Part shown: positions 1-64,000 of the stretch, piece by piece
Position numbering within the stretch: the first letter of the stretch is position 1
Layout of the letters: each line of letters starts with the position of its first letter
Source: Blastocatellia bacterium
GTDB taxonomy: Bacteria > Acidobacteriota > Blastocatellia > Pyrinomonadales > Pyrinomonadaceae
Assembly: GCA_003168335.1 (NCBI GenBank)
Contig: PMSM01000010.1
Span: 657,588 to 721,587, forward strand
DNA length: 64,000 nucleotides
Direction of reading: 5' to 3'
Made by a program: the position numbers and the translations under genes
Notes under the pieces: model-generated
What the model was told of the DNA's origin: nothing
Databases searched by the model: none
The model's input: the letters and a program-made list of their open reading frames with translations, nothing else

Positions 1-1116
1 AGATTTAAAGGAAATGTACCTATCGTCTTCATCAAGTTTCACGAGCCAATCGGCAACAACAGGACGAAGGCGAGCGCGAATTACTATTGAAAGACCTATT
101 CGAGCATCAAGCTGTCCTTGTGCGAGTTTTCTTTGGGTCGGGTCAGATATACGATTAACAATATCTTGAGCGTCCGCTATATCACCAGCAGATACTTGAG
201 CATTGATAATTGCTCGCCGAGCGTTAAATCCCTGCAAATTAGCATCACGAATAAGATTAAGGGTTTTTAGCGCACCCGCAATATAACCAACTCCTGCTTG
301 GACTGTTGCAAGGTCGTTCAGTGCGTCTTCTCTGTTATGTCGTTGAACAAGCGGATCTTGGATGTGATCGGCGGTCTTTACGGCAGAAGCAAATGTGTTC
401 TCAGCGCCAACAGCATCACCCGCTTTGATTTGTTCGACAGCGATGGCTCTCAGGGCCTCGCATTTGGAAATCCCGTTCTCAATAAGATTAGCGGTTCCTA
501 GGGCACCCGGAATATCACCAGCCTCTGCTTGACCAACGGCGATATATTCGTATCCAAATGTTTTATCCTTATTTCTCTCGTCGTCGTCAATAAAAGCGAT
601 GGTCTTCATGGCTGCTGTCATATCACCAGCCTTTGCCCATAAACCAGCGACGTAACTCAAATCCATGGCTCTTGAAAATCCGTCCTCTGAGATTTTGCCC
701 TCTGAATCCTGCGCAGTCTTTATCAAGCGATTGAGATTGCCACGGCTTTTGATTTGCAATCCTGCGATGAAATCGTTCACGGCTGCGGCGTTCGGGGCGT
801 TGGGGCTGGCATTGACATACGCGCCGAACCAAGCGATCGCGCGCAATTCGCGTCCGGGAAGTTTTGATTCAGCCAGTCCAAGATTGTAGAACACCTCTGG
901 TGAGTTGGGCGCAGTCTTGCGGGCTTCCTGAAAACTCTGAATGGCGATCATCCACTCCTGCTCTTTTGCAGCAATGATTCCTTTTTTGATCGCTGCTTGT
1001 GCCTCCGGCGGCAGCGGCGCGGGAGCAGTCGCCTGAGCTTGCACAGCAACGGTCAACGCAAAGCTCAAAACAGCTAGGTATGTAAGTCGGTGAAGGTGGT
1101 CGCGAATAGGTTGCAT
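1..1116 (-). CDS. Secreted TPR-like repeat protein (3' end off the window)
   Basis: The frame is open from an ATG at 1116 to the left edge, so only the N-terminal 372 residues are visible. It begins MQPIRDHLHRLTYLAVLSF and then a hydrophobic stretch ending in VQAQA, a standard signal peptide. Residues about 35-110 resemble a TPR pair (EWMIAIQSFQEARKTAPNSP, then EVFYNLGLAESK). The rest is a run of 30-45 residue repeats of the type 'A..A.AGDI..A...'. Such solenoids act as protein-binding scaffolds; no catalytic motif is visible. It lies downstream of the FecR and TPR genes on the same strand but behind a terminator, so it is probably a separate transcript. Confidence 0.75.
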   Translation of the reverse strand, partial: MQPIRDHLHRLTYLAVLSFALTVAVQAQATAPAPLPPEAQAAIKKGIIAAKEQEWMIAIQSFQEARKTAPNSPEVFYNLGLAESKLPGRELRAIAWFGAYVNASPNAPNAAAVNDFIAGLQIKSRGNLNRLIKTAQDSEGKISEDGFSRAMDLSYVAGLWAKAGDMTAAMKTIAFIDDDERNKDKTFGYEYIAVGQAEAGDIPGALGTANLIENGISKCEALRAIAVEQIKAGDAVGAENTFASAVKTADHIQDPLVQRHNREDALNDLATVQAGVGYIAGALKTLNLIRDANLQGFNARRAIINAQVSAGDIADAQDIVNRISDPTQRKLAQGQLDARIGLSIVIRARLRPVVADWLVKLDEDDRYISFKS

Positions 1117-1270
1117 TGATATGAACCTCGACTGTCGCAAAGGAGCCTAGGCTTGGTTGCGGGACATGGACGGCAGGGTACTCATAGTACTAATGCCCGA
1201 CCGATCCACCTTAATGATCACCGTTGTGAAATCGCATCGAATCTGTTCCGATTCAGGTTTCACGCTGTTC

Positions 1271-1302
1271 TCAAGAGAAAAAGCAGGGCGATGGCCCGCC
1301 CT
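1271..1302 (-). terminator. Rho-independent terminator after the TPR-FecR genes
   Basis: Read on the minus strand this is AGGGCG, a six-base loop, CGCCCT, then GCTTTTTCTC. The stem is perfect and a T-tract follows directly, about 110 bases past the FecR-domain stop codon. Confidence 0.75.
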
Positions 1303-1409
1303 AAAACTAATGCGCGAGAGGAGGAGTTGGTTCGGTCGTGGTTATGATTCATTCTTGCGTTTCATCAGATAACTGTTCAGCAATCGGAACAAGTCACCAC
1401 TGGTAGTCT

Positions 1410-2291
1410 TCAAGGACTCAGTGCGGTTAGTTGGCTGAAGGTCCCATCGGCCGTAAAGGTTATCACTTGCCCGGCGCTCAATATGAACTTTGCACCTGTC
1501 TTCTTCCCAACAATTTCCAGTTGTCCCTCGAAAAGCTTTACATAACCCGCTCCACTGGGTTCAACCATCGCCTCGAAGTCAGTTCCTCGAACTCCGATTA
1601 TGCCTACGGCCACTTTGATGTTTATATCCTTTCTGTGACTGACCTTCCCAGTCACCCAGCGAAAGGTGCCTTTAGCGAATGATGCCGTAGCCTTTGTCAA
1701 GGAGGTTGCCGGGTCGTAAACAAAATCATCTATCACCATGTCGCTATTCGGGCCAAGCGTAAAGACTGTCTCGTCTGGAAGTAGGACTTTCATGCGTCCA
1801 TTTGCCCCTGTAACCGCACGCGTGCCTCCGTCCATCGGAAGCCGGGCTGCTTCCGCTCCTGTCAACTTGCGGCCATCTTTGGTGACAAAGTAGAAATCGC
1901 CACTCCCATTCACATTGGCAACAGGTAGGGTGGATCGAACGGCTGTGGCAGCTGTCGCCGCCGACAACTCCCGGTTGAATGTGTTGGCCGCACTAATATA
2001 TTTTGAACGCAGTGCTTGCACCGAGTTAAATTCTGCATCCGTCTGATTCTCGGCCGTTTTGTCGTTGAAGGCTTTAGCTGCGGCTTGGAAGGCACTCAGT
2101 TGGGTTTGGAGCGCTTGTCTTCGTTGGGTAAATTTTGTTCGCTCTCCAACGGAGAGATTGTCTGGGATGAAAGCCAGCGGCGGTATTTTTTCCTGCGCCA
2201 CCGCTGTCGACGGCCAAAGGGCAATACCGAACAACGCGGTCACGAGAGCCAGCCTAATGAATGTCGCTTTTCTCACAGGTAGAGTTTTCAC
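1410..2291 (-). CDS. Secreted FecR-domain protein
   Basis: 293 residues with an N-terminal signal peptide (cleavage probably after STAVAQ). The first half is helical and charged; the second half is a FecR domain, recognised from TLGPNSDMVIDDFVYDP, FRWVTGKVSHRKDINIKV and GIIGVRGTDFEAMVEP, with a final KLFEGQLEIV..SAGQVITF segment. FecR domains in this stand-alone secreted form are usually envelope proteins of unknown role rather than true iron-siderophore regulators, as no membrane segment or sigma partner follows. The start is GTG at 2291, since the nearby ATG triplets run straight into a stop. It follows the TPR gene by five bases and is surely co-transcribed with it. Confidence 0.85.
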   Translation of the reverse strand: MKTLPVRKATFIRLALVTALFGIALWPSTAVAQEKIPPLAFIPDNLSVGERTKFTQRRQALQTQLSAFQAAAKAFNDKTAENQTDAEFNSVQALRSKYISAANTFNRELSAATAATAVRSTLPVANVNGSGDFYFVTKDGRKLTGAEAARLPMDGGTRAVTGANGRMKVLLPDETVFTLGPNSDMVIDDFVYDPATSLTKATASFAKGTFRWVTGKVSHRKDINIKVAVGIIGVRGTDFEAMVEPSGAGYVKLFEGQLEIVGKKTGAKFILSAGQVITFTADGTFSQLTALSP

Positions 2292-2296
2292 ATCAT

Positions 2297-3436
2297 CTAG
2301 TTTTTGGCCGGAGCCGGTTTCTCGTCCACTTTGTCATCGATTGTTCGATGAACTTTTTTCACCGTTTCTTCTCCTTTGGTGATCGCCAGCAGATTGGCCT
2401 GATACTCGACATTCTTTTGATCCATTTCCTGGGTCAGAGCCTTCATCTTTTGAGGATCTTTTTCTGTTTTCATTTTGGTGGTCAATTGCTCAAGCTCTGT
2501 GCCCAATTTGGAACGCGCTGCCTTTAGGCCATCCAATTGTTTCAACGCGGCGATCATTCTCGGGTCGTTTTTGACTTTGTCTGAAAATGTGGCGGGGTCA
2601 ATGGACGCGTTAGTTGGGATTTTTAGTGACCCAGCGGCATTGGCGCCTCCGATGTCATAATTTTTTGTAAGGTCACCACTTGCCGCCGCGCTTAGTAATT
2701 GATCACCGGCCTTTTTATCGGAAGGAGCGTCTTTCAAAGGCTCACTCGGATCAACGAAATCCAATCCGCCGCTTTTACTACCGTCCCCGGCAGTTGCAGA
2801 AGTGGTCGACTTAGGATCAATAAAATCCAATCCACCTGACGCCGGCGCGGCGGTCATTGATTGCGCCAGGTTTTGAATGGACTGCTGCATATTGTTAGCA
2901 GTGATTTTATCCTGTCGGCGTTGCTCCTCGTCGCGCTTGGCCTGATCGAGTCTTTCTTGCGCGGCGGCCAAATCCTCACTGAGTATGTGTCTGCTTGAAA
3001 CGTCCGCGGGTACATTCGCCAGAGCTTGCTGGAAATAATTCAGTGCTGTTGTGTAGTCGCCGTTGCGGTATGCATCTTCGCCTTCGTGCCCCTGGCTCAT
3101 TCCAAGATTCCGACGAATGATTTGATCGTTCGGGCTAAGTTGCAAGGCCCTCCTGAAATCAGCTTCTGCGGCGGCCCAGTCCTTCTTAGTATAGGCAGCG
3201 AGACCCTGGTCATTCAGTGCGTACGCTTGCTGTGCCGCAATCTCAGCCGCGCTTGGACGGGAGCGAGAGCGATTGCCGGTGCTGCCACCGCCGCCTGTCG
3301 TCGAACATGGACCGCAGCCCCCGCCGCAGCTACCCTGGCAGACTGCGTCTCTCTGTGACTGTGCCCAAGTTTCCGACACCGGATAGATTGCAATCCCAAT
3401 GAATAACACCGCACCAAACAGCGCCGTTTTAACCAT
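2297..3436 (-). CDS. Secreted TPR protein with Cys/Gly-rich N-terminus
   Basis: 379 residues. A signal peptide is followed by a short CQGSCGGGCGPCSTTGGGG segment, five Cys within about 20 residues, which could be lipidated, disulphide-linked or metal-binding. Three TPR-like repeats follow at about residues 65-165 (AYALNDQGLAAYTKKDWAAAEADFRRALQ and relatives), then a coiled coil (AAQERLDQAKRDEEQRR), two copies of a GGLDF(I/V)DP motif near 205 and 224, and a C-terminal coiled coil. AAGGAGGG sits well before the ATG. It is the first gene of a two-gene unit with the FecR-domain protein. Probably an envelope scaffold; no enzyme signature seen. Confidence 0.8.
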   Translation of the reverse strand: MVKTALFGAVLFIGIAIYPVSETWAQSQRDAVCQGSCGGGCGPCSTTGGGGSTGNRSRSRPSAAEIAAQQAYALNDQGLAAYTKKDWAAAEADFRRALQLSPNDQIIRRNLGMSQGHEGEDAYRNGDYTTALNYFQQALANVPADVSSRHILSEDLAAAQERLDQAKRDEEQRRQDKITANNMQQSIQNLAQSMTAAPASGGLDFIDPKSTTSATAGDGSKSGGLDFVDPSEPLKDAPSDKKAGDQLLSAAASGDLTKNYDIGGANAAGSLKIPTNASIDPATFSDKVKNDPRMIAALKQLDGLKAARSKLGTELEQLTTKMKTEKDPQKMKALTQEMDQKNVEYQANLLAITKGEETVKKVHRTIDDKVDEKPAPAKN

Positions 3437-3760
3437 AGCAACCCTCCTTGAATCAGAATGCCACTTTACCTTCCCGATTCATTTGGCTCACTTGAAGCTT
3501 ATTATGGCTAAATGTCAAGGTATGCAAGTTGTAGGGTTGTGACGCTCAATCAACGGCAGTCCCCCAAGCGGAATGGGAATAGCCCTTTCTTCCCATGTGC
3601 CCCTAACAGCACGCCCGTTCAACGCCTTTGGCATGTACCAATAGAGGGCGCGAGACGGCAGGGAAGAAGTTGCCTAACAGCGAAGCAAGATTGGCGTTGC
3701 TGTCGTAAGCGGCCACACCTTTTGGATCGAATTCTGATGACTTTGGAGTAGTTTGAGAAC
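3437..3760. other. Intergenic region, no gene seen
   Basis: Short overlapping frames are present on both strands, but none has a Shine-Dalgarno site or protein-like composition. The right part must hold the end of the toxin-antitoxin transcript and the left part the promoter of the TPR gene; I could not assign either with confidence. Confidence 0.5.
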
Positions 3761-4129
3761 CTATGCAATTCGGACGTGAGTGTGCGTCTTCTCTGGCATT
3801 CGCTCTTTCGCCGAGATGCGCACCTCAACGCTATGACCCAATCGATTGAGGATGGCGAACAACCGATCTGCTGAAAAGCCCGAAAGCCTGCCTCGCAACA
3901 GATGCGAAACCTTCGGTTGATCGAGGCCGACGCGCTCAGCCGTCTGGGTCTGCGTCCAACCCTTCTGCTCGATCAACTCAGCGATCTTGGTCGCGAGTTT
4001 TGCTTTTAACAGACGTTCTTCCGCGTCAGGAAAACCAAGGTCGGTAAAGACATTGCCGCTGCTGAGCTCTATCGTTTCGCGGGTTGCTCTAGATTTCTTA
4101 GCTCTGATGGTTCTGCGCTTCGTTTTCAT
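3761..4129 (-). CDS. HigA/XRE-type antitoxin
   Basis: 122 residues. A basic N-terminus (MKTKRRTIRAKKSRATRE) precedes a helix-turn-helix domain at about 50-110: LIEQKGWTQTQTAERVGLDQPKVSHLLRGRLSGFSADRLFAILNRLGHSVEVRI. This matches the COG5606/HigA-like antitoxins that follow RelE-like COG4679 toxins. It lies 12 bases after the toxin gene in the toxin-first order typical of higBA. It is expected to bind the toxin and the inverted repeat at the operon promoter. Confidence 0.85.
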   Translation of the reverse strand: MKTKRRTIRAKKSRATRETIELSSGNVFTDLGFPDAEERLLKAKLATKIAELIEQKGWTQTQTAERVGLDQPKVSHLLRGRLSGFSADRLFAILNRLGHSVEVRISAKERMPEKTHTHVRIA

Positions 4130-4141
4130 CTTTTCGCTTCC

Positions 4142-4513
4142 TCAGCGCTTCCGCCTCACTTTGTAGTCCTCTTGCGCCAATTTTAGTCGTTTCTTGATCA
4201 GATCAACGTCAGCCTTCGGCGTCGCAATGCCTTTCTTTGATTTCTTCTGAAAGACATGCAGTACGTAAACTAATTCCGAAAACTTCACCGTGTAGACTGC
4301 GCGATAGGTATTTGTTTGAAAGTCTTCAGTGACTTCGAGAACTCCCGCGCCGCCGAACCCGGCAAGCGGCTTTGCTGATGGAGCCTTCCGACCCAACTGA
4401 GCCTGAAAAAGCGCATAGCCAATCGCATCCTTCACTTCATCAGGAAGTCGCTTTAGATCCGCTCTGGACGAGCCGATCCACAGGAGCTCTTTAGGCTGCG
4501 GATCAGCTTTCAC
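4142..4513 (-). CDS. RelE/HigB-type toxin (COG4679 family)
   Basis: Using GTG at 4513 the product is 123 residues beginning VKADPQPKELLWIGSSRADL, matching the family's usual 105-125 residues. Recognisable parts are SSRADLKRLPDEVKDAIGYAL, KPLAGFGGAGVLEVTEDF and YRAVYTVKFSELVYVLHVFQKKSKKGI, the core of the phage-derived RelE-like mRNA interferase fold. A longer frame opens at 4576, but its first 21 residues lie over the promoter-operator region and look non-coding. Family knowledge suggests ribosome-dependent mRNA cleavage held in check by the following antitoxin. Confidence 0.8.
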   Translation of the reverse strand: MKADPQPKELLWIGSSRADLKRLPDEVKDAIGYALFQAQLGRKAPSAKPLAGFGGAGVLEVTEDFQTNTYRAVYTVKFSELVYVLHVFQKKSKKGIATPKADVDLIKKRLKLAQEDYKVRRKR

Positions 4514-4517
4514 GTCG

Positions 4518-4549
4518 TTAGTATGCCTTATCTGGCATATGCCGGTCAA
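4518..4549 (-). promoter_or_regulatory. Promoter and operator of the toxin-antitoxin operon
   Basis: On the minus strand TTGACC (4544-4549) is followed by an 18-base spacer and CATACT (4520-4525 region). The spacer contains GGCATATGCC, itself a perfect palindrome, and with the -10 region forms GGCATA-AGATAA-TATGCC-like half sites (4522-4527 and 4534-4539). An antitoxin bound here would block polymerase. The predicted start of transcription falls at or within a base or two of the GTG, so the message may be leaderless. Confidence 0.55.
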
Positions 4550-4586
4550 CCTAGTGCGCGACGGGGACGGTTTCATCCTCTGCCCT

Positions 4587-5648
4587 CTAGTCAGAACTTA
4601 ACGTTTCATCCTGAGGAAAATCTACAGGAGTCGCTTTGCCATACACGCGCCTCCGACTGCGTTCCAGGCGTTGATAAAGCGTGGTCCTTCCCACGCCAAG
4701 TAAACGAGCCGCTTCGGAATGATTTCCCGTCTTTGCCAGCAGTTGGTCATAGAGGCAAAGGAAACTGCGGTCAAGAAATGCTTCGAGCGAGTCGTTTTGA
4801 TATAAGAGGAGCGGTATATGGGCTTCTGCCGTGCACGACGCGCCCGAAGGCATAGCACTCAACACGGCATCAACTGTTATCTCACCATTCATCGCAGTAG
4901 CTACAAGTCTTTCAACCACATGACGAAGTTGCCGAACATTCCCAGGCCATCCGTAGTTATAGAGAGCAGCGACCGCTTCCGGTTCGATATTGTGCTTTCG
5001 CGGGCATTTGATCCTTTCCTCGGCCTCGCGCATGAAATGATGAACAAGTATCGGAATATCAGATGGGTGCCTTCGCAGAGGTGGCGTGTCGATTGTTAAA
5101 ACAGTAATTCGATAAAAGAGGTCCCTGCGGAAACGCCCAACATCGGTTTCTTGAGGCAGATTTCGATTGGTCGCGGCAATGACTCTCACGTCGACGCGAT
5201 TTTCTGAGCGAGCACCCACCGGCCTAATGGCACCCTCTTGCAGAACCCGCAGGAGCTTCACCTGACATGCTGGTGACATTTCGCCGATCTCATCCAGAAA
5301 GATCGTGCCGGTGTGGGCGGCTTCGAAGAGGCCTATTTGCTTCTCGTTTGCACCAGTGAAGGCACCGCGCTCGTGTCCAAACAGCTCTGATTCAAGCAGG
5401 GTCTCAGTCAGAGCGCCGCAGTTAACTGCAATGAAAGGCTTACTCGCGCGGGCACTTTCTGCATGGATGGCTCGGGCGACCAACTCCTTTCCCGTACCGG
5501 ATTCACCAGATACGAGAACTGTGAAATCGCAGTTCGCCGCCACGCCAATTTGCCCAAGTAGGTCATGAATCACCGGCGATTCGCCGATGATCCCGCCATT
5601 GAAGAGAGAGAATTGCGAGCTCACAGACTCTTTTGCTCCAACTGTCAT
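4587..5648 (-). CDS. Sigma54-dependent activator lacking a sensor domain
   Basis: 353 residues. The AAA+ domain has Walker A GESGTGKE at 48-55, the sigma54-contacting GAFTGA loop at 95-100 and Walker B TIFLDE at 115-120; an arginine-rich FRRDLFYRI segment follows. The C-terminus carries a Fis-type helix-turn-helix (NHSEAARLLGVGRTTLYQRLER). There is only about 20 residues before the AAA+ domain, so no receiver, GAF or PAS domain: it resembles PspF and is probably controlled by a partner protein or by its own level. It is divergent from the S9 peptidase gene, but I found no convincing -24/-12 site there. Confidence 0.9.
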   Translation of the reverse strand: MTVGAKESVSSQFSLFNGGIIGESPVIHDLLGQIGVAANCDFTVLVSGESGTGKELVARAIHAESARASKPFIAVNCGALTETLLESELFGHERGAFTGANEKQIGLFEAAHTGTIFLDEIGEMSPACQVKLLRVLQEGAIRPVGARSENRVDVRVIAATNRNLPQETDVGRFRRDLFYRITVLTIDTPPLRRHPSDIPILVHHFMREAEERIKCPRKHNIEPEAVAALYNYGWPGNVRQLRHVVERLVATAMNGEITVDAVLSAMPSGASCTAEAHIPLLLYQNDSLEAFLDRSFLCLYDQLLAKTGNHSEAARLLGVGRTTLYQRLERSRRRVYGKATPVDFPQDETLSSD

Positions 5649-5886
5649 TCGGTTGGGGAAATGATCCCGCCTGGCGGCCTTCTATCTTTAAATGACGCGA
5701 GAACTGGACAGAAATTCCAGCTTGGGAAAGAATATTGAAGAATTTCTTCGAGGTTTGCTCGCTCCCCACAAAAATATTTTTTGACTTCGCTGGAATTCCT
5801 GGCAATTTCTCGCGTCTATAACGAATATGACTTGAGTTTCGTGAAGTCGTCTCTGCGTGAGCCTACTGTTCGGAGAGTTCGTTTCA

Positions 5887-7869
5887 ATGAGTCGAACCAA
5901 TGGATACAGACGATTTGGTGAAGCCTTTTGGGGTCGCCGTGTGCGAGAGTTCGCGCTCGCTTCACTTGCCCTGCTTCTTTCCACAATCGTCTCAGCTCAA
6001 AGCCAGTTCATCTCACCGGGCAAGAGTATTGAAACTCTAGGCGTGCCTCCTATTCCGTCCTCGTTGGCTCGTGAGGTGGCGCCATACACAAGCATCTATG
6101 GATTGCCATTGGCTGGTTGGGATTCTGAGAAACGTGAGGTTCTCCTCAAAGGTCTTTCGAGCGTCACTTGGATCTCTCGCGTTACCAGTCCAGAAGCCAG
6201 TCCGAAACCTTCCTCGATCTACATTCAATCAAGTGGCATTTATGACGTTTACTTTCAACCTCAGGGCAAGTATCTCGCGTACACGAGAGATGCTGACGGC
6301 AATGAAACGTTTCAACTCTATCTTTACAATATTAGCCGCGGTGAGAGCACGATGCTTTCCGATGGTAAATCCAGAAATACTGAGCCGGTATGGTCGAACT
6401 CAGGTAACAGGATCGTCTACAGCTCAACCCCTAGGGATTCAGGGGTCAATCTACGCGTGGTTAATCCTTTTGAGCCGCAGACCGATCACCTCGTTGCGCA
6501 GTCTTCAGGCAGCTACTTCAAAGCGTACGACTGGTCGCCGGATGATAAGCAGGTGGTGTATTGCGACTTCACTTCAAGCACAATCAGTACTCTTTGGTTG
6601 TTAGACGTTGCCAGCGGTAAGAAGAGTCTTCTTTCCCCGAAGCCTGATCAGCCTGAGCTTTATGACTATGCGCAGTTCAGCAAAGACGGCAAGGGCGTCT
6701 TTGTAGTTACCGATCACGACTCGGACATGCGGCGAGTCGCCTACGTTGACCTGGCGTCGGGGAAGTTCACCTATGTCCCTTCAAATCCCAAGTGGGATGT
6801 CGATGAATTTCAACTTGCGCCGGATGGAAAGACGATAGCGCTTGCTACGAACGAAGACGGCATCTCACGCCTACACCTGTTTGATGTAGTTAGTAGTAAG
6901 GAACGTCCAGCGTCACAGCTTCCTATTGGGATCATCTCCGATCTGAAGTGGAGCAAAGACTCCACCGACCTGGCTTTCAACTTCAAATCACCACAAACAC
7001 CGAATGATGTGTATTCGGTGAATACTCAAACCGGCAAAGTGGAGCTTTGGGCCAAGAGCGTAACCAACGGGGTAGATACCTCGCTGTTCTCACAGGCTGC
7101 GCTAATTCGCTGGTCGACATTCGACGGAAAAACGGTGTCCGGGTTTCTCTATCGCCCGCCGGCCAAGTTCAAAGGCAAGCGTCCTGTAATTATCGACATT
7201 CACGGTGGGCCAGAGGAGCAGTATCGCCCGAGGTTTAACTACGAAGAGAACTACTTCTTGAATGAATTAGGAGTGGCGAAGATTTATCCGAACGTACGCG
7301 GCTCTTCGGGTTATGGGAAGGCATTCCTACACTCTGACGATGGCGTCCGGCGCGAAGATGCAGTCAAAGACGTTGGCGCTCTGCTGGATTGGATCAAAAC
7401 TCAGCCAGATCTAGATTCCGACCGTGTGCTGGTTGAGGGTGCGAGCTATGGCGGCTATCTGGCGCTCTCAACCGCATACGTATATAGCGACCGGATAAAA
7501 GCAACAATCTCTGACAGCGGAATAACGAATTTGGTTAGCTGCGCCGAGCACACGGATGCGTGGCGCCGCGATATTGACCGTGCGGAATTCGGCGATGAGC
7601 GTGACCCGAAGATCAGAAAGTTCATGGAGCGCACAGCGCCTCTTAATAACGCAGAAAAGATCAAGAAGCCGCTACTGATCTTTCAGGGGCAGAATGACCC
7701 TCGTGTTCCTGTTTCGGAAGCCGCAAGCCTGGTGGCCGCGACCAAGGATCGAATTCCTGTTTGGTACGTCTTGGCTAAGGACGAAGGCCACGGTTTTGTA
7801 CAGAAAAACGATAGAGATTACCGAACGTACGCGAGCATACTCTTTGTCAAAGAGTTCTTGCTCAAATAG
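5887..7869 (+). CDS. Secreted S9-family (prolyl oligopeptidase-like) peptidase
   Basis: 660 residues from the ATG at 5887, chosen over a GTG 30 bases upstream because GGAGAG sits eight bases before it. A signal peptide ends near STIVSAQ. Residues about 70-400 form a beta-propeller of WD40/DPP-IV type repeats (DGKSRNTEPVWSNSGNRIVYSS, DGKTIALATNEDG). The alpha/beta-hydrolase domain has the nucleophile GASYGG (Ser520), Asp604 in QGQNDPRVP and His635 in DEGHGF, a full triad. It should cleave peptides in the periplasm or outside the cell. A tiny secreted protein and a TPR-CHAT protein follow on the same strand. Confidence 0.9.
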   Translation: MSRTNGYRRFGEAFWGRRVREFALASLALLLSTIVSAQSQFISPGKSIETLGVPPIPSSLAREVAPYTSIYGLPLAGWDSEKREVLLKGLSSVTWISRVTSPEASPKPSSIYIQSSGIYDVYFQPQGKYLAYTRDADGNETFQLYLYNISRGESTMLSDGKSRNTEPVWSNSGNRIVYSSTPRDSGVNLRVVNPFEPQTDHLVAQSSGSYFKAYDWSPDDKQVVYCDFTSSTISTLWLLDVASGKKSLLSPKPDQPELYDYAQFSKDGKGVFVVTDHDSDMRRVAYVDLASGKFTYVPSNPKWDVDEFQLAPDGKTIALATNEDGISRLHLFDVVSSKERPASQLPIGIISDLKWSKDSTDLAFNFKSPQTPNDVYSVNTQTGKVELWAKSVTNGVDTSLFSQAALIRWSTFDGKTVSGFLYRPPAKFKGKRPVIIDIHGGPEEQYRPRFNYEENYFLNELGVAKIYPNVRGSSGYGKAFLHSDDGVRREDAVKDVGALLDWIKTQPDLDSDRVLVEGASYGGYLALSTAYVYSDRIKATISDSGITNLVSCAEHTDAWRRDIDRAEFGDERDPKIRKFMERTAPLNNAEKIKKPLLIFQGQNDPRVPVSEAASLVAATKDRIPVWYVLAKDEGHGFVQKNDRDYRTYASILFVKEFLLK

Positions 7870-7926
7870 CTAACCCTTAACCAAAGCCGTGGTCCTATCG
7901 CGGCGATACACAACAAGGAGAAGACC

Positions 7927-8124
7927 ATGAAGAAACTGAAAGCGATCGCAACAAGTCTATGTCTTGTCGTTGCGTTAGGAGTGGCGATTCCGACGGTAAC
8001 GAAGGCCGACGACAGTGGGCCACAGGGAGCGTCTAAGTCCACAACGCCTGCTCCACCACCGCCGGCACCGTCCGCCGATCTGTTGAGGCTTCTGATTATG
8101 CTGTTGATGTGGCTTTTCGGTTAA
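7927..8124 (+). CDS. Tiny secreted proline-rich protein with hydrophobic C-terminus
   Basis: 65 residues. MKKLKAIATSLCLVVALGVAI gives a strong signal peptide ending TVTKADD, followed by an Ser/Thr/Pro-rich linker (STTPAPPPPAPSADLL) and a final hydrophobic run LLRLLIMLLMWLFG. AAGGAG sits seven bases before the ATG, so it is very likely translated. The mature form would be about 40 residues with a membrane-seeking tail. I know no family for it. It sits 57 bases after the S9 peptidase and 96 before the CHAT gene, so it could be a substrate, a regulator or a membrane-active peptide of this group; this is speculation. Confidence 0.65.
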   Translation: MKKLKAIATSLCLVVALGVAIPTVTKADDSGPQGASKSTTPAPPPPAPSADLLRLLIMLLMWLFG

Positions 8125-8220
8125 TCAGGGTCCGCTTTCCCAGGTTCCGGGGCAAAGCAAGCAAAGGGTTCACTTGCTCTGCCCTGGAATTTTTCCCATC
8201 AGTATCGGACTGCAGTTCAT

Positions 8221-11142
8221 ATGTTATTCAAGTACGGAATCGTCATAGTTCTCTTGCTGTCACCTCCGATCTTGGTCGCACAGTCATCTGAGCGTCGAAT
8301 CCAGACGGAAGGAGAGTTAGTCTTTGCCCTCCTCAGTCTCAATCACGACCAACAGTCGATAGCGCGGCTATTGGAGTCGCATCCGCAACTAGTCAATAGT
8401 CAGTTGTGGAAAGATTTGAGCGACCGGGCTGCCGATTTCTACACAATATCCCCTGATCAGTCGCTGGCAATGTATGAGGTCGCGATACAGGTTGCTGCTC
8501 AGTTGCATGATCAAAAGTTACTAGCCACAACGTATTACAATATCGGTAGAACCTATTCAGGATTGAATCAATTTTCCGCAGCTATTGGGGCTTACGAGAA
8601 GAGTGGGGACTATTTTGAGCAAGCCGGCCTTCGACGAGATCTAATCTATATTCTCGCCGACCTCGGCGCGCTCTATTTCATACGAGAAGATTATGAAAGA
8701 GCCAGAAAGTACTCTGAGCGAAGCATTGCCATCGCTGATGGGGTTAGAGCTGATTCACCCCTCGCTGCTTGGCCAGATGACTTTGGTCGAGCACGAGCGT
8801 TACTAACGCTTGGCGAGATTGAATCACGCGACGGGGATAACGAAAGGGCCGTTCAGAGACTACAGGAATCTTTAGCTCTCTATCAGGGATTAGGTCGCAG
8901 GAATTCCTCTTACGACCTTTACGTGGAGCGTATTTATTCGGCCCTCGGAAGGGTGTATCCCGAAGTAGGCGAGTCTGCTCGCGCGCTCCTCTATCTCGGC
9001 AAGGCTCTGGAGATCGCCAACGCCCAATCAGACACAAACATGATCGCGAGTCTGCGCAACGACATTGGGGTTCTTTACTTGGAACAAGAAGACTACGCGC
9101 AGGCGAACGCACAGTTCAGTGAGAGTCTCAAGATCTATGTTGCATTGAAGGATCATAGGGAAGAAGCCAGAGTGCTTTTGAATCTTGGAGTTGTTGATCA
9201 ACGAAGAGCTAATCATGACGAAGCACTGCGATATCTCAGAGGTAGCCTGGAAGCGGCAACAGCAACCGATATCGCCGAAGTTCAAATCGCGGCCGATGAG
9301 GGAATCGGTGTTGTTCTGACCGCGAAGAGGGACTTTCATGGCGCGACCGAGGCCTTGGACAAAGGCTTGGCGATCGCGAAAAGGTTGAGTGATAAGACTC
9401 GGCAAACTGAAATTCTTTGGCGCATGGCCCAGGTCTATTACGAGATGGGAAACTACTCCCAGTCTGCCGCTCTCGCTGAAAGCGCTGTCGCCCTAGCTCG
9501 GGCATCGCGCTTGTCAAAACTCCTTTACCTTGCGACCACAACGCTGGGCGAGTCCTATGCGGCGCAGAAAAAAGTCGAGATTGCAATTAGCACTCTGACG
9601 CAAGCTGTTGAAGAAGTCGAAGCGTTGCGTGACCAAGTTGCCGGGCGCGAAGAAGAGCGACAGGTATTCTTTGAAAGCAAGGTCACGCCCTATCAGGCAC
9701 TGATGGATCTTCTGATCCAACAAGGCAGATCTTTCGATGGACTTCTCTACGCAGAACGAGCAAAGGGACGGGTCTTACTCGATCTTCTCAGCGGTGGCAG
9801 GGCTGAGTTGACGAAAGCGCTGACGCCTGCTGAAAGAGAAAACGCAAGACGTCTAAATCGCAACATCTCGAACCTGAACGAACAAATCAAGAAAGCTGAG
9901 ACCAATAGTTCGGCCTCGCTCGACTCTCTATATACGCGGTTGGATGCCGCTCGGCTTGAATATCAATCGTTTCAGGACGCAGCCTTTGTGACTCACCCAG
10001 AATTGAATGTTCGCGGCGGGCACACGGCGACAATAGATCGCTCCGGCATTGATGGGCTGACGCGCAACAGTGGAAGCGCCTACTTGGAATATGTTGTCAG
10101 CAAGGACCACGTTTACTTGTTCGTCTTGACCACCACCAAGTCCAATGGACCAGAGTTGAAGTCATATCCATTGACAGTTACTCCGGAAGAGTTAGTTCGA
10201 AAGGTTGACCAGTTCCACGATCAACTCGCGAATCTAAATCCAGACTACAGCGGAAACGCGCTCGATTTATACAGCCTGTTAATTGCCCCAGCAGCAGAAC
10301 AGGTTAAAGGCGTGGATACTCTCTGTATCATCCCCGATGGCTTTCTGTGGAACCTGCCTTTCGAGGCCTTGATGCCCGCCAACGAACATTACCTGCTTGA
10401 GGATCATGCGATCTATTATGTTCCATCTTTGAGTGTCCTTCGCGAGATGAGCAAGAAGGACCGCGGAAGGCGGAATGCCAATTCATTAATCGCCTTCGGC
10501 AATCCGGTAATTGGCAAAGATGAACAGCGCCAAGTCGACTTGTGTCCGTTGCCAGAAGCTGAGAACGAAGTCAGTTCGATCGCAACGACCGCAGGCCGCG
10601 AAGCAAAGAGGGTGTTTATTGGACGCGATGCCAGCGAGAAGACATTCAAGACTCTGGCTCCCGGCTTTTCGGTGATTCATCTTGCAACGCACGGCGTTCT
10701 CGACAATCGGAACCCGCTTTATTCGCACTTGCTGTTGACCAGAACCGAAGGTGACGTAGAAAACGATGGGTTGCTGGAAGCGCGGGAGATCATGGACATG
10801 AGACTCGATGCCGATCTCGCCGTACTGTCCGCCTGTGACACGGCCAATGGCAAGATCGCACCCGGTGAAGGCGTAATGGGGATGTCCTGGGCTTTCTTCG
10901 TGGCCGGCTGCCGCTCGATGTTGGTAAGCCAGTGGAAAGTTAACTCGTCTAGTACCTCGCAGTTGATGGTGAACTTCTACCAGCAATCAAATCTTGTTCG
11001 GCAAAAGTCTGGCGGCGCGAATGCACAAGCAGTTCGAGCCGCAGCTCTTCAACTAATGAACGACGACCGTTATCGTCATCCCTTCTTCTGGGCCGGCTTT
11101 GTTCTAGTTGGTGTGAATCAACCCAGCGAGTTGGTGCGGTAA
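8221..11142 (+). CDS. Secreted TPR-CHAT protein (caspase-like peptidase)
   Basis: 973 residues. A signal peptide (MLFKYGIVIVLLLSPPILVAQ) is followed by about ten TPR repeats between residues 90 and 480, a coiled-coil section (ENARRLNRNISNLNEQIKKAE) and a C-terminal CHAT domain at about 640-965. The dyad is His824 in LATHG and Cys872 in LSACDT, with the usual GEGVMGMSWAFFVAGCRSMLVSQW segment after it, so it should be active. CHAT proteins are peptidases of the separase/caspase clan; secreted TPR-CHAT proteins are common in Acidobacteriota but their targets are largely unknown. No good Shine-Dalgarno site precedes the ATG; the signal peptide supports this start. Confidence 0.85.
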   Translation: MLFKYGIVIVLLLSPPILVAQSSERRIQTEGELVFALLSLNHDQQSIARLLESHPQLVNSQLWKDLSDRAADFYTISPDQSLAMYEVAIQVAAQLHDQKLLATTYYNIGRTYSGLNQFSAAIGAYEKSGDYFEQAGLRRDLIYILADLGALYFIREDYERARKYSERSIAIADGVRADSPLAAWPDDFGRARALLTLGEIESRDGDNERAVQRLQESLALYQGLGRRNSSYDLYVERIYSALGRVYPEVGESARALLYLGKALEIANAQSDTNMIASLRNDIGVLYLEQEDYAQANAQFSESLKIYVALKDHREEARVLLNLGVVDQRRANHDEALRYLRGSLEAATATDIAEVQIAADEGIGVVLTAKRDFHGATEALDKGLAIAKRLSDKTRQTEILWRMAQVYYEMGNYSQSAALAESAVALARASRLSKLLYLATTTLGESYAAQKKVEIAISTLTQAVEEVEALRDQVAGREEERQVFFESKVTPYQALMDLLIQQGRSFDGLLYAERAKGRVLLDLLSGGRAELTKALTPAERENARRLNRNISNLNEQIKKAETNSSASLDSLYTRLDAARLEYQSFQDAAFVTHPELNVRGGHTATIDRSGIDGLTRNSGSAYLEYVVSKDHVYLFVLTTTKSNGPELKSYPLTVTPEELVRKVDQFHDQLANLNPDYSGNALDLYSLLIAPAAEQVKGVDTLCIIPDGFLWNLPFEALMPANEHYLLEDHAIYYVPSLSVLREMSKKDRGRRNANSLIAFGNPVIGKDEQRQVDLCPLPEAENEVSSIATTAGREAKRVFIGRDASEKTFKTLAPGFSVIHLATHGVLDNRNPLYSHLLLTRTEGDVENDGLLEAREIMDMRLDADLAVLSACDTANGKIAPGEGVMGMSWAFFVAGCRSMLVSQWKVNSSSTSQLMVNFYQQSNLVRQKSGGANAQAVRAAALQLMNDDRYRHPFFWAGFVLVGVNQPSELVR

Positions 11143-11231
11143 AGCGACCATCTGCAGGACACGTGGTCTGTCTATGGGCAAGCTCCAAAGTCTCTAGTTA
11201 TTGGTGGACCTAGACAGGGTAGGGTTACAGT

Positions 11232-12281
11232 TCAATTAAAGTATCCCAATTTCTTCCACTTCAATATCGTCTCATGGGCATCTTCTGAGGAGGTTCGCTT
11301 ACCGTTGAACATAACGTATTCAAAATGCTTCGTAACAGCGACTATTCCTCCGGTCTCGAAAAGATGCTTTGCAATTCCAGCGGCGATATCGGAAGCCTGG
11401 ATATAAAATGACCCGCGCGAATCTACATCGCCGTACAAAGGTTCAAATGGAGATTCTTCTTCTCGCCAATAACTGTGATACTGCATCCTTCGGGAAACCT
11501 CACGGCGTTCTTCATCAGTAAGGTCAACAAGTTTCTTATTGCCACGGTCGAATGCGTGAGACTTCCGAAGAGCTCGATACGAGGGGTCCAACATCGGATG
11601 GCTATGAAGGAATCCCTCGAATGGAATCTTGTCTATGGCATCGGAAAATACCGAAGCTGATTTGGATGTCCATTCCGTGACCGTTCGTACGATTGAGCGG
11701 CTACTACTTTGAAAGCGTTCAAGAGGAATTTCATGCTTCGGTGGTCGGAACTCCCCAGCACCGCGAATGTATCTACCTAAGCCGTATCCGCCCATTGGGT
11801 ACTCTCTGGCGTAGGCGTGAAGAAATGAGAACGTGCGCGATGGAGCGTCAAGCAAAATACTTTCGGCGGCATGATTGTTCAATTTCTCAAGCATCATCTT
11901 CCCCAGCGGGTCATTCGCAATAGCCCGTTGCCGAATGTAGTCGATTGCATCATCACGTTTGAAAGTATTTTTGGCTAATTCCTTCGCTCGTTCTACATAC
12001 GGAAGAGAATCCGTGATATTGATTTGGACTTCTTTCAGCGTATCCCACAACTTCACTCGCGCTTGCGGGGTTAACGCTAGATATACAAGTAGGACTTTTG
12101 CGGATTTGAGTTCGGCGCTACTGTGACGGAACGGATGGATCAGGTCGTAGTACCAGTCGAGAGGATTCTCTTTCCTTACCTTGGCATGAATCGAGACGTG
12201 GCGCTTCTTAGTGTTTCGGGTATCGGGGGAAGTGTCGTCAGTAAAAGATACTGCCCTCTCCGGTCCGGGTCTTAAAATCAT
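11232..12281 (-). CDS. Unrecognised 349-aa protein
   Basis: I do not recognise the family. The protein is charged, without signal peptide or membrane segment. It has a helical N-terminal half (SSAELKSAKVLLVYLALTPQARVKLWDTLKEVQINI) and a C-terminal part ending YIQASDIAAGIAKHLFETGGIVAVTKHFEYVMFNGKR. The QASDIAAG segment resembles the end of DUF3800 proteins, but the acidic N-terminal motif of that family was not found, so I do not assign it. It lies just outside the tRNA-Leu fragment on its right and converges on the CHAT gene, suggesting accessory DNA. Confidence 0.6.
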   Translation of the reverse strand: MILRPGPERAVSFTDDTSPDTRNTKKRHVSIHAKVRKENPLDWYYDLIHPFRHSSAELKSAKVLLVYLALTPQARVKLWDTLKEVQINITDSLPYVERAKELAKNTFKRDDAIDYIRQRAIANDPLGKMMLEKLNNHAAESILLDAPSRTFSFLHAYAREYPMGGYGLGRYIRGAGEFRPPKHEIPLERFQSSSRSIVRTVTEWTSKSASVFSDAIDKIPFEGFLHSHPMLDPSYRALRKSHAFDRGNKKLVDLTDEERREVSRRMQYHSYWREEESPFEPLYGDVDSRGSFYIQASDIAAGIAKHLFETGGIVAVTKHFEYVMFNGKRTSSEDAHETILKWKKLGYFN

Positions 12282-12484
12282 TTTCTAACTTCTGGGTTAT
12301 CCTCTGCATAACTCAGCCTCACTCCTCTCATTGATGCGCGATTTTACCAGTTGACGTGGTTCGCTGTCTTGCTAGAGTTTGCCTAAAGGTCGAAGGAAAT
12401 CGGCTCTTGGCGAGGCTCCTGCCGCTCACAAGGCCCTTCTAGTCGATATTTGGAATTCCGGACAGCGAATTACTAGGTATCTAT

Positions 12485-12546
12485 TGGTGCCGAAGGTCGG
12501 ACTCGAACCGACATGAAGAGTGAACCTCGCCAGATCTTGAGTCTAG
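12485..12546 (-). other. 3' half of a tRNA-Leu(CAA): attachment-site remnant
   Basis: On the minus strand: anticodon arm CTAGA-CTCAAGA-TCTGG with five pairs and anticodon CAA, a long variable arm typical of class II tRNAs, T arm GTCGG-TTCGAGT-CCGAC, then CTTCGGC, A and CCA. No acceptor 5' strand or D arm precedes it: the sequence upstream is the end of the anti-sigma gene. This is the pattern left at the far end of an element integrated into a tRNA gene. The orientation puts the element to the right of this point. Confidence 0.8.
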
Positions 12547-13937
12547 CGGGTAGCACCGCGCATTAACCGGACGCTGCGAAGCAATTTCTTAGCTACCTTG
12601 TCATCAGGATTGAGGCGGACCAGTTCTTGAAACTCGCGTTCGGCTTCCGCTAGTAGACCAACCCTAGCGCAGAAGACACCCAGAACAAGATGTGAGCGAG
12701 TCCGTTTCAGTTGATCTAGTTTCTGAAGATCATTTGCCGACAGAACTTGGAATTTCATCGCGGGAGCAGCCGCGCCAGGGGAGACGATCTCTTTACCATC
12801 GACGACGGCGATAACGACCCATGAGTAGATGTTGCCCCGATCGAGAGGGGTGCTGGGGTTCCATTCGGTGATTGCTGAGGGCAAGTCTTCGCTCTTTGCG
12901 ACTTGGCGTCCTCGCGAATCAAGCACATAAACTCGGTATGCACTTGCGCCAGATAATTGTTCCCACTTGAAGACGGGGCTGTTTTCGATAATGACGGTCC
13001 TTCCAGGGGACACGAGTGTAAACGGCGCGCCTTTATTCCCATTGCCTCGTAGAGTAGTGCTCTCAGGTGCCAGGCTGTTTAGAACCGCCGGCGCTTCGAT
13101 TTTCTCGGCAACCAACGCCGTGGCTATATCGCGCTTGGTTTCAGGCGGCACGTCGTCAAGCCCCGTGACCTTACCGTCCTTGTTTAAGGTGATTGTGCCA
13201 CGACCGTCATTGAGAGCAAGGACTGTTGAGTTTCCAATCTGTGGCGCCGGATTTTCGATAATCCTTTTAGGACTGGGCTCTGTTGTCGGCTTAGGGCTAG
13301 TCGATGCCGACTCGTTGTTTGGCGGAGTTGTCGTGGGTGATGTGGCCGTTTCCGCTCCATCACCTTTCGGGCTTGGCTTCGGAGACGTTTGAGGCTGCGG
13401 ACCCTTCCACGCTTCGAATACGCTGGTTCTATTCCTCAAAACCATTACGGCTATCGCAAGGGCAACAGCGATCAATACCAACACTGCGGTTGCGTAAACC
13501 GGTCTCCGAACGATGCCTTGCCACCAATTCCATTGTCGGACTGGGCCTGGTGGAGGACTTTGCATACCGTGTCCGTATCGAACCGCCAACTCCGGCTCAA
13601 TTTCCTGACGAAATGCGAGGAAGCTGCGCACGTCTTCCCGGCATGTCGCACAAGTGACGAGATGAATGTCAATCATCTCCCGATCCGTGGCATCCAACTT
13701 GTTGTCTGCGAGGGCAACCAACTGATCGAAGTCTACATGCTCATGCCTGAGCCAAAATTCCGGCTCCAAAGTAAATCTGATAGGAGATGCCCCTCTTTGG
13801 GTCCTAAGAGTGTTCGCAAACAATTCATGACAGGGCTGGCACCCAGTAAGGTGCTCGGTAATCACGGCTAGATCAGCCTCCGGCAGTCCGCCGAGGCAGA
13901 ACCGTTCCATACGTGATGTCGATACATGCTCCGTCAT
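12543..13937 (-). CDS. Zinc-finger anti-sigma factor with TPR tail
   Basis: 464 residues. The N-terminus has two zf-HC2-type fingers: HLTGCQPCHELF at about 29-40 and HLVTCATCREDV at about 90-101. A single membrane segment (YATAVLVLIAVALAIAVMVL) at about 148-168 is followed by a proline-rich extracytoplasmic linker, a domain with the segment GRTVIIENSPVFKWEQLSGASAYRVYVLD (fibronectin-like fold) and a short TPR. It follows the sigma factor gene on the same strand, so it should bind and silence that sigma factor and release it on an envelope signal. The stop codon TAG lies inside the tRNA-Leu fragment. Confidence 0.85.
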   Translation of the reverse strand: MTEHVSTSRMERFCLGGLPEADLAVITEHLTGCQPCHELFANTLRTQRGASPIRFTLEPEFWLRHEHVDFDQLVALADNKLDATDREMIDIHLVTCATCREDVRSFLAFRQEIEPELAVRYGHGMQSPPPGPVRQWNWWQGIVRRPVYATAVLVLIAVALAIAVMVLRNRTSVFEAWKGPQPQTSPKPSPKGDGAETATSPTTTPPNNESASTSPKPTTEPSPKRIIENPAPQIGNSTVLALNDGRGTITLNKDGKVTGLDDVPPETKRDIATALVAEKIEAPAVLNSLAPESTTLRGNGNKGAPFTLVSPGRTVIIENSPVFKWEQLSGASAYRVYVLDSRGRQVAKSEDLPSAITEWNPSTPLDRGNIYSWVVIAVVDGKEIVSPGAAAPAMKFQVLSANDLQKLDQLKRTRSHLVLGVFCARVGLLAEAEREFQELVRLNPDDKVAKKLLRSVRLMRGATR

Positions 13938-14015
13938 ATCAGCTAATTCTCATATCTCTCGTTCTCTAATGATCTAGACGCGAGGATTCGTCCAAAATTC
14001 CAAGGCATAGGAACT

Positions 14016-15077
14016 TTATTTTTGCCGTTGTCGGCCCTTTGGTAATAGCTCCTCCCCAAGGCGTCGAAGCGCCCGAAACCGCCACTTATTCACTTGTGCT
14101 CTTGGCACATTCAACTCGGCGGCTGCGGTTGCGCCATCCATTGGCATCAATGAGCGAAGTCTCCTGACCTCCTGCGCCGAACGGTCAAACACCTCGGCGA
14201 TCTCTGTTAAGGTCGCGATGTGGCCATCGATTACTAGACTGAAGAAATCCTCCCCGCCTTCATCATGAAATCTGTAACAGAACGCATCGCGTTGTTCAGT
14301 TGGCAATCGTTTCACCAATAGCCACAATCGGCGCAGCAAGGCGGGCGCACCAACGTCGGGGCTATCGGTCGGCTGAGGCTCAACGAAAGTGGGTTCCGTC
14401 TCAGCATCGAGATCGTCATCGATTGAAGCCAGCGCATGATCTTCGATTTTCAGTAATGTGGCCAGGATATCGACAACGGTATCTATCTCGATGGGACCTT
14501 CAGTCAAATCAAACAACTCCGCGACTATCTTTAGAAGAGGAGTTCGCGCGGGAACTTGCGTGGGATACCGATGTGATAGCGCGGCACCCAACTGTTCGGC
14601 AATACTTTGGTCGCGCCCACGCGACATCGGCGGGCTGCGGCGATCCTGCCATTCAGCAAAGCCGCAAAGAAACTGTCCGTCAGCTTCCCAGAAGGCGAAG
14701 TCACGATGATAGGTGAGCAGCAAGCGAACTCTGTCCTTTAAGCGCCTTCGAGCGGGCGACTTCGCGCGCAGGTAGTTTATGCAGATGTTAGCGGTTGTTC
14801 GGGACACATATTGCTTGAAGTTCTCGATCTCGATTCCCCTGGGAGAACTTCGCAGCTCGGTAAGGGTCTGAATGATCTTGGTCAGCACTTCCTGAAAGAG
14901 ATCCTCCGCGTCCTGGTTGAATGGATTGGCTCCGAACTGATCGACATGGAAGCCAAGTCTCTGCCGTAACGTCCGCCGCACTGCAGGCGCCGCGTGAACT
15001 AAGAGCAGCTCGTCGAGGTGGCGTTGCCTCTCCGACTCCTCACTTGCTTGAAGATAGGGCAGCAGAAACTGGTCCAT
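14016..15077 (-). CDS. ECF-type RNA polymerase sigma factor, large form
   Basis: About 353 residues from the ATG at 15077; a TTG 15 bases upstream is the alternative. Region 2 is visible as FNQDAEDLFQEVLTKIIQTLTELR and NFKQYVSRTTANICINYLRAKSPARRR, and region 4 near the C-terminus as ALTEIAEVFDRS and GATAAAELNVPRAQVNKWRFRALRRLGEEL. The roughly 170-residue insert between regions 2 and 4 is longer than in classical ECF factors. A 13-base palindrome AGTCT-ATC-AGACT lies 35 bases upstream (15112-15124). The anti-sigma gene follows after 78 bases. Confidence 0.85.
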   Translation of the reverse strand: MDQFLLPYLQASEESERQRHLDELLLVHAAPAVRRTLRQRLGFHVDQFGANPFNQDAEDLFQEVLTKIIQTLTELRSSPRGIEIENFKQYVSRTTANICINYLRAKSPARRRLKDRVRLLLTYHRDFAFWEADGQFLCGFAEWQDRRSPPMSRGRDQSIAEQLGAALSHRYPTQVPARTPLLKIVAELFDLTEGPIEIDTVVDILATLLKIEDHALASIDDDLDAETEPTFVEPQPTDSPDVGAPALLRRLWLLVKRLPTEQRDAFCYRFHDEGGEDFFSLVIDGHIATLTEIAEVFDRSAQEVRRLRSLMPMDGATAAAELNVPRAQVNKWRFRALRRLGEELLPKGRQRQK

Positions 15078-15349
15078 GAAGAGCCTGTCCAACTTGGGAT
15101 TCTAGTGGGACAGTCTATCAGACTTAAACAAAGACCAGAGTTTTGCGGGCGGGACTGGCTAGAGTGAATCCTTCTCGTTATCGCTTCGCTTGCTCTTGCG
15201 CAATAACAAATTTCACAAAGATCAATCGAAGGCATATAATTCCGGCTGCGCTCGAAGTATCTTTTGAAGGAATCGTCAACCTCTAGCTCTCGTACAGGCG
15301 ATTCGGATTCACGAAAAGTAGCTGCTGGTTAGCACGATGGTCCTCCGAA

Positions 15350-18214
15350 ATGATTACTCGCTATCACGCCAAGTACTACGCCTACGAACTGACGAAACGC
15401 TGTCCCTCCGACAGCCTTGAAAAGCTCGCAGGCGCGGTGGCAAGTGCGCAGGTGGACCTAAACCCTCATCAAGTGGACGCGGCCCTTTTCGCCTTTCAGT
15501 CGCCTCTGTCGAAAGGAGCATTACTGGCCGACGAGGTTGGACTTGGAAAAACGATTGAGGCTGGGCTGGTCATTTCGCAGCGGTGGGCAGAGCGCAAACG
15601 ACGGATTCTCATCATTACGCCGTCGAATTTGCGAAAGCAATGGCATCAGGAATTGAGCGAGAAATTCTTTCTGCCTTGCACGATTCTCGAGGCCCGCTTC
15701 TACAATGCAGCGATCAAGAAAGGGCAGTTTCGTCCCTTCGAGGTTCAGGATGAGATCATCATCTGCTCTTATCAATTCGCGCGTAACAAGGCTTCCGACG
15801 TTGCGAACACCCCATGGGATCTCGTGGTTATTGATGAAGCGCACCGTCTGCGAAACGTCTATAAGCCTTCAAACGTTATCGCCAACACACTCAAAGGCGC
15901 CTTAGGGCATTGCCATAAGCTGCTGCTGACCGCGACGCCGCTTCAGAATTCCCTGCTCGAATTATTCGGTCTGATTAGCTTCATTGACGAACACACCTTT
16001 GGCGATCTCAAAAGCTTTCGCGAACAGTTCGTAAACCTGAGCCATGATCAGGTGTTCGACACCTTAAAGGCGCGGCTCAAACCGATCTGTCATCGCACGC
16101 TAAGGCGGCAAGTCACGGCATATGTTCCTTTCACGAGCCGGTTTGCTCTGGTCGAAGACTTCGTTCCCGAAGAAAGTGAAGATCGGCTTTACAATCTGGT
16201 TTCTGATTATCTTCAGCGTCCAAATCTTCAGGCCTTGCCGTCCAGCCAGCGCACGCTGATGACACTGGTCCTGCGCAAGCTTCTGGCTTCATCGACCTTC
16301 GCCATCGCCGGGGCGCTCAACTCAATTTCCGCAAGGCTCAAGAAGAAGCTGCGACAGCAGCAGCCAGTCGAAACTTTGGTTGAAGAGCTCGATCAAGACT
16401 ATGAAGCATTGAACGAAACCGCCGAAGAGTTGCTGGATGAGCCACCTGTCGAGGAACTACTCTCCGAAGCCGACCGGGCAGCGCTGGAAGCCGAGATAGC
16501 CGATCTCGATTCCTTTGCTCAGTTGGCAACCAGCATCGATCACAACGCCAAGGGCAAGGCTCTGCTCAAAGCGCTCGGTGTGGCCTTTCCTAAAGTGACA
16601 GAGCTTGGTGCTGCGGAAAAAGCAATTATCTTTACGGAGTCACGCAAAACGCAGAATTATCTGCTCCGGTTGCTTGCGGACAGTCCGTTTGCGGAAGGCA
16701 TCGTTCTCTTCAACGGTTCAAACACAGATGAGCGCTCTAAACAGATCTATGCGGCGTGGAAAGAAAAACATCAAGGAACGGACCGCGTAACCGGCTCGCG
16801 AAGTGCCGACATGCGGTCGGCAATAGTGGATTACTTCCGCGAAGAGGGCCGGATCATGATTGCCACAGAAGCCGGCGCGGAAGGCATCAACCTCCAGTTC
16901 TGTTCGCTGGTGGTAAATTACGATCTGCCATGGAACCCTCAGCGGATCGAACAGCGCATCGGCCGCTGTCATCGCTACGGCCAGGAACACGACGTCGTGG
17001 TCGTCAACTTCCTTAACAAGAAGAATGAAGCCGACCGGCGCGTCTATGAATTGCTGTCCGAGAAGTTCCAACTGTTCGAGGGCGTCTTCGGAGCGAGTGA
17101 TGAAGTGCTCGGAGCGATCGGCTCCGGCGTCGATTTCGAGATGCGAATTGCGGCCATTTATCAGTCCTGCCGCAAGCAGGAGGAGATCAAGTCCGCATTT
17201 GATCAGCTTCAGCTTGAACTCAATTTCGAGATCAATGAGGCGATGACGCACACGCGCCAGAAGCTGCTCGATAACTTTGACGACGAAGTCCGCGAGAAGT
17301 TGAGAATTCGAGACAGGGACTCGAAGGCTTACCTCAACCGCTTCGAACTCATGCTTATGGATCTCACGCGGCACGAACTGGAGGGCAAAGCCGACTTCGT
17401 TAGCGACTCTTCATTTCAACTCAGGACAAACCCGTTTGCCGAACGAATCGGCGATATTCCTCTTGGTTTGTATGAGCTGCCGCGCCGTTCAGGCGAAGCG
17501 CATCTTTATCGTCTGAATCACCCACTCGCGGAACGGATAATCAACGAAGCCAAGCAGCGCGAATTGCCCACTGCGGAGATTCATCTGGATCTCGCAGCGC
17601 ACGAAGGCAAAGTCTCGATTCTCGATCCGTTGCGGGGGAATTCGGGTTGGCTGTCCCTTTCTTGCTTTACCGTGGAGTCCCTCGATCAAGCAGAGGACTA
17701 CCTACTGTTTGCTGCGGTGACCGACATGGGACAAACAATCGACGAGGAAGCAGCGATCCGTCTATTGACGCTGCCTGCCCGCGTCGAAGCCTCAGTCGAT
17801 TCAACGCCGGAAATAATGAATGCGCTGGAAGGGGCGACTCAGCGGCGCAAAGACGCAGTCCAGAGATCGATCTCTGAGCGCAACGCACGGTTTTTCGAAA
17901 CCGAAGCCGATAAGCTCGAAGGCTGGGCAGATGATCTAAAGCTTGGCTTGGAACGGGAAATCAGAGAGTTGGATCGTCAAATCAAAGAAGCGCGTCGAGC
18001 AACTACGACCGCCCTCACGCTCGAAGAAAAGCTGGCGGGGCAAAAGCAGATCAAAGCCATTGAGTCATTACGAAACCAAAAGCGCCGCACTCTCTTCGAT
18101 GCCCAAGATCAGGTCGACAAGCAACGTGAGCAGTTCATCGCCAAGATTGAATCAAAGTTGACGCAGCAAATTACACAGCAGACGGTGTTCACCATCCGCT
18201 GGAGCCTAAACTGA
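15350..18214 (+). CDS. SNF2/RapA-type DEAH helicase of the defence operon
   Basis: 954 residues. N-terminal ATPase: Walker A DEVGLGKT at 61-68, DEAH at 162-165, motif III TATPLQNS near 197, and in lobe two ITFTES, TEAGAEGINLQF and QRIGRCHRYGQ. A long C-terminal region follows with coiled coils (RQIKEARRATTTALTLEEKLAGQKQ). This is the layout of SNF2 helicases found beside type III restriction genes and in DISARM-like systems. It is probably a DNA translocase or sensor. It is the first of four co-directional genes, with the next only three bases on. No strong Shine-Dalgarno site precedes the ATG. The long upstream gap of 257 bases must hold the promoter. Confidence 0.9.
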   Translation: MITRYHAKYYAYELTKRCPSDSLEKLAGAVASAQVDLNPHQVDAALFAFQSPLSKGALLADEVGLGKTIEAGLVISQRWAERKRRILIITPSNLRKQWHQELSEKFFLPCTILEARFYNAAIKKGQFRPFEVQDEIIICSYQFARNKASDVANTPWDLVVIDEAHRLRNVYKPSNVIANTLKGALGHCHKLLLTATPLQNSLLELFGLISFIDEHTFGDLKSFREQFVNLSHDQVFDTLKARLKPICHRTLRRQVTAYVPFTSRFALVEDFVPEESEDRLYNLVSDYLQRPNLQALPSSQRTLMTLVLRKLLASSTFAIAGALNSISARLKKKLRQQQPVETLVEELDQDYEALNETAEELLDEPPVEELLSEADRAALEAEIADLDSFAQLATSIDHNAKGKALLKALGVAFPKVTELGAAEKAIIFTESRKTQNYLLRLLADSPFAEGIVLFNGSNTDERSKQIYAAWKEKHQGTDRVTGSRSADMRSAIVDYFREEGRIMIATEAGAEGINLQFCSLVVNYDLPWNPQRIEQRIGRCHRYGQEHDVVVVNFLNKKNEADRRVYELLSEKFQLFEGVFGASDEVLGAIGSGVDFEMRIAAIYQSCRKQEEIKSAFDQLQLELNFEINEAMTHTRQKLLDNFDDEVREKLRIRDRDSKAYLNRFELMLMDLTRHELEGKADFVSDSSFQLRTNPFAERIGDIPLGLYELPRRSGEAHLYRLNHPLAERIINEAKQRELPTAEIHLDLAAHEGKVSILDPLRGNSGWLSLSCFTVESLDQAEDYLLFAAVTDMGQTIDEEAAIRLLTLPARVEASVDSTPEIMNALEGATQRRKDAVQRSISERNARFFETEADKLEGWADDLKLGLEREIRELDRQIKEARRATTTALTLEEKLAGQKQIKAIESLRNQKRRTLFDAQDQVDKQREQFIAKIESKLTQQITQQTVFTIRWSLN

Positions 18215-18217
18215 GAT

Positions 18218-19996
18218 ATGGCGATGCCAGAGCAGATTGTGCAAATCGAAACCGCGCTACGCGCGCGGTTCTTCCCGTATGTTCCGAAAGTTGAAATAGC
18301 AGGTAGAGAGGACTGGACCGAGGATCAGCACGATCTTGATCGGCTTTCACGAGCTTTATCGGGATACGCACTAGTTGGTTTATCTGGAATTGATGACGCC
18401 CTTGCGGCCGGGGCCATAACAGATGGAAAGGACGATGGCGGGATAGATGCACTTTATTTTGATCGCCCAGGTAATCGACTCATTCTCATTCAATCAAAAT
18501 TCAAGCGCACTGGTGCTTCACCGTCCCAGGCAGAAAACCTCAAGACAATCAACGGCATTAGAGCAATTCAAAGCCGACAATTTGATGGATTCAATCAGGC
18601 TTTTCAAAGTCGGTTGGATGAAATCGAAGAAGCGTTAGACACACCTGGGGTGCCTATGGAAGTCGTCTTGTGTTTTCTGGGGAATACTGCGAATCTCAGC
18701 CCACACGTCACCAATGACTTGAATGCCCTCCAAGCCGAAATAAACGGGCTGACCGAACGGATGAGCTGGCGCGCTGTTGGGCGCGAAGCTATTCACGGTT
18801 GGCTACTTGCCGAGCAGGTACCAGCGAATGTCGATGCTCAAATAACTCTTGAGAATTGGGCTGGGGTAACTGCCCCCCGAAAGGCGGTTTATGGCCAGAT
18901 TAGAGCGGCCGCATTGGCGGAGATTGTCGCCAACAACGGCAGCGCGCTCTTCCAGCGAAATCTTCGTCACTATCTGGGGTCGATCGGCATTAATGTGGCA
19001 ATTGAGAGAACCGTAAGGGGACAGCCTGGCGATTTCTTTTACTTGAATAATGGCCTAACAGCAGTCGCTGAAAGAATCACTCAAGCAGTGGGAACTCCTG
19101 CTCAATGCGCTTTTGGCCTAACAAACGTCTCGATTGTCAACGGTGCCCAGACTGCAGGCGCAATCGCGAACGCTGCGATCTCCGGTGAGATTTCTGCCAA
19201 TGCGAAGGTGCTCATCACAATAATCGAAATTGGCGCGCAGGGGGATGACATTGGATTTCGCATCACCCGCGCCCGCAACCATCAAAACGTCGTTCGAGGA
19301 ATCGACTTCGCGGCTCTTGACCCTGAACAGGAGCGGCTGCGCCAGGAATTAGCGTTGTTGGGAATCACTTACTATTACCGCCCGTCGGCTGAGGCACGAA
19401 CACGCCGCGATGATGCGTTTACGTTGGAGGAAGCCGTCGTTGCGATGGCATGTCTGTCATTCCCGGTGCTAACCAGCGATGATATTGGACGCTTACGGAG
19501 GCCGAATCACGCAGTTGACTTTGTAGTTACCGCCAAGAACGAAGTCGGTCGGTTGTGGGATCAAGAAGGGTCGTATTATGCTCGCCTCTTTGACGGACAC
19601 ACATCGGGTCTTAGGATGTGCCGGTTGGTCCAGATCTTTCGGTTTGTGGATCTGATTCTAGCGGCGACTGAACGTTCGGAGAACGCATATCATAGGAGAA
19701 TGTTTTTTCGGCACGGGCGTTTCTTTGTGATGGCCTTCGTTGCGCACCGCTCTGCGGATGTAATCCGACGTGCCGAGGCTACCTTGTCAACAGCTGACAG
19801 GACGTTGTTGTCACAGCGAACGAACGAGTTGGCGGAAATGATTTACGCCCAGTCAGAGGCTTTGCAAGCAGTTAAGGGATATCTCTCGATATTTCGAAAT
19901 CTAACCGACTCCCAACCGCTTGCTGACGGTGTACTGAGGCGACTTAGCGAGCAGGACGCTCAACGTGATGTGCTGCCCTTGCCGCCGCCGAATTAG
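18218..19996 (+). CDS. AIPR-family abortive-infection protein with nuclease-like N-terminus
   Basis: 592 residues. The central part is an AIPR domain: LFQRNLRHYLG at 244-254, FYLNNGLT at 274-281 and IVNGAQT at 306-312, the family's hallmark segments. The N-terminal 100 residues contain DDGGIDALYFD...LILIQSKF, with Asp77 and Gln92-x-Lys94, the D-(Q/E)xK arrangement of Mrr-like PD-(D/E)xK nucleases. AIPR proteins are linked to phage resistance and to restriction systems; direct biochemistry is scarce. The start is three bases after the helicase stop and the methyltransferase follows 23 bases on, so translation is likely coupled. In related loci a small DUF4391 protein often holds this slot. Confidence 0.85.
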   Translation: MAMPEQIVQIETALRARFFPYVPKVEIAGREDWTEDQHDLDRLSRALSGYALVGLSGIDDALAAGAITDGKDDGGIDALYFDRPGNRLILIQSKFKRTGASPSQAENLKTINGIRAIQSRQFDGFNQAFQSRLDEIEEALDTPGVPMEVVLCFLGNTANLSPHVTNDLNALQAEINGLTERMSWRAVGREAIHGWLLAEQVPANVDAQITLENWAGVTAPRKAVYGQIRAAALAEIVANNGSALFQRNLRHYLGSIGINVAIERTVRGQPGDFFYLNNGLTAVAERITQAVGTPAQCAFGLTNVSIVNGAQTAGAIANAAISGEISANAKVLITIIEIGAQGDDIGFRITRARNHQNVVRGIDFAALDPEQERLRQELALLGITYYYRPSAEARTRRDDAFTLEEAVVAMACLSFPVLTSDDIGRLRRPNHAVDFVVTAKNEVGRLWDQEGSYYARLFDGHTSGLRMCRLVQIFRFVDLILAATERSENAYHRRMFFRHGRFFVMAFVAHRSADVIRRAEATLSTADRTLLSQRTNELAEMIYAQSEALQAVKGYLSIFRNLTDSQPLADGVLRRLSEQDAQRDVLPLPPPN

Positions 19997-20019
19997 CGTC
20001 CTACGCAGCAGGAGCAATT

Positions 20020-21660
20020 GTGGATAGAAAACAGAAGCTCGAGCTCACATGGATTGGAAAGGAAAACAGGCCGCGGCTGGAACCGCGGATTCTGCTTGAA
20101 GACCCTTCGCTTTCCTACCATGCTGCGCATCGAGTTACTGAAAATGACATCTTCGACAATCGATTGATCTTTGGCGACAACTTGCTCGCGCTAAAGGCGC
20201 TTGAGCAAGAGTTTGCAGGAAAGATTAAGTGCATCTACATCGATCCTCCTTACAATACCGGTAGCGCCTTTGAGCATTATGATGACGGTATCGAACACTC
20301 GCTCTGGCTGTCGTTGATACGGGATCGGCTAAACATCATCTGCAATCTACTGTCGCCTCAAGGTTCATTGTGGGTTAACTTGGACGATACTGAGGCGCAT
20401 TACTGCAAAGTCCTCTGTGACGAGATATTTGGTCGGCAGAATTTTCTCGGCAATCTGATCTGGGAGAAGTCGGACAGTCCAAGAATGGATGCTGAATTTT
20501 TCTCCTCGCGGCACGATCACCTGTTGGTTTATGCGAAAGATCGGTCGCAGACATCATGGAACCGAGTCCCTGTTACCGAAGAAGGGCTTGAACACTATAA
20601 TAAGGTGGACGGAAACGGACGTAAGTACTACCTCAAACCATTGCGAGCGATGGGAGGGCAAGGCGATAGTCGTACGGCTCGGCCCACGTTGTATTTTGCC
20701 ATGATTGCCCCTGACGGGTCGGAAGTATTTCCAAAGCGCCAAGACGGCACAGATGGGGCGTGGAGGTGGAACGCGACTAAGGCTGAGAAAGAAAAGGATC
20801 GGATCGACTGGATCGAGGGTCGGAATGGCTGGACTCCGTATTATAGGCTTTACGCGGATGAGAACGCGGGTCGCCCAGCCGAAACGATTTGGCATCATGG
20901 CGAAGTGGGAAGCAATCGAACTTCAAAGGCAGAAATCAAACAACTATTTCCTGACCTCGTCCCCTTTGCAACCCCTAAACCTGAGGGATTGCTTCGACGT
21001 GTTCTGACGGTCGCCAGCTTGCCTGGCGATTGGGTGCTCGATTCTTTTGCCGGTTCCGGCACGACGGGCGCGGTCGCCCAAAAAATGGGTCGGCGCTGGA
21101 TCATGGCTGAGCTAGGTGACCACATTCATACTCACATCATTCCACGTTTGAAGAAAGTTATTGATGGCGAAGATCCAGGTGGTATGACGGAATCACTCGA
21201 CTGGATGGGTGGTGGCGGATTTCGCTATTACCGTCTGGCGCCTTCGCTTTTGGAAAAAGACAAGTGGGGCAACTGGGTCATCAACAAGCAGTACAACGCT
21301 ACGATGCTGGCCGAAGCATTGTGCAAGCTGGAAGGATTCAAGTATGCGCCGAGCGATGCCATCTACTGGCAGCACGGGCATTCGACCGAGCGCGACTTTA
21401 TCTATGTCACGACCGCCCACCTGACTCGCGATCAGCTTCAACAACTCTCCGACGAAGTCGGGACAGAGCGGTCGCTGCTGGTGCTGTGCACAGCTTTTCG
21501 CGCGCGGGCCGATCAATTTTCGAATCTGACTGTAAAGAAGATTCCCCGGGCCGTGCTCTCGCGCTGCGAGTGGGGCCACGACGATTACAGCTTGCAGGTA
21601 GAGAACTTGCCGCAAGCTCCGCCCGAGCGAGGACAGCAAATACTGTTCGAAGAAGACTAG
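20020..21660 (+). CDS. Type III-like DNA methyltransferase (Mod, beta class)
   Basis: 546 residues from a GTG preceded by AGGAG at seven bases. Motif IV DPPYNTG is at 75-81 and motif I FAGSGTT at about 343-349, i.e. catalytic motif before the AdoMet-binding motif, the beta-class order usual for N6-adenine or N4-cytosine type III Mod subunits. A domain of about 190 residues follows motif I (from KVIDGEDPGGMTESLDW), likely for subunit contact, and a target recognition region lies between the motifs. It should methylate the site that the following Res subunit would otherwise cleave. Confidence 0.9.
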   Translation: MDRKQKLELTWIGKENRPRLEPRILLEDPSLSYHAAHRVTENDIFDNRLIFGDNLLALKALEQEFAGKIKCIYIDPPYNTGSAFEHYDDGIEHSLWLSLIRDRLNIICNLLSPQGSLWVNLDDTEAHYCKVLCDEIFGRQNFLGNLIWEKSDSPRMDAEFFSSRHDHLLVYAKDRSQTSWNRVPVTEEGLEHYNKVDGNGRKYYLKPLRAMGGQGDSRTARPTLYFAMIAPDGSEVFPKRQDGTDGAWRWNATKAEKEKDRIDWIEGRNGWTPYYRLYADENAGRPAETIWHHGEVGSNRTSKAEIKQLFPDLVPFATPKPEGLLRRVLTVASLPGDWVLDSFAGSGTTGAVAQKMGRRWIMAELGDHIHTHIIPRLKKVIDGEDPGGMTESLDWMGGGGFRYYRLAPSLLEKDKWGNWVINKQYNATMLAEALCKLEGFKYAPSDAIYWQHGHSTERDFIYVTTAHLTRDQLQQLSDEVGTERSLLVLCTAFRARADQFSNLTVKKIPRAVLSRCEWGHDDYSLQVENLPQAPPERGQQILFEED

Positions 21661-21756
21661 AGTTTCGCGCGGTTAACCGGGGGCCGTGATTGAGTTAATG
21701 CGCCTTGCTGGCGTTGAGTAAGAAGTTGCTGACCAACTTGACTGCTGGAAATTGAG

Positions 21757-24444
21757 ATGAATCGTCACATTAATGCCATCGCGGGTCGCCTCAGCTTGCG
21801 CGCGCCTCAGCGGCAGTCGCTGGAGATTCTTGACCGAATCACCGAGATTGCGCCGCCGAAGAAAGACGCTGATATCCAAGGCGCGCTTGAGGCAATCCGC
21901 AGCGAGTTTCCCTCGGTAGAAGACTTCGAACGAGACTTTCCTTCTTTGTGCTTTGCCCTGGCGACAGGTGTAGGGAAGACCCGCTTGATGGGAGCGTTCA
22001 TTAGCTACTTGCACCTGGCCCACGGCTTCAATAACTTCTTTGTCCTTGCGCCGAACCTGACCATCTACAACAAGTTGATTACGGACTTTACTCCGAACAC
22101 GTCCAAGTACGTCTTTACGGGCATCGCGGAGTTTGCCGTCGACGCGCCGACGATTATTACAGGCGACAATTACGAAGGGATGGCCGGCACGCTTTTCGAT
22201 CAACTGCACAGATGTAAGGTCAATATCTTCAACATCTCAAAAATTACTTCGGAAGTTCGAGGCGGGAGATCACCCCGGATCAAGCGTCTGTCTGAATATA
22301 TTGGCGAGAGCTATTTCCAATATCTCGCCGAAATGCCCGATCTGGTTCTCATCATGGACGAATCGCATCGCTATCGGGCCTCGGCTGGTGTGCGCGCGAT
22401 TAATGAACTAAAGCCGGTGTTAGGCCTGGAACTGACTGCGACTCCTTTCGTCGAAACCACTCGCGGGCCAGTTCCTTTCAAGAATGTCATCTATGACTAT
22501 GCGCTGGGCAGGGCAATGGCCGATGGCTTTGTTAAGGAGCCAGCCGTTGTCACGCGGAAAGATTTCGATCCGAAGGGAATGTCCCCCGATGAAATCGAGA
22601 AGCTGAAGCTCGAAGATGGGGTGCGTTTGCACGAGAGCGTGAAGGTTGAACTGGAGACCTACGCCCGTGAGTCTGGGAGGCACATTGTTAAGCCCTTTCT
22701 GCTCGTAATCGCACGCGATACTACGCATGCGAGCCAGTTACTTCAAATGATCAAGGACGAGGGTTTCTTTGAGGGACGTTATAAAGAAAAGGTTATTCAA
22801 GTTGATTCGAGTAAGACGGGCAAAGAAGAAGACGAAATGGTCGAGCGGTTGCTCAGGGTCGAGCATCGCGACGAACCTACTGAGATTGTCATTCACGTCA
22901 ATATGCTGAAAGAAGGTTGGGACGTGACTAATCTCTACACGATCGTGCCTTTGCGCGCGGCGAATGCTCGTACTTTGATCGAGCAGTCCATTGGTCGCGG
23001 ACTACGGTTGCCGTACGGAAAGCGCACCGGAGTAACTGCGGTAGATCGGCTGAACATCGTAGCTCACGACAGGTTTCAGGAAATTGTTGACGAAGCAAGA
23101 CGAGCTGATTCGCCGATTCAGATGCAAACCGTGATTCTCGACCCGGCCCAGCTTCAGAGCAAGACGGTCACTGTAGTTTCTCAATCACGTCTGGCGATTG
23201 ATCTCGGCATTCAGCCTGACAACCAAACGACCAGCACTTTCGTCCTGCCAAGCTCGGCACCGGTGTTTACTAAGCCAGAGGACCAGAAGGTAGCCCAAAT
23301 CACTTACGAGGTGATTCGAGAGTTCGAGAACCGACCGCAAAGGCTGCCATCGTTGACACACCTGTCGAAGCCGGACATCCAGGCTGAAATCGTGCGCGAA
23401 GTTACGGCACGGTACGCCCCTGTTCAGCCCGGACTCGAAGGGGTAGTGGAAGCGCCTGACATAACCGATATCGTTGTCAGGACTACTGAATTGACCGCGC
23501 GGCGGATGATAGATATCCCAAGGATACTGATCCTTCCAACTGGAGAGGTGAAGTCAGGTTTCAAGTCCTTCAAGCTGGACCTGCTTAACATCAATTATCC
23601 ACCAATCTCAGACGAGCTGTGGGCGCAAAACCTAAGGGATGGGAAATCGGAAAGGGTTGTGTTGGGCAAAGGTGGTATGGAAGAACAGCGACTCGAAGAC
23701 TATGTCGTCAGCGGACTCGTTGATTTCAATGATGTGTCTTACGAGGATCACGCTGACATGCTTTACGACCTCGCGTCGCAGGTCGTAAACCATTTCAATT
23801 CGTATCTCAAGGAGAATGAGGCGGGCCGGATTCTGCGTGTGTATCAGCGCGAAATTGCTCGCCTGATTCACGCGCAGATGCAGGACCATTACTGGGAAAA
23901 TACGGTTGACTATGAGGTCAAGATCAGCAAGGGCTTCACTGACCTGAAGCCACAACGAGCCTATACGCAGGTCGCGGGGGAGGCCTTACACGACTTTCGT
24001 AAGTCTCCCAAGGACAAAAGCAATATGTCTCGGTACCTGTTCGGGGGGTTCGAACACTGCCTGTATAACCAGGAGAAGTTTCAATCAGAAGCTGAGCGTA
24101 TCCTAGCGGTAATCCTTGATCGCGAATCTTTGAAATGGTTCAAGCCGGCAAAGGGCCAATTCCAAATCTTTTATAAATGGGGTGTCGATCCTTTGGAGTA
24201 TCAGCCGGATTTTGTCGCGGAAACCGACGACACGATCTTCATGCTTGAGCCCAAAGCCAAAAACGAAATGACCGATCCGCAAGTGATCGCTAAGCGAGAC
24301 GTGGCTGTGAAGTGGTGCCATAACGCCAGCAAGCATGCGGCGAGTTACGGCGGAAAACCTTGGAAATATCTCCTTATCCCGCACGACGTACTTTCGGAGA
24401 ATATGACGATCAAGGGCTTGGCAGATCGGTTTGCAGTTTCGTAG
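21757..24444 (+). CDS. Type III-like restriction helicase-nuclease (Res)
   Basis: 895 residues. SF2 helicase motifs: ATGVGKT with GVGKT at 71-75, DESH at 201-204, LTATPF, then NMLKEGWDVTNLYTIVPLRAA and QSIGRGLRLPYG. The C-terminus has a PD-(D/E)xK nuclease: Asp818 in QPDF and Glu831-x-Lys833 in LEPKAK. Both ATPase and nuclease residues are intact. It is slightly shorter than typical EcoP15I Res (about 970). It follows the methyltransferase by 96 bases. In a type III enzyme, Res cuts after translocation between two inversely oriented unmethylated sites. Confidence 0.9.
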   Translation: MNRHINAIAGRLSLRAPQRQSLEILDRITEIAPPKKDADIQGALEAIRSEFPSVEDFERDFPSLCFALATGVGKTRLMGAFISYLHLAHGFNNFFVLAPNLTIYNKLITDFTPNTSKYVFTGIAEFAVDAPTIITGDNYEGMAGTLFDQLHRCKVNIFNISKITSEVRGGRSPRIKRLSEYIGESYFQYLAEMPDLVLIMDESHRYRASAGVRAINELKPVLGLELTATPFVETTRGPVPFKNVIYDYALGRAMADGFVKEPAVVTRKDFDPKGMSPDEIEKLKLEDGVRLHESVKVELETYARESGRHIVKPFLLVIARDTTHASQLLQMIKDEGFFEGRYKEKVIQVDSSKTGKEEDEMVERLLRVEHRDEPTEIVIHVNMLKEGWDVTNLYTIVPLRAANARTLIEQSIGRGLRLPYGKRTGVTAVDRLNIVAHDRFQEIVDEARRADSPIQMQTVILDPAQLQSKTVTVVSQSRLAIDLGIQPDNQTTSTFVLPSSAPVFTKPEDQKVAQITYEVIREFENRPQRLPSLTHLSKPDIQAEIVREVTARYAPVQPGLEGVVEAPDITDIVVRTTELTARRMIDIPRILILPTGEVKSGFKSFKLDLLNINYPPISDELWAQNLRDGKSERVVLGKGGMEEQRLEDYVVSGLVDFNDVSYEDHADMLYDLASQVVNHFNSYLKENEAGRILRVYQREIARLIHAQMQDHYWENTVDYEVKISKGFTDLKPQRAYTQVAGEALHDFRKSPKDKSNMSRYLFGGFEHCLYNQEKFQSEAERILAVILDRESLKWFKPAKGQFQIFYKWGVDPLEYQPDFVAETDDTIFMLEPKAKNEMTDPQVIAKRDVAVKWCHNASKHAASYGGKPWKYLLIPHDVLSENMTIKGLADRFAVS

Positions 24445-24806
24445 TATGGGCGCACTGGGATTATTTTGACTACCCCCACAAATGCTCGCGGGGGAAACAT
24501 GGGACAGGAATACGCGCGTATAGGGCGAAATAGGATCATTTTAAGTTCACTCCCAGCGACCGCAACCCGTACTAAGATCAATTAGTTATAAATTGGAAGG
24601 AATTGGATCAACGGGTAAACCTGCATTCATAACCCCAAGGTCGGCAGTTCTAGTCGACCGGCGGCCATTCTTTTCCGAAAAGCTGGAGTGAGGATGGGGC
24701 TAAGATGGTGGCGAGACGTGTTGATACGTAGCCAGCCGAAGGGTAGTGCCCTTTGAAATCTGGGCTCTGCATTTGTGGCATGTGGTTTGTTCGATTGAGT
24801 TGCAAG
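24445..24806. other. Gap after the defence operon
   Basis: No open frame looks coding. A GC-rich hairpin (CCCCC at about 24473, CGGGGG near 24490) without a T-tract lies 30 bases past the Res stop and may end the transcript. The rest includes a tRNA-like fragment listed separately. Confidence 0.45.
24621..24667 (+). other. tRNA-Met-like 3' fragment (decayed attachment site?)
   Basis: The order is CTGCA-TTCATAA (anticodon loop with CAT), AAGGTCGGCAGTTCTAGTC (variable region and T arm) and GACCGGCGGCCA. The 3' anticodon stem and the T stem no longer pair fully and no D arm or acceptor 5' strand is convincing, so it is a degenerate copy. It sits 180 bases past the end of the Res gene. If it is an attachment remnant, its orientation puts the element to the left, covering the defence operon. 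Confidence 0.45.
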
Positions 24807-25166
24807 TCACCTTCTCCACAACGCAATTAGTCCCATGAGAACGCCACCCAAACCGACGAGCATTGCGACGATTTGCGCGTAGTAGGCAACGCGCTTGTTG
24901 CGTCGTTCAATTCTTGCGTCTTCTTTCTTAATCTCGGCGTCTTCAATTCGGAACATCAGCCGAGCTTTTCCTTCTTCACTCAGCCAACGGTTGCCTAATA
25001 GCTCAAGTTCCTCCGGTCTCATTCCGGCTTCAATATTCTCCTCGAAATCATCATCCCACCAGCTAGGATCGTTCGGCACTTCGACATTTAACCTCCACGC
25101 GCGGAGCTTCAAGCGTTCGGTTTCTCGACATTCAGCCTTGATGAAATCATGCCGGGAGGATCCCAT
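24807..25166 (-). CDS. Small tail-anchored protein of unknown function
   Basis: 119 residues. The first 95 are charged, with tryptophan-rich NDPSWWDDDFEENIEAGMRPEELELLGNRWLSEEGKARLMF, then a basic helix (IEDAEIKKEDARIERRNKRVAYY) and one C-terminal membrane segment (IVAMLVGLGGVLMGLIALW). The ATG overlaps the end of the ribbon-helix-helix gene as TAAATG and uses AAGGAG inside that gene, so the two are translationally coupled. I do not know the family. Confidence 0.65.
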   Translation of the reverse strand: MGSSRHDFIKAECRETERLKLRAWRLNVEVPNDPSWWDDDFEENIEAGMRPEELELLGNRWLSEEGKARLMFRIEDAEIKKEDARIERRNKRVAYYAQIVAMLVGLGGVLMGLIALWRR

Positions 25167-25358
25167 TTATTCTCCTTGTGAAGCTGCGGCTTGTTTCAGT
25201 GTGTGACGCATCCAAGCGGACAGAGATTCATGCTCGCTGGCGTCTGCTGCCTTGGTAAATAGCTTCGCTTCTTCAGCGGTCAATCGCATCGGAACGATCT
25301 TCCCTTTGACGTGGCCCTTTGGTAGCGGAGGTCGCCCGCGCTTCTTAGCTTTCGGCAT
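25167..25358 (-). CDS. Ribbon-helix-helix (CopG/Arc-type) DNA-binding protein
   Basis: 63 residues from ATG at 25358 (MPKAKKRGRPPLPKG). The basic N-terminus and GKIVPMRLTAEEAKLFTKAADASEHESLSAWMRHTLKQAA fit the strand-helix-helix fold used by CopG, MobC and plasmid or antitoxin repressors. AGGGAG lies 11 bases upstream of this ATG, and an earlier in-frame start at 25388 would overlap the preceding gene more. It overlaps the end of the 104-residue gene by 14 bases. It may repress this small operon at the AT-rich inverted sequence near 25736. Confidence 0.7.
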   Translation of the reverse strand: MPKAKKRGRPPLPKGHVKGKIVPMRLTAEEAKLFTKAADASEHESLSAWMRHTLKQAAASQGE

Positions 25359-25659
25359 TTGCTTCTTGCTCCCTGAACATGCCAGCAATCGCCACTTGTA
25401 CGGCCTTGAGTGGCGATGTAGCTGGCGGTAAATGTAAGACGGTTATGTGTTGCTGGGGTTTGTCTGGATCGTCTGTATCGTGCGACCAAGCGTAGACGCG
25501 GGAAGCCCTAGGATGATCGTGCAGATTAAAGACTTCGACGTTGCCTTCCCACACCGTTGCGCCTTGAAAAGTCTCTTTCACTGGGACGCTTTCAACATGC
25601 GTGGCAAAGCTGCCGTGCAGCTTGCGGATCACGTCTTGCAATTCCTGAATGTTGTTCAC
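25345..25659 (-). CDS. Unrecognised 104-aa protein, first gene of a small operon
   Basis: The frame starts with GTG at 25659 after a GAGG about eight bases upstream. The product (NNIQELQDVIRKLHGSFATHVESVPVKE..., ending AVQVAIAGMFREQEANAES) has an alpha/beta pattern and no membrane segment. I do not recognise it. The tight overlap with the ribbon-helix-helix gene and the coupled tail-anchored protein make this a three-gene unit, as in small plasmid or island operons. Confidence 0.6.
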   Translation of the reverse strand: MNNIQELQDVIRKLHGSFATHVESVPVKETFQGATVWEGNVEVFNLHDHPRASRVYAWSHDTDDPDKPQQHITVLHLPPATSPLKAVQVAIAGMFREQEANAES

Positions 25660-25728
25660 GATGCGGCCTCGATTAGTCTTTTTTCAGGACGTTTGGCATC
25701 GTTTCCTTATCTCCTCAACTTGAAGATA

Positions 25729-25757
25729 CGTGTATTACTTAATATACATTCTGTCAA
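25729..25757 (-). promoter_or_regulatory. Promoter and possible operator of the ribbon-helix-helix operon
   Basis: TTGACA (25752-25757 on the minus strand) is a perfect -35 box; 17 bases on is TACACG, a weak -10. The spacer holds GTATATTAAGTAATAC, with outer half sites GTAT and ATAC, in an AT-rich patch suited to a small repressor. Confidence 0.45.
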
Positions 25758-25780
25758 GCATTATTCGTCATACGGTTAAT

Positions 25781-27652
25781 TTATTTCATCCGCGCCATCA
25801 CGTAATACGTGCCTCGAAATTCAACCGACAATCCCGCCTTTGTAGCTTTCGCCGTCAGCGAATCAATCTCGGATTGGAGCAAAAGCCGTTGGTGGTAAAT
25901 GATAATCTGGCCGGTAAACTTGAGGTCTTTCATTCCAGTTTTTCTGCCCTCGACTGGGCCGTATTCGTCGTGAAATTCTCGGTCAAACTCCGCAATAGTG
26001 GCGCGGGTGCGAGCCAGAATAAGCGAGCAAGCCTCAAACGTGTGGGGCGTGTCAGGCACGTAAAAAGTTAAGAAGCGCGCTCTAGCGACATAGTTCATGT
26101 TAATTCTCGCTTCAACGTTCACGCTTTCATTCTTGATATGCAGTTGCTCGGGCAGCGTTTCGATGGCAAAGGTATTCCCTTCGGCGAAGTAATCATGGAG
26201 CGTTTTGTTCGCAGACGGTGAGGGCATCGGTGATGGTTGCGGCGGCAGCATTGCGTGTTCCTGTTCGGCCTTCTTTTTTCCGATCCAATGGTTGCTATAG
26301 AGGGCGAACAACCCAACGACTAAGGCTATAAGCAGAGTCGTTACGGCGATGCGCTTGCGCGATCTGGATGAAAGCAATTCGATGACGAAGGCAGCTATGA
26401 CCGCTCCCGCCCAACCCGAAAATAGAAGGATGCGTGCCAGGGTCATGTCGATAACCCCTGCGGCGGTCGGTGCGCCAACAAAGAAGACGAGAACGAGGGC
26501 CAAAAACGTGACGACGAGCGCGACGATTTCTTTGGTTTCGAGACCTCGCAAAAGTTTTTCGTCGCCAGAGGGCCGGGGAGCTGGCGGTTTTGGTGACACA
26601 GGCGGCTCGTCAACGGTTTTGGCGCTTTCGCGGGCCAGCGCCGCTTCTCGCTCAATCAACTTCTTTGAAGTTGGCGGTGTCCATTCAAACTCATCAAATT
26701 TCTTCTCGAACGCCTTTTCCAGATTCCTCTGATAGTGCGCATTCTCCGCAGCTTCTTCTGCCAAGTCCTCTGGATCGGGCCGCTCGCCTGACTGAATAGC
26801 TCTGTTAATCCGATCTTGCCTAAGCCATCGCTTTGAAGGAGTTGGGAACGGAATGGTACGCACCGGCTTCTGCATGTCTTCATACCATGTCTGAAGTTCT
26901 GAAGTTGACGCATCAGCGGGAGGCAAAAGATGGTGCTTGCTTGGGTCTTCTTTAACTCGTTGCAGCGCGTCGTAAACTTTCGTCATAAGTTCCTGTTCAT
27001 GGCGAAGCTTTTCATCTTTGCGCTTCTTAGCTGCCTCGAACGCTCTCTTATTTGCCTCCCAAATAACCTTTCTTTGATCAGTGTCTGCCTTTTCATATTC
27101 TGCGCGAACTTGCTCAGGCATAAACTTACGCAGTTCGGCATCGGCCAGCTCTTTTGACGTTGCTGCTGGCCCTGATCCGACAAAGCGTGGCCGTCGTAAA
27201 CTCTGATTGATCTCCTCTTCAAGTTGGCGACCAACATGGGTGGCAAATTTGTCCACCTCATCCTGAATTGTTCCGTGCAACGATTTATCTTCCGCAGGCG
27301 TCGGCGCATCGGCCTTTGGTTGCGGCTCTGCACTAGCGGACTTTTTGAGGGAATCGATGATTGCTCCGAGTTGAGGCTTTGGTGGCTCGGCTTTCTGCGC
27401 CTGACCGATAAGACTGTGAAGCGCGTCCAACTGTTTTCGGGACTGATCGTCCGCCGTAGGTTCTCTTGATTGCGGCGGCAAAGGTTTGGGCTTTCCGGAC
27501 TTAGTCCACGGATTTTGCCCGCTAAGCAACAACCCAAGTTCTCGCGTGTCGAAATCTCGTACTCGAATTCGGTTCTGCTCTCTCCAGTCAAGATGCGAAA
27601 GATCAAGAGATGAAGGATCGAACTTGGCAAGATCGAACGGAGGATCGCCCAT
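25781..27652 (-). CDS. Large membrane protein with three central membrane segments
   Basis: 623 residues. The first 370 are hydrophilic and mostly helical with Pro/Lys/Glu-rich stretches and the segment RKFMPEQVRAEYEKADTDQRKVIWEANKRAFEAAKKRKDEKLRHEQEL. Three membrane helices lie at about 377-397 (IVALVVTFLALVLVFFVGA), 405-428 and 438-455. The C-terminal 150 residues form a soluble alpha/beta domain. No catalytic motif is recognised. It is divergent from the following membrane protein, with 120 bases between, inside the accessory region. Confidence 0.65.
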   Translation of the reverse strand: MGDPPFDLAKFDPSSLDLSHLDWREQNRIRVRDFDTRELGLLLSGQNPWTKSGKPKPLPPQSREPTADDQSRKQLDALHSLIGQAQKAEPPKPQLGAIIDSLKKSASAEPQPKADAPTPAEDKSLHGTIQDEVDKFATHVGRQLEEEINQSLRRPRFVGSGPAATSKELADAELRKFMPEQVRAEYEKADTDQRKVIWEANKRAFEAAKKRKDEKLRHEQELMTKVYDALQRVKEDPSKHHLLPPADASTSELQTWYEDMQKPVRTIPFPTPSKRWLRQDRINRAIQSGERPDPEDLAEEAAENAHYQRNLEKAFEKKFDEFEWTPPTSKKLIEREAALARESAKTVDEPPVSPKPPAPRPSGDEKLLRGLETKEIVALVVTFLALVLVFFVGAPTAAGVIDMTLARILLFSGWAGAVIAAFVIELLSSRSRKRIAVTTLLIALVVGLFALYSNHWIGKKKAEQEHAMLPPQPSPMPSPSANKTLHDYFAEGNTFAIETLPEQLHIKNESVNVEARINMNYVARARFLTFYVPDTPHTFEACSLILARTRATIAEFDREFHDEYGPVEGRKTGMKDLKFTGQIIIYHQRLLLQSEIDSLTAKATKAGLSVEFRGTYYVMARMK

Positions 27653-27772
27653 ACGCGATAGCCTACGATCCGGACTGATTCCCCGTCAAGGAATAGCCGT
27701 AATACGGTAAACGTGGTGTAATAGAAGCCGCCTCGCTCGCGGCAGTGTCTTAATTTGGTTTGAGGTGAAAAC

Positions 27773-28723
27773 ATGATCTTGATTCTTGTGTTTATGCTCC
27801 TCCTGGCGGGTGAGAAGGTGAACGCCCAGCCAACTCAGACCAACAGTCGCGCAGAAGAAAAGGAAACCAATTCCCAGCCGTCCGTTACTCCGCTCGATAA
27901 CGCCCCTGCCCGAGTCAACAACGCTGCTAATACTGCAAGCCCCAGCCAGAGCCAGGAACGCGATACCAAGGACGATCCTTTTAAGGCGGAGCAGTTGCGT
28001 CAGGGTCGGATCATAGTCTGGGCCACTGTCTGTATTGCCTTCTTCGGTGGTCTGAGTTTTGTCGCCGCCCTTATCTACGCCATAGTTTCGATCAAGCAAT
28101 GGAAATCGATTGATAAACAAGCTACTCACGCAGGTGAGCAGGTAGGAAAGATGCAAGCGCAGTTGGGCGCGATGAAAGAACAGGAGCGCATCATGGGCGA
28201 ATCCTTGGTTCAGTCCAAAATCGCTATTGCAACCATGCAGTTTCAGGCAGACATCGCTGAATTAGCCTCGGATAGCTCCCGAGAGAGCGCGATTCTTGCC
28301 CAGCGAGCCTATGTGAGCATTACTCAGGGTTCGGTACAGGCTCTGGCAAATGGCGATGTGATTTTTAGTTTGAGAATTGAAAACACTGGGAATACTTTTG
28401 CTCGTCAGGTCAAGATTCTGTCCAGCGTAGATGTTGTTAAAGAACCCCCAACTATTGATCCAACGCTCCCCGACCTTCCTGACTGGGCAAACGTGGGACT
28501 GATCGGGCCGCGATCTTTCATAACTAAGTTCGCTACGACCCGCCAAACCTTGTTGACGGAGGAACTGGAACTGGTTCAACGCCGGGAGCGGAAGCTGTGT
28601 TGCTGGGGTGTTATCGAATACCTCGATATGTTTGGCAAAAGCAGAACGACTAAATTCTGCTTTCAGGACAGCCCGTTCGTTGGACAGTTTGGGCCATACG
28701 GCGACGACAACGACGCAACATAG
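27773..28723 (+). CDS. Membrane protein with N-terminal signal and coiled coil
   Basis: 316 residues. A signal peptide (MILILVFMLLLAGEKVNAQ) is followed by a polar linker, a membrane segment (IIVWATVCIAFFGGLSFVAALIYAIV) at about 80-105, a coiled coil (QATHAGEQVGKMQAQLGAMKEQERIMGES) and a beta-rich C-terminal domain beginning AQRAYVSITQGSVQAL with SLRIENTGNTFARQVKI. This layout is common among hypothetical proteins of mobile regions; I know no function. GAGG lies near the start. It is divergent from the 623-residue membrane protein. Confidence 0.65.
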   Translation: MILILVFMLLLAGEKVNAQPTQTNSRAEEKETNSQPSVTPLDNAPARVNNAANTASPSQSQERDTKDDPFKAEQLRQGRIIVWATVCIAFFGGLSFVAALIYAIVSIKQWKSIDKQATHAGEQVGKMQAQLGAMKEQERIMGESLVQSKIAIATMQFQADIAELASDSSRESAILAQRAYVSITQGSVQALANGDVIFSLRIENTGNTFARQVKILSSVDVVKEPPTIDPTLPDLPDWANVGLIGPRSFITKFATTRQTLLTEELELVQRRERKLCCWGVIEYLDMFGKSRTTKFCFQDSPFVGQFGPYGDDNDAT

Positions 28724-28829
28724 CAGCAGAATTGAAATTAGGGCACTACCAGCCGAAGCGATACCTTGACAACCGCTAGGCCGATAAATACTGGTTCGTA
28801 TCGTTTGGTAAGACTAGGTGATGCCGGTT

Positions 28830-28851
28830 GCATCGGACTTAAAATCCGTCG
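28830..28851 (+). other. tRNA-Leu(TAA) anticodon-arm fragment
   Basis: CGGA-CTTAAAA-TCCG forms a four-pair anticodon stem with loop anticodon TAA, and the flanks GCAT and TCG match a tRNA-Leu(TAA) on both sides. No T arm follows and no acceptor stem closes it. Probably a phage-type attachment remnant centred on an anticodon loop. Confidence 0.5.
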
Positions 28852-28891
28852 TCCGCATAACGAAACTTAGCTGTTCTCGCAAATAACAATC

Positions 28892-28910
28892 GCGGGTCCA
28901 TTAAAGGTCC
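28892..28910 (+). repeat. Direct repeat, left copy (possible integrase arm site)
   Basis: GCGGGTCCATTAAAGGTCC. The same pattern, with GA in place of TT, recurs at 29076-29095. The two copies flank the tRNA-Glu fragment. Confidence 0.5.
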
Positions 28911-28994
28911 AATAAGCGTTCCCCTGAGTCCTTCAAGTGCGGTAAAGTGCTATCCATGCCGCTAAGTTCCGTTGAATTACAATAGGTCCCTTCT

Positions 28995-29038
28995 CTTTCA
29001 CGGCGGCGACACGGGTTCGACTCCCGTACGGGACGCCA
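28995..29038 (+). other. 3' half of a tRNA-Glu(TTC): attachment-site remnant
   Basis: Anticodon loop CTTTCAC (anticodon TTC), 3' stem GGCGG, four-base variable region, T arm ACGGG-TTCGACT-CCCGT fully paired, ACGGGAC, G and CCA. The expected 5' stem CCGCC and everything upstream of the anticodon loop is missing. Integrase crossover in the anticodon loop would produce this; the orientation implies an element to the left. Confidence 0.8.
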
Positions 29039-29075
29039 ATTCTTTCAATCACTTACGAGAATTCCCCATTTCGCT

Positions 29076-29095
29076 GCGGGTCCAGAAAGGTCCAT
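29076..29095 (+). repeat. Direct repeat, right copy (possible integrase arm site)
   Basis: GCGGGTCCAGAAAGGTCCAT, the partner of the copy at 28892-28910, placed between the tRNA-Glu fragment and the integrase remnant. Confidence 0.5.
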
Positions 29096-29098
29096 TAA

Positions 29099-29420
29099 CT
29101 AAATCACTGCCCTATGAATACCTGGAAGAAGCATCTTCACAACCTTGTTCTGCGCCTCTCGCTTTTCGTCCGTCACAGCTTGGACGTAGGTGTCCATCGT
29201 GACCTTGAGATTGGCATGACGCAGGAGTTCCTGAATGACTTTGGGGTTCTCTCCATTGGCATTCAGGATCGTCCCAGACGTATGGTGGAAGGTGTGCCAG
29301 CCGATACGCTCTCTAAGCCAATTTTGTCAGCTGCTCGCTTTAGCGCTTACTTCCGCAGAGTCCTCAACGCACCGCCCCAGGCGTCGACCTTGGTCAAGCA
29401 TGGCGTTGACAGACTGGTCT
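29099..29420 (-). pseudogene. C-terminal remnant of a tyrosine recombinase (phage integrase)
   Basis: The clean part (29099-29323) reads RIGWHTFHHTSGTILNAN, then PKVIQELLRHANLKVTMDTY and VQAVTDEKREAQNKVVKML. This is the integrase C-terminus with the H-x-x-R box, the second-histidine region LLRHAN and the nucleophile Tyr in MDTYVQA. The box reads HTFHH, so the catalytic arginine has become histidine. Upstream, ALKRAADKIG continues in another frame and a TAA precedes it, so at least one frameshift and one stop are present. Dead, but its position beside a tRNA-Glu attachment remnant marks this as an element end. Confidence 0.8.
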
Positions 29421-29498
29421 TGCCCTGGGCGCTGGCTAGAAGACGCCAAAATTCTCGATGGCGATTCTAAGCATAATCCCTCCGCTTCATTCCTCATC

Positions 29499-29879
29499 TC
29501 ACGTCCGTTGCACAAACATCCCGGCGAAGTGTTGGCGATGTGCATAGAAGACAATCAACCACAGGATTGCCACAACGATCGCCAACGCTATACCAGTTGG
29601 ATTCAAAGCAACGTGATACAAAATTATGTTCACAACCACTGGCCCAAGCAGCACCAGACCGAGGGGCACAAACCGATTCACAAGCAGCAGTGCACCGCCT
29701 GCGACTTGTAGCGCCGCGACTACCCAAAAGTAATGAGACAGTACGAGCGCGCCAATAAATTGTCCCGCCAATCCCGAGGGCAGAGGGCCCATGTTAAGGA
29801 AATTGAGGAATCCATTTAGCCCAAACACAACGAAGACTAACCCAAGTAGAATCCGCGCAATCAAGGTTAAGATTTTCAT
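29499..29879 (-). CDS. DoxX-family membrane protein
   Basis: 126 residues with four hydrophobic helices, starting MKILTLIARILLGLVFVVFGLNGFLNFLN, the typical DoxX/DoxD beginning, then LSHYFWVVAALQVAGGALLL and a final VAILWLIVFYAHRQH. These proteins are thought to act in membrane redox or thiol stress, in some species with a thiosulfate-quinone or superoxide function. It is the last of five same-strand genes starting with a MarR regulator, 172 bases after the flavin reductase gene, and may share their transcript. Confidence 0.85.
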   Translation of the reverse strand: MKILTLIARILLGLVFVVFGLNGFLNFLNMGPLPSGLAGQFIGALVLSHYFWVVAALQVAGGALLLVNRFVPLGLVLLGPVVVNIILYHVALNPTGIALAIVVAILWLIVFYAHRQHFAGMFVQRT

Positions 29880-30051
29880 TTAGCGCTCCCTTTCCAACCG
29901 TTGTCTCAAAAACGACTTTCTCGAATATCATGATCATAAAGCTGAACAAGACCCACGCTTGACGCCTTTTCCAGCCCACTTAACGAACAGCTTTCCCGTC
30001 CCTAATGAGTCCTGGCAAGCTGCCGGCCAGAGCGCAGGAGCTTGCGGTAGG

Positions 30052-31125
30052 TCAAATCGGCGACGACAGCGTTCCTTCCAATGTCGGGTAATCGGTATAA
30101 CCGTGCTCGCCAGGCACATAGAATGTTGACTGGTCCGGTTCATTCAAGGGCGCGTTGCGCCGGAACCTCTCTGGCAGATCGGGATTAGCCAGAAGCTTAG
30201 TGCCGTACACGATCGCATCGGCGCCGCCCTGTTCTAAGAGCGCTGCGCCCGATTCTTTTGTGAATCCCGAGCCAGCGAAGTAGACGCCCTGATAGATGGG
30301 GTACAGTTTCGCGTGCCAGTCGCCGCCGGTGTAGTCAGCAACGTGAATGTATGCCATGTTCCGCTGGTTCAGCCGCTCGAGAATGTATGGGTACACAACC
30401 TCCGCATCGGTTTCCTCATTGTCGTTGAATGGTATGCGCGGAGAAAACTTGACTCCGACCCGCTCTGAACCAACCGCCGCGATCATTGCGTCCAGCACCT
30501 CGAAGAGAAACCTGGTGCGGTTCTCAATAGAGCCGCCATATTCATCTGTGCGAAGATTTGCGTTCGTTGAAAGAAATTGTTGAACGATGTAGCCACTCGC
30601 CGAGTGCAGCTCGACGCCATCGAAACCAGCCGTGATAGCATTCCTCGCTGCGGCAGCGAAGTCCCGCACTGTCTGAACGATTTCTTCCCGGGTGATCTCA
30701 CGGGGCATCACGAATTCCTTCATCCCTTCGTCCGTATAATTCTGGCCTTTGGCGCGCACCGCGCTTGGCGCCACCGGCTGTGCCTGCTCGGGCAAAAAGT
30801 CGGGCAGCGCAATCCGTCCGGTGTGAAAGACCTGCAAGAAAATCTTGCCACCGCGCGCGTGCAGGGAATTGGTGATCGGTCGCCAGCTTTGGATCTGCTC
30901 GTCAGTGTAGATTCCCGGCGTGCGGATATAGCCTTTCGCCATGGGCGAGATGTTAGTAGCTTCGGTAATAACTAAGCCCGCCGAAGCACGCTGGGCATAG
31001 TACTCAGCCGCAAACGGCGGCTGGATTCCTTCGTCGTTGGCCCGACTGCGGGTCATCGGCGCCATGATGATGCGATTCTTGAGTTCAATGTTTCCGATTC
31101 TAATTGGGTCAAAAAGTGTTGCCAT
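30052..31125 (-). CDS. Old Yellow Enzyme family alkene reductase
   Basis: 357 residues from the ATG at 31125 (MATLFDPIRIGNIELKNRIIMAPMTRSRAN), preceded by GGGAG at seven bases; an in-frame ATG 15 bases upstream is less well placed. FMN-barrel signatures run throughout: LVITEATNISPMAKGY, FLQVFHTGRIA, GFDGVELHSASGYIVQQFLS, NRTRFLFEVLDAM and GADAIVYGTKLLANPDLPERF. In most relatives the substrate-binding pair is His-x-x-Asn; here it is His174-Ser-Ala-Ser177, so Asn is replaced by Ser. It should reduce electrophilic alkenes (enones, nitro or maleimide-type compounds) with NAD(P)H. Confidence 0.9.
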   Translation of the reverse strand: MATLFDPIRIGNIELKNRIIMAPMTRSRANDEGIQPPFAAEYYAQRASAGLVITEATNISPMAKGYIRTPGIYTDEQIQSWRPITNSLHARGGKIFLQVFHTGRIALPDFLPEQAQPVAPSAVRAKGQNYTDEGMKEFVMPREITREEIVQTVRDFAAAARNAITAGFDGVELHSASGYIVQQFLSTNANLRTDEYGGSIENRTRFLFEVLDAMIAAVGSERVGVKFSPRIPFNDNEETDAEVVYPYILERLNQRNMAYIHVADYTGGDWHAKLYPIYQGVYFAGSGFTKESGAALLEQGGADAIVYGTKLLANPDLPERFRRNAPLNEPDQSTFYVPGEHGYTDYPTLEGTLSSPI

Positions 31126-31144
31126 TGGATTCTCCCTCAATGAT

Positions 31145-31777
31145 TCAGTCAGCAGATAAAAGCGCCGCGGCTTGTTTGGCCGTCACGTCTTTGTTGTAGA
31201 CAGCAGTCCCGGGCTGTTGGCCGCGCCCACCTTCATGAAGGAAGCCCGAATCGACAGCCGCAAATCCGATTTCCTCAATCAAGCGCGCCACGATCTCCTT
31301 GGCTTTCGAGTCGTCACCGGCGATGAAAATTGCGCGCCTCTCCTCGAGGGACTTGCTGGAATCGCCTTGAGTCGCCAGATGTTTGAAATAGATGGTATTG
31401 AAGCCTTTGACTAATCGCGCTTCCTTCAGGTGCGAAGACACCAATTCGCTGGACGTGGTTTCATCCTTGTCGAGCTCGGCGAATTTTCCGTCGCGCTCCG
31501 GGTAATAGTTCCCGGTGTCGATGACAACCTTGCCCTTGAAAGCGTCCGCGGGGAGCGTACTGAATTTCCCAAAGGGAATAGCGATTAAAACCATGTCTCC
31601 AAAGCGCGCCGCGTCTTCAATCGTCGTCGCGTGCGCCTTGCTGCCGAGCTCACCCACCAGATCTTCAAGACCTTGGCCGCCGCGCGAGTTGCTGAGCGCG
31701 ACCTCATGACCGGCGCCCACAAACAGCCGCGCGGCGGTTGCTCCGATATTTCCCGAACCGATAATTCCTATTTTCAT
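31145..31777 (-). CDS. NADP(H)-binding F420-reductase-like oxidoreductase
   Basis: 210 residues. The Rossmann start MKIGIIGSGNIGATAARLFVGAGHEVALSNSRG binds NADP(H); VLIAIPFGKFSTLPADAFKGKVVIDTGNYYP and ARLVKGFNTIYFKHL are family hallmarks. Such proteins belong to the NADPH-dependent F420 reductase superfamily, though many bacterial members outside actinobacteria probably use another partner. It lies 19 bases upstream of the Old Yellow Enzyme gene, so the two are likely made together. Confidence 0.85.
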   Translation of the reverse strand: MKIGIIGSGNIGATAARLFVGAGHEVALSNSRGGQGLEDLVGELGSKAHATTIEDAARFGDMVLIAIPFGKFSTLPADAFKGKVVIDTGNYYPERDGKFAELDKDETTSSELVSSHLKEARLVKGFNTIYFKHLATQGDSSKSLEERRAIFIAGDDSKAKEIVARLIEEIGFAAVDSGFLHEGGRGQQPGTAVYNKDVTAKQAAALLSAD

Positions 31778-31990
31778 CTCCTTTTCCTTTCTATTTGGGT
31801 TTCCTTTATTGTTTGCCCTTGATTGCGGCGCTCGCGCATTGGAGCCTTAACGCCTTCTGGAACAGTCGCTCCAGAACCAAGCCGGAACATTTAGTCGAGT
31901 ATGATCTTCCCCCTTCGAACCCGAACCCGACCACCTGCTCTCTGTTAATGCCTGTGACATGCCTTTACCACTTCTTCCCTTCTCGATCAT

Positions 31991-32914
31991 TCAAGATTTG
32001 ATCGCACCCATCCTGCCTTGTTGGTAATCTTCAATCGCCTGACGGATCTCCGCCTCCGTGTTCATCACGAACGGTCCGTAACGCGCCACTGGTTCGTTCA
32101 AGGGTACTCCGGCGATGAGCAACACTTCGAGCGTCGCTTTCGCGTCTGCCGGATTTTCGATTCTCACCTCGTCGCCGTCCTGCGCGAACAGGACCATCTG
32201 CCCGTCGCCACCGCGCTCGCCCTCTGCTCCGAACAACCCCTCTCCCTCAACGATGTAAGCGAAGGCGTTGTAAGCGCCCGGCACCTGTTGGGTGGCGGCG
32301 CCACGGGGCTCGATCCGGTAATGCAGGTAGATGATCGGCGTGCGCGTCTCAATTACTGCTTTCTCACCCATCGCTTCGCCTGCGATTACACTCACCCTCA
32401 CCAGGCCATCGGCCGAAGTCGCTTTAGGGATTTGCGAGTTCGGAATCTCCTGGTAGCGCGGGTTCATCATCTTGTCGCGCTGCGGCAGGTTCACCCAAAG
32501 TTGGAACCCATGCATCCACCCGCCGTCGCGCGCGAACTCACGGCTCGGCATCTCTGCATGGACCACGCCCGCGCCGGCAGTCATCCACTGCACGTCACCC
32601 GATCTTAGGCGTCCGGCGTGTCCGCGAGAATCTTTATGTTCCATGTCCCCCGCCAGCAGGTAGGTCACGGTCTCGAATCCGCGATGCGGATGATCCGGCG
32701 CGCCTTTCGCCTCGCCGGGCGCAACGTCCATTGGCCCCATCTCATCAAGCAACAGAAATGGATCAAACTCTGAAAACGCCGCCTTGGGGAACGGACGGCG
32801 AACCAGAAAGCCCCCGCCTTCTGAAGTCTCGATGCTGTTCACTATTCCCGCGACCGTGCGCCTTCCGCCCGCGTGAGCCTCCTCATTCCTCAACGCTTTA
32901 CTCACCATCGACAT
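31991..32914 (-). CDS. Pirin-family protein
   Basis: 307 residues from ATG at 32914, preceded by AGGAG at six bases. The bicupin fold is clear: FLLLDEMGPMDVAP, GAPDHPHRGFETVTYLLAGDMEHKDSRGHAG with the metal-binding histidines, GDVQWMTAGAGVVHAEMPS, and the C-terminal cupin with YIVEGEGLF and GPFVMNTEAEIRQAIEDYQQGRMG. Some pirins are quercetinases, others redox-sensitive regulators. Here it sits between a MarR repressor and redox enzymes, which favours a role in electrophile or oxidative stress. Confidence 0.9.
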   Translation of the reverse strand: MSMVSKALRNEEAHAGGRRTVAGIVNSIETSEGGGFLVRRPFPKAAFSEFDPFLLLDEMGPMDVAPGEAKGAPDHPHRGFETVTYLLAGDMEHKDSRGHAGRLRSGDVQWMTAGAGVVHAEMPSREFARDGGWMHGFQLWVNLPQRDKMMNPRYQEIPNSQIPKATSADGLVRVSVIAGEAMGEKAVIETRTPIIYLHYRIEPRGAATQQVPGAYNAFAYIVEGEGLFGAEGERGGDGQMVLFAQDGDEVRIENPADAKATLEVLLIAGVPLNEPVARYGPFVMNTEAEIRQAIEDYQQGRMGAIKS

Positions 32915-32954
32915 AACTTCTCCTCTCTTTACAGCTTTGGCACGCGTGAACAAC

Positions 32955-33443
32955 TCACGCGATGGCCTCCTCGTCGCTTTGCTCTAACGCACCTGCCGCC
33001 TCGTAACCGATCTTCTTCAACAGGCCGATGAGCGTCTTGCGCTCCGCCCTGGTCAGGGAGGCGGACGCGAGCCTTTCCATGTCGGCGGCGTGATCGGCGT
33101 AGACGCGTGTGATCAGTTTCCGGCCTGCCTTCGTCAAGTGAACTATCCTGGCCCGCCGATCGGTGCCATGCGCGCGCCGCTCCACCAACCCCTTCGTCTC
33201 TAAGCGGTCAACCGCGACTGTGATTGAGCCGCTCGTCAACTGAACTTTCTTTCCGATCTCGTTAACGGGAAGCGGCCCTTTATGCAGCAGGGCTTCGAGC
33301 GCGGCGAAGTCGCTGGCGCACATCTCCAACTCCGAGATGCTCTTCTCGGCGTAGGCCTGAGCCGCACGCGACGCCTTCCACAACACCAGGAAAACGTGAA
33401 CGCCACTGCCGCCCGTCAATGATTCCGATTTGCCCTTGCTCAT
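32955..33443 (-). CDS. MarR-family transcriptional regulator
   Basis: About 162 residues from the ATG at 33443 (MSKGKSESLTGGSG). The winged helix is seen in CASDFAALEALLHKGPLPVNEIGKKVQLTSGSITVAVDRLETKGLVERRAHGTDRRARIVHLTKAGRKL, a textbook MarR DNA-binding domain with the wing DRRARIVHLT. One Cys (ELEMCASD) precedes the recognition domain, where thiol-sensing MarR proteins such as OhrR often have theirs. An upstream ATG at 33476 would overlap the operator and is unlikely. It heads the pirin-NADP enzyme-OYE-DoxX group. Confidence 0.9.
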   Translation of the reverse strand: MSKGKSESLTGGSGVHVFLVLWKASRAAQAYAEKSISELEMCASDFAALEALLHKGPLPVNEIGKKVQLTSGSITVAVDRLETKGLVERRAHGTDRRARIVHLTKAGRKLITRVYADHAADMERLASASLTRAERKTLIGLLKKIGYEAAGALEQSDEEAIA

Positions 33444-33458
33444 CGTTCTTATATATAC

Positions 33459-33496
33459 CTTGATGTCAAGATACATTACCTGAAGGCAGATGTCAA
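33459..33496 (-). promoter_or_regulatory. Promoter with MarR-type operator
   Basis: On the minus strand TTGACA (33491-33496), a 17-base spacer and TATCTT (33468-33473) make a good sigma70 promoter. Overlapping the -10 is CTTGACATCAAG (33459-33470), TTGA-CA-TCAA flanked by C and G, the usual MarR inverted repeat. Bound repressor would cover the -10 and the start, giving autorepression. Confidence 0.7.
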
Positions 33497-33585
33497 TTGA
33501 CTTCAGTGCAACTCTTCTGAACGTGCGGCGAACTTGGAAGAAGCATTTTAGATTCCGATGGAGTTAACGGCGAGCTGTCTATGCA

Positions 33586-33768
33586 GTGAAAACTACGTAT
33601 CTCGTGGGTGCGGATTACCCTGGCTATGCACCGACCGGCAACAAGGGAGGACTCCAAAAGAGGGAGTATGAAAACATGACTTACTCCTGTTTCAAGGACG
33701 CCACCGGTGACTGGGTATGCAAGCAGACCGGCGGCCGCGAGGGGAGGCCGCTGCATATCCCGAAATAA
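33586..33768 (+). CDS. Possible small protein
   Basis: A 60-codon frame with GTG start (MKTTYLVGADYPGYAPTGNKGG). An inner ATG at 33676 after GGGAG would give 30 residues (MTYSCFKDATGDWVCKQTGG) with two cysteines. The short Cys-containing form has the better ribosome site. No family known. It may be expressed, but composition alone does not prove it. Confidence 0.3.
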   Translation: MKTTYLVGADYPGYAPTGNKGGLQKREYENMTYSCFKDATGDWVCKQTGGREGRPLHIPK

Positions 33769-33781
33769 TCGCTTTTGTAAG

Positions 33782-33800
33782 TTCACGCTTTCAGCGTGAA
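33782..33800 (+). repeat. Single hairpin of the intergenic repeat family
   Basis: TTCACGC-TTTCA-GCGTGAA, a perfect seven-base stem. The same stem arms appear in the two-hairpin elements at 38215 and 56343. Confidence 0.6.
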
Positions 33801-33839
33801 AACCCGCCTCATGTCATGCTCGGCCTTTGGAAACATGGA

Positions 33840-35243
33840 TTAGCTCCGGCGTGAATACAAACTCACAATCCTCTCGATCGCCCGTCGACACACGGCACAG
33901 AAATGGTTCGTACGGGTGAACATGATGCAGTCGACTTCCGGCCGGTAATAACCTTTCGCTTCGTAGATCGCGCCTTCGAAAGCGCCCACCCGGCCGTAGT
34001 ATTTTTCTTGCCGGAACACCCCCTGCTCGTGCTGTAGCTCTTCGCGGAAGAGGGCTTCCATCACGTTCTCCGGGAGTTTCTGTTTACGAATCAGCGCCCG
34101 CCGCTTTTGAATTTCAAGCGAGTACTTTTCAAATTCGTCTTTGTTCCAGGGCGTGGCTATTGGAGTGCCCGGCGCGACCAGGTCCTTCCATTTAAGCTTG
34201 CCGGGATCTAGTAACGCGGTCGCGTTGGGCTCCCAGGGTTCAACGCGTTCAGCTGCCGGCGCGTACGCGACCGAAGATGTGTAGTACTCATCAGCAAGAC
34301 CGGCGAAGTGATGGCCGAACTCGTGCACGAAAACGTAATTCGCGAAAGCGTTATCCACCGCGACTGTGCTGTAGAGGTTGAAAATCCCGCCGCCGCCGTA
34401 GGTGCGATTGTTGGCGAGAATCTCGACGAATTCGTAAGGCGCGAATTGGGCGACTTTGCGAAGCGCGCGGTTGTCGAACGAGAGCACGTATCTTTCAGAA
34501 CCAAAGGCATCGTAAGTCGCCAGCGAGTCACGGTAGACACCCGTCGATGGTCGCGAGATGCCCGACTCCGCGGCCGTTGGACAAAGTCCCCACACGTTGA
34601 AGTCAGCACGGTGTTCTTTGAAGGGTGAGGTCGCAAACAGCACTTCAGTGAGGCGACGAGCGTCGGCTGCGAACTTCTTTGTTTCGGCTTTGGTGTAACC
34701 GTCACCAAGCAACAGCAGATCGACTTTCGTTGCGGAATCACCCATCTTCTGGATAGCGATCAAAGGCGCGGGCGCGGCGGGTTTGGAACGATCGATGAAC
34801 ATGTCGCTTGGATCAATTGAGGTCGTCCACTGGTCGCGCCAGTTGTTCTGTGCATCTCGCTTTTTCAAAACGATGCTTACGGGCGCGTCAGGCGCAGGAA
34901 AGCGCAAAGACTCGCTGAACGTGCGCGTGATCGACTTGGCTTCGTCCGTTGTCTCCCACTCGCCATAAACAGACGCGAACCCGCGCGAGTAAAGCGCTCG
35001 GCCGCTCTTCTGGTCACGCACTTCAAAAAAGTACTTACCGAGGTTAGTGCTGTCGATTGCTTTGCTCAGGTCACCCGGCCAGGGCAAAGGCTCGACGACT
35101 ACTCGGTCGATGCTGAACAGCTCCTGCTTTGCGTCACCGGAGTGGTAGTAATCCAGCCTCATCGTCTGCGGAGCGGCAAAGGCCGAAGCGGCAAGGAGCA
35201 AGAGAGCCGACAAGATAAGTAACGAGCGCGTTGTCTTAGTCAT
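33840..35243 (-). CDS. Secreted M64-family zinc metallopeptidase
   Basis: 467 residues with signal peptide (MTKTTRSLLILSALLLLAASAFA). An N-terminal beta domain of about 140 residues precedes the peptidase domain, which starts near KVDLLLLGDGYTKAETKKF, a hallmark of IgA-peptidase M64 proteins. The zinc site is HEFGH at 307-311, followed by HFAGLADEYY with a likely third ligand Asp. The C-terminus has conserved VDCIMFTRTNHFCAVCRRAIE. It probably degrades extracellular protein; the specificity cannot be read from sequence. Confidence 0.9.
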   Translation of the reverse strand: MTKTTRSLLILSALLLLAASAFAAPQTMRLDYYHSGDAKQELFSIDRVVVEPLPWPGDLSKAIDSTNLGKYFFEVRDQKSGRALYSRGFASVYGEWETTDEAKSITRTFSESLRFPAPDAPVSIVLKKRDAQNNWRDQWTTSIDPSDMFIDRSKPAAPAPLIAIQKMGDSATKVDLLLLGDGYTKAETKKFAADARRLTEVLFATSPFKEHRADFNVWGLCPTAAESGISRPSTGVYRDSLATYDAFGSERYVLSFDNRALRKVAQFAPYEFVEILANNRTYGGGGIFNLYSTVAVDNAFANYVFVHEFGHHFAGLADEYYTSSVAYAPAAERVEPWEPNATALLDPGKLKWKDLVAPGTPIATPWNKDEFEKYSLEIQKRRALIRKQKLPENVMEALFREELQHEQGVFRQEKYYGRVGAFEGAIYEAKGYYRPEVDCIMFTRTNHFCAVCRRAIERIVSLYSRRS

Positions 35244-35716
35244 CGTGCAAACATAATCGAAAAAGGGTTTAGCGGGAAGGCCGAAAACGGTCCCTGACTT
35301 TGGGCGATGCCATTCAATTAACCCGGCCCGTCGCTCGGATTCTGTCTAGCCAAATAATCTATTGACTTTTGAACAAGTTAGGCATATCGTGCAGGCGCTT
35401 TTAGGAGGTTGAACTCTCACGCTCCCAACCACCCTCGCAGCTAGTAGTTGGGTTCTAGAGTTTCTCCCAGGACTCAAAATCAATGCTGATCCGATTTTTG
35501 ATTGCGCGGAGGACGCTGTCAGTTTAAGACCTTGGGATAGTTTTGCCTGGATAGCTGTTTCCGTTTGAACCATCGGGCGGAGAAAGCAATGCCGGGCAAC
35601 TACGATCCTCGGGTGCTCTTTGCTGGCACAATTCCTTCATCGCTTTGTGAAGTTGGATTTGGCTTCGGATCGGTTCTGGCGACCTCTCTTAACCACAACC
35701 ATCTAAGGAGGAAGTT
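35244..35716. other. Intergenic region with a promoter candidate
   Basis: No convincing gene. TTGACT, 17 bases, TATCGT around 35361-35389 is a fair plus-strand promoter for the gene at 35717, leaving a leader of over 300 bases. No known riboswitch was recognised in that leader. Confidence 0.35.
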
Positions 35717-36256
35717 ATGCCAACAGTAGGACCAATAAAAGAAACTAACGTTCTCGCGATCTATGACTCAGATTCCGGCGGATTCGGAGGGCCCATAGAT
35801 ATGGGAGGCCCTGAGATCGGCTCGGTCGCTTACAGTCAACCGGGCGGCAACTTGCTGGTCAAGATCAAGATCGAGTTCGGTCAACCCAACACAACCTATC
35901 GGGTTTTCCTGACGTGCGGACCTGCGCACAGTATGGCTTGCGGGTTTATCACTATCGGCTCCCTTGCGACCAACGCAGTGGGGGCAGGGGCATCAGCGAT
36001 TACGGTTCCCGCCGCCGTACTCCAAGCTCCGCCGTTCGGACCCGGCTTCCGCAACGATCACCTCGACCTGCTAAAAAATGCAGGCGATCTCTCGAAGGGT
36101 GTGCTCGTCGCTGGTGCGATCAACTACTTCGTTTGCAAACGACAGTTGGGCGCGAAGGCGGCCCAGGCCGTGCCAAGACTCATGGCAGACACCCAAAGTG
36201 GTGATCCGCTCGGGAAGGCCATGTCCAAATCAAGAGCAAGGGCAAAGAAGCGTTAG
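35717..36256 (+). CDS. Unrecognised 179-aa protein
   Basis: A strong AAGGAGG lies before the ATG. The protein begins MPTVGPIKETNVLAIYDSDSGGFGGPIDMGGPE and has a beta-rich middle (LLVKIKIEFGQPNTTYRVFLTCGPAH), then a Lys/Arg-rich tail ending SKSRARAKKR. No signal peptide. The middle resembles the small beta-sandwich seen in many extracellular or coat proteins, but I do not assign a family. It stands alone and ends in a strong terminator, so it is probably a well-expressed single gene. Confidence 0.65.
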   Translation: MPTVGPIKETNVLAIYDSDSGGFGGPIDMGGPEIGSVAYSQPGGNLLVKIKIEFGQPNTTYRVFLTCGPAHSMACGFITIGSLATNAVGAGASAITVPAAVLQAPPFGPGFRNDHLDLLKNAGDLSKGVLVAGAINYFVCKRQLGAKAAQAVPRLMADTQSGDPLGKAMSKSRARAKKR

Positions 36257-36303
36257 CTTCATCAAATTGCTCGTAATTCAGACGTGTGCTCACGTGTGCT
36301 CAG

Positions 36304-36360
36304 AAGGGTCACCCAAACGTTCTCGAACGAATTTGGGTTGACCCTTCCTTTTTTGCTTTT
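36304..36360 (+). terminator. Strong rho-independent terminator
   Basis: AAGGGTCA and CCCAAA pair with TTTGGG and TGACCCTT around a loop near 36322; CCTTTTTTGCTTTT follows. It ends the 179-aa gene 48 bases downstream. Confidence 0.85.
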
Positions 36361-36373
36361 AGTTAGTCAAGTT

Positions 36374-38077
36374 CTACCGCACGACGATCCACGTAAACAC
36401 GTAGGCCTGAAGTAATACCAGCACTCCTACGAGCGTCGCCAGCGCCAAACTATGAAAGAAAACGTAGCGGAGAATGTCGCCTTCGTGACCGTACCAACGC
36501 GTCGCGGTGCCGGCCACAACGATCGATTGCGCGTCGATCATCTTTCCCATTACGCCACCGGAGCTGTTGGCCGCGCCCATTAGGATCGGACTGAGCCCCA
36601 GTTGGGTGGCGGTGATTTTTTGCAAGCTGCCAAAGAGAACGTTGGAAGACGTGTCAGAACCGGTGAGCGCTACGCCGAGCCAACCCAACATCGTGCCGAA
36701 GAATGGATAAAGCCAGCCGGTCCTGGCGAAAGCCAGACCAAGCGTGGCATCCATGCCTGAGTACCTGGTCGTAAATCCGATCGCCATCATGGCAGCAATG
36801 GTCAGCAGCGAATAGCGCACCAGCTTGAGCGTCTGCCAGTAAACGCGCAGCAAACCCCGAATCGAATAGCCCATAGCGAAGCCGGCAATGATCGAGGCGA
36901 GCAAGATGCCGCTGCCCGAGGCTGATAAGAAATTGAAATTAAGAACGGCAGCTTCCGCCGCAGGTTTAGCCACCACCGGAGGCACCCGCAGGACCAGTCT
37001 ATCGAGACCGTAAATGGGAATCTTCGGCGCGGCAATTCCATCGAGCAACGCTTTTGTTTGGGGCAAACCCCAGACGAAGACAACGACGCTGAGAATTATC
37101 CACGGCATCCACGCGCGGAGAATTTCGGATTTCGAATTGCGAATTTCGGACTTGCAAGCAGAACCGGCCAAGTTGCTCGTTTCATTCAGTAAGCTCGCTT
37201 CCTTATCTCCGTCGGCCTGTGTCTCTGTGGCTGGATCTGGCTCGCCCGGAAATCGCCAGATGCGTTTCGGTTGCCAGAACTTCAGGAACAGCGCCAGCGC
37301 TGCAATTGAAACGATCGCCGCGACTACATCGACTAACCATGGGCCATGAAAGTTGGACACGAGAAACTGTGGAATCGCGAAGCAAACACCGGCGACCAGA
37401 ATAGCGGGCCAGATTTCCAGCATGGCGCGGAAACCTGCGAAGGCCCAGATCAACCAGAACGGAACGAGTAGTGAAAAGAATGGGAGCTGGCGTCCGACCA
37501 TCGCGCTCAATTGTTTCAAGTCGAGTCCGGTCACGCCCTGCAGACCTATTAACGGCGCGCCCAATGCCCCGAAAGCTACCGGCGCGGTGTTTGCGATCAA
37601 GGACAGGCCCGAGGCCGAAAGTGGAGTGAATCCCAGCCCGATCAGAATTGCACCAGTTACCGCGACCGGGGTGCCGAATCCGCAAGCGCCTTCGATAAAA
37701 GCGCCGAAGCTGAAAGCCACGAGCAGCAATTGCAGCCGGCGGTCCGCAGTCAGTCCGGTAATGCTGTGCCGTAAACGCTCAAAGAGTCCGCACTCGTTCG
37801 TCAACTGATAAAGAAAGATCACGTTGAGGACGATCCAGCCGATCGGAAACAGACCATAACCTGCCCCGTAAGCCGCGCTGGCGAGAATCATCGCGCTGGG
37901 CATGCGGAACACCGCGACCGCCACAATCAAAGAAGTGGCCAGTCCCAGCATTGCCGCGTACAGCGCTTTGATTCGAAATACGCCGAGACTACCGAGCAAG
38001 ACCAGTATCGGCAGCGCGGCCAGTGCGGTTGAGAAGACGACGTTGCCCAACGGATCGTAAATTTGCGACCAGGTCAT
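36374..38077 (-). CDS. L-lactate permease family transporter
   Basis: About 567 residues from ATG at 38077 ([31 protein letters not shown]); 22 further in-frame codons upstream look non-coding. Twelve or so membrane segments and the family signatures [47 protein letters not shown] and [52 protein letters not shown] make this LctP/GlcA type. It should import lactate or glycolate with protons. A cytoplasmic loop carries [10 protein letters not shown], encoded by a short DNA repeat (37120-37151), an in-frame insertion seen in non-conserved loops. Confidence 0.9.
37120..37151 (-). repeat. Short dispersed repeat inside the lactate permease gene
   Basis: Two identical TCCGAAATTC units (minus strand; 37120-37129 and 37141-37150) separated by eleven bases, part of a GAAATTCG-rich word. 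The in-frame product is [10 protein letters not shown], in a loop between membrane segments, where it would be tolerated. Confidence 0.65.
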
Positions 38078-38214
38078 AAGGGGTAAGCAAGTCCCTCTTC
38101 GGAGAGGTCGGGCATATTTATCACGGCCTCTGAATTCCGCCAACTGAATTCAGTCATGGTACTGGTTAGCAATTTGAGCACGACAGCACGAGCGGGTTTG
38201 TAACGAGTGGCTTC

Positions 38215-38261
38215 TTCACGCTGAAGGCGTGAAATGTAATAGCCAGGGGCAACGCCCCTGG
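38215..38261 (+). repeat. Two-hairpin repeat element, copy 1
   Basis: Hairpin A TTCACGC-TGAAG-GCGTGAA (38215-38233), linker ATGTAATAG (38234-38242), hairpin B CCAGGGGC-AAC-GCCCCTGG (38243-38261). A further small hairpin GCGCTGAAAGCGC follows near 38273. Confidence 0.7.
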
Positions 38262-38377
38262 AGAATATCCAAAGCGCTGAAAGCGCGAAATAGTTTTGGG
38301 CCCTGAATTGATCAAGAGGATGTAATTGATTGCGCTATACCGCGCCTTCAGCGCTCGTTGACTTATTGCGTGACGAT

Positions 38378-38421
38378 CCTGGGGCGTTGCCCCAGGCTAT
38401 TGCATGGCGCGCCTTTGGCGC
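38378..38421 (-). repeat. Two-hairpin repeat element, copy 2
   Basis: On the minus strand: hairpin A GCGCC-AAA-GGCGC (38409-38421), then GCC and linker ATGCAATAG (38397-38405), then hairpin B CCTGGGGC-AAC-GCCCCAGG (38378-38396). Opposite to copy 1, 117 bases away. Confidence 0.7.
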
Positions 38422-38445
38422 TTTAGAAGGCCCGATCTCAAAATG

Positions 38446-38910
38446 CTAGCCCGATGGGCATTCTGTGACCACTCTTAGTTCCGCGGTCTCCAGCGAGGTA
38501 ACGACCTCGATTTTCGCCTCGTCGCCGGAAATAACAATGCGGCGTTCCGAGTTCGCGGCAAAAACCGCGACTGCGGTTATCAAACATTCAAGCGGCGAGC
38601 CGGTGAAGCGTTTCAAGCCGCTGGCGTCGCGTCCTTCGCTCAGTAGCAACTGCGCGTCGAAAGCCACGTCAGTTTTGTCCGCAATGCTTAGTTCATCGGC
38701 ATCGAGTTCTGAAATCGCCACGCCCTGAGGCAATAGGTTCATCTCTCCGTCCAGATAAATCGTCCAGAGAAATCCGATATCAAGGAGCAGGTGCGCCGCT
38801 TCGCCGGCGATCAGCCACCCCATTACGGTCGCGCCCAACACGTGCGCGATGACGTGGTCCTGATGCTTCGTCGTTTCGCTTTCAAGCCAGTCCGGAGAGA
38901 TATGATTCAT
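38446..38910 (-). CDS. Unrecognised 154-aa protein
   Basis: The ATG at 38910 (MNHISPDWLESETTKHQDHVIAHVLGATVMGWL) is chosen because the 52 codons upstream overlap an inverted repeat and look non-coding. The protein is acidic with an N-terminal helical part (HVLGATVMGWLIAGEAAHLLLDIGFLWTIYL) and a beta-rich C-terminal half. No family or catalytic motif recognised. It lies beyond the probable terminator of the MFS gene, so it is probably separately expressed. Confidence 0.55.
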   Translation of the reverse strand: MNHISPDWLESETTKHQDHVIAHVLGATVMGWLIAGEAAHLLLDIGFLWTIYLDGEMNLLPQGVAISELDADELSIADKTDVAFDAQLLLSEGRDASGLKRFTGSPLECLITAVAVFAANSERRIVISGDEAKIEVVTSLETAELRVVTECPSG

Positions 38911-38958
38911 CTTGTTTTGGTACGTGGTCCCTGGTTGAGTTAACTGTCCTTGCCGGAT

Positions 38959-39032
38959 AAAACGATCCACGAAAACACTAAGTGGGACATTGTTTTGTTC
39001 GTGAGACTTCGTGTGATTTCGTGGATCGTTTT
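38959..39032 (-). terminator. Long inverted repeat, probable terminator of the MFS gene
   Basis: AAAACGATCCACGAAA and TTTCGTGGATCGTTTT form a 16-base perfect stem around a loop of about 42 bases. On the minus strand the descending arm ends CGTTTTATCC, giving a short T-tract 70 bases past the MFS stop. The loop itself contains CACGAA repeats. Confidence 0.5.
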
Positions 39033-39101
39033 TCTCCAGCCGAAATACGGCACGAAACCAGGGCAACGCAGTCGTAGGTTCCCTGCTTGCTGTCGTCTGC
39101 C

Positions 39102-40364
39102 TTACTTCACTTCATATCTGCGCAGATTTTTCGCCGCCATGAGCGCGAGTGTAGCCGCAATCAGACATCCCAGGCCGCCGGTTACCACGGACAAGGGCGC
39201 GCCGATTAACGCGGCCACGGTGCCCGCTTCAACTTCGCCCAACTGCGGACCGCCCATGAAAAAGATCATATTGATGGAAGTCATGCGGCCGCGCAAATTG
39301 TCCGGCGTGGTCAGTTGGCGGATAGTTTGACGCAGGATCGTGCTGACGGTGTCGGCGGCTCCCATCAACGCCAGCATCAACAGCGAGAACCAAAACACTC
39401 GCGACAGACCGAACACGATCGTGGCCGCGCCAAACACAGCGACCGATAGGATCACGATCAGGCCCTGTCTTTTCAAGGTTCCCAGACGCGCCATCACGAG
39501 TCCTGAGATTACAGCTCCTCCAGCCGGAGCCGCGGCTAGAAATCCGTAGCCTTGCGCCCCAACTCGCAAAATGTCTGTGGCAAAGATCGGGAGCAACTGA
39601 TTTGCCGAAGCGAAAAACGTGGCGACAAAATCCAGCGTCATCGTCTGGACGATGATCGGAGTGCGCCAAACGAAACGCAGGCCTTCAACCAGCGCTTGGA
39701 GACTGATTCGCGGCGCCTCGCTTTCGCTCTTCTCCGGCCGTCCGCTCGTGCGCATTAGCGCGAGACCGAGAATCACGGCCACGAAAGAGGCCGCGTTGAT
39801 CGCGTAGACTAGTCCGGGTCCATGACTCGCTAAGAGAAACCCCGCCAAAGGCGGCCCGCTGATTAATCCTATTTGAAACATCAGCATGCTCAGACTGACG
39901 GCGTTGGGGAAATCTTTGAGCGGCACCAGAGTCGGCATTAGCGCTTGTCGCGCCGGCGTATCAAACGCCCACGCCGCCGAAGCAATTGAGGTCAAGAGAA
40001 AAATTGGCCACACGCGCTTGAGTCCCCCGGAAGTTACCAGCGCCAGAGTCGCACTGCACGCCAGCATGATCGTCTGGGTCGCCATCATCAGGCGCCGCCG
40101 ATCCATTACGTCGGCCACGACTCCGCCCATCAGGGAACATAAGATGATCGGCACCGCGCGGCACGCCCCAACCAGTCCCAGCGCCAGCGCCGAATGCGTA
40201 AGCAGGTAAATGTGCCAGTTGATCGCCGCCAACTGCATCTGAGATCCGGTGACCGAAACGATCTGGCCCATCCACAGCAGCCGAAAATCGCGATGACGAA
40301 GTGACGAGAAGGCTGTCTGGCGCTCAGACGCGCTGGTGAGTTTTGCAGGATCCGTCGTAGGCAT
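39102..40364 (-). CDS. MFS transporter, enterobactin-exporter-like
   Basis: 420 residues with about eleven or twelve membrane segments. The N-terminus LRHRDFRLLWMGQIVSVTGSQMQLAAINWHIYLLTHSALALGLVGACRAVPI and motif A-like GGVVADVMDRRRLMMATQ are those of MFS_3/EntS-type exporters. The middle FDTPARQALMPTLVPLKDFPNAVSL is also characteristic. It probably pumps out small molecules; no biosynthetic genes lie beside it, so the substrate is unknown. Confidence 0.85.
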   Translation of the reverse strand: MPTTDPAKLTSASERQTAFSSLRHRDFRLLWMGQIVSVTGSQMQLAAINWHIYLLTHSALALGLVGACRAVPIILCSLMGGVVADVMDRRRLMMATQTIMLACSATLALVTSGGLKRVWPIFLLTSIASAAWAFDTPARQALMPTLVPLKDFPNAVSLSMLMFQIGLISGPPLAGFLLASHGPGLVYAINAASFVAVILGLALMRTSGRPEKSESEAPRISLQALVEGLRFVWRTPIIVQTMTLDFVATFFASANQLLPIFATDILRVGAQGYGFLAAAPAGGAVISGLVMARLGTLKRQGLIVILSVAVFGAATIVFGLSRVFWFSLLMLALMGAADTVSTILRQTIRQLTTPDNLRGRMTSINMIFFMGGPQLGEVEAGTVAALIGAPLSVVTGGLGCLIAATLALMAAKNLRRYEVK

Positions 40365-40486
40365 CAGTTGATGCTTATTTATAACCCATGATCAGGGCCA
40401 ATCGAAACAGCCCTCAGCTCTTTGGTTGGAGAAACGTATAGAACTTTGCGTACGTGAGTTAAACTGAATCCTGAGCGAGCTTACGA

Positions 40487-40858
40487 ATGAAGCGTGCTGG
40501 GTGGCAAAAATGGATTGTGCTGGTCTCGTTCGCGCTGGTCGTGGTGGCCACCGGCGTTTTCGCTGTGCGCACAGTTCGCCGCGCGATGTATTGGCGTCTG
40601 CACCACGACGAGGTCATTCGTCCCTGGATGAGCATTCCCTACGTCGCGCACTCATATGGGGTTCCGCCGCACATCTTCTATCAAGCCCTGGGAATTCCCC
40701 CGCAACTACATGATCGGCGGCCGCTAAAACAAATTGCGCGCGAGCACAATCGTTCGGTAGATGAAGTGATCAGAGTGTTGCATGAGGCGATCGCTCGCGA
40801 GCGTGCCACCCATCCAACGGGGGCACCTCCGCCTCCCGATCAAGGGAGATCGCCGTGA
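40487..40858 (+). CDS. Small membrane-anchored protein before DedA
   Basis: 123 residues: one N-terminal membrane segment (WIVLVSFALVVVATGVFAV) and a soluble domain EVIRPWMSIPYVAHSYGVPPHIFYQALGIPPQ...RRPLKQIAREHNRSVDEVIRVLHEAIAR. The latter part looks like a small helical, HTH-like module. The stop overlaps the DedA start (GTGA), so the two are translationally coupled and probably act together at the membrane. I do not know the family. Confidence 0.7.
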   Translation: MKRAGWQKWIVLVSFALVVVATGVFAVRTVRRAMYWRLHHDEVIRPWMSIPYVAHSYGVPPHIFYQALGIPPQLHDRRPLKQIAREHNRSVDEVIRVLHEAIARERATHPTGAPPPPDQGRSP

Positions 40859-41493
40859 GCATCACCGACCAATTGCTGGGGGCACTCTCGCAGTACGGCC
40901 TGCCAGTGCTTTTTGGTGTGATCGTGATCGCGGCCGCCGGTATTCCCTTGCCGATTTCCATGATGCTCGTAGCCGCCGGTTCTTTTGTAGAGTTGGGCGA
41001 AATGAAGCTCTGGCAAGTGATCGTAGTCGCCAGTGCCGGTGCGGTGTTGGGCGATCAGATTGGATACGCCCTGGGCCGTTGGGGTGGTCATCATGTCGTT
41101 TCCCGAATTCAGCGCAGAGAGAATGGCGCGGCCAAAATTGCGCAAGCCGAAGCGTTTACCAAACGATGGGGCGCAGCGGGAGTATTCTTCAGCCGCTGGT
41201 TGATCACACCGCTGGGACCCTGGTTGAACCTGACCAGCGGCATGGCGGGATATCCGTGGATGCGGTTCTTCGTTTGGGACGTGCTGGGCGAAGTGCTCTG
41301 GGTAGTCCTCTACGTAATGCTCGGAAAACTTTTCAGCGACCGTGTTCAGGCGCTGGTTGAAATCCTCGGCAATCTTGCCTGGGTGGTAGTGGGCTTGATT
41401 GTTGCCGCGATTCTGGGCTGGAAGGTACTCAAGTACATGCGGCCCAGCGCCACAATGAAGGAAGAGAAGGACACCTCCCGCGCGTTAACGTAA
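40855..41493 (+). CDS. DedA-family membrane protein
   Basis: 212 residues from a GTG that overlaps the previous stop by four bases. The family core is clear: ITDQLLGALSQYGLPVLFGVIVIAAAGIPLPISMMLVAAGSF, GDQIGYALGRWGG, FTKRWGAAGVFFSRWLITPLGPWLNLTSGMAGYPWMRFFVWDVLGEVLW, with the conserved F-x-R-[WF] and G-x3-G elements. DedA/SNARE-associated proteins are implicated in undecaprenyl or other lipid flipping and membrane homeostasis. Confidence 0.9.
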   Translation: MSITDQLLGALSQYGLPVLFGVIVIAAAGIPLPISMMLVAAGSFVELGEMKLWQVIVVASAGAVLGDQIGYALGRWGGHHVVSRIQRRENGAAKIAQAEAFTKRWGAAGVFFSRWLITPLGPWLNLTSGMAGYPWMRFFVWDVLGEVLWVVLYVMLGKLFSDRVQALVEILGNLAWVVVGLIVAAILGWKVLKYMRPSATMKEEKDTSRALT

Positions 41494-41513
41494 AAGTCGC
41501 ACTCCTGGAGCGC

Positions 41514-43109
41514 TCAACCGGTATTGCGGGCCGGGACAGAACCGTCTCTGCGTTGAATGCCGGCGGGGGCCGGTATGGCCGGGTCTGATCTTTTGTTCTT
41601 TTTCCCGGCACGCCACTTCCCGATTCCTCCACTCACCAGTTTGTAAATTGGCCAGCGGTTATCAACAACCAGTTTCACCCAGGCGCGCTTGGTCATTTGA
41701 GGAAAATAAATGCCCCGAAAGAACAGCCGCATGGCCAGATGCATGATCTGTACTTTGAGCGGCTTGTCACTGAGCGAGTCAATGGCGCTCGCGTTCCGCT
41801 CGGGGCCATACGATGCAGTCCAGGCCTGATCGAGCTCAGCATGCGTTTGCGCAATCGTTATCTTTAAAGGTGTGTTCGCCATCTGGTAGGGCGCGAACTC
41901 CAGCCAGTGCTTTGGCCGCGTCAGTCGGCCCGCCTTCAGGAGGCGATCGTACAGCGGAGTTGCCGGAAAGGGGGTCAGCTGGCCAAAGACCGGCAACCCC
42001 GGCGGCCAGCTTTCAATCTGCTCGAGCGTGCGATCAGCCACGCCGGGCGTATCGTTGTCCAAACCGAAGATGAAAGATGTAATTGCATAAATGTCGCGTC
42101 GCGCCAGACGATCGAGCACGGCGGCGTACTCGACGGGCTTGTTGAAGCTCTTGTTTACATCGGCGAGGTTGACCGGATCTATTGACTCCATGCCGATGAA
42201 AACCCACTTGCCATGTGACGCTGCAATCAGATCGACGAGTTCTTCATCACGCAGCAGATTGGCGCTGATTTGAGCTATCCAGGGAAGCTGCGCCCCGGCG
42301 GCGATGATATCTCTCAAGAGCGACTTGGTGCGCTTGATATTGATCGCAAAGTTGTCGTCGATGAAAAAGACGATGACCTGGCGGCGATTCTTGCGAGCGT
42401 GTTTCTTAAGCCTCAGGAGTTCATTGACAACGCTCTCGTTCGTGCGGAATCTAATCGAGTCCCCGAAGAATCCGGTGACGGTGCAGAACTCACAACCATA
42501 GGGACAACCACGACCTGACTCGATCGGTATCAAGTGAACTGCCTGCCAGCCGTTAGCGTGGCGTTCCAAGAGGGGTCGCACGACTTTCGGAACCATGTTG
42601 AATTGTTCCAGGTCGAGTTTCTCCCATGGGATGGATGGGTAAGGCTGGAGACTTGGCTTGCGCTCTTTGCCCGTCTCGTCAACGGGTGTGTAAATCTCTT
42701 TGAGTTGGCCGCGCGCTGCATCGACGACTATCTGCGGCCAGGTCTCGTCGGCTTCGCCGAGTGCGACGGCATCCGCATGGCGCGGACCGCCATCTCGACC
42801 CAAAGCCTCGTCAGGTACCTCCGTAACGTGAGGTCCTCCCATTACAACCGGCACGCCCGCAGCACGAATGGCATCAGCCATCAGATAGGCCCGGGCCACC
42901 ATTCTGGTCATCGCACCGATACCAACGAGTCCGATCTGCTGGTCACGTATGAAACTAACCAACTGTTTCTCGTTCATTGGCCGGGCATTGCCGTCAATCA
43001 GGATTACCTCATGTCCGGGCGGAGTGAGTGATTGCAGCAGAAACATCCAGAGATGCGGCATGAAGTTGCGCGTCACGCCGTTATCCGGATTGTAAAGCAG
43101 AATTTTCAT
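41514..43109 (-). CDS. B12-binding radical SAM protein
   Basis: 531 residues. The N-terminal B12-binding domain covers about 1-150 (MKILLYNPDNGVTRNF, GIGAMTRMVARAYLMADAIRAAGVPVVMGGPHVTEVPDEAL, DAVALGEADETW). The SAM domain has the [4Fe-4S] motif CPYGCEFC near residue 210 in ESGRGCPYGCEFCTVTGFFGD, then VIVFFIDDNFAIN and FIGMESIDPVNLADVNKSFN. Such proteins methylate or rearrange unactivated carbons in lipid and natural-product pathways. A second one (50661-52145) is 7.5 kb away. The C-terminus after about 440 is poorly conserved, ending in a basic tail. Confidence 0.9.
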   Translation of the reverse strand: MKILLYNPDNGVTRNFMPHLWMFLLQSLTPPGHEVILIDGNARPMNEKQLVSFIRDQQIGLVGIGAMTRMVARAYLMADAIRAAGVPVVMGGPHVTEVPDEALGRDGGPRHADAVALGEADETWPQIVVDAARGQLKEIYTPVDETGKERKPSLQPYPSIPWEKLDLEQFNMVPKVVRPLLERHANGWQAVHLIPIESGRGCPYGCEFCTVTGFFGDSIRFRTNESVVNELLRLKKHARKNRRQVIVFFIDDNFAINIKRTKSLLRDIIAAGAQLPWIAQISANLLRDEELVDLIAASHGKWVFIGMESIDPVNLADVNKSFNKPVEYAAVLDRLARRDIYAITSFIFGLDNDTPGVADRTLEQIESWPPGLPVFGQLTPFPATPLYDRLLKAGRLTRPKHWLEFAPYQMANTPLKITIAQTHAELDQAWTASYGPERNASAIDSLSDKPLKVQIMHLAMRLFFRGIYFPQMTKRAWVKLVVDNRWPIYKLVSGGIGKWRAGKKNKRSDPAIPAPAGIQRRDGSVPARNTG

Positions 43110-43238
43110 GGTCTGTTTTGCTCCTCGCCGCGGAGCTTCAGTAGAGAAGCGCGCCGCCGGACGGTGCTTTCGCTAAACCATCAAAAAAACAACTTAAGAC
43201 AGGTCGAAATCTTCTTCTGTGCGGCAACACACATAGTA

Positions 43239-43244
43239 TATAAT
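43239..43244 (+). promoter_or_regulatory. -10 box of the first Crp/Fnr gene
   Basis: A perfect TATAAT in AGTATATAATTTGC, 115 bases before the ATG; the -35 is weak. A very similar TTATATAATTTTGC occurs at 44121-44134 before the desaturase remnant, suggesting related control. Confidence 0.45.
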
Positions 43245-43358
43245 TTGCTTGGCGGAGCGAAGGTCCCGGTTGGCTGGTTCGAGTAACTCACGGGCCTTCG
43301 TCGCCAGGAAACTCGCTGAGAATACTCTAAAGTTTAGAGAAAGGACAATAGCCAGATT

Positions 43359-44066
43359 ATGTCGCAAGAACCGTTTCAGATCACCGGCAACCACCTGCTC
43401 GCGACTCTACCAAGAGACTCATATGAACGGCTGCGTCCCCACCTCGAACCGATCACTTTTTCTTTGGGTGAAGTAGTTTACGAATCCGGCGGGCACATGC
43501 AGTATGTCTATTTCCCGACGACTTCTCATATCTCTTTGTTGTACACGATGATCGACGGATCGACGGCAGAGATGGGCCTGGTGGGCAATGAGGGAGTGGT
43601 CGGCATCGCGCTGTTTATGGGCGGCGAGACCACTCCCAACCGGGCGATGGTGCAAGGCGGAGGGCTCGCCTACCGGATGAAGGCGAAATCAATGCTCGAT
43701 GAGTTCAACCGAGGTGGCGAGTTCCAGCACTTGCTGCTGCGATATACCCAAGCCTTAATCACCCAGATTTCGCAAACGGCTGTTTGCAATCGTCTCCACT
43801 CAGTGGAGCAGCGACTCTGCCGCTGGCTGTTAATGACTCACGACCGCACAGATTCGGATCGGTTGCAAATGACTCATGAATTCATCTCTCACATGTTAGG
43901 AGTACGACGAGAGGGCGTCACTGTGGCGGCGCATCGGCTGCAAGAGGCGGGCATGATTAGATACGTGCGCGGCCATATCAATATTCTCGACCGCCAGCTG
44001 TTGTTAGCCCATGTCTGCGAATGTTATCAAGTGGTCAAAGCCGAGCATGAACGATTGCTCGGTTGA
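43359..44066 (+). CDS. Crp/Fnr-family transcription regulator, paralogue 1
   Basis: 235 residues. N-terminal cyclic-nucleotide-binding-like beta barrel (LEPITFSLGEVVYESGGHMQYVYFPTTSHISLLYTMIDGSTAEMGLVGNEGVVGIALFMGG) and a C-terminal Crp-type helix-turn-helix (RLQMTHEFISHMLGVRREGVTVAAHRLQEAGMIRYVRGHINILDRQLL). The family member lacks the FNR cysteine cluster and the usual cAMP-binding R-S pair, as in many environmental relatives with unknown ligand. It closely resembles the second copy at 44713. Confidence 0.9.
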   Translation: MSQEPFQITGNHLLATLPRDSYERLRPHLEPITFSLGEVVYESGGHMQYVYFPTTSHISLLYTMIDGSTAEMGLVGNEGVVGIALFMGGETTPNRAMVQGGGLAYRMKAKSMLDEFNRGGEFQHLLLRYTQALITQISQTAVCNRLHSVEQRLCRWLLMTHDRTDSDRLQMTHEFISHMLGVRREGVTVAAHRLQEAGMIRYVRGHINILDRQLLLAHVCECYQVVKAEHERLLG

Positions 44067-44345
44067 AGGTTGTCGAGCGATTAATGTGTGATGACGCACG
44101 GACAGCCGGACCTTTGCGTGTTATATAATTTTGCGAGTTGATTTGAATCACGTCATCTAATCGACATTGGGACCGAGTCTGACCAACAAACTTCTCCTTA
44201 TGCCGTTCGTCGGTTCTAGATTGCGGTTTTCTTAAGGAGACCACCCGATGTCACCACTTTCCAAGCAAACACCACATCTCTAGCGATCTCCATACCCAGG
44301 AATCTGACTGTTTTTCCAGACCTTAAAACGTCGACGGCCAAGGAG

Positions 44346-44582
44346 TGTCAGGGGCGACGCCGGTTTGCCACGCACGACGATTCAACTAACAACTGGTGGG
44401 TCGCTTTGCTGACCTTTGGCGAGGGATGGCACAACAACCATCATGCGTACCCAACCGCAGCGCGTCACGGGCTTGCATGGTACGAGATCGACCTCAATTG
44501 GTGGGGCATTCGCACGCTGCAATTTCTAAGGCTGGCGAGCGGCAGTAAGCTGGTACGCCTCGCCGAAGTTTCCGCGACATAA
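44346..44582 (+). pseudogene. Fatty acid desaturase C-terminal remnant
   Basis: The frame reads [29 protein letters not shown], then [30 protein letters not shown], and stops with TAA at 44580. [12 protein letters not shown] is the third histidine box of acyl-CoA/acyl-lipid delta-9 desaturases. The first two histidine boxes and the membrane segments are missing upstream, so only the last fifth remains. It lies between two Crp/Fnr paralogues, which in other genomes often adjoin desaturase genes. Confidence 0.8.
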
Positions 44583-44712
44583 GCTCGACACATAGCGAAG
44601 CCCTGACCTTCGATCCATCGGCGCCCACGGCCGATACCCGCCCTATGTGTGTTTGCGCACCGATGGCTGACATCCCGGCGTGTTATAGGAATGCACGAGA
44701 GAAGAGACATCG

Positions 44713-45432
44713 ATGCCAAACGCCCCCGCACTTCCCACTCCGCGGCCGAATCGGCTGCTCGCGGCCCTGCCCGCGAAGGAATATCAACGCCTGCTTCCTA
44801 AGTTGGAAAGCGTTACCCTGGCCTTTGCTCAAGTCATCTATAAACCCGGCGATACTATCCGCCATGTTTATTTTCCCAACGATTCCATCGTGTCGCTGCT
44901 CGCCGCTGAGGACCACCACGCCTCGCTCGAAGTAGGCATGATAGGCAATGAAGGCATGACCGGTATCTCTGTCTTTCTGGGAGTGCCCACGTCCCGCACT
45001 CTCGCTCTGGTGCAGGGTGCCGGAGCCGCAGTAAGAATGAACGCGGCGGCGCTGCGAAAGGAAACGGATCATGTTGGTTCATTGCACCGCCTGTTGGGCC
45101 GCTACACACGTTCACTATTGACCCAGATGACGCTGTCATCAGCGTGCAATCGTTTCCACACCCTGAACGCCCGCCTCGCGCGGCGGCTGCTGATGACTCA
45201 AGATCGCATCGGATCAGACGAGTTTCGGCTGACTCAGGAGTTCATGTCGAACATGCTGGGCGTGCGCCGTGAAGGTGTTAATAAAGTCGCCCGCGAACTG
45301 CAAAGGGGAAGACTGATCAGCTATTGTCGGGGTCGTGTGGAAATTCTGAATCGCGCGGGCCTGGAAAGAATCTCGTGCGAGTGTTACCGGATTATCAAAG
45401 AGGACATCGATCGCTCTCTGGGTAAGGGCTAA
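44713..45432 (+). CDS. Crp/Fnr-family transcription regulator, paralogue 2
   Basis: 239 residues, similar throughout to the protein at 43359: LESVTLAFAQVIYKPGDTIRHVYFPNDSIVSLLAAEDHHASLEVGMIGNEGMTGISVFLGV, then SACNRFHTLNARLARRLLMTQDRIGSDEFRLTQEFMSNMLGVRREGVNKVARELQRGRLISYCRGRVEILNRAGLE. The sensory pocket has GNEGMTG as in its partner. AGAGAAGAG precedes the ATG. A duplication with intervening desaturase sequence is the likely history. Confidence 0.9.
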   Translation: MPNAPALPTPRPNRLLAALPAKEYQRLLPKLESVTLAFAQVIYKPGDTIRHVYFPNDSIVSLLAAEDHHASLEVGMIGNEGMTGISVFLGVPTSRTLALVQGAGAAVRMNAAALRKETDHVGSLHRLLGRYTRSLLTQMTLSSACNRFHTLNARLARRLLMTQDRIGSDEFRLTQEFMSNMLGVRREGVNKVARELQRGRLISYCRGRVEILNRAGLERISCECYRIIKEDIDRSLGKG

Positions 45433-45453
45433 CCTGGGGAAGACGATTCCGCG

Positions 45454-46497
45454 CTACTGCAGCTGCTTGGTCCCTTTCAATTCTTTATACATGTCTTCGA
45501 CATTCGGCGTCGCAAAATTCTGAAAGGCGAACTCTTTGTACTTCTCCGGCAGCTTCAGTTGCTGCTTTGCCTGGTCGACTGTCAAACCATCAGCGATTCC
45601 CTGTTTCACTCTCGTTCTGAGATCATCCAGATAATCCCTGAAGTCCTTAATCTCCGAAGGCCCGGCAACATTGCCGTGGCCGGGGATAAACTTCGCCGAC
45701 GGATATTGATTCAGAATTCTATCCAGGGTGGGAATCCAATCGTTCACGGTGGCATCGACCAGGTTAGGCAAAGTGTTTGACCAACCTAAGTCACCGGTAA
45801 ATACAACCTTAGCATCGGGCACATAAGCGAAGACATCGCCGCCGGTGTGGCCAGGCAAAGTCGACAAGACTACTTCGCGCTGGCCCAGATATAAACGCAG
45901 AACTCCTGAACCAAAAGTCACAGTCGGGTTCGTCAGCTTGATTGTCATCATCGCATCGTAACGTCGAACTTGCCGTTCGAATTGCGCCCGTTTCTCCTTC
46001 TGATCTTCAGGAGTTTCGCTCATTTGTTTCGCCGCATCCGCCCGTCGTTTCTGCAAATCCTCTGGCGTTGGCAGAAAACGTTTGTTCTTTGTCGTCTGCC
46101 ACTGCGCGACGTTGTCGTGGGCGATGATGGGCACTCCGCGAGCGACCAGGACCTGGTTACCGCCAGTGTGATCGAGATGGTAATGGCTGTTGACGGCAAA
46201 CTTGATGGGAAGTTTTGTCAGCGCCTGAATTTCGCCGATGAGTTCTTCCATTGCAGCGGGCGTGAAGAACGTGTCAAAGATCAGCACACCTTCATCGCCG
46301 ATGACAAAGCCGGCATTGCCTGAGGCCAAACCTCCCGGCCTGGCGATCGCCGCGTAAACCCCATCCGCGACTTTGACGAGTTGAAAGTCGTCTTCGGCCT
46401 TCGCCACGACCGCAGGCTTACCCTGGCGGGGTTGAGTCACTCCGATGGCCACGACAAAGAAAGTCGCCATCAACATCGCGATAAATCTGATCCTCAT
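45454..46497 (-). CDS. Secreted metallo-beta-lactamase-fold hydrolase
   Basis: 347 residues with signal peptide (MRIRFIAMLMATFFVVAIGVTQ). The zinc motif is SHYHLDHTGG (H-x-H-x-D-H), with further histidines in LPGHTGGDVFAYVP and IPGHGNVAGPSEI and the bridging Asp in FTGDLGW. A helical insert (QKRRADAAKQMSETPEDQKEKRAQFERQ) separates the sites. The C-terminal helix region TVDQAKQQLKLPEKYKEFAFQNF is typical of SoxH/quinoprotein-relay-type MBL proteins. The substrate is unknown. Confidence 0.85.
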   Translation of the reverse strand: MRIRFIAMLMATFFVVAIGVTQPRQGKPAVVAKAEDDFQLVKVADGVYAAIARPGGLASGNAGFVIGDEGVLIFDTFFTPAAMEELIGEIQALTKLPIKFAVNSHYHLDHTGGNQVLVARGVPIIAHDNVAQWQTTKNKRFLPTPEDLQKRRADAAKQMSETPEDQKEKRAQFERQVRRYDAMMTIKLTNPTVTFGSGVLRLYLGQREVVLSTLPGHTGGDVFAYVPDAKVVFTGDLGWSNTLPNLVDATVNDWIPTLDRILNQYPSAKFIPGHGNVAGPSEIKDFRDYLDDLRTRVKQGIADGLTVDQAKQQLKLPEKYKEFAFQNFATPNVEDMYKELKGTKQLQ

Positions 46498-46523
46498 CGG
46501 CCTCCTATCAAACTAATGTCAGG

Positions 46524-47543
46524 CTAAAGCTTTGCCAGGACGGCTTTCCAGGTAATCCACGCATCGTCGCGGGCCTTCTGGTTGGCTTTGTAAGCGGTCA
46601 GTTCTTTCCCGTATTTCTCCGTCGCCACTTTATCCGCGTCGGCATCGCCCTTTGCTGCCGGTGATGGGGGCGGCGGTGCCTCGCCCGCGCGCATAAAGCC
46701 ATGGCCTGCGCCCGCATAGGTGACCGGATCGTATTTCTTGTTTAGTTCTTTCATCGCGTCCGTGGTGGTGGGGACCGTCGCGTCGACGCGCATATCGTTT
46801 TCGCCGTAGAAGCCATAGACGGGCGCGCTGATCTTCGCGAGCGCCGCCTTATCGAGTGCCGGATTAGGCGGGGCAGTCGTGGGGGCCGTCCCGTAGAAAA
46901 CAAACGCCGCTTTCAATGTTGGTCGATTAGTCGCGAACCGAAATGATTGTGATCCACCCCAGCAGAAACCCGCGACTGCAACCTTGCCGTTTGCCGCCGG
47001 AAGCTTTGAAACGTAATCCGCCACCGCATTCAAGTCAGCAGTGATCTGATCGGGCGGAAGTTTCCCGATCGCCTGGCCGACGCCATTGCTCGCAGCTAGT
47101 TCGTCCGTGCCACCACCGTTGGGCGCCATGCCCGAAAGCAAATCGGGCGCGATGGCGATGTAGCCGGCCTCGGCCAACTCATCTGTCAGCGCCTGAACCC
47201 AATCGCTCATCCCAAAAATTTCATGAATGACGACGACCGCCGTGGCCTTCTTCTTCACTTCGGGATAGACAACGAAGCTCTTGACGGTACGATTGCCATA
47301 CTTAACCTCGACCCACTCCTGATGTCGTGGTGACTTCGCTAGACGCGCCCTGGCCCAGTCCTGTCGCTGCTGCGTATTACCCTGCATTGCATCGGACTCC
47401 GAATCCACGTGGTGATGAGCGCTCATCACGTCCTGCGCCGCGACGCCGCCCACACAAACGAGCATCGCCACCATTAACAAAATAATTAGCGTCAAAGGCC
47501 TTCTGTCTGCTGCTTCCTGCTTACTGCTTCCCGGTTTCTTCAT
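46524..47543 (-). CDS. Secreted dienelactone hydrolase-family protein
   Basis: 339 residues from ATG at 47543, preceded by GGAGG at six bases. A signal or membrane anchor (LTLIILLMVAMLVCVGGVAAQ) is followed by the alpha/beta hydrolase: VVVIHEIFGMSDWVQALTDELAEAGYIAIAPDLL, nucleophile Cys in VAGFCWGGSQ, Asp in YGENDMRVD and His in GAGHGFMR, a complete Cys-Asp-His triad. The N-terminal part (SRHQEWVEVKYGNRTVKSFVVYP) is as in DLH-related esterases. It is 27 bases upstream of the metallo-hydrolase and both are exported. Confidence 0.85.
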   Translation of the reverse strand: MKKPGSSKQEAADRRPLTLIILLMVAMLVCVGGVAAQDVMSAHHHVDSESDAMQGNTQQRQDWARARLAKSPRHQEWVEVKYGNRTVKSFVVYPEVKKKATAVVVIHEIFGMSDWVQALTDELAEAGYIAIAPDLLSGMAPNGGGTDELAASNGVGQAIGKLPPDQITADLNAVADYVSKLPAANGKVAVAGFCWGGSQSFRFATNRPTLKAAFVFYGTAPTTAPPNPALDKAALAKISAPVYGFYGENDMRVDATVPTTTDAMKELNKKYDPVTYAGAGHGFMRAGEAPPPPSPAAKGDADADKVATEKYGKELTAYKANQKARDDAWITWKAVLAKL

Positions 47544-47773
47544 CTGTGCCTCCACCAAAAGGAAATCTCGCGCCTGCTCGCGCGTTGCGGTTGTTGGGCT
47601 ACACTAAATATCACAGGGCGAGCCTGCTAGGCGAGCGCAGCGGCAGATCCTGGATTGAGCACGGCGGGCGTCTCCAAAGAAAAGGCGATGCCGCTGAACG
47701 TGATCAGCGACACCGCCTGTGATCGATCATTCGAGCGGCGAAGTACAGCGCCCGAATTTAGTTTATGGGTTCC

Positions 47774-48370
47774 TTACCAGGGAAAGCGACCGTAGTTGCC
47801 GTTGCTTCTACGATTGCCATTGTAGCCGCCGTTGCGCCGGAAGCCTTCGTCATATCCACGAAGGAAACCGTTGCGATAGGCTTGCTCGGACTGATAACCA
47901 CCATAATATCCGCCGGAGTTGCCGTGGCCATTCCGGTAAAAGTGAGATCTTTGCGGATCATAGCTCTGCCGTCGTTGCGCATCGCTTGAGCCAGTGTAGA
48001 GGCCGTCCTGGTAACCCTGATTTATGGCAACCTGATTGGCGTTGCCGTAACCACCATAGCTGCCGTTGCCATAGCCCCCGCCGTTGCGACCGGAGCGATC
48101 GTCGCGACCATAATCACGACTGCGACTGTTGTTCCGGTTAACAGAGTTGTCCCGGTTAACAGAGTTGTCCCGGTTACGATTGTAGTTTTGGTCACGTCGA
48201 CTCCGATCGCGGTCGCGACGATTCTGATTGCTTTGATCCTGACGATCCTGATCACCGTCGGACGGCCGTTGGGCCTGCGTCGCCGCTTTCGAAGCTAGTC
48301 CAATACCGACAAGGAAGGACACTGCCAGCAAGACTCTTCCGATTTTGTTCCTGAGATAGTCTGATTTCAT
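47774..48370 (-). CDS. Secreted disordered protein with YxxGF repeat domain, paralogue A
   Basis: 198 residues from ATG at 48370, preceded by GGAGG. Signal peptide to about residue 32, then a long Asn/Arg/Asp/Gly-rich disordered region (DRSRRDQNYNRNRD, GGGYGNGSYGGYGN) and a conserved end: NQGYQDGLYTGSSDAQRRQSYDPQRSHFYRNGHG, then YRNGFLRGYDEGF. The ending matches paralogue B. Function unknown; exported, structural or ion-binding roles are conceivable. Confidence 0.75.
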   Translation of the reverse strand: MKSDYLRNKIGRVLLAVSFLVGIGLASKAATQAQRPSDGDQDRQDQSNQNRRDRDRSRRDQNYNRNRDNSVNRDNSVNRNNSRSRDYGRDDRSGRNGGGYGNGSYGGYGNANQVAINQGYQDGLYTGSSDAQRRQSYDPQRSHFYRNGHGNSGGYYGGYQSEQAYRNGFLRGYDEGFRRNGGYNGNRRSNGNYGRFPW

Positions 48371-48621
48371 ATCTAACCTCCGCCGAGCCCTTTGGCAATT
48401 GTCATGCCGATTGGATGACATGCTGGGGTCAACGCAACTTGCGAGCTGATTGCATTTCTATTTCTTTCGGAACGGCACGATATCGTGTGCGCACGGTCGG
48501 AAATGGGTTTCCGTGAAGGCCGGGTTGAATGTGAAGATTTAGCTTCCATTAAGGTGGCCGGAAACAACAATGCCGTAACCCCGAGGTCACGGCATTGCGA
48601 GAAGCGAGCTGATTGGCAGGG

Positions 48622-49572
48622 CTAGGGATGGAATGGCCCGCCGCTGAAATGCCTCTGCCAGTTCTGATAGCCTTCCTGGTAGCCCCGCAGAAAACCATCG
48701 CGATAGGCCTGTTGGTAGATATCCCGACTGCCAAAGATCGAACTGTACCCGTAGTGCCCGTTCTGGAAAAAGTGCGAACGTCCGGGATCGTAGCCTAGTC
48801 CGCGGCGCCCATCATTTGCACCGGTGAAAAAGCCGTCTTGATAGCCTCGGTCGTAGGCGCTCGAACTGTAAGCATTGTTGTCATAGTTCCGGGACTCGTA
48901 AACAATCGTTTTGTCGTAGATCGTATAGCGATCTCGGTCGTGATGCTTATCCCCTTTGCGATCACGGTCTTTGTCTTTGTCCTTATCGCGGTCGCGATCC
49001 CTATCGCGATCCCGATCTTTGTCCTTGTTCTTATCCTTGTCCTTATCTCGATCGGTATCACGGTCGCGTCGACCATCCCTGGTTTTGTCAGCATCGCGGT
49101 TTCGAATTACGCCTTCGGACGAACTATCGGCGGGGGCGCGATCTCGACGGTTCGCGCTGCCATCACCGTCGGTGCTGCGTCGGACTTGTCCGGAGCCGTT
49201 ACTGCTATCTGATCTTCGGCTCTCTCCGCCCGTCCGTGCCCCACCATCATCGCGTCTGCTTCGGCTCGAATTGTCGCTACTGCTATCCCTTCGATTGCCG
49301 CCTCCGCTATCGTTGTTCCGACTACTATTGCCGCTGTCATTGCTGCGACTGCTGCTACCGCTGTCGTTGCTTCGACTCGGCTGGCTACTGGGAGCGGGTT
49401 GACTTTGGGGGCTACTCGGAGCGGGTTGACTTGGGGGACTTGGGCTCTCGGTCCTTGGGCTCTCAACCGGCTTTTCCTGTGCGTTTGAAATGGTTGCCGC
49501 CGACGCAACAACCAAAAGTGCCGAGGCCAATGTCAAAACTCCAAGGCTCTTATTTGTGAAGCTGGATTTCAT
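48622..49572 (-). CDS. Secreted disordered protein with YxxGF repeat domain, paralogue B
   Basis: 316 residues. Signal peptide (MKSSFTNKSLGVLTLASALLVVASA), a Ser/Pro/Gln-rich stretch, a Ser/Arg/Asp-rich stretch and an almost pure Asp/Arg/Lys alternation (about 20 DK or DR pairs) before the conserved end DRGYQDGFFTGANDGRRGLGYDPGRSHFFQNGHYGY, then YRDGFLRGYQEGYQ. The end is homologous to that of paralogue A, the middles are unrelated low-complexity tracts. The minus-strand GGAGG is just before the ATG. Confidence 0.75.
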   Translation of the reverse strand: MKSSFTNKSLGVLTLASALLVVASAATISNAQEKPVESPRTESPSPPSQPAPSSPQSQPAPSSQPSRSNDSGSSSRSNDSGNSSRNNDSGGGNRRDSSSDNSSRSRRDDGGARTGGESRRSDSSNGSGQVRRSTDGDGSANRRDRAPADSSSEGVIRNRDADKTRDGRRDRDTDRDKDKDKNKDKDRDRDRDRDRDKDKDKDRDRKGDKHHDRDRYTIYDKTIVYESRNYDNNAYSSSAYDRGYQDGFFTGANDGRRGLGYDPGRSHFFQNGHYGYSSIFGSRDIYQQAYRDGFLRGYQEGYQNWQRHFSGGPFHP

Positions 49573-49727
49573 ACCGTCGCCTCCTTTGTGCGTGGCTCGA
49601 ACAGATAACTTTCTGCCAGCCCCTTGGAAGAGTAAGGGTCTTTAATTGATTGGCCGGATTATAGCGCTAAACAGTCCACGGGGCAAAGCGATTTTGGTGA
49701 AACGTCACGCACCTGTGGATGTTCGGT

Positions 49728-50435
49728 TTAGATTCCTTCAGTCGTCTGCGGCGCCGGGTCCCGATCAAGTATGTTCGTCGTGCGTTCGGTGACACTCGCC
49801 GGGACCTCTCGTGCCGTGGCGACTGTCACCCCCGTCGGATAAGGGCCAGCAACTGATGGTGGATCGATTCTCAAAGGTTTCTGATTGGGAAGTTCCATTT
49901 GCCCGACTAGCTGGGGTCGTATCGACAGCCCCGCGATGATATGACCAACTCCCGAAAGCATGGGAATCAAACCCAGCACCCAAAGCACGTGGACGACCGG
50001 ATTGATCTCAAAAGGAATCCTCGCGATCACATCGGGCGGCAACTTAAGAACCAACGCACTTGCGAGAAAGTAGAGAAAGACCGTTAATCCGCCTCCCCAA
50101 AACAGCTTGATCGTCCCTTTGGTCAGCAGGCGCTCACGCCGCTCTGCCGCGGTTTTCTTCTTTGCTTCCAGCCATGAGGATTTGCGCGGTTTGGGATCGC
50201 TGGCGCTGCGCGCGAGCTCTTTGTTCATTCTTTCCATGGCGCGCGAAACTTCGTGGGTGACCTTCTCGACCTTAAAGTTCTTCACCATCTCTCTAAGCTT
50301 TGAAGGGACACTATCGCTGCGGGCAATCGCCTCGCTGAGCGAGACGGCCTTGCCAATCACTTTGAGGTTGGCGCCGCAAGCCCGGCAATAATGGAGTTCC
50401 GCGGACGATTCAGTGCCACATTGGGGACAGAACAT
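49728..50435 (-). CDS. Zinc-ribbon membrane protein
   Basis: 235 residues. An N-terminal zinc ribbon with CPQCGTESSAELHYCRACG (two CxxC knuckles, residues 3-22) is followed by a helical basic region and two membrane segments (GTIKLFWGGGLTVFLYFLASALVL and VLWVLGLIPMLSGVGHIIAGLSI), then a Pro/Thr-rich tail. Zinc ribbon plus membrane segments is a frequent uncharacterised layout in this phylum. Function unknown. Confidence 0.8.
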   Translation of the reverse strand: MFCPQCGTESSAELHYCRACGANLKVIGKAVSLSEAIARSDSVPSKLREMVKNFKVEKVTHEVSRAMERMNKELARSASDPKPRKSSWLEAKKKTAAERRERLLTKGTIKLFWGGGLTVFLYFLASALVLKLPPDVIARIPFEINPVVHVLWVLGLIPMLSGVGHIIAGLSIRPQLVGQMELPNQKPLRIDPPSVAGPYPTGVTVATAREVPASVTERTTNILDRDPAPQTTEGI

Positions 50436-50660
50436 GCTGGTTCACCGTTACGATTGTATTATCCGGCGATTTTTTGCCGTGAGCAAAGCTAAACTCACTA
50501 CGCTTAGTGGCAGACGGTTGTTCTGAGAAAATGTGGGGCAACGCCCGGCGATAGCCAGCCGGGCATAGCATTGGTCATCGGAGGTGGCTGCGAAGGAATA
50601 TTGGGAGAAGCACAATTCCCGGCGCGGCGATTACCGGGAGTCGCCGCGGCTGGTTAAGTC

Positions 50661-52145
50661 TTAGGCTTCGTTGTAAGCGTCGCTCAACTTGCGAAAGTGA
50701 TAGCCCATCGCGGCCAAACGCAGCGACTCGGCAAAACGGTCACGGTGTTTTGCCAGGGCGTGAACGAAAAACCGCCAGAACTCTTTGCGCTCACGATCCA
50801 GCACACCCAGCTTAAGCGCAATTCGCGCAAATGCCGTGATACTTTGAATGAGGTCGTAGTTCTTTGCGTCGCCAGCACTGTGAGGCGTTCGTTTCAGAGA
50901 ATCGCGTACTCGCTGATAGTACTCACGCGGACTATAGATCGTCTGCATGATGGATTGGTAGCCTGCAATCAGCCGGGAAGGATCCATCTTGGTCACAAAG
51001 TTCAGCGAGCAGTTGGTATTGTTTCCAGAAGCTTCACCCAACAATCTTCCTTCGCGCTCGAGGCGCTTCCAAAGCTGTGTATCCGGAAGCGCATTAAGCA
51101 ATCCAACCATCGCGAGTGGTATCGCGCTCTGGCGAATGAAATCAATTTGGAGTTGAAAGATATCCTCAGGATCGTTATCAAAGCCGACGATGAATCCGGC
51201 CATCACTTCCATCCCGTAGCTCTGTATCTTCTTTACCGAGTCGAGCAGGTTGCCGCGGTTCTGCGTCTTCTGTGCTTCCTTCAGACTCGCTTCGACCGGA
51301 GTCTCTATTCCGAGGAAGACCCGTCCAAAGCCTGCGTCTCTCATGCTATCGAGCAGTTGGTCATCGTCAGCGAGATTGATGCTGGCTTCAGTCAGCAGCG
51401 TAAACGGATAATCGTGCTGCTTCTGCCAATCTGCCAGCTCCGGCATGAGTTGCCGCACGTTCTTCTTGTTACCGATGAAATTATCGTCGACGATGAACAC
51501 GGTGCCCCGCCAGCCCAACTCGTATAAGGCATCCATTTCGGCGAGGATCTGCTGATTGCTCTTGGTTCGCGGGATACGTCCGTAAATTTCAATGATGTCG
51601 CAGAACTCGCAGCTGAAAGGACACCCGCGCGAGTACTGGACCGACATCGCACTGTAACGTTTGAGTTCCGCCAGGTGAAAGTGCGGCAGAGGCGTGGTCG
51701 AAAGCTGCGGTCGTTCGGCAGCTTTATACGACCGCTTGGCCTCGCCTCGGGCCAGGTCTTCGACAAACTGTGGGATGGTGGCCTCAGCTTCGCCGAGGAA
51801 GATATGATCAACCTCCGGCAACTCTTCAATCGTGGTGGTAACGTAAGGGCCACCAAGTACCACGCGCTTCCCTTTCGCCTTGCAGCGCTGCACGACTTGC
51901 TTCAGAGAATCCTTCTGGGCCAGCATCGCCGTAGCCATCACCATATCAGCCCACTCGATGTCGGACGATCGCAGCCGGCGCACATTCAAATCGACCATGC
52001 GTCTTTCCCAGGAGTCGGGCAACAGGGCCGAGACAGTCATTAGCCCGAGCGGGGGAAATGCGCAGCGCTTGCCTTCGAAGGGCAGTGCATGACGGAAACT
52101 CCAATACGTATCGGGGAATTCTGGATTCACTAACAAAACTTTCAT
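50661..52145 (-). CDS. B12-binding radical SAM protein (DUF4070-like)
   Basis: 494 residues. B12-binding domain: [74 protein letters not shown]. The SAM core has CPFSCEFC in [43 protein letters not shown] and [21 protein letters not shown]. The C-terminal part ([36 protein letters not shown]) fits DUF4070. This subfamily acts in lipid or hopanoid-like chemistry in some species; the substrate here is unknown. Confidence 0.9.
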
Positions 52146-52300
52146 TACTTCTCCTTTACCGAAACCGCATCAACGACCAAGAAGCCGAGAGATTAGCAAA
52201 CCCGAAAAGGCTCTTGCCACTCGACATGTTGCTGTTCTGACTCAGGCGACACGATTCTTTGGCCACGATCAGCACAAGCCACGATCAGCACAAAGATAGT

Positions 52301-52519
52301 CTACGCCTTCTTCCTTGCCTTCGCTCGGCCCAGCGTCAACACGTCACCCGGCTGACACCCAAGCGCTTTACAAATCCTTTCCAGGGTGTTGAAAGTAATT
52401 CCCTGGGCCTTGTCCTTCTTCAGTCGCCAGAGTGTCGTATGACTTACGCCGGTTTCTTTGGCCAACCAATAGAAGGTCCGCTGATGCTCCTTCAGCAGCT
52501 CGTCGATTCTGATTCTCAT
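52301..52519 (-). CDS. Cro/C1-type (XRE) regulator, paralogue 1
   Basis: 72 residues from the ATG giving MRIRIDELLKEHQRTFYWLAKETGVSHTTLWRLKKDKAQGITFNTLERICKALGCQPGDVLTL, a whole single HTH domain of the YozG/HipB-like Cro type. It is about 60% identical by eye to the protein at 54275, including FYWLAK.TG.SHTTLWRLKK. The transcript is divergent from the STAS gene. A palindrome CTATA-GAA-TATAG lies 64 bases upstream and may be its operator. Confidence 0.85.
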   Translation of the reverse strand: MRIRIDELLKEHQRTFYWLAKETGVSHTTLWRLKKDKAQGITFNTLERICKALGCQPGDVLTLGRAKARKKA

Positions 52520-52528
52520 CATTAGCAA

Positions 52529-52820
52529 TGCCCGGCCTCTCTGCAGCGTACGCGCTATTTATCATAGCTGTTCAGTGTTTGTCTATAGAATATAGTGCAT
52601 TCTTGACATATATGCTGGACTACTATAGCCTTGCTTTCAAATTGAGTCCAGCTAACTCTCTTCTCAGATCTTCTGGAATCATCCAGACCAACTGAAGTCA
52701 ACAGCTTACTGAATTCAGGAACCGTGGTGTCCGCAGAGAGTCGGTCACCGCGATGGGATTGTTCTTGGAAGGAGCCCCTTTTGTGGAGTGCCTTTCCTGG
52801 CGATAGAGACTTGGGAAAGC
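52529..52820. other. Intergenic control region between XRE and STAS genes
   Basis: It is AT-rich near 52560-52640 and holds the perfect palindrome CTATAGAATATAG (52583-52595) and TTGACA at 52613-52618. No RNA gene was seen. Confidence 0.4.
52583..52595. promoter_or_regulatory. Palindromic operator candidate
   Basis: CTATA-GAA-TATAG, a 5-3-5 inverted repeat in an AT-rich patch between the divergent XRE and STAS genes. It overlaps a TATATT/TATAG -10-like sequence on the minus strand, so binding would repress the XRE gene. Confidence 0.4.
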
Positions 52821-53237
52821 ATGAGCGACATCGGTATTAAAGAGCGACAAGTCGGACAGATCACGATCCTGGATACAGACGGCCAGGTAAGAATCGCCTT
52901 GAGATTCGGTGGCAGCAGCGTCCCACTGGCGAAAGCCGTCGACTCTTTGCTGGACAAAGGGAAAACTCAGATTCTTTTGAATCTCGAGCGCATCGCTTCG
53001 ATTAGCGCCAGAGACATCGGTGAGATTGTCTCGACTTACGTGGTTGTGAATAAGTTCGGCGGGCAGTTCAAACTTTTCAATCTAAGACCGTTGGTCCGCG
53101 AACTGATGATGACCACAAAGCTTCTGACCGTTTTCGACGTATACGAGACTGAATCGCAGGCCGTCGAGAGCTTCCGGAACCACGACCTGGCGTCGGGATC
53201 TCTGTCCGCGGTTCCCGGCCTGCGCGCTGGCACCTGA
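52821..53237 (+). CDS. STAS-domain protein (anti-sigma-factor-antagonist-like)
   Basis: 138 residues from ATG at 52821 (MSDIGIKERQVGQITILDTDG) with GGGAAAG before it. The STAS fold is visible: beta strands around ITILDTDGQVRIALRFGGSSVPLAKAVDSLLDKGKTQILLNLERIASISARDIGEIVSTYVVVNKFGGQFKLFNL. The phosphorylated serine of SpoIIAA-type proteins lies in D-S-S-G; here it reads SISARDIG, so the acceptor motif is diverged. It may act in a partner-switching relay; no anti-sigma kinase is adjacent. Confidence 0.8.
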   Translation: MSDIGIKERQVGQITILDTDGQVRIALRFGGSSVPLAKAVDSLLDKGKTQILLNLERIASISARDIGEIVSTYVVVNKFGGQFKLFNLRPLVRELMMTTKLLTVFDVYETESQAVESFRNHDLASGSLSAVPGLRAGT

Positions 53238-53304
53238 TGCGACTAAATCATGGACGATGCGAACGGCGAGACTACTGAGAAACGTGCGAGGAGACGAAAG
53301 CATT

Positions 53305-53460
53305 TTGTGGACAATTCTGTTATTACTGTTGTTGTTGGGGGGGATTGGTTCTCTCAGTGGCTACGCGGGTATTTTGACTGACCTGTTTCTGGTCGGGGCG
53401 ATCGCGGTATTTCTTATTAATCTCTGCTCGCCGCGTCTGGGCCACGCCGTCCTGCGATAA
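53305..53460 (+). CDS. Small DUF5670-like membrane protein
   Basis: I favour TTG at 53305, giving (M)WTILLLLLLLGGIGSLSGYAGILTDLFLVGAIAVFLINLCSPRLG, about 51 residues, since DUF5670/Lmo0937-type proteins are this length and begin MLWTI; AGGAG lies ten bases before. A longer frame from ATG at 53257 would add 16 basic residues. Two short membrane helices. Relatives are stress-inducible peptides of unknown role. Confidence 0.65.
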   Translation: MWTILLLLLLLGGIGSLSGYAGILTDLFLVGAIAVFLINLCSPRLGHAVLR

Positions 53461-53508
53461 AAGGACGATAGGGCTCATCCTAAGCATCACTCGGAAACGA
53501 ATTCTGTA

Positions 53509-53814
53509 ATGAGCACCTTATATGCAATGCAACGAGCCAACGGCGACTGGTTTGCGCTCGCGCAACGCGAGGGTTTTCGCGTGCCGGTCTTTTCCAGCAA
53601 TCGAGAAGCGATGCAGGCGCGGGCCTTCAATGTAGAAATGCTGGTGTTCAAACCGGTCCTCGTCGACGAGCGCGCACTTGAGGATCTGGCGCCGACAGAT
53701 GACGAACGACCGGCGCATTTTTGGTTGGTAAAGGACGAATGCGTTAACATGAAGCGCGGCGTTGCTTTGCAGCATTCAGAGCTTGCGGGGCTAGTCCGCA
53801 GCGAGTCGGTGTAG
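53509..53814 (+). CDS. Small unrecognised protein
   Basis: 101 residues, MSTLYAMQRANGDWFALAQREGFRVPVFSSNREAMQARAFNVEMLVFKPVLVDERALEDLAPTDDERPAHFWLVKDECVNMKRG. Alpha/beta pattern with several aromatic residues; no signal peptide. It is followed after eight bases by the Cys-rich gene and probably co-transcribed with it. I do not know the family. Confidence 0.65.
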   Translation: MSTLYAMQRANGDWFALAQREGFRVPVFSSNREAMQARAFNVEMLVFKPVLVDERALEDLAPTDDERPAHFWLVKDECVNMKRGVALQHSELAGLVRSESV

Positions 53815-53822
53815 AAACTCAG

Positions 53823-54116
53823 GTGTCGATGATTGTCTGCGAATTCTGTTTACACTACCGGCAAGATGGCAAATGCCTGCTCGGCCTCAACATTCCGAAA
53901 GGAATGAGCTGCCGCGAGTTTGGCCCGGGCATAGAAAAATTCTGTTCCAACCCAAGTGATTTCGTCAGCCCCAACCAAATCATTCAGATGGCCACGTTCT
54001 TTGGATTTAAGAAAGCTGAGCTGAAAAAGATCAAGCTGATGGCCGAAACCGCCGAAAGCTCCCGCGTAGCAGAAAAGAGAAACGCCGCGGCCTTCAACGC
54101 GGCATCCCTTCCTTAG
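53823..54116 (+). CDS. Small Cys-rich protein
   Basis: 97 residues beginning MSMIVCEFCLHYRQDGKCLLGLNIPKGMSCREFGPGIEKFC. Five cysteines in the first 41 residues (Cx2C-x8-C-x11-C-x10-C) suggest a zinc or iron-sulphur site. A helical C-terminal half follows (QIIQMATFFGFKKAELKKIKLMAE). It is eight bases after the previous small gene and in a single unit with it. Unknown function. Confidence 0.65.
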   Translation: MSMIVCEFCLHYRQDGKCLLGLNIPKGMSCREFGPGIEKFCSNPSDFVSPNQIIQMATFFGFKKAELKKIKLMAETAESSRVAEKRNAAAFNAASLP

Positions 54117-54274
54117 AGCGGATCATCGCTGCCCGCTGAATTCCTTCGAGACAGATTCAAGTTATTACGATCCTACGCTAGACATGAGTATATTTCGCGT
54201 GTAGTATATATATCTCGTGGATGCTATTTGCCGCATGTGATAAATAACAGTATCCCAGGAGGTCGAGCCTTATT

Positions 54275-54517
54275 ATTGAGTTTCGCGTAGATGAAATACT
54301 GATCGAGCAGGGACGCTCCTTCTATTGGCTGGCGAAACAGACCGGTATCAGCCATACGACGCTTTGGCGTTTGAAGAAGGGCAAGGCCTTCGGAATGAAT
54401 CTCGACACCCTGGAAAAGATGTGCCGTGCGCTTAAGTGTCATCCCGGCGACATCCTCAAGCTGGGAAACAATAAGAAAAACGGCAACCACCGCAAAACCC
54501 AGAGCAAGCCGGAATAA
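54275..54517 (+). CDS. Cro/C1-type (XRE) regulator, paralogue 2, with ATT start
   Basis: About 80 residues: (M)EFRVDEILIEQGRSFYWLAKQTGISHTTLWRLKKGKAFGMNLDTLEKMCRALKCHPGDILKLG plus a basic tail. It aligns with paralogue 1 from the first residue, whose MRIRIDELL matches EFRVDEIL. The open frame upstream starts after a TAA at 54245 and contains no ATG, GTG or TTG; AGGAGG at 54257-54262 points to ATT at 54272 or 54275 as start. ATT starts are very rare, infC being the classic case. The next gene's ATG overlaps the stop codon (TAATG). Confidence 0.6.
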   Translation: MEFRVDEILIEQGRSFYWLAKQTGISHTTLWRLKKGKAFGMNLDTLEKMCRALKCHPGDILKLGNNKKNGNHRKTQSKPE

Positions 54518-54894
54518 TGAATATTAAAGAAAAGCCCTTTACTTTTAGATTCGTCGAGGCCGGACCAAATGTTGTCCTGGAACTCACGAATGCGACCGAT
54601 CGCACGCTCAAGTGCGTCGAGGTCCTGACTGTCTTTCTGAAGGACGAAGTAACTCCCGGCGGCGGTCCCTCGCAAGCTCATATTCAATTTGACGCAATAG
54701 AACGCATCCTCCCTACCGAGAAGTCCGTCATGTCTCACCGCACATGGATTAACGGCAAGCCGGCCGCTGGTGAGCGGGACCTTTTGGGACGGCTGCGAGT
54801 GATCGCGGGCGAAGCCAACCCCTATGTCCTGGATCTTTCCTGGCAGGACGTGGACGGGAAAACACGTTTTCAGCGAATCCCGGTTGGGCATTGA
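54517..54894 (+). CDS. Unrecognised partner of the XRE regulator
   Basis: 125 residues (MNIKEKPFTFRFVEAGPNVVLELTNATDRTLKCVEVLTVFLKDEVTPGGGPSQAHIQFDAIERILPTEKSVMSHRTWINGKPAAGERDLLGRLRV). Mostly beta, like a small immunoglobulin-type domain; no signal peptide. Its ATG overlaps the stop of the XRE gene by one base, so translation is coupled. Such linked regulator-effector pairs can be toxin-antitoxin-like or ligand-binding partners. I do not assign one. Confidence 0.65.
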   Translation: MNIKEKPFTFRFVEAGPNVVLELTNATDRTLKCVEVLTVFLKDEVTPGGGPSQAHIQFDAIERILPTEKSVMSHRTWINGKPAAGERDLLGRLRVIAGEANPYVLDLSWQDVDGKTRFQRIPVGH

Positions 54895-54945
54895 TAGCGC
54901 ATCGAAAAGAGTTCTAAACCACGTTCGCGTTCGGCCTCATCATTT

Positions 54946-55173
54946 CTGTTCAAGAGATCATTTTCCCTGCAACTGTCGGATGCTTATTGCGCCGGCAACC
55001 TTCCCGAGCAACTGACGGATCCTGATATCGCTCTTTTGTCGGCCCAAATCGACAAACAGAGGAATGGCATCATCGTTGCCCTGCGATCACGCGGAGTTAT
55101 AACTAAATTTACTGTGTGGCTGCGCTGGTCGAATCGCATTAGCCGCGAGTTCAAGGTCGCAGTCGCGAATTGA
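54946..55173 (+). CDS. Possible small ORF without a standard start codon
   Basis: The frame from 54898 to the TGA at 55171 has protein-like composition (LQLSDAYCAGNLPEQLTDPDIALLSAQIDK...ITKFTVWLRWSNRISREFKVAVAN) but no ATG, GTG or TTG in its upstream part. CTG at 54946 or ATC at 54901 are possible. It ends nine bases before the following ATG, with GAGGAG in between, as in an operon. It could also be a decayed gene. Confidence 0.3.
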   Translation: MFKRSFSLQLSDAYCAGNLPEQLTDPDIALLSAQIDKQRNGIIVALRSRGVITKFTVWLRWSNRISREFKVAVAN

Positions 55174-55182
55174 GGAGAAATT

Positions 55183-55572
55183 ATGAGAACACTATCGTGG
55201 TTAATATCAGCCCTGCTCTTGCTCGCGCCTGCTGCGCAAACTTTTGGTGCCGGCCAAAAAGCAGACAAACAAACGCCAATACAAAAGGTCAAGATTCAGG
55301 TTGCCAAGGTGGGTGTTGGAGAAAAAGCCAGGGCAACCATCACAACCAAGGACGGAGCGAAAATAAAGGGTTATGTCTCCCAGGCCGGGGACGACGATTT
55401 CGTGATGCGCGATCGCAAGACAAGCTCTCCCACAACCATCCGCTATGCCGACGTAGCGAAGGTTGAGCGCAACCAGGGACATTCAGTGGCCAGGATTGTC
55501 TTGATCGCGGTGGGCGCAGGGACGGCAATCGTTCTCGCCTCGATATACCTTGCGATCAAGCGCAATGGCTGA
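55183..55572 (+). CDS. Secreted small-barrel protein with C-terminal membrane anchor
   Basis: 129 residues. Signal peptide (MRTLSWLISALLLLAPAAQTFGA), then a beta-rich domain IQVAKVGVGEKARATITTKDGAKIKGYVSQAGDDDFVMRDRKTSSPTTIRYADVAKVE of Sm/LSm-like or small-barrel type, and a final membrane helix (ARIVLIAVGAGTAIVLASIYLAI). GAGGAG lies before the ATG. Similar proteins are common in Acidobacteriota; the function is unknown. Confidence 0.75.
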   Translation: MRTLSWLISALLLLAPAAQTFGAGQKADKQTPIQKVKIQVAKVGVGEKARATITTKDGAKIKGYVSQAGDDDFVMRDRKTSSPTTIRYADVAKVERNQGHSVARIVLIAVGAGTAIVLASIYLAIKRNG

Positions 55573-55697
55573 TGAGGGGGAAGACGAGGAACGCAGACAT
55601 TCGATCCGCATTTAGCCCGGGAGCGAATGATGGGCAGGCTCGCCGCCGCTAACTCAGCAGGACAATTAATTCGCGCGAACCGCCCATCACCTGAATC

Positions 55698-55985
55698 TTA
55701 ATAGCGCCGGCGATGCTGGTGGCGCTTACGAATCTTGTACGTATAGAGCGCGCCCGTTCCCGCGCCGGCTCCTGCGCCTACGAGCGCGCCTTTCTTTCCG
55801 GCTCCGAGGCCGCCGACGCCTGCGCCTGCGACCGTTGTTCCGGCTACCGTTAGTTTGTCACGGTGCTTTTGCCAAAAAGTTCTGCTATGGCGACGACGAT
55901 GACGCCTGGTCTGCGCCGACCCGATCGGGGCCAGCGTGAACATCAACATCAGAGTTATCAAAAGGCTTGCTAAAACTCTTCTCAT
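55698..55985 (-). CDS. Secreted glycine-zipper protein
   Basis: 95 residues from ATG at 55985 (MRRVLASLLITLMLMFTLAPIGSAQ), preceded by GGAGG. After the signal peptide comes a basic stretch (TRRHRRRHSRTFWQKHRDKL) and a glycine zipper (TTVAGAGVGGLGAGKKGALVGAGAGAGTGALYTYKIRKRHQHRR). Glycine zippers often form oligomeric membrane structures. The highly basic ends could bind nucleic acid or lipids. No partner is evident nearby. Confidence 0.75.
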   Translation of the reverse strand: MRRVLASLLITLMLMFTLAPIGSAQTRRHRRRHSRTFWQKHRDKLTVAGTTVAGAGVGGLGAGKKGALVGAGAGAGTGALYTYKIRKRHQHRRRY

Positions 55986-56342
55986 CCATTCCTCCAATTC
56001 AAAATCATGGCGTGATCCACGCTCTTGCAGTGTTGCACTGGTATTCTTCTTAAGAGCACATCTCAAACAATGCATAGTGGGCTAGAACAGACGGAGGGTC
56101 TGTACGCTAGGCCACATACTTAAGAGCATTAGCCGGATATCGAAGCGGAAGGATGTCGTGATCGGTACAGAGCCGCTCGCGGTAGCGCGCGGGTTCCTGG
56201 AGTGCGGTGGCAAGCGTAGCGCGACATCGCTTTGGATTCCTCGATCAAGGTCTCTCAAGATTCGTCCAAAGCGCCGTCGCCGCTTCGCTCTGCCCGCGCA
56301 CTCCAAATGAGGAAGCGCGCGTTCTGCAGTAGCGACCGGGTC

Positions 56343-56403
56343 TTCACGCTGAAAGCGTGAAATGAGATAGCCTGAGGCAGAGCGCGTAGCGCGCCGCCCC
56401 AGG
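56343..56403 (+). repeat. Two-hairpin repeat element, copy 3 (with insertion)
   Basis: Hairpin A TTCACGC-TGAAA-GCGTGAA (56343-56361), linker ATGAGATAG, hairpin B CCTGAGGC ... GCCCCAGG. The loop of B carries an extra hairpin GCGCG-TA-GCGCGC, and one stem pair is mismatched. Confidence 0.65.
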
Positions 56404-56529
56404 ATCGCGTTTAAGAAAGATTTGTGAGCCCCGAAGGGGCGACAGATTTGGAGTGCGGCGACTTGTCGCCGCCCTCTAGAACTTCAGCCGTCCGTTTCAC
56501 GGACTGACTCTTCATTAACGTCTTCTGAT

Positions 56530-56576
56530 CCCAGCAGTGAACTGCTGGGCTATTACCAATCGTCCGCTTCGCGGAC
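56530..56576 (-). repeat. Two-hairpin repeat element, copy 4
   Basis: On the minus strand: hairpin A GTCCGC-GAA-GCGGAC (56562-56576), linker ATTGGTAATAG, hairpin B CCCAGCAG-TTCA-CTGCTGGG (56530-56549). Stems are unrelated in sequence to copies 1-3. Confidence 0.7.
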
Positions 56577-56596
56577 TCACCCGCCCCCGTGAAGGT

Positions 56597-57148
56597 CTAC
56601 GCCTTCTTCACAAACTTCAGCGCCACTCCATTCATGCAGTAGCGCAGCCCCGTCGGTCTTGGTCCATCATCGAAAACGTGGCCGCTGTGAGCATCGCACC
56701 TCGCGCACAGCACTTCGGTTCGGGTCATCCCCAAACTCCTATCAACCTCTTCCCGCACGTTTTCCTTTTTGATGGGCGCCCAGAAACTCGGCCAGCCGGT
56801 GCCCGAATCAAACTTTGTAGTGGAGCTAAAGAGCGGCAGCTCACAAGCGGCACATTCAAACGTGCCGGCCTCATGAACGTCATTCAGCGGACTCGAGTAC
56901 GGCGCTTCAGTTCCCTTCTGCCGCATGACGCTGTACTGATCGGGCGTGAGCAGGCCCTTCCACTCTGCATCTGTCTTTATCACTTTTTTGATTCCTTTGG
57001 ATTTTAAGCCATCGCCATGCGCGTCTTTCGAACCATCTTTTGAAACATTGGGATCCTGCAAGAGAGACGCAACGGCGACCGGCAATCGCGAGAGCGCCAA
57101 AAACGTGCCCAGCGCAATAGAAGATGAAAGAAAGTAACGTCTGTTCAT
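56597..57148 (-). CDS. msrB: Exported peptide-methionine (R)-S-oxide reductase MsrB
   Basis: 183 residues. The N-terminus [27 protein letters not shown] is a signal with an RR, so Tat or Sec export. The MsrB fold follows: [68 protein letters not shown], zinc Cys pairs CAAC and CARC, and the catalytic Cys in [12 protein letters not shown]. It should repair oxidised methionine in exported proteins. Confidence 0.92.
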
Positions 57149-57243
57149 AAGTAGCCTTTATGATATCGATGATCGCTTCGTCAACCTAATTACGTACGGG
57201 ATTAATGAATTGGATTTAAAGGTTCGATCATGCGCGGGGCAGG

Positions 57244-57265
57244 AGCCCGACCGTGAGGGAGGGCG
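57244..57265 (+). repeat. Family III repeat, copy 1
   Basis: A 22-base word beginning AGCCCGACCGTGAGGG and ending GAGGGCG, identical to 58062-58083 and related in inverse to 61142-61162. Confidence 0.7.
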
Positions 57266-57275
57266 TCAATTCAAA

Positions 57276-57319
57276 GCGCCAACGGCGCGCAATGTAATAG
57301 CCTGGGCCAACGGCCCAGG
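57276..57319 (+). repeat. Two-hairpin repeat element, copy 5
   Basis: Hairpin A GCGCC-AAC-GGCGC (57276-57288), linker ending AATGTAATAG, hairpin B CCTGGGCC-AAC-GGCCCAGG (57301-57319). Confidence 0.7.
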
Positions 57320-57381
57320 AAAAGATCACGCTTATTTTGATCCGAGCCGCAACGCGGCGATCATCTATTTACGATTCACGA

Positions 57382-57813
57382 TTAGCTATTCACGAGTTTG
57401 GCGTTCAGCTTGATCTCAGTCCCCGCCAGCGCCTGCGACACCGGGCAATTCTTCTTCGCGGTCTCGGCGTGTTCGAGAAACGTCGGCTCGTCGATGCCCG
57501 GCACTTCGCCTTCGGTGTTGAGTTCGATCATGGTGATCTTGAATCCTTCGCCAACCTTCTCAAGACTGACGCTCGCGTTGGTACTGATGCGCGTCGGCTT
57601 GAAACCAGCTTTCGTCAATCCGGCCGCCAGGGCCATCGAAAAGCATCCGGCGTGCGCCGCGCCGATCAACTCTTCCGGATTGGTGCCCGTGCCTTCTTCA
57701 AATCGTGAAGCGAAGGAGTACTGACCTTCAAATGCGCCGCTGCCTAATTTGACGGTGCCCTTGCCTTCTCTGAGCGTACCTTCCCAAACCGCGCTCGCTG
57801 TGCGTTTCGCCAT
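57382..57813 (-). CDS. osmC: OsmC-type peroxiredoxin-like protein
   Basis: 143 residues. AVWEGTLREGKGTVKLGSGAFEGQYSFASRFEEGTGTNPEELIGAAHAGCFSMALAAGLTKAGFKPTRISTNASVSLEKVGEGFKITMIELN and AETAKKNCPVSQALAGTEI: the two redox Cys are in AGCFSM and KNCPVS, and the N-terminal TG(T)NPEELI is typical of OsmC. It should reduce organic hydroperoxides in the cytoplasm. It lies 230 bases past MsrB on the same strand, and both fit an oxidative-stress role. Confidence 0.9.
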   Translation of the reverse strand: MAKRTASAVWEGTLREGKGTVKLGSGAFEGQYSFASRFEEGTGTNPEELIGAAHAGCFSMALAAGLTKAGFKPTRISTNASVSLEKVGEGFKITMIELNTEGEVPGIDEPTFLEHAETAKKNCPVSQALAGTEIKLNAKLVNS

Positions 57814-57896
57814 GCGTGTGATCTCCCTTGATGATTTAGTTGTTGATTTAGTTCTCGATGATTGTAACAGGTCAAAGCGCGGAGACTGTTGTCCGC

Positions 57897-57931
57897 AATG
57901 AGGTCAGTACCACCTGCGGTAGCGGGTGGGT
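57897..57931 (+). repeat. Family II repeat, copy 1
   Basis: AATGAGGTCAGTACC followed by a CACC/GGGTG stem with GCGGTAGC between. The lead word recurs twice, inverted, at 61124-61137 and 61199-61213. Confidence 0.65.
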
Positions 57932-58061
57932 GATCGAGTCGGGGCATAGCCCCGAGAAATAAATGAACCACTCTCGGAAAGGCGTAGCCTTTCCGCACAT
58001 CAGGCCGCACAGCCGCATCACGCGTCACGAAAGATTGATTCAAGTTAACAAACGGGGCGGT

Positions 58062-58083
58062 AGCCCGACCGTGAGGGAGGGCG
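58062..58083 (+). repeat. Family III repeat, copy 2
   Basis: 22 bases identical to 57244-57265; the bases before it are also similar (CGGGGC.GG.AGCCC). Confidence 0.7.
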
Positions 58084-58112
58084 CAGTCCGTAGCACCTGA
58101 GGTGAGTGTTCA

Positions 58113-58160
58113 GTCCGCGTCAGCGGACGAATGATAATAGCCCAGCCTTTCAAGGCTGGG
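58113..58160 (+). repeat. Two-hairpin repeat element, copy 6
   Basis: Hairpin A GTCCGC-GTCA-GCGGAC (58113-58128), linker GAATGATAATAG, hairpin B CCCAGCC-TTTCAA-GGCTGGG (58141-58160). Confidence 0.7.
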
Positions 58161-58244
58161 TTGACGATGAATATTGAAAACAAAAGCCCGCGAAGGTGGC
58201 GGAATCCCAGCGGATGACCATCCATAATTGCGATCCGGGATTCT

Positions 58245-59813
58245 TCAGCCCTGCGAGCGCCGTTCGGTATCGACTAAATCAGCGCTTCCGAAAGCATTCT
58301 CGAATATCTGTTTGATATCAGGATCGGTGACGTTTTGCGTTTCATGAAGTGCAAGCTCTTGTGCTTTTTTTGCCTCCACCGATTTCGAAAGAACTTCTTC
58401 TCGGGCCAGATAAATTGATGCTATGGCAGTCGCCCTGTGTAAACGATGCTTCTTTGCGTTCTCAATTGCCGCGCGGTATAGAGCTCGACCTTCTACATCA
58501 AAACCGCGCCTGAATCTAAGTAGACCTTTCGTAGCGGTCATTGCAATCGCTAGACGCAAGTCCTTTATCTCCCCATGATCAATCCTTCTGAACCTTTCTT
58601 CGGCTTTGTCAATTTCTCCAGCACTCGCATAAACAAAAGCGAGATCATTCAAAAGTATTGGCTGATCAGGATTGGCTCTCAGGCCAATTTCAATAATGCG
58701 CTCGCAACTGCGGTAGTCTTCAAGTAGTGACCCGGCGACATACGAACCAAAAAAGACGGGCCGCGCTGAGAAAGGCTGATCACGGACCCAGTCAAAGGAT
58801 GCATGCAACGCCTCCTTCCATCTAAGCGAACTGTAGTGACCCCAAGCGCGGGCTTCAAACGACCGCGGCGTTTCATTCTTTATTCTTTCCAAATCAAGGC
58901 CCAACGGTTCGACGTAACGCTTTCTTAAAGCCCACTCAGCCTGCGCGACACTATTCTCAGTAGGATCAAGCAATGCCTGCCGCAACAAATTACGGCCACT
59001 CTTCACCTTGCCGTGCGAAAGCTCTAGCGTGGCAATGGCACTCGCTAATTCATTCTTCTGGAACGGTGAAAGTGAGTCATCTAGAAGCATCCGTTGCCCA
59101 GTCTTAACAAAACGCGATGTGCGCGCTGCAGCAGATGCCGCGGCGATCTCAGCGGAAAGAAGCCAGGGGTCGTACTTTGTTGATTGAGCCCTCTGGAGCA
59201 CCTTGTGAGCTTTTCCCAGCTCATCAACATGTACATACAGTCGGGACGCGGATCTGAGAATAAATCGGTTTGTCGGTCCTAAGCCGACAGCGACATCCAT
59301 TGCGTGCTCGGCCTTTTCCGCAAGGCCTAGAAATGCATACACTCGAGACAGTTCGACCCAAAGAATCGCGTTGCGTGGTTCATTCCCCAACTGCTGACGG
59401 ACCGAGTGAATTCGCTGGTAGATCTCTTTTTCATGAGGTAGGCTCACTTCTACAGTTGCCACGGCCCGTCGACCGTCAGCCGGTTGAAGTTCAAGAATCT
59501 TTTTAGCTACTTGCCGTGCCGCGTGAGGCGCTTGGGATTTTCGTGATAGAAGAAATTCGGCCGCGTCCTTCGCGCGGTCCGGCTGGCCTAGGACAAGAGC
59601 TGCGGATACGAGATCTGCTGCGAACGAAACTGTTCCACGTTCGTTCCACGCCACAATCTTGCTTTCTAATGATGATTCTTCGTCCTCAAGGGATTCTGAA
59701 TCGCCACCATAATCCAGACCTGCCGGATCCAATTCCCCAAGCAACAGCGTGGTTCTAAAGCTCCGCAGCCGGGGGATTACGGTTCGGTCTCTATCTTCAA
59801 GGAAGGTGCCCAC
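58245..59813 (-). CDS. TPR-like protein paired with a protein kinase
   Basis: 522 residues from GTG at 59813. Helical throughout, with TPR-like units such as RNAILWVELSRVYAFLGLAEKAEHAMDVAVGLGPTNRFILRSASRLYVHVDELGKAHKVLQ and PILLNDLAFVYASAGEIDKAEERFRRI, giving perhaps ten repeats. No signal peptide or membrane segment. It starts five bases from the kinase stop codon, so the two proteins are surely made together; the solenoid may be the kinase's partner, inhibitor or substrate. Comparable kinase-TPR pairs occur in mobile regions, but I cannot name a characterised system. Confidence 0.75.
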   Translation of the reverse strand: MGTFLEDRDRTVIPRLRSFRTTLLLGELDPAGLDYGGDSESLEDEESSLESKIVAWNERGTVSFAADLVSAALVLGQPDRAKDAAEFLLSRKSQAPHAARQVAKKILELQPADGRRAVATVEVSLPHEKEIYQRIHSVRQQLGNEPRNAILWVELSRVYAFLGLAEKAEHAMDVAVGLGPTNRFILRSASRLYVHVDELGKAHKVLQRAQSTKYDPWLLSAEIAAASAAARTSRFVKTGQRMLLDDSLSPFQKNELASAIATLELSHGKVKSGRNLLRQALLDPTENSVAQAEWALRKRYVEPLGLDLERIKNETPRSFEARAWGHYSSLRWKEALHASFDWVRDQPFSARPVFFGSYVAGSLLEDYRSCERIIEIGLRANPDQPILLNDLAFVYASAGEIDKAEERFRRIDHGEIKDLRLAIAMTATKGLLRFRRGFDVEGRALYRAAIENAKKHRLHRATAIASIYLAREEVLSKSVEAKKAQELALHETQNVTDPDIKQIFENAFGSADLVDTERRSQG

Positions 59814-59817
59814 AATA

Positions 59818-60852
59818 TTATTCTGTCAAGAGACCGTTCTCTGCGCGGTACGCGAGAAGATTGAGTCTTGAGACATAGGTTTCCATGAATATCTTCCCTG
59901 AATACCGGGCGGCCGACGTTCCACGCAACTTAGGATCTGGGTCGCAGAGTTCCGTCACAATACCACACAGATTCGCCCGGACGCTTTCGGGAACGTGAGA
60001 ACCAAAGGTCCTAATTGCGTTGGCAAAGGCATAACGCACATAAGGTAAGATATCTGAGTAGTTCCGGATCCACGCGCCTGGGTGGTGAACTGGATCCAAG
60101 TGCGAAAATAGTAGAGCGGTCATGCTAGTGCGCGCAAAGAAGAAAACAACCATGCTGCCAAGCAAGTAGGCATCTGTTCCGATATTTCGTACGTTCCATT
60201 CAACTTCTCTCTGACCATAAAGAAACTCTGGAGGAGAATACGCCTTGTCTCCCGGCCAAGGCGCGTCGTCGTGTGGCGACACATGCCCACTGTAGGCGGC
60301 GCGACCAAGATCACTAACCTTGCATATTTTTTCATGAAATACGAGAACATTTGACGGCTTTATGTCTAGGTGAGCAATTGTTTCGCCGTGTAGCTGTTTC
60401 AATCCCACCGCGACGTTGTGAAGCGATCTAAGTGACCATGCAAGATCAACTTTCTCTGACAAATCCAAGTAGGCTCGGACGTCACGGTCGGCCAGTTCAA
60501 AAATCAGGTACGGAACGACGCCAAGACTACCAAAGCCGTCAACATTCGTTTTCCCATCGGTGAGGGCAAGAACAACCCTGTCGAGCCGACGCTGCTTACA
60601 CCGTTCGAGGACCGTTCGCTCAAAAACGAAAGCTTCGGTCACTTCGTTCATTGCAAGCACAGGATCTGATTTCTCAATTGCCTTAGTGAAATCCATTGCT
60701 TTGAGAAAACCTTTCCTGCCGTTTGGCGCTTCAACTATATAGCCGACCGAGAATACGCCGCCGGTTCCGTTTTGTGACAGCGGTACAAGTTCAATCACTT
60801 TCCAACCATCATCGAGAGTTCTTCCCAAAAGGCTTTCTGCTGGTGTTGACAT
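59818..60852 (-). CDS. Serine/threonine protein kinase-like protein with DLG motif
   Basis: 344 residues. Glycine loop-like PLSQNGTGGVFSVGYIVEA at 24-42 and a likely lysine K51, catalytic loop HLDIKPSN at 161-168 (D163, K165, N168), and DLG at 181-183 in place of DFG, then an activation-segment GDKAYSPPEFLYG. The catalytic loop is intact, so it is probably active, with Leu replacing Phe of DFG as in some small-molecule-like kinases. No membrane segment or PASTA domain. AAGGAG precedes the ATG, and a TPR gene follows. Confidence 0.8.
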   Translation of the reverse strand: MSTPAESLLGRTLDDGWKVIELVPLSQNGTGGVFSVGYIVEAPNGRKGFLKAMDFTKAIEKSDPVLAMNEVTEAFVFERTVLERCKQRRLDRVVLALTDGKTNVDGFGSLGVVPYLIFELADRDVRAYLDLSEKVDLAWSLRSLHNVAVGLKQLHGETIAHLDIKPSNVLVFHEKICKVSDLGRAAYSGHVSPHDDAPWPGDKAYSPPEFLYGQREVEWNVRNIGTDAYLLGSMVVFFFARTSMTALLFSHLDPVHHPGAWIRNYSDILPYVRYAFANAIRTFGSHVPESVRANLCGIVTELCDPDPKLRGTSAARYSGKIFMETYVSRLNLLAYRAENGLLTE

Positions 60853-60885
60853 TCCAATTCTCCTTAACGTTAGTCTTAGGCCATG

Positions 60886-60920
60886 GAGAAAACAAAAACC
60901 GCCGCGAAGCCTCGCGACGG
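60886..60920 (-). terminator. Terminator upstream of the kinase gene
   Basis: Minus strand: CCGTCGCGA-GGCT-TCGCGGCGG followed by TTTTTGTTTTCTC, with one mismatch in a nine-pair stem. It sits 35 bases before the kinase ATG and would stop transcription coming from nrdJ, or act as an attenuator for the kinase pair. Confidence 0.6.
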
Positions 60921-61103
60921 CCGAGTTGGTTTTGAAGGCTTGGGCTACTCTTAGCGGAAGTCTGGAAAACTAGAACTGGTCAATGGGATCGCGAGGTGAG
61001 TTCTCGCCTGTTCAAACTGCTGAACGTCGGGGCGAACAAAACCTGCTGGCTCTAAATCTACTTATCTAAAACGTCCTCTCCTAATAATCAACTAGCTTCT
61101 ATG

Positions 61104-61213
61104 ACCCATCCGCTCACGCGGATGGTACTGACCTCATCTCTACGCCCTCCCGGTGGGGCTACTGCCTGATCCCGATCAACCCGGTCGCTACCGCTCCCGG
61201 TACTGACCTCATT
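61104..61213 (-). repeat. Cluster of family II and III repeats after nrdJ
   Basis: On the minus strand, two copies of ATGAGGTCAGTACC (61199-61213 and 61124-61137) each lead into a CGG/CCG-rich hairpin, e.g. ATCCGC-GTGA-GCGGAT near 61107-61124. Between them GTAGCCCCACCGGGAGGGCG is a diverged family III word. Confidence 0.65.
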
Positions 61214-61253
61214 GCGTGCGGAGCCCTTGCTTACGCGCGGGCTTCTGACACGT

Positions 61254-63827
61254 TCATTTACACTTCGAAAACCCACAATCGCGACAGAAATCGCATCCAC
61301 TCGCATGTTCCAGTTGCCCGGAGCATTCGGGGCAACGGCCTATCATCGTGGACATGATCGCGCCGGTGACTTGAGTAGTATTCGTGCTCTGTTGTTTGCC
61401 GAGGGCCCTGGCCGAATCGGGATGACCTTTCAAACGCCGGTTGGTGATCAAGATGCATTCGGCCACGGCTTGTTCGGGCGAAGTCAGCAGGCGTTCGTTG
61501 AACCATACGGCGTGGGTGCCGGTGACCTTGTTCAGGCTGTAACTAACTTCGGCGGCGTCGAATCCGCCGCGCAGCATCTTTGAAGCCAGCATGCCGACAC
61601 CACCACTGATGGGACCGGTGGCAAAGACTTCCTGAATCATCTCGTTGTCGTGATTGACGGTGACATAGAGATTCTGTCCGTCGAAAGGAATTCGCCAGGT
61701 GGCCCCGACGAGTTCGCGCGGGCGTTCCAGACGAATCGCGCCCTGCTTTCGCGCCGCTGCTTCAGCTTCTGCCAGACGCCGCGCCGCCGCTTCGTTCTCT
61801 GATTCGGTGCGCGCAGTCGCGGCTTCATCGATAGCTTCAACCACGGTCGTGGTCGTCACCACGGTGGCCGGCTCGTTCTTCGTCTCCTGCTTCATCGAAG
61901 TCAGCACCTGATTCTCTCTTGAGCCATCGCGGTAGTAACTCACGGCTTTGCAGCCAAGCTGTCGCGCCAGGCGATAGAGATGGTCGACTGACTCGACCGT
62001 GTCGTTGACGGCGCCGTTGCAGGTTTTGGAAACGCTGTTGTCGACGTTGCGCTGGGCGGCCGCGAGCACGTGCACGTGCTGCTCAGCGCTGATGGACATC
62101 GCCGAAATGAAATAAGAAGGCAGCTCGTGCTCATGCTCGACCACGTAGCTGGCGGCCGCGTCGATTGAATCCGGATCGGTTTGATCGACATCCAACCCGA
62201 GGGCCTGCGCCGCCAGGGTGTGAACGTAGGTGCGGGTGCCGAGAGTGTCCTTGCGCACGTACGCCCATGAGAAGTTGGGTTCAACTCCCGACGACGTTTC
62301 TGCCACCAGGGAAATCGTGCCCGTAGGCGCGATCGTCGTTACTTCATAGTTACGCGGGGTGAGCGGAACTTCAGGTGAGATGCCAATCTCGTTGTAGATG
62401 AAATTGGCGTAGGCTTCGCGATTGGCCTCCAGTTCAGGGAACACACCGCGCTCTGCGCCGAGACGCAGACTTTCATTCCAGGCTTCGCGACGAACAAATC
62501 CCATCACTTCGTCCATCAAATCAATCGACGCCGGCGAGCCGTAAGTGATCTTCAGATCCAGACACAGATCGGCAAAGCCCATAATGCCCAGACCCACCGG
62601 GCGGGTCCGCTTCACGACATCGTTAATTTCCGGCAGCGGCCAGGCGCAGGTGTCGATTACGTTGTCGAGAAAACGCGTGCACTGATGAGTAACCTCAGCC
62701 AGCCGGTCCCAATCCAGACGCTGTTCGCGATCATAGAACTTGGCCACGTCGATCGACCCGAGATTGCACGAATTCGAGAAATGCAGGAACTGCTCTCCGC
62801 AGGGATTGCAGGACATGATCGGCCCCATCGAGTTGATCATGTGGTTATGACGATTGACTTCGTCGATGAAGGCTATACCGGGCTCGGCATAGCGGTGCGC
62901 GCTGGCCACAATGCGGTTCCAGATGTCCGGCGCGTAAGCCATGCCCGGAGTAGGCGGCTCTTCAATCATCGCATCAGAAAGATCGGCGATGTCGAAGGAC
63001 TCTTTATCGCGGAAGGTGACACTGGAACCATCGGGACGACGATAGACAACGTAGTCGCGGCCGGTGACGGGATCGAAAATTGGATCGGTCCACAACTGGC
63101 CATCAAAGTCGAGTTGATACCATTCGTTGTGCTCAACCGCGTCGAGAAACCTGTCGGTAACGTTGACCGAGATATTGAAGTTGGTCAGTGAGTGCTGATC
63201 ATTCTTGGCATGAATGAACCGCAGGATGTCGGGATGCGTGACGCGCATCATGCCCATGTTGGCGCCGCGCCGCACTCCGCCCTGCTTCACGGTGTCGGTC
63301 GTCGTATTGAAAATATTCATGAACGACACCGGACCGCTGGCTACGCCGTGAGTGGTGCTCACCATGGCGCCGCTGGGTCGCAGCTTTTCAAACGTGAAGC
63401 CGGTGCCTCCACCGGTCTGATGAATTATGGCGGCGTCCGTTGCCGTCTTCATGATGCCGGCGATCGAGTCAGGCACATCGAGCACAAAGCAGGCAGCCAG
63501 TTGTCCGTTCGGTTTGCCGGCATTTACCAGGCACGGCGTGTTGGGAACGAATTCGCGCGCCATCATGATGTCCGACATGGCACTGAAGAATTCATCGCGC
63601 TTTTCCGGATCGGTTTCGGCAACCGACACGTGGGCCACCACGCGGGCGACGATGTCGGGCCATTCTTCCAGTGAGGCGGCGCGCGCATCTTTCAGCGAAT
63701 AGCGCTTCGAGATTACGCGCTTGGCATTCAGGCCGAGCGGGCTTATCTGGCGCTCGAAGGAAACAATCGGTTCGGGAATTTCGTTTCGAGATACCTTCGT
63801 CATCTTCGCACCACTCGCCGTATTCAT
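61254..63827 (-). CDS. nrdJ: Cobalamin-dependent ribonucleotide reductase, class II
   Basis: 857 residues, close to full length for this type. Visible parts: [95 protein letters not shown], and the substrate-channel [11 protein letters not shown]. The N-terminal and NPCGE cysteines provide the redox pair and thiyl radical site. The C-terminus is [27 protein letters not shown], a zinc ribbon with redox cysteines found in NrdJ. It makes deoxynucleotides with adenosylcobalamin. No cobalamin riboswitch motif was recognised in the 170 bases upstream. Confidence 0.95.
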
Positions 63828-64000
63828 CTGTTTGCCTTTCCCGCGCGGGAACGCGAGCCGATTTTGGGGACTAAAAGACCTCGACGATACACGATCGCCG
63901 TTTAAAAACTTAAGTTGTATTGCAGGTACTACGGTCGGTTTTTCGAAGTCACAGAAAACCTTGCGGAGTCGGGTTTGAAACCCTTCTGCCCGCCGCCGCC
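63828..64000. other. Upstream region of nrdJ (edge of window)
   Basis: No gene seen. It contains the palindrome AACTTAAGTT at 63907-63916, and a GC-rich hairpin CCCGCGCGGG just before the ATG. NrdR-box-like words were not convincing. Confidence 0.4.

Follow-up and report, generated by a model that had tools for sequence, protein, structure and literature searches.

Six short two-hairpin elements lie between the genes of a 64,000-nucleotide stretch of a Blastocatellia bacterium genome (hereafter the window), and they raise the question of what such a repeated, structured sequence is. The preliminary description proposed a non-autonomous mobile element or, alternatively, RNA processing or termination signals. 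Sequence inspection located all six copies at the reported positions, in both orientations and with the reported stems and linker, and the covariance model of Rfam family RF01687 ("Acido-Lenti-1") matched 6/6. The copies and the likely genes around them are as follows (names of genes are readings of their translations; bit scores are for RF01687).

36374-38143: permease-like gene
38215-38261, minus strand: candidate end unit 1, matched at 38217-38261 (minus), 35.3 bits, below gathering; hairpin A 38215-38233 (TTCACGC/GCGTGAA), ATAG foot 38239-38242 in the linker, hairpin B 38243-38261
38262-38377, no strand: 116-bp interior of the inverted pair of units 1 and 2, from sequence reading, with inner A'-type hairpins at about 38274-38286 and about 38342-38354 (the second imperfect)
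38378-38422, plus strand: candidate end unit 2, forming an inverted pair with unit 1, 45.1 bits; hairpin B 38378-38396, CTAT foot 38397-38400, hairpin A 38409-38421, T 38422
38446-39066: ORF flanking the window copies
56343-56403, minus strand: candidate end unit 3, matched at 56345-56377 (minus), 25.0 bits, below gathering; hairpin A 56343-56361, ATAG 56367-56370, degenerate long hairpin B 56371-56403
56530-56577, plus strand: candidate end unit 4, forming an inverted pair with unit 3, 39.0 bits; hairpin B of the CAGCAG/CTGCTG type, hairpin A GTCCGC/GCGGAC
56597-57148: MsrB-like gene
57275-57319, minus strand: candidate end unit 5, solitary, 37.9 bits; hairpin A GCGCC/GGCGC, hairpin B CCTGGGCC/GGCCCAGG
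57382-57813: OsmC-like gene
58112-58160, minus strand: candidate end unit 6, solitary, 37.2 bits; hairpin A GTCCGC/GCGGAC, hairpin B CCCAGCC/GGCTGGG
58245-59813: TPR-like gene

The gathering score of 37 bits was reached by four of the six copies. In the weakest, at 56345 (E = 0.16), hairpin B contains a mismatch and its loop is long. All six lie outside the likely flanking genes, in agreement with the intergenic placement first described; copy 56530 overlaps a mechanical ORF at 56537-57007, which runs antisense to the MsrB-like gene. The window copies and Acido-Lenti-1 thus form one sequence-structure family. Rfam types this family as "Gene; sRNA," the table of Weinberg et al. (2010) rates it "RNA? 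y" and cis-regulatory "n" (PMC2864571), and a 2026 article that treats it as a small RNA suggests a role in the regulation of proteases (PMC13298647). In the accessible portions of the open literature searched, including these two articles and PMC10059132, we found no link between Acido-Lenti-1 and a transposase.

Base pairing in the stems is maintained while the sequence changes. Covariation was evaluated for 24 B hairpins (22 distinct rows) against 500 shuffles. Paired cells amounted to 99.4% versus 68.4% in the shuffles, a figure inflated because only hairpins with 7 or more perfect pairs in the stem had been admitted. Changes on both sides were found in 47 cells (14.0 in the shuffles), the covariation score was 0.725 (0.139), and 0/500 shuffles were as high on paired cells, both-side changes, and score. 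Six of the eight hairpin B pairs changed on both sides and none on one side only, and 8/500 shuffles reached 6/8; the number of further pair types was ordinary (114/500 shuffles). When the stem filter was removed and 135 of 136 genome copies were counted, Watson-Crick pairs made up 1059 of 1080 in hairpin B and 659 of 675 in hairpin A, with the best-pairing register being taken for each copy, which also favors pairs. The excess over shuffles supports the earlier conclusion that a nucleic acid structure is under selection.

Read from hairpin A, each unit consists of hairpin A, a linker of 9 to 12 nt ending in NTAG (ATAG in the window), and hairpin B. Where the B stem reached 7 (118 copies), the foot ended in AG in every case, a count partly imposed by the model that found the copies; the feet were ATAG (81), AAAG (15), GTAG (8), and others (14), TTAG among them. 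Of the 118 copies whose A stem reached 5, 98 had CT as the outer border of that hairpin. A further hairpin (A') often lies inside B, and 67 of 72 such inner hairpins end 21 to 26 nt before B. The inner hairpin carries the A stem of its own copy in only 17/72 cases, and a control stretch (-110 to -76) held a hairpin in 46/118 copies and an identical stem in 11; this control is weak because it overlaps the mirror-image end of the copy's own element, and the narrow distance peak is the better argument for the inner hairpin. The preliminary description had read the copies as single units, without the inverted pairing or the inner hairpin in B.

The copies are not confined to the window. At least 136 RF01687 matches (E ≤ 0.001), in 92 clusters, were found in the genome from which the window comes; these matches cannot be attributed to chance, since 14 control genomes gave none at the same threshold. 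The value of 136 is an undercount because just 150 of 1618 candidates were scored, and the window copies at 56345, 56530, and 58112 fall outside the list. The gathering cutoff was passed by 101 of the 136 listed matches. Of 37 pairs of listed neighbors less than 300 bp apart, 36 were in the minus/plus arrangement and 1 was minus/minus. The minus/plus arrangement places hairpin A outside and hairpin B inside, as in REPINs. In total, 72 of the 136 listed copies belong to inverted pairs of this one sense, approximately 180 to 320 bp overall, with interiors of 89 to 226 bp (36 close pairs); the other 64 have no inverted partner in the list, which is incomplete. Only 12/136 copies lie inside a mechanical ORF of at least 200 aa, compared with 1787/3000 random places, and the units are therefore extragenic.

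A search for a RAYT-like transposase had been suggested along with the idea of a mobile element. The genome encodes eight Y1 HUH transposases with the Y---Q--HH (subclass 1.2) signature, and units are present on both flanks, in inverted sense, at seven of the eight genes; bracketing units were found at none of the six other Y1_Tnp genes of this genome. One of the seven bracketed genes (L048) has its first part out of frame by reading, and the closest unit on its left is wrongly oriented, with a correctly oriented one beyond it; a further transposase gene (L052) has an in-frame TGA by reading. In an alignment of seven of the transposases, Y115, Q119, H122, and H123 are invariant, and the C terminus is fairly conserved. 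All seven matched the Y1 HUH domain (PF01797) and, at E ≤ 0.001, the IS200 model NF033573 (63.2 bits for the first member; cutoff, 55), whereas the RAYT model NF047646 matched only one of the seven, at 24.2 bits against a cutoff of 80. The bracketing genes support the proposed mobile element and the suggestion to look for a RAYT-like transposase. By sequence, these proteins are closer to IS200/IS605 TnpA than to RAYT, and their solved relatives include the ISHp608 transposase. They are diverse (28 to 43% identical to the first) and are associated with different end types, and the two B hairpins of each bracketed gene resemble each other. No shared target sequence outside hairpin A was seen by eye in the list of copies.

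The association between units and transposase extends to other phyla. At 80 named transposase loci of relatives, Y---Q--HH was present in a plus frame at 77, and 51 of 57 RF01687 hits at gathering score were within 400 bp of the transposase gene (0.82 hits per kb near the gene versus 0.026). A unit was present at 24/80 loci, and the nearest units were in the predicted sense in 29/36 flanks. A strict structural scan detected units in 50/160 flanks, compared with 10/160 on the wrong strand and 6/1114 control windows. A looser scan (score ≥ 13) gave the same trend: the score was reached in 35.6% of 160 flanks, against 3.1% of 1118 control windows and 13.1% for the wrong strand. Bracketed transposases occur in Acidobacteriota, Planctomycetota, Verrucomicrobiota, and others; the strict scan detected no unit at 34/35 Bacteroidota loci, 2/2 Ignavibacteria loci, and 12/43 others. 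In the flank units of other genomes (n = 50), the other-strand feet were CTAT (17), CTAA (14), CTAC (12), CTAG (4), CTTT (2), and CTGG (1), CT being required by the scan.

The presence or absence of units tracks the transposase gene in one genus, in which two genomes have 46 copies (G050) and 50 copies (G054) with one transposase each and a third (G046) has neither. At one element site, G050 has 1,222 bp where G046 has 67 bp. This contrast within one genus represents a single event. Across 60 relatives, a transposase was present in 28/31 genomes with at least 10 copies and in 15/29 with fewer (P = 0.0013, uncorrected for relatedness). Six of the 60 have a transposase and no RF01687 matches. 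Conversely, one genome (G015) has 19 matches and no transposase, and two further exceptions (G009 and G025) have the transposase only as fragments or as copies with stops. Some genomes carry up to 13 transposase genes. Tandem arrays are present in some genomes, and differences between genomes in array copy number and in presence or absence were observed. We found no empty site with a base-exact junction at the 38.2-kb site in the genus or among G050, G054, and G046, because the relatives are too diverged (73 to 81% identity at the 38.2-kb site in the genus) or the arrays are too repetitive. The inverted pair at 38.2 kb is absent from all four homologous intergenic stretches in three congeners.

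Considered together, these observations make it very likely that the window holds six end units of non-autonomous mobile DNA elements of a REP/REPIN-like kind, served by a subclass 1.2 Y1 HUH transposase, and the genomic associations suggest that this enzyme probably mobilizes them. A complete element would comprise a short interior enclosed by two inverted units whose A hairpins face outward and B hairpins inward, and partnerless copies would be solo ends. The units may fold as single-stranded DNA, for example when exposed on the lagging strand, and would then be bound, cut, and joined by the IS200-like transposase, whose gene resides at a few loci between two units and which would serve the scattered copies in trans. 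The four bases at the 5' foot of hairpin B are the putative guide, the final AG of which would direct cleavage to the CT bordering hairpin A on its outer side. For TnpA-REP, selection of CT by the last two guide bases is supported by published work (PMC8266576). Each strand would thus carry a start (guide plus hairpin B) and an end (hairpin A plus CT), and because the ends are inverted, we propose that start and end modules are available on either strand.

The likeness to REP/REPIN (BIME) elements and TnpA-REP (RAYT) of Escherichia coli and Pseudomonas extends to extragenic palindromes in inverted pairs, a foot tetranucleotide ending in G (mostly AG), a CT cleavage site (here predicted), and a resident Y1 HUH transposase between repeats (PMC6006769, PMC8266576). 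However, a REP has one hairpin, whereas the unit described here has two and often three; the putative guide here is not limited to GT[AG]G, being mostly NTAG in which any first base may stand; and the transposase fails the model for RAYT (class 2). Its Y---Q--HH signature is that of TnpA-Y1 subclass 1.2, which Quentin et al. (2018; PMC6006769) describe as generally lacking typical terminal IS200 structures and as found chiefly among Cyanobacteria and Bacteroidetes. Here, by contrast, two-hairpin units bracket the gene, but at only 1/35 Bacteroidota loci. The subclass thereby gains likely substrates. In TIRYT elements, including those with "double palindromic TIRs" (Di Nocera et al., 2013; PMC3733652), and in class 3 TnpA-Y1, Y1 transposases likewise lie between inverted, partly double-palindromic repeats. 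Class 3 feet are CnGA, unlike those found here (PMC6006769). Some TIRYT elements are reported from Acidobacteria (PMC3733652). Compared by description, some TIRYT repeats may be the same elements as ours. More tentatively, subclass 1.2 TnpA and Acido-Lenti-1 units could constitute a separate single-strand transposition system, with a start and an end module at each end in mirror image, complete on either strand and movable whichever of the two is exposed, in which the inner A'-B-A arrangement gives monomers of approximately 67 to 72 bp that are cut from CT to CT and amplified as tandem arrays; such a system might explain why a supposed RNA family of Rfam occurs in at least seven phyla.

A reading that partly overlaps with the REP-like one, and that we consider rather unlikely, takes the units as internally deleted (MITE-like) copies of ordinary IS200-type insertion sequences instead of a REP-like population with a resident transposase. 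The affinity of all seven proteins to IS200 and the many transposase genes in some genomes would fit. IS200/IS605 elements (IS608 and ISDra2) share with the present system the transposase clade and ends made of a guide (here putative) plus a hairpin. However, an ordinary multicopy insertion sequence should leave near-identical gene copies, in contrast to the diverse transposases and end types seen here, and the copies far outnumber the eight genes. The end units here are also inverted repeats. The ends of IS608 are in a same-strand arrangement.

That the units are genuine small noncoding RNAs, as catalogued, is very improbable on the evidence of their base-pair types and genomic context. The conserved fold and linker speak for an RNA, as do the Rfam type and the 2010 rating. 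Yet the stems show no wobble preference (7 G-U versus 16 A-C cells of 1755 in 135 genome copies) and no one-sided changes. More than 100 copies in a single genome, often arranged as inverted pairs of uniform sense, also speak against an RNA, and in several phyla the units bracket one type of transposase. What Rfam annotates as a small RNA family therefore appears to be mobile DNA.

We likewise give little credence to terminators or mRNA-stabilizing hairpins kept between genes for host function, and the RNA processing or termination signals of the preliminary description found no support in the pair types or in the flanking bases. Extragenic placement suits such a role, and secondary roles of this sort are reported for REPs elsewhere (PMC6006769). 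However, five or more T residues in the 8 bases after hairpin A were found in only 6/118 copies, and a matching A run on the other strand was found in 0/118; the terminator candidate was rejected on the rarity of T runs. Termination needs neither a conserved linker nor inverted pairing, and the loss or lack of the 38.2-kb pair in congeners does not suggest retention for the host. The units may nevertheless have a secondary host role. That the transposase merely inserts into preexisting RNA or REP structures, so that adjoining units are its targets, is hardly credible despite the report of ISPpu9 inside REPs (PMC8450116), since both flanks hold whole inverted units and not halves of one, the B hairpins of each gene are alike, and the sister genome without the gene has no copies.

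With changing guides, matching hairpins, and genomes with and without the enzyme, the elements offer a natural series for the study of guide-transposase coevolution. Although its proximity may be due to chance because 10 of the 11 genomes searched carry 5 to 102 copies, Flavo-1 RNA (RF01705) was found near the transposase at two loci (L224 and L250) and is a possible second case.

The six two-hairpin copies reported in the window in the preliminary description were confirmed by inspection, with stems and linker as described, and they belong to a known Rfam family, RF01687 (Acido-Lenti-1; type "Gene; sRNA"). Four of the six exceeded the RF01687 gathering score, and the remaining two scored 35.3 and 25.0 bits. 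The Rfam strand is opposite to that of the preliminary description, giving the order hairpin B, then CTAT..., then hairpin A. The units are arranged as follows.

38217 (-) and 38378 (+): inverted pair, minus-plus
56345 (-) and 56530 (+): inverted pair, minus-plus
57275 (-): solitary unit
58112 (-): solitary unit

A genome search for further copies, proposed in the preliminary description, returned at least 136 RF01687 matches at an E value of ≤0.001 in the own genome (101 over the cutoff; 5.16 Mb, 14 contigs) and none in 14 control genomes. The figure of 136 is an undercount, because scoring covered 150 of 1,618 first-look candidates and the resulting list lacks three of the window's six copies (56345, 56530, and 58112). 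The listed copies formed 92 clusters. Among 37 neighbor pairs less than 300 bp apart, 36 were minus-plus (A outside, B inside), 1 was minus-minus, and none was plus-minus or plus-plus. The 36 minus-plus pairs, which we read as REP/REPIN-like nonautonomous elements, had interiors of 89 to 226 bp and comprised 72 of the 136 listed copies; for the other 64, the list contained no nearby partner in this orientation.

We distinguished 23 B stems with at least seven perfect pairs, each with its customary A stem and loop: CCACGCCC was mostly paired with A stem GGCCC, CCCAGCGA mostly with GTCCGC, and CCTGGGCC with GCGCC. The linker was 12 nt long in 101 of 136 copies. Of the 118 copies whose A stem was clear, 72 had an additional hairpin inside B; it ended 21 to 26 nt ahead of B in 67 of these 72, was followed by T in 61 of the 72, and had the same stem as hairpin A of its copy in 17 of the 72.

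The earlier claim that the stems covary held for hairpin B. In 24 B hairpins preselected for good stems, six of eight pairs showed two-sided changes and none showed one-sided changes, with a covariation score of 0.725; shuffles gave 0.139, and slid structures gave no more than 0.134. A selected RNA is expected to tolerate G-U pairs far better than A-C pairs. Over 135 of the 136 copies, 1,718 of 1,755 stem cells were Watson-Crick, 7 were G-U, and 16 were A-C; thus, no tolerance of G-U above A-C was detected in these cells, the difference lying in the opposite direction (two-sided P = 0.09). The stems agree better with recognition of single-stranded DNA, or with a few master sequences having been copied repeatedly, than with a selected RNA.

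Candidate partner genes were found among 14 Y1_Tnp (PF01797) matches in the own genome (E value of ≤0.001; 11 over the cutoff), 8 of which carried the Y---Q--HH signature. Seven of these eight genes had a B-A unit on both flanks, with B facing the gene. The eighth (L052), which has an in-frame TGA, had no units on its flanks, and none were found at the six other Y1_Tnp matches (three of them below the Pfam cutoff). On the left flank of L048, a gene that we read as out of frame across its first part, a wrong-sense unit separated the gene from the right-sense unit. The Rfam model alone detected units at 4 of the 14 loci (L046, L047, L048, and, weakly, L050); those at the remaining bracketed loci were divergent and were detected by structure. 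At the left flank of L046, a different hairpin scored best structurally, and the unit was assigned from Rfam and a flank check. The two flanking B hairpins of each gene were alike; the A stems were unlike at L049 and L050.

Foot tetranucleotides of the units at the seven bracketed genes
L046 and L050: ATAG
L047: AAAG
L048: TTAG
L049: GTAG
L051: CTAG
L053: CCAG

The search for a RAYT-like transposase yielded unit-bracketed Y1_Tnp genes of a different class: all seven proteins (the alignment leaves out L052) matched the IS200/IS605 model, and one matched the RAYT model, far below the cutoff. Among the relatives with solved structures are the transposase of ISHp608 and the group of 2xm3, the latter structure being ISDra2.

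Units also accompanied transposase relatives elsewhere. In 80 named genome loci (the best 80 of at least 583 listed), RF01687 gave 57 matches at the gathering score; 51 lay within 400 bp of the gene, and 41 of the 51 had the predicted sense; the nearest units, from 24 of the 80 loci, were in the predicted sense in 29 of 36 cases. A strict structural scan placed right-sense units on 50 of 160 flanks and wrong-sense units on 10 of 160, versus 6 of 1,114 control windows, with units on both flanks at 18 of 80 loci.

Loci with a unit on one or both flanks (strict structural scan; phylum labels are our own assignment from record titles)
Verrucomicrobiota: 11/13
Planctomycetota: 12/19
Acidobacteriota: 2/4
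Desulfobacterota: 2/3
Deltaproteobacterium, Calditrichota, Nitrospirota, and Zixibacteria: 1/1 each
Bacteroidota: 1/35
Ignavibacteria: 0/2

Searching beyond the own genome, as had also been proposed, revealed RF01687 matches in 31 of 36 whole genomes chosen nonrandomly from those of the 80 loci, favoring loci with units; all 28 genomes searched outside Bacteroidota had them, with 3 to 119 matches listed, whereas among the Bacteroidota 3 of 8 did. Some copies formed tandem arrays, with periods, taken from rows of the match lists that we chose and regular in some arrays, of 67 to 74 bp or multiples in Desulfonema magnum and a Zixibacteria genome, 86 to 90 bp at L219, 107 bp at L194, and mostly about 170 bp in relatives G050 and G054.

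Among 60 relatives including the own genome, the transposase (E value of ≤1e-10) was present in 28 of 31 genomes with at least 10 RF01687 matches versus 15 of the 29 genomes below that number (P = 0.0013, uncorrected for relatedness; match counts saturate at 84). The exceptions with at least 10 matches were G009 (transposase fragments where a contig ends), G025 (transposase copies interrupted by stops), and G015 (no transposase trace); six of the 60 genomes had the transposase and no RF01687 match. Within one genus, whose 3.7-Mb genomes are in two contigs (perhaps Chloracidobacterium, which has two chromosomes), G050 and G054 had one gene each with 46 and 50 copies, respectively, and G046 had neither gene nor copies. 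A 1,222-bp stretch with two copies in G050 corresponded to 67 bp in G046, and a 9.1-kb stretch with the transposase and arrays (L269, 8516 to 17642) corresponded to 367 bp (L281). G050 and G054 were mostly 90 to 98% identical over aligned unique stretches and had six versus two copies at the same site (226/220 kb). The homologous intergenic sequence was compared, by BLAST and by eye, at four places in three congeners (two in G001 and one each in G002 and G006), and none had a pair like the window's at 38.2 kb; one of the four stretches has 25 masked bases, and L289 has an element-like match elsewhere.

Transposases of IS200/IS605 and REP systems bind hairpins in single-stranded DNA, and where they cut is guided by the tetranucleotide at the hairpin's 5' foot (PMC8266576). 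In REP-Mb, guide bases A3G4 were modeled as selecting CT, and altered guide bases altered the cut site; guide-base changes failed for two other REPtrons (PMC8266576). Here, all 118 copies that had a good B stem had a foot ending in AG, although the search model partly dictates this count. Hairpin A ended in CT in 98 of the 118 copies whose A stem was good and, outside the own genome, in 32 of 50 flank units. Given these endings and the REP-Mb precedent, we propose that ATAG-B would serve as a start module and A-CT as an end module. Inverted units would then place both modules on each strand, which would explain the retention of two hairpins and the A-out, B-in pairs.

Both the sequence family (Rfam, 2010) and REP/REPIN systems are already known. 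A 2010 survey lists Acido-Lenti-1 as a probable RNA (PMC2864571), and a 2026 paper guesses at regulation (PMC13298647); in the consulted passages of papers naming Acido-Lenti-1, we found no link to REP/REPIN. Subclass 1.2, whose Y---Q--HH signature the transposase carries, was described in a 2018 TnpA-Y1 survey as generally lacking typical terminal structures (PMC6006769), whereas seven of the eight genes with that signature are bracketed here. Part of these elements may have been seen earlier under another name (TIRYT/TIR), since PMC3733652 mentions double-palindromic TIRs and Acidobacterial TIRYTs, with sequences in figures only; the word Rfam was not found there or in the main text of PMC6006769.

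Other repeats were also observed. The window has, at 56198 to 56309, an unrelated inverted repeat about 110 bp long, with ends TTTGGAGTGCGG and CGCACTCCAAA and many copies in the own genome's genus; because similar sequence adjoins Y1_Tnp matches L057 and L058, this repeat family may form the termini of another Y1 transposase. Another dispersed repeat (38947 to 39060), at the end of an open reading frame (38446 to 39066), has many matches in genomes G000 and G001. At two Flavobacterium loci (L224, 2609 to 2668; L250, 2678 to 2781), a transposase of this type has Flavo-1 RNA (RF01705) nearby, a further sRNA family of Rfam that is present many times in each genome; the proximity could be chance. 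At L287, the G002 site homologous to that of the window, a further inverted repeat (GGGGCAGTAGCCCGACCG...) resembles, by eye, window stretches near 57240 and 58050.
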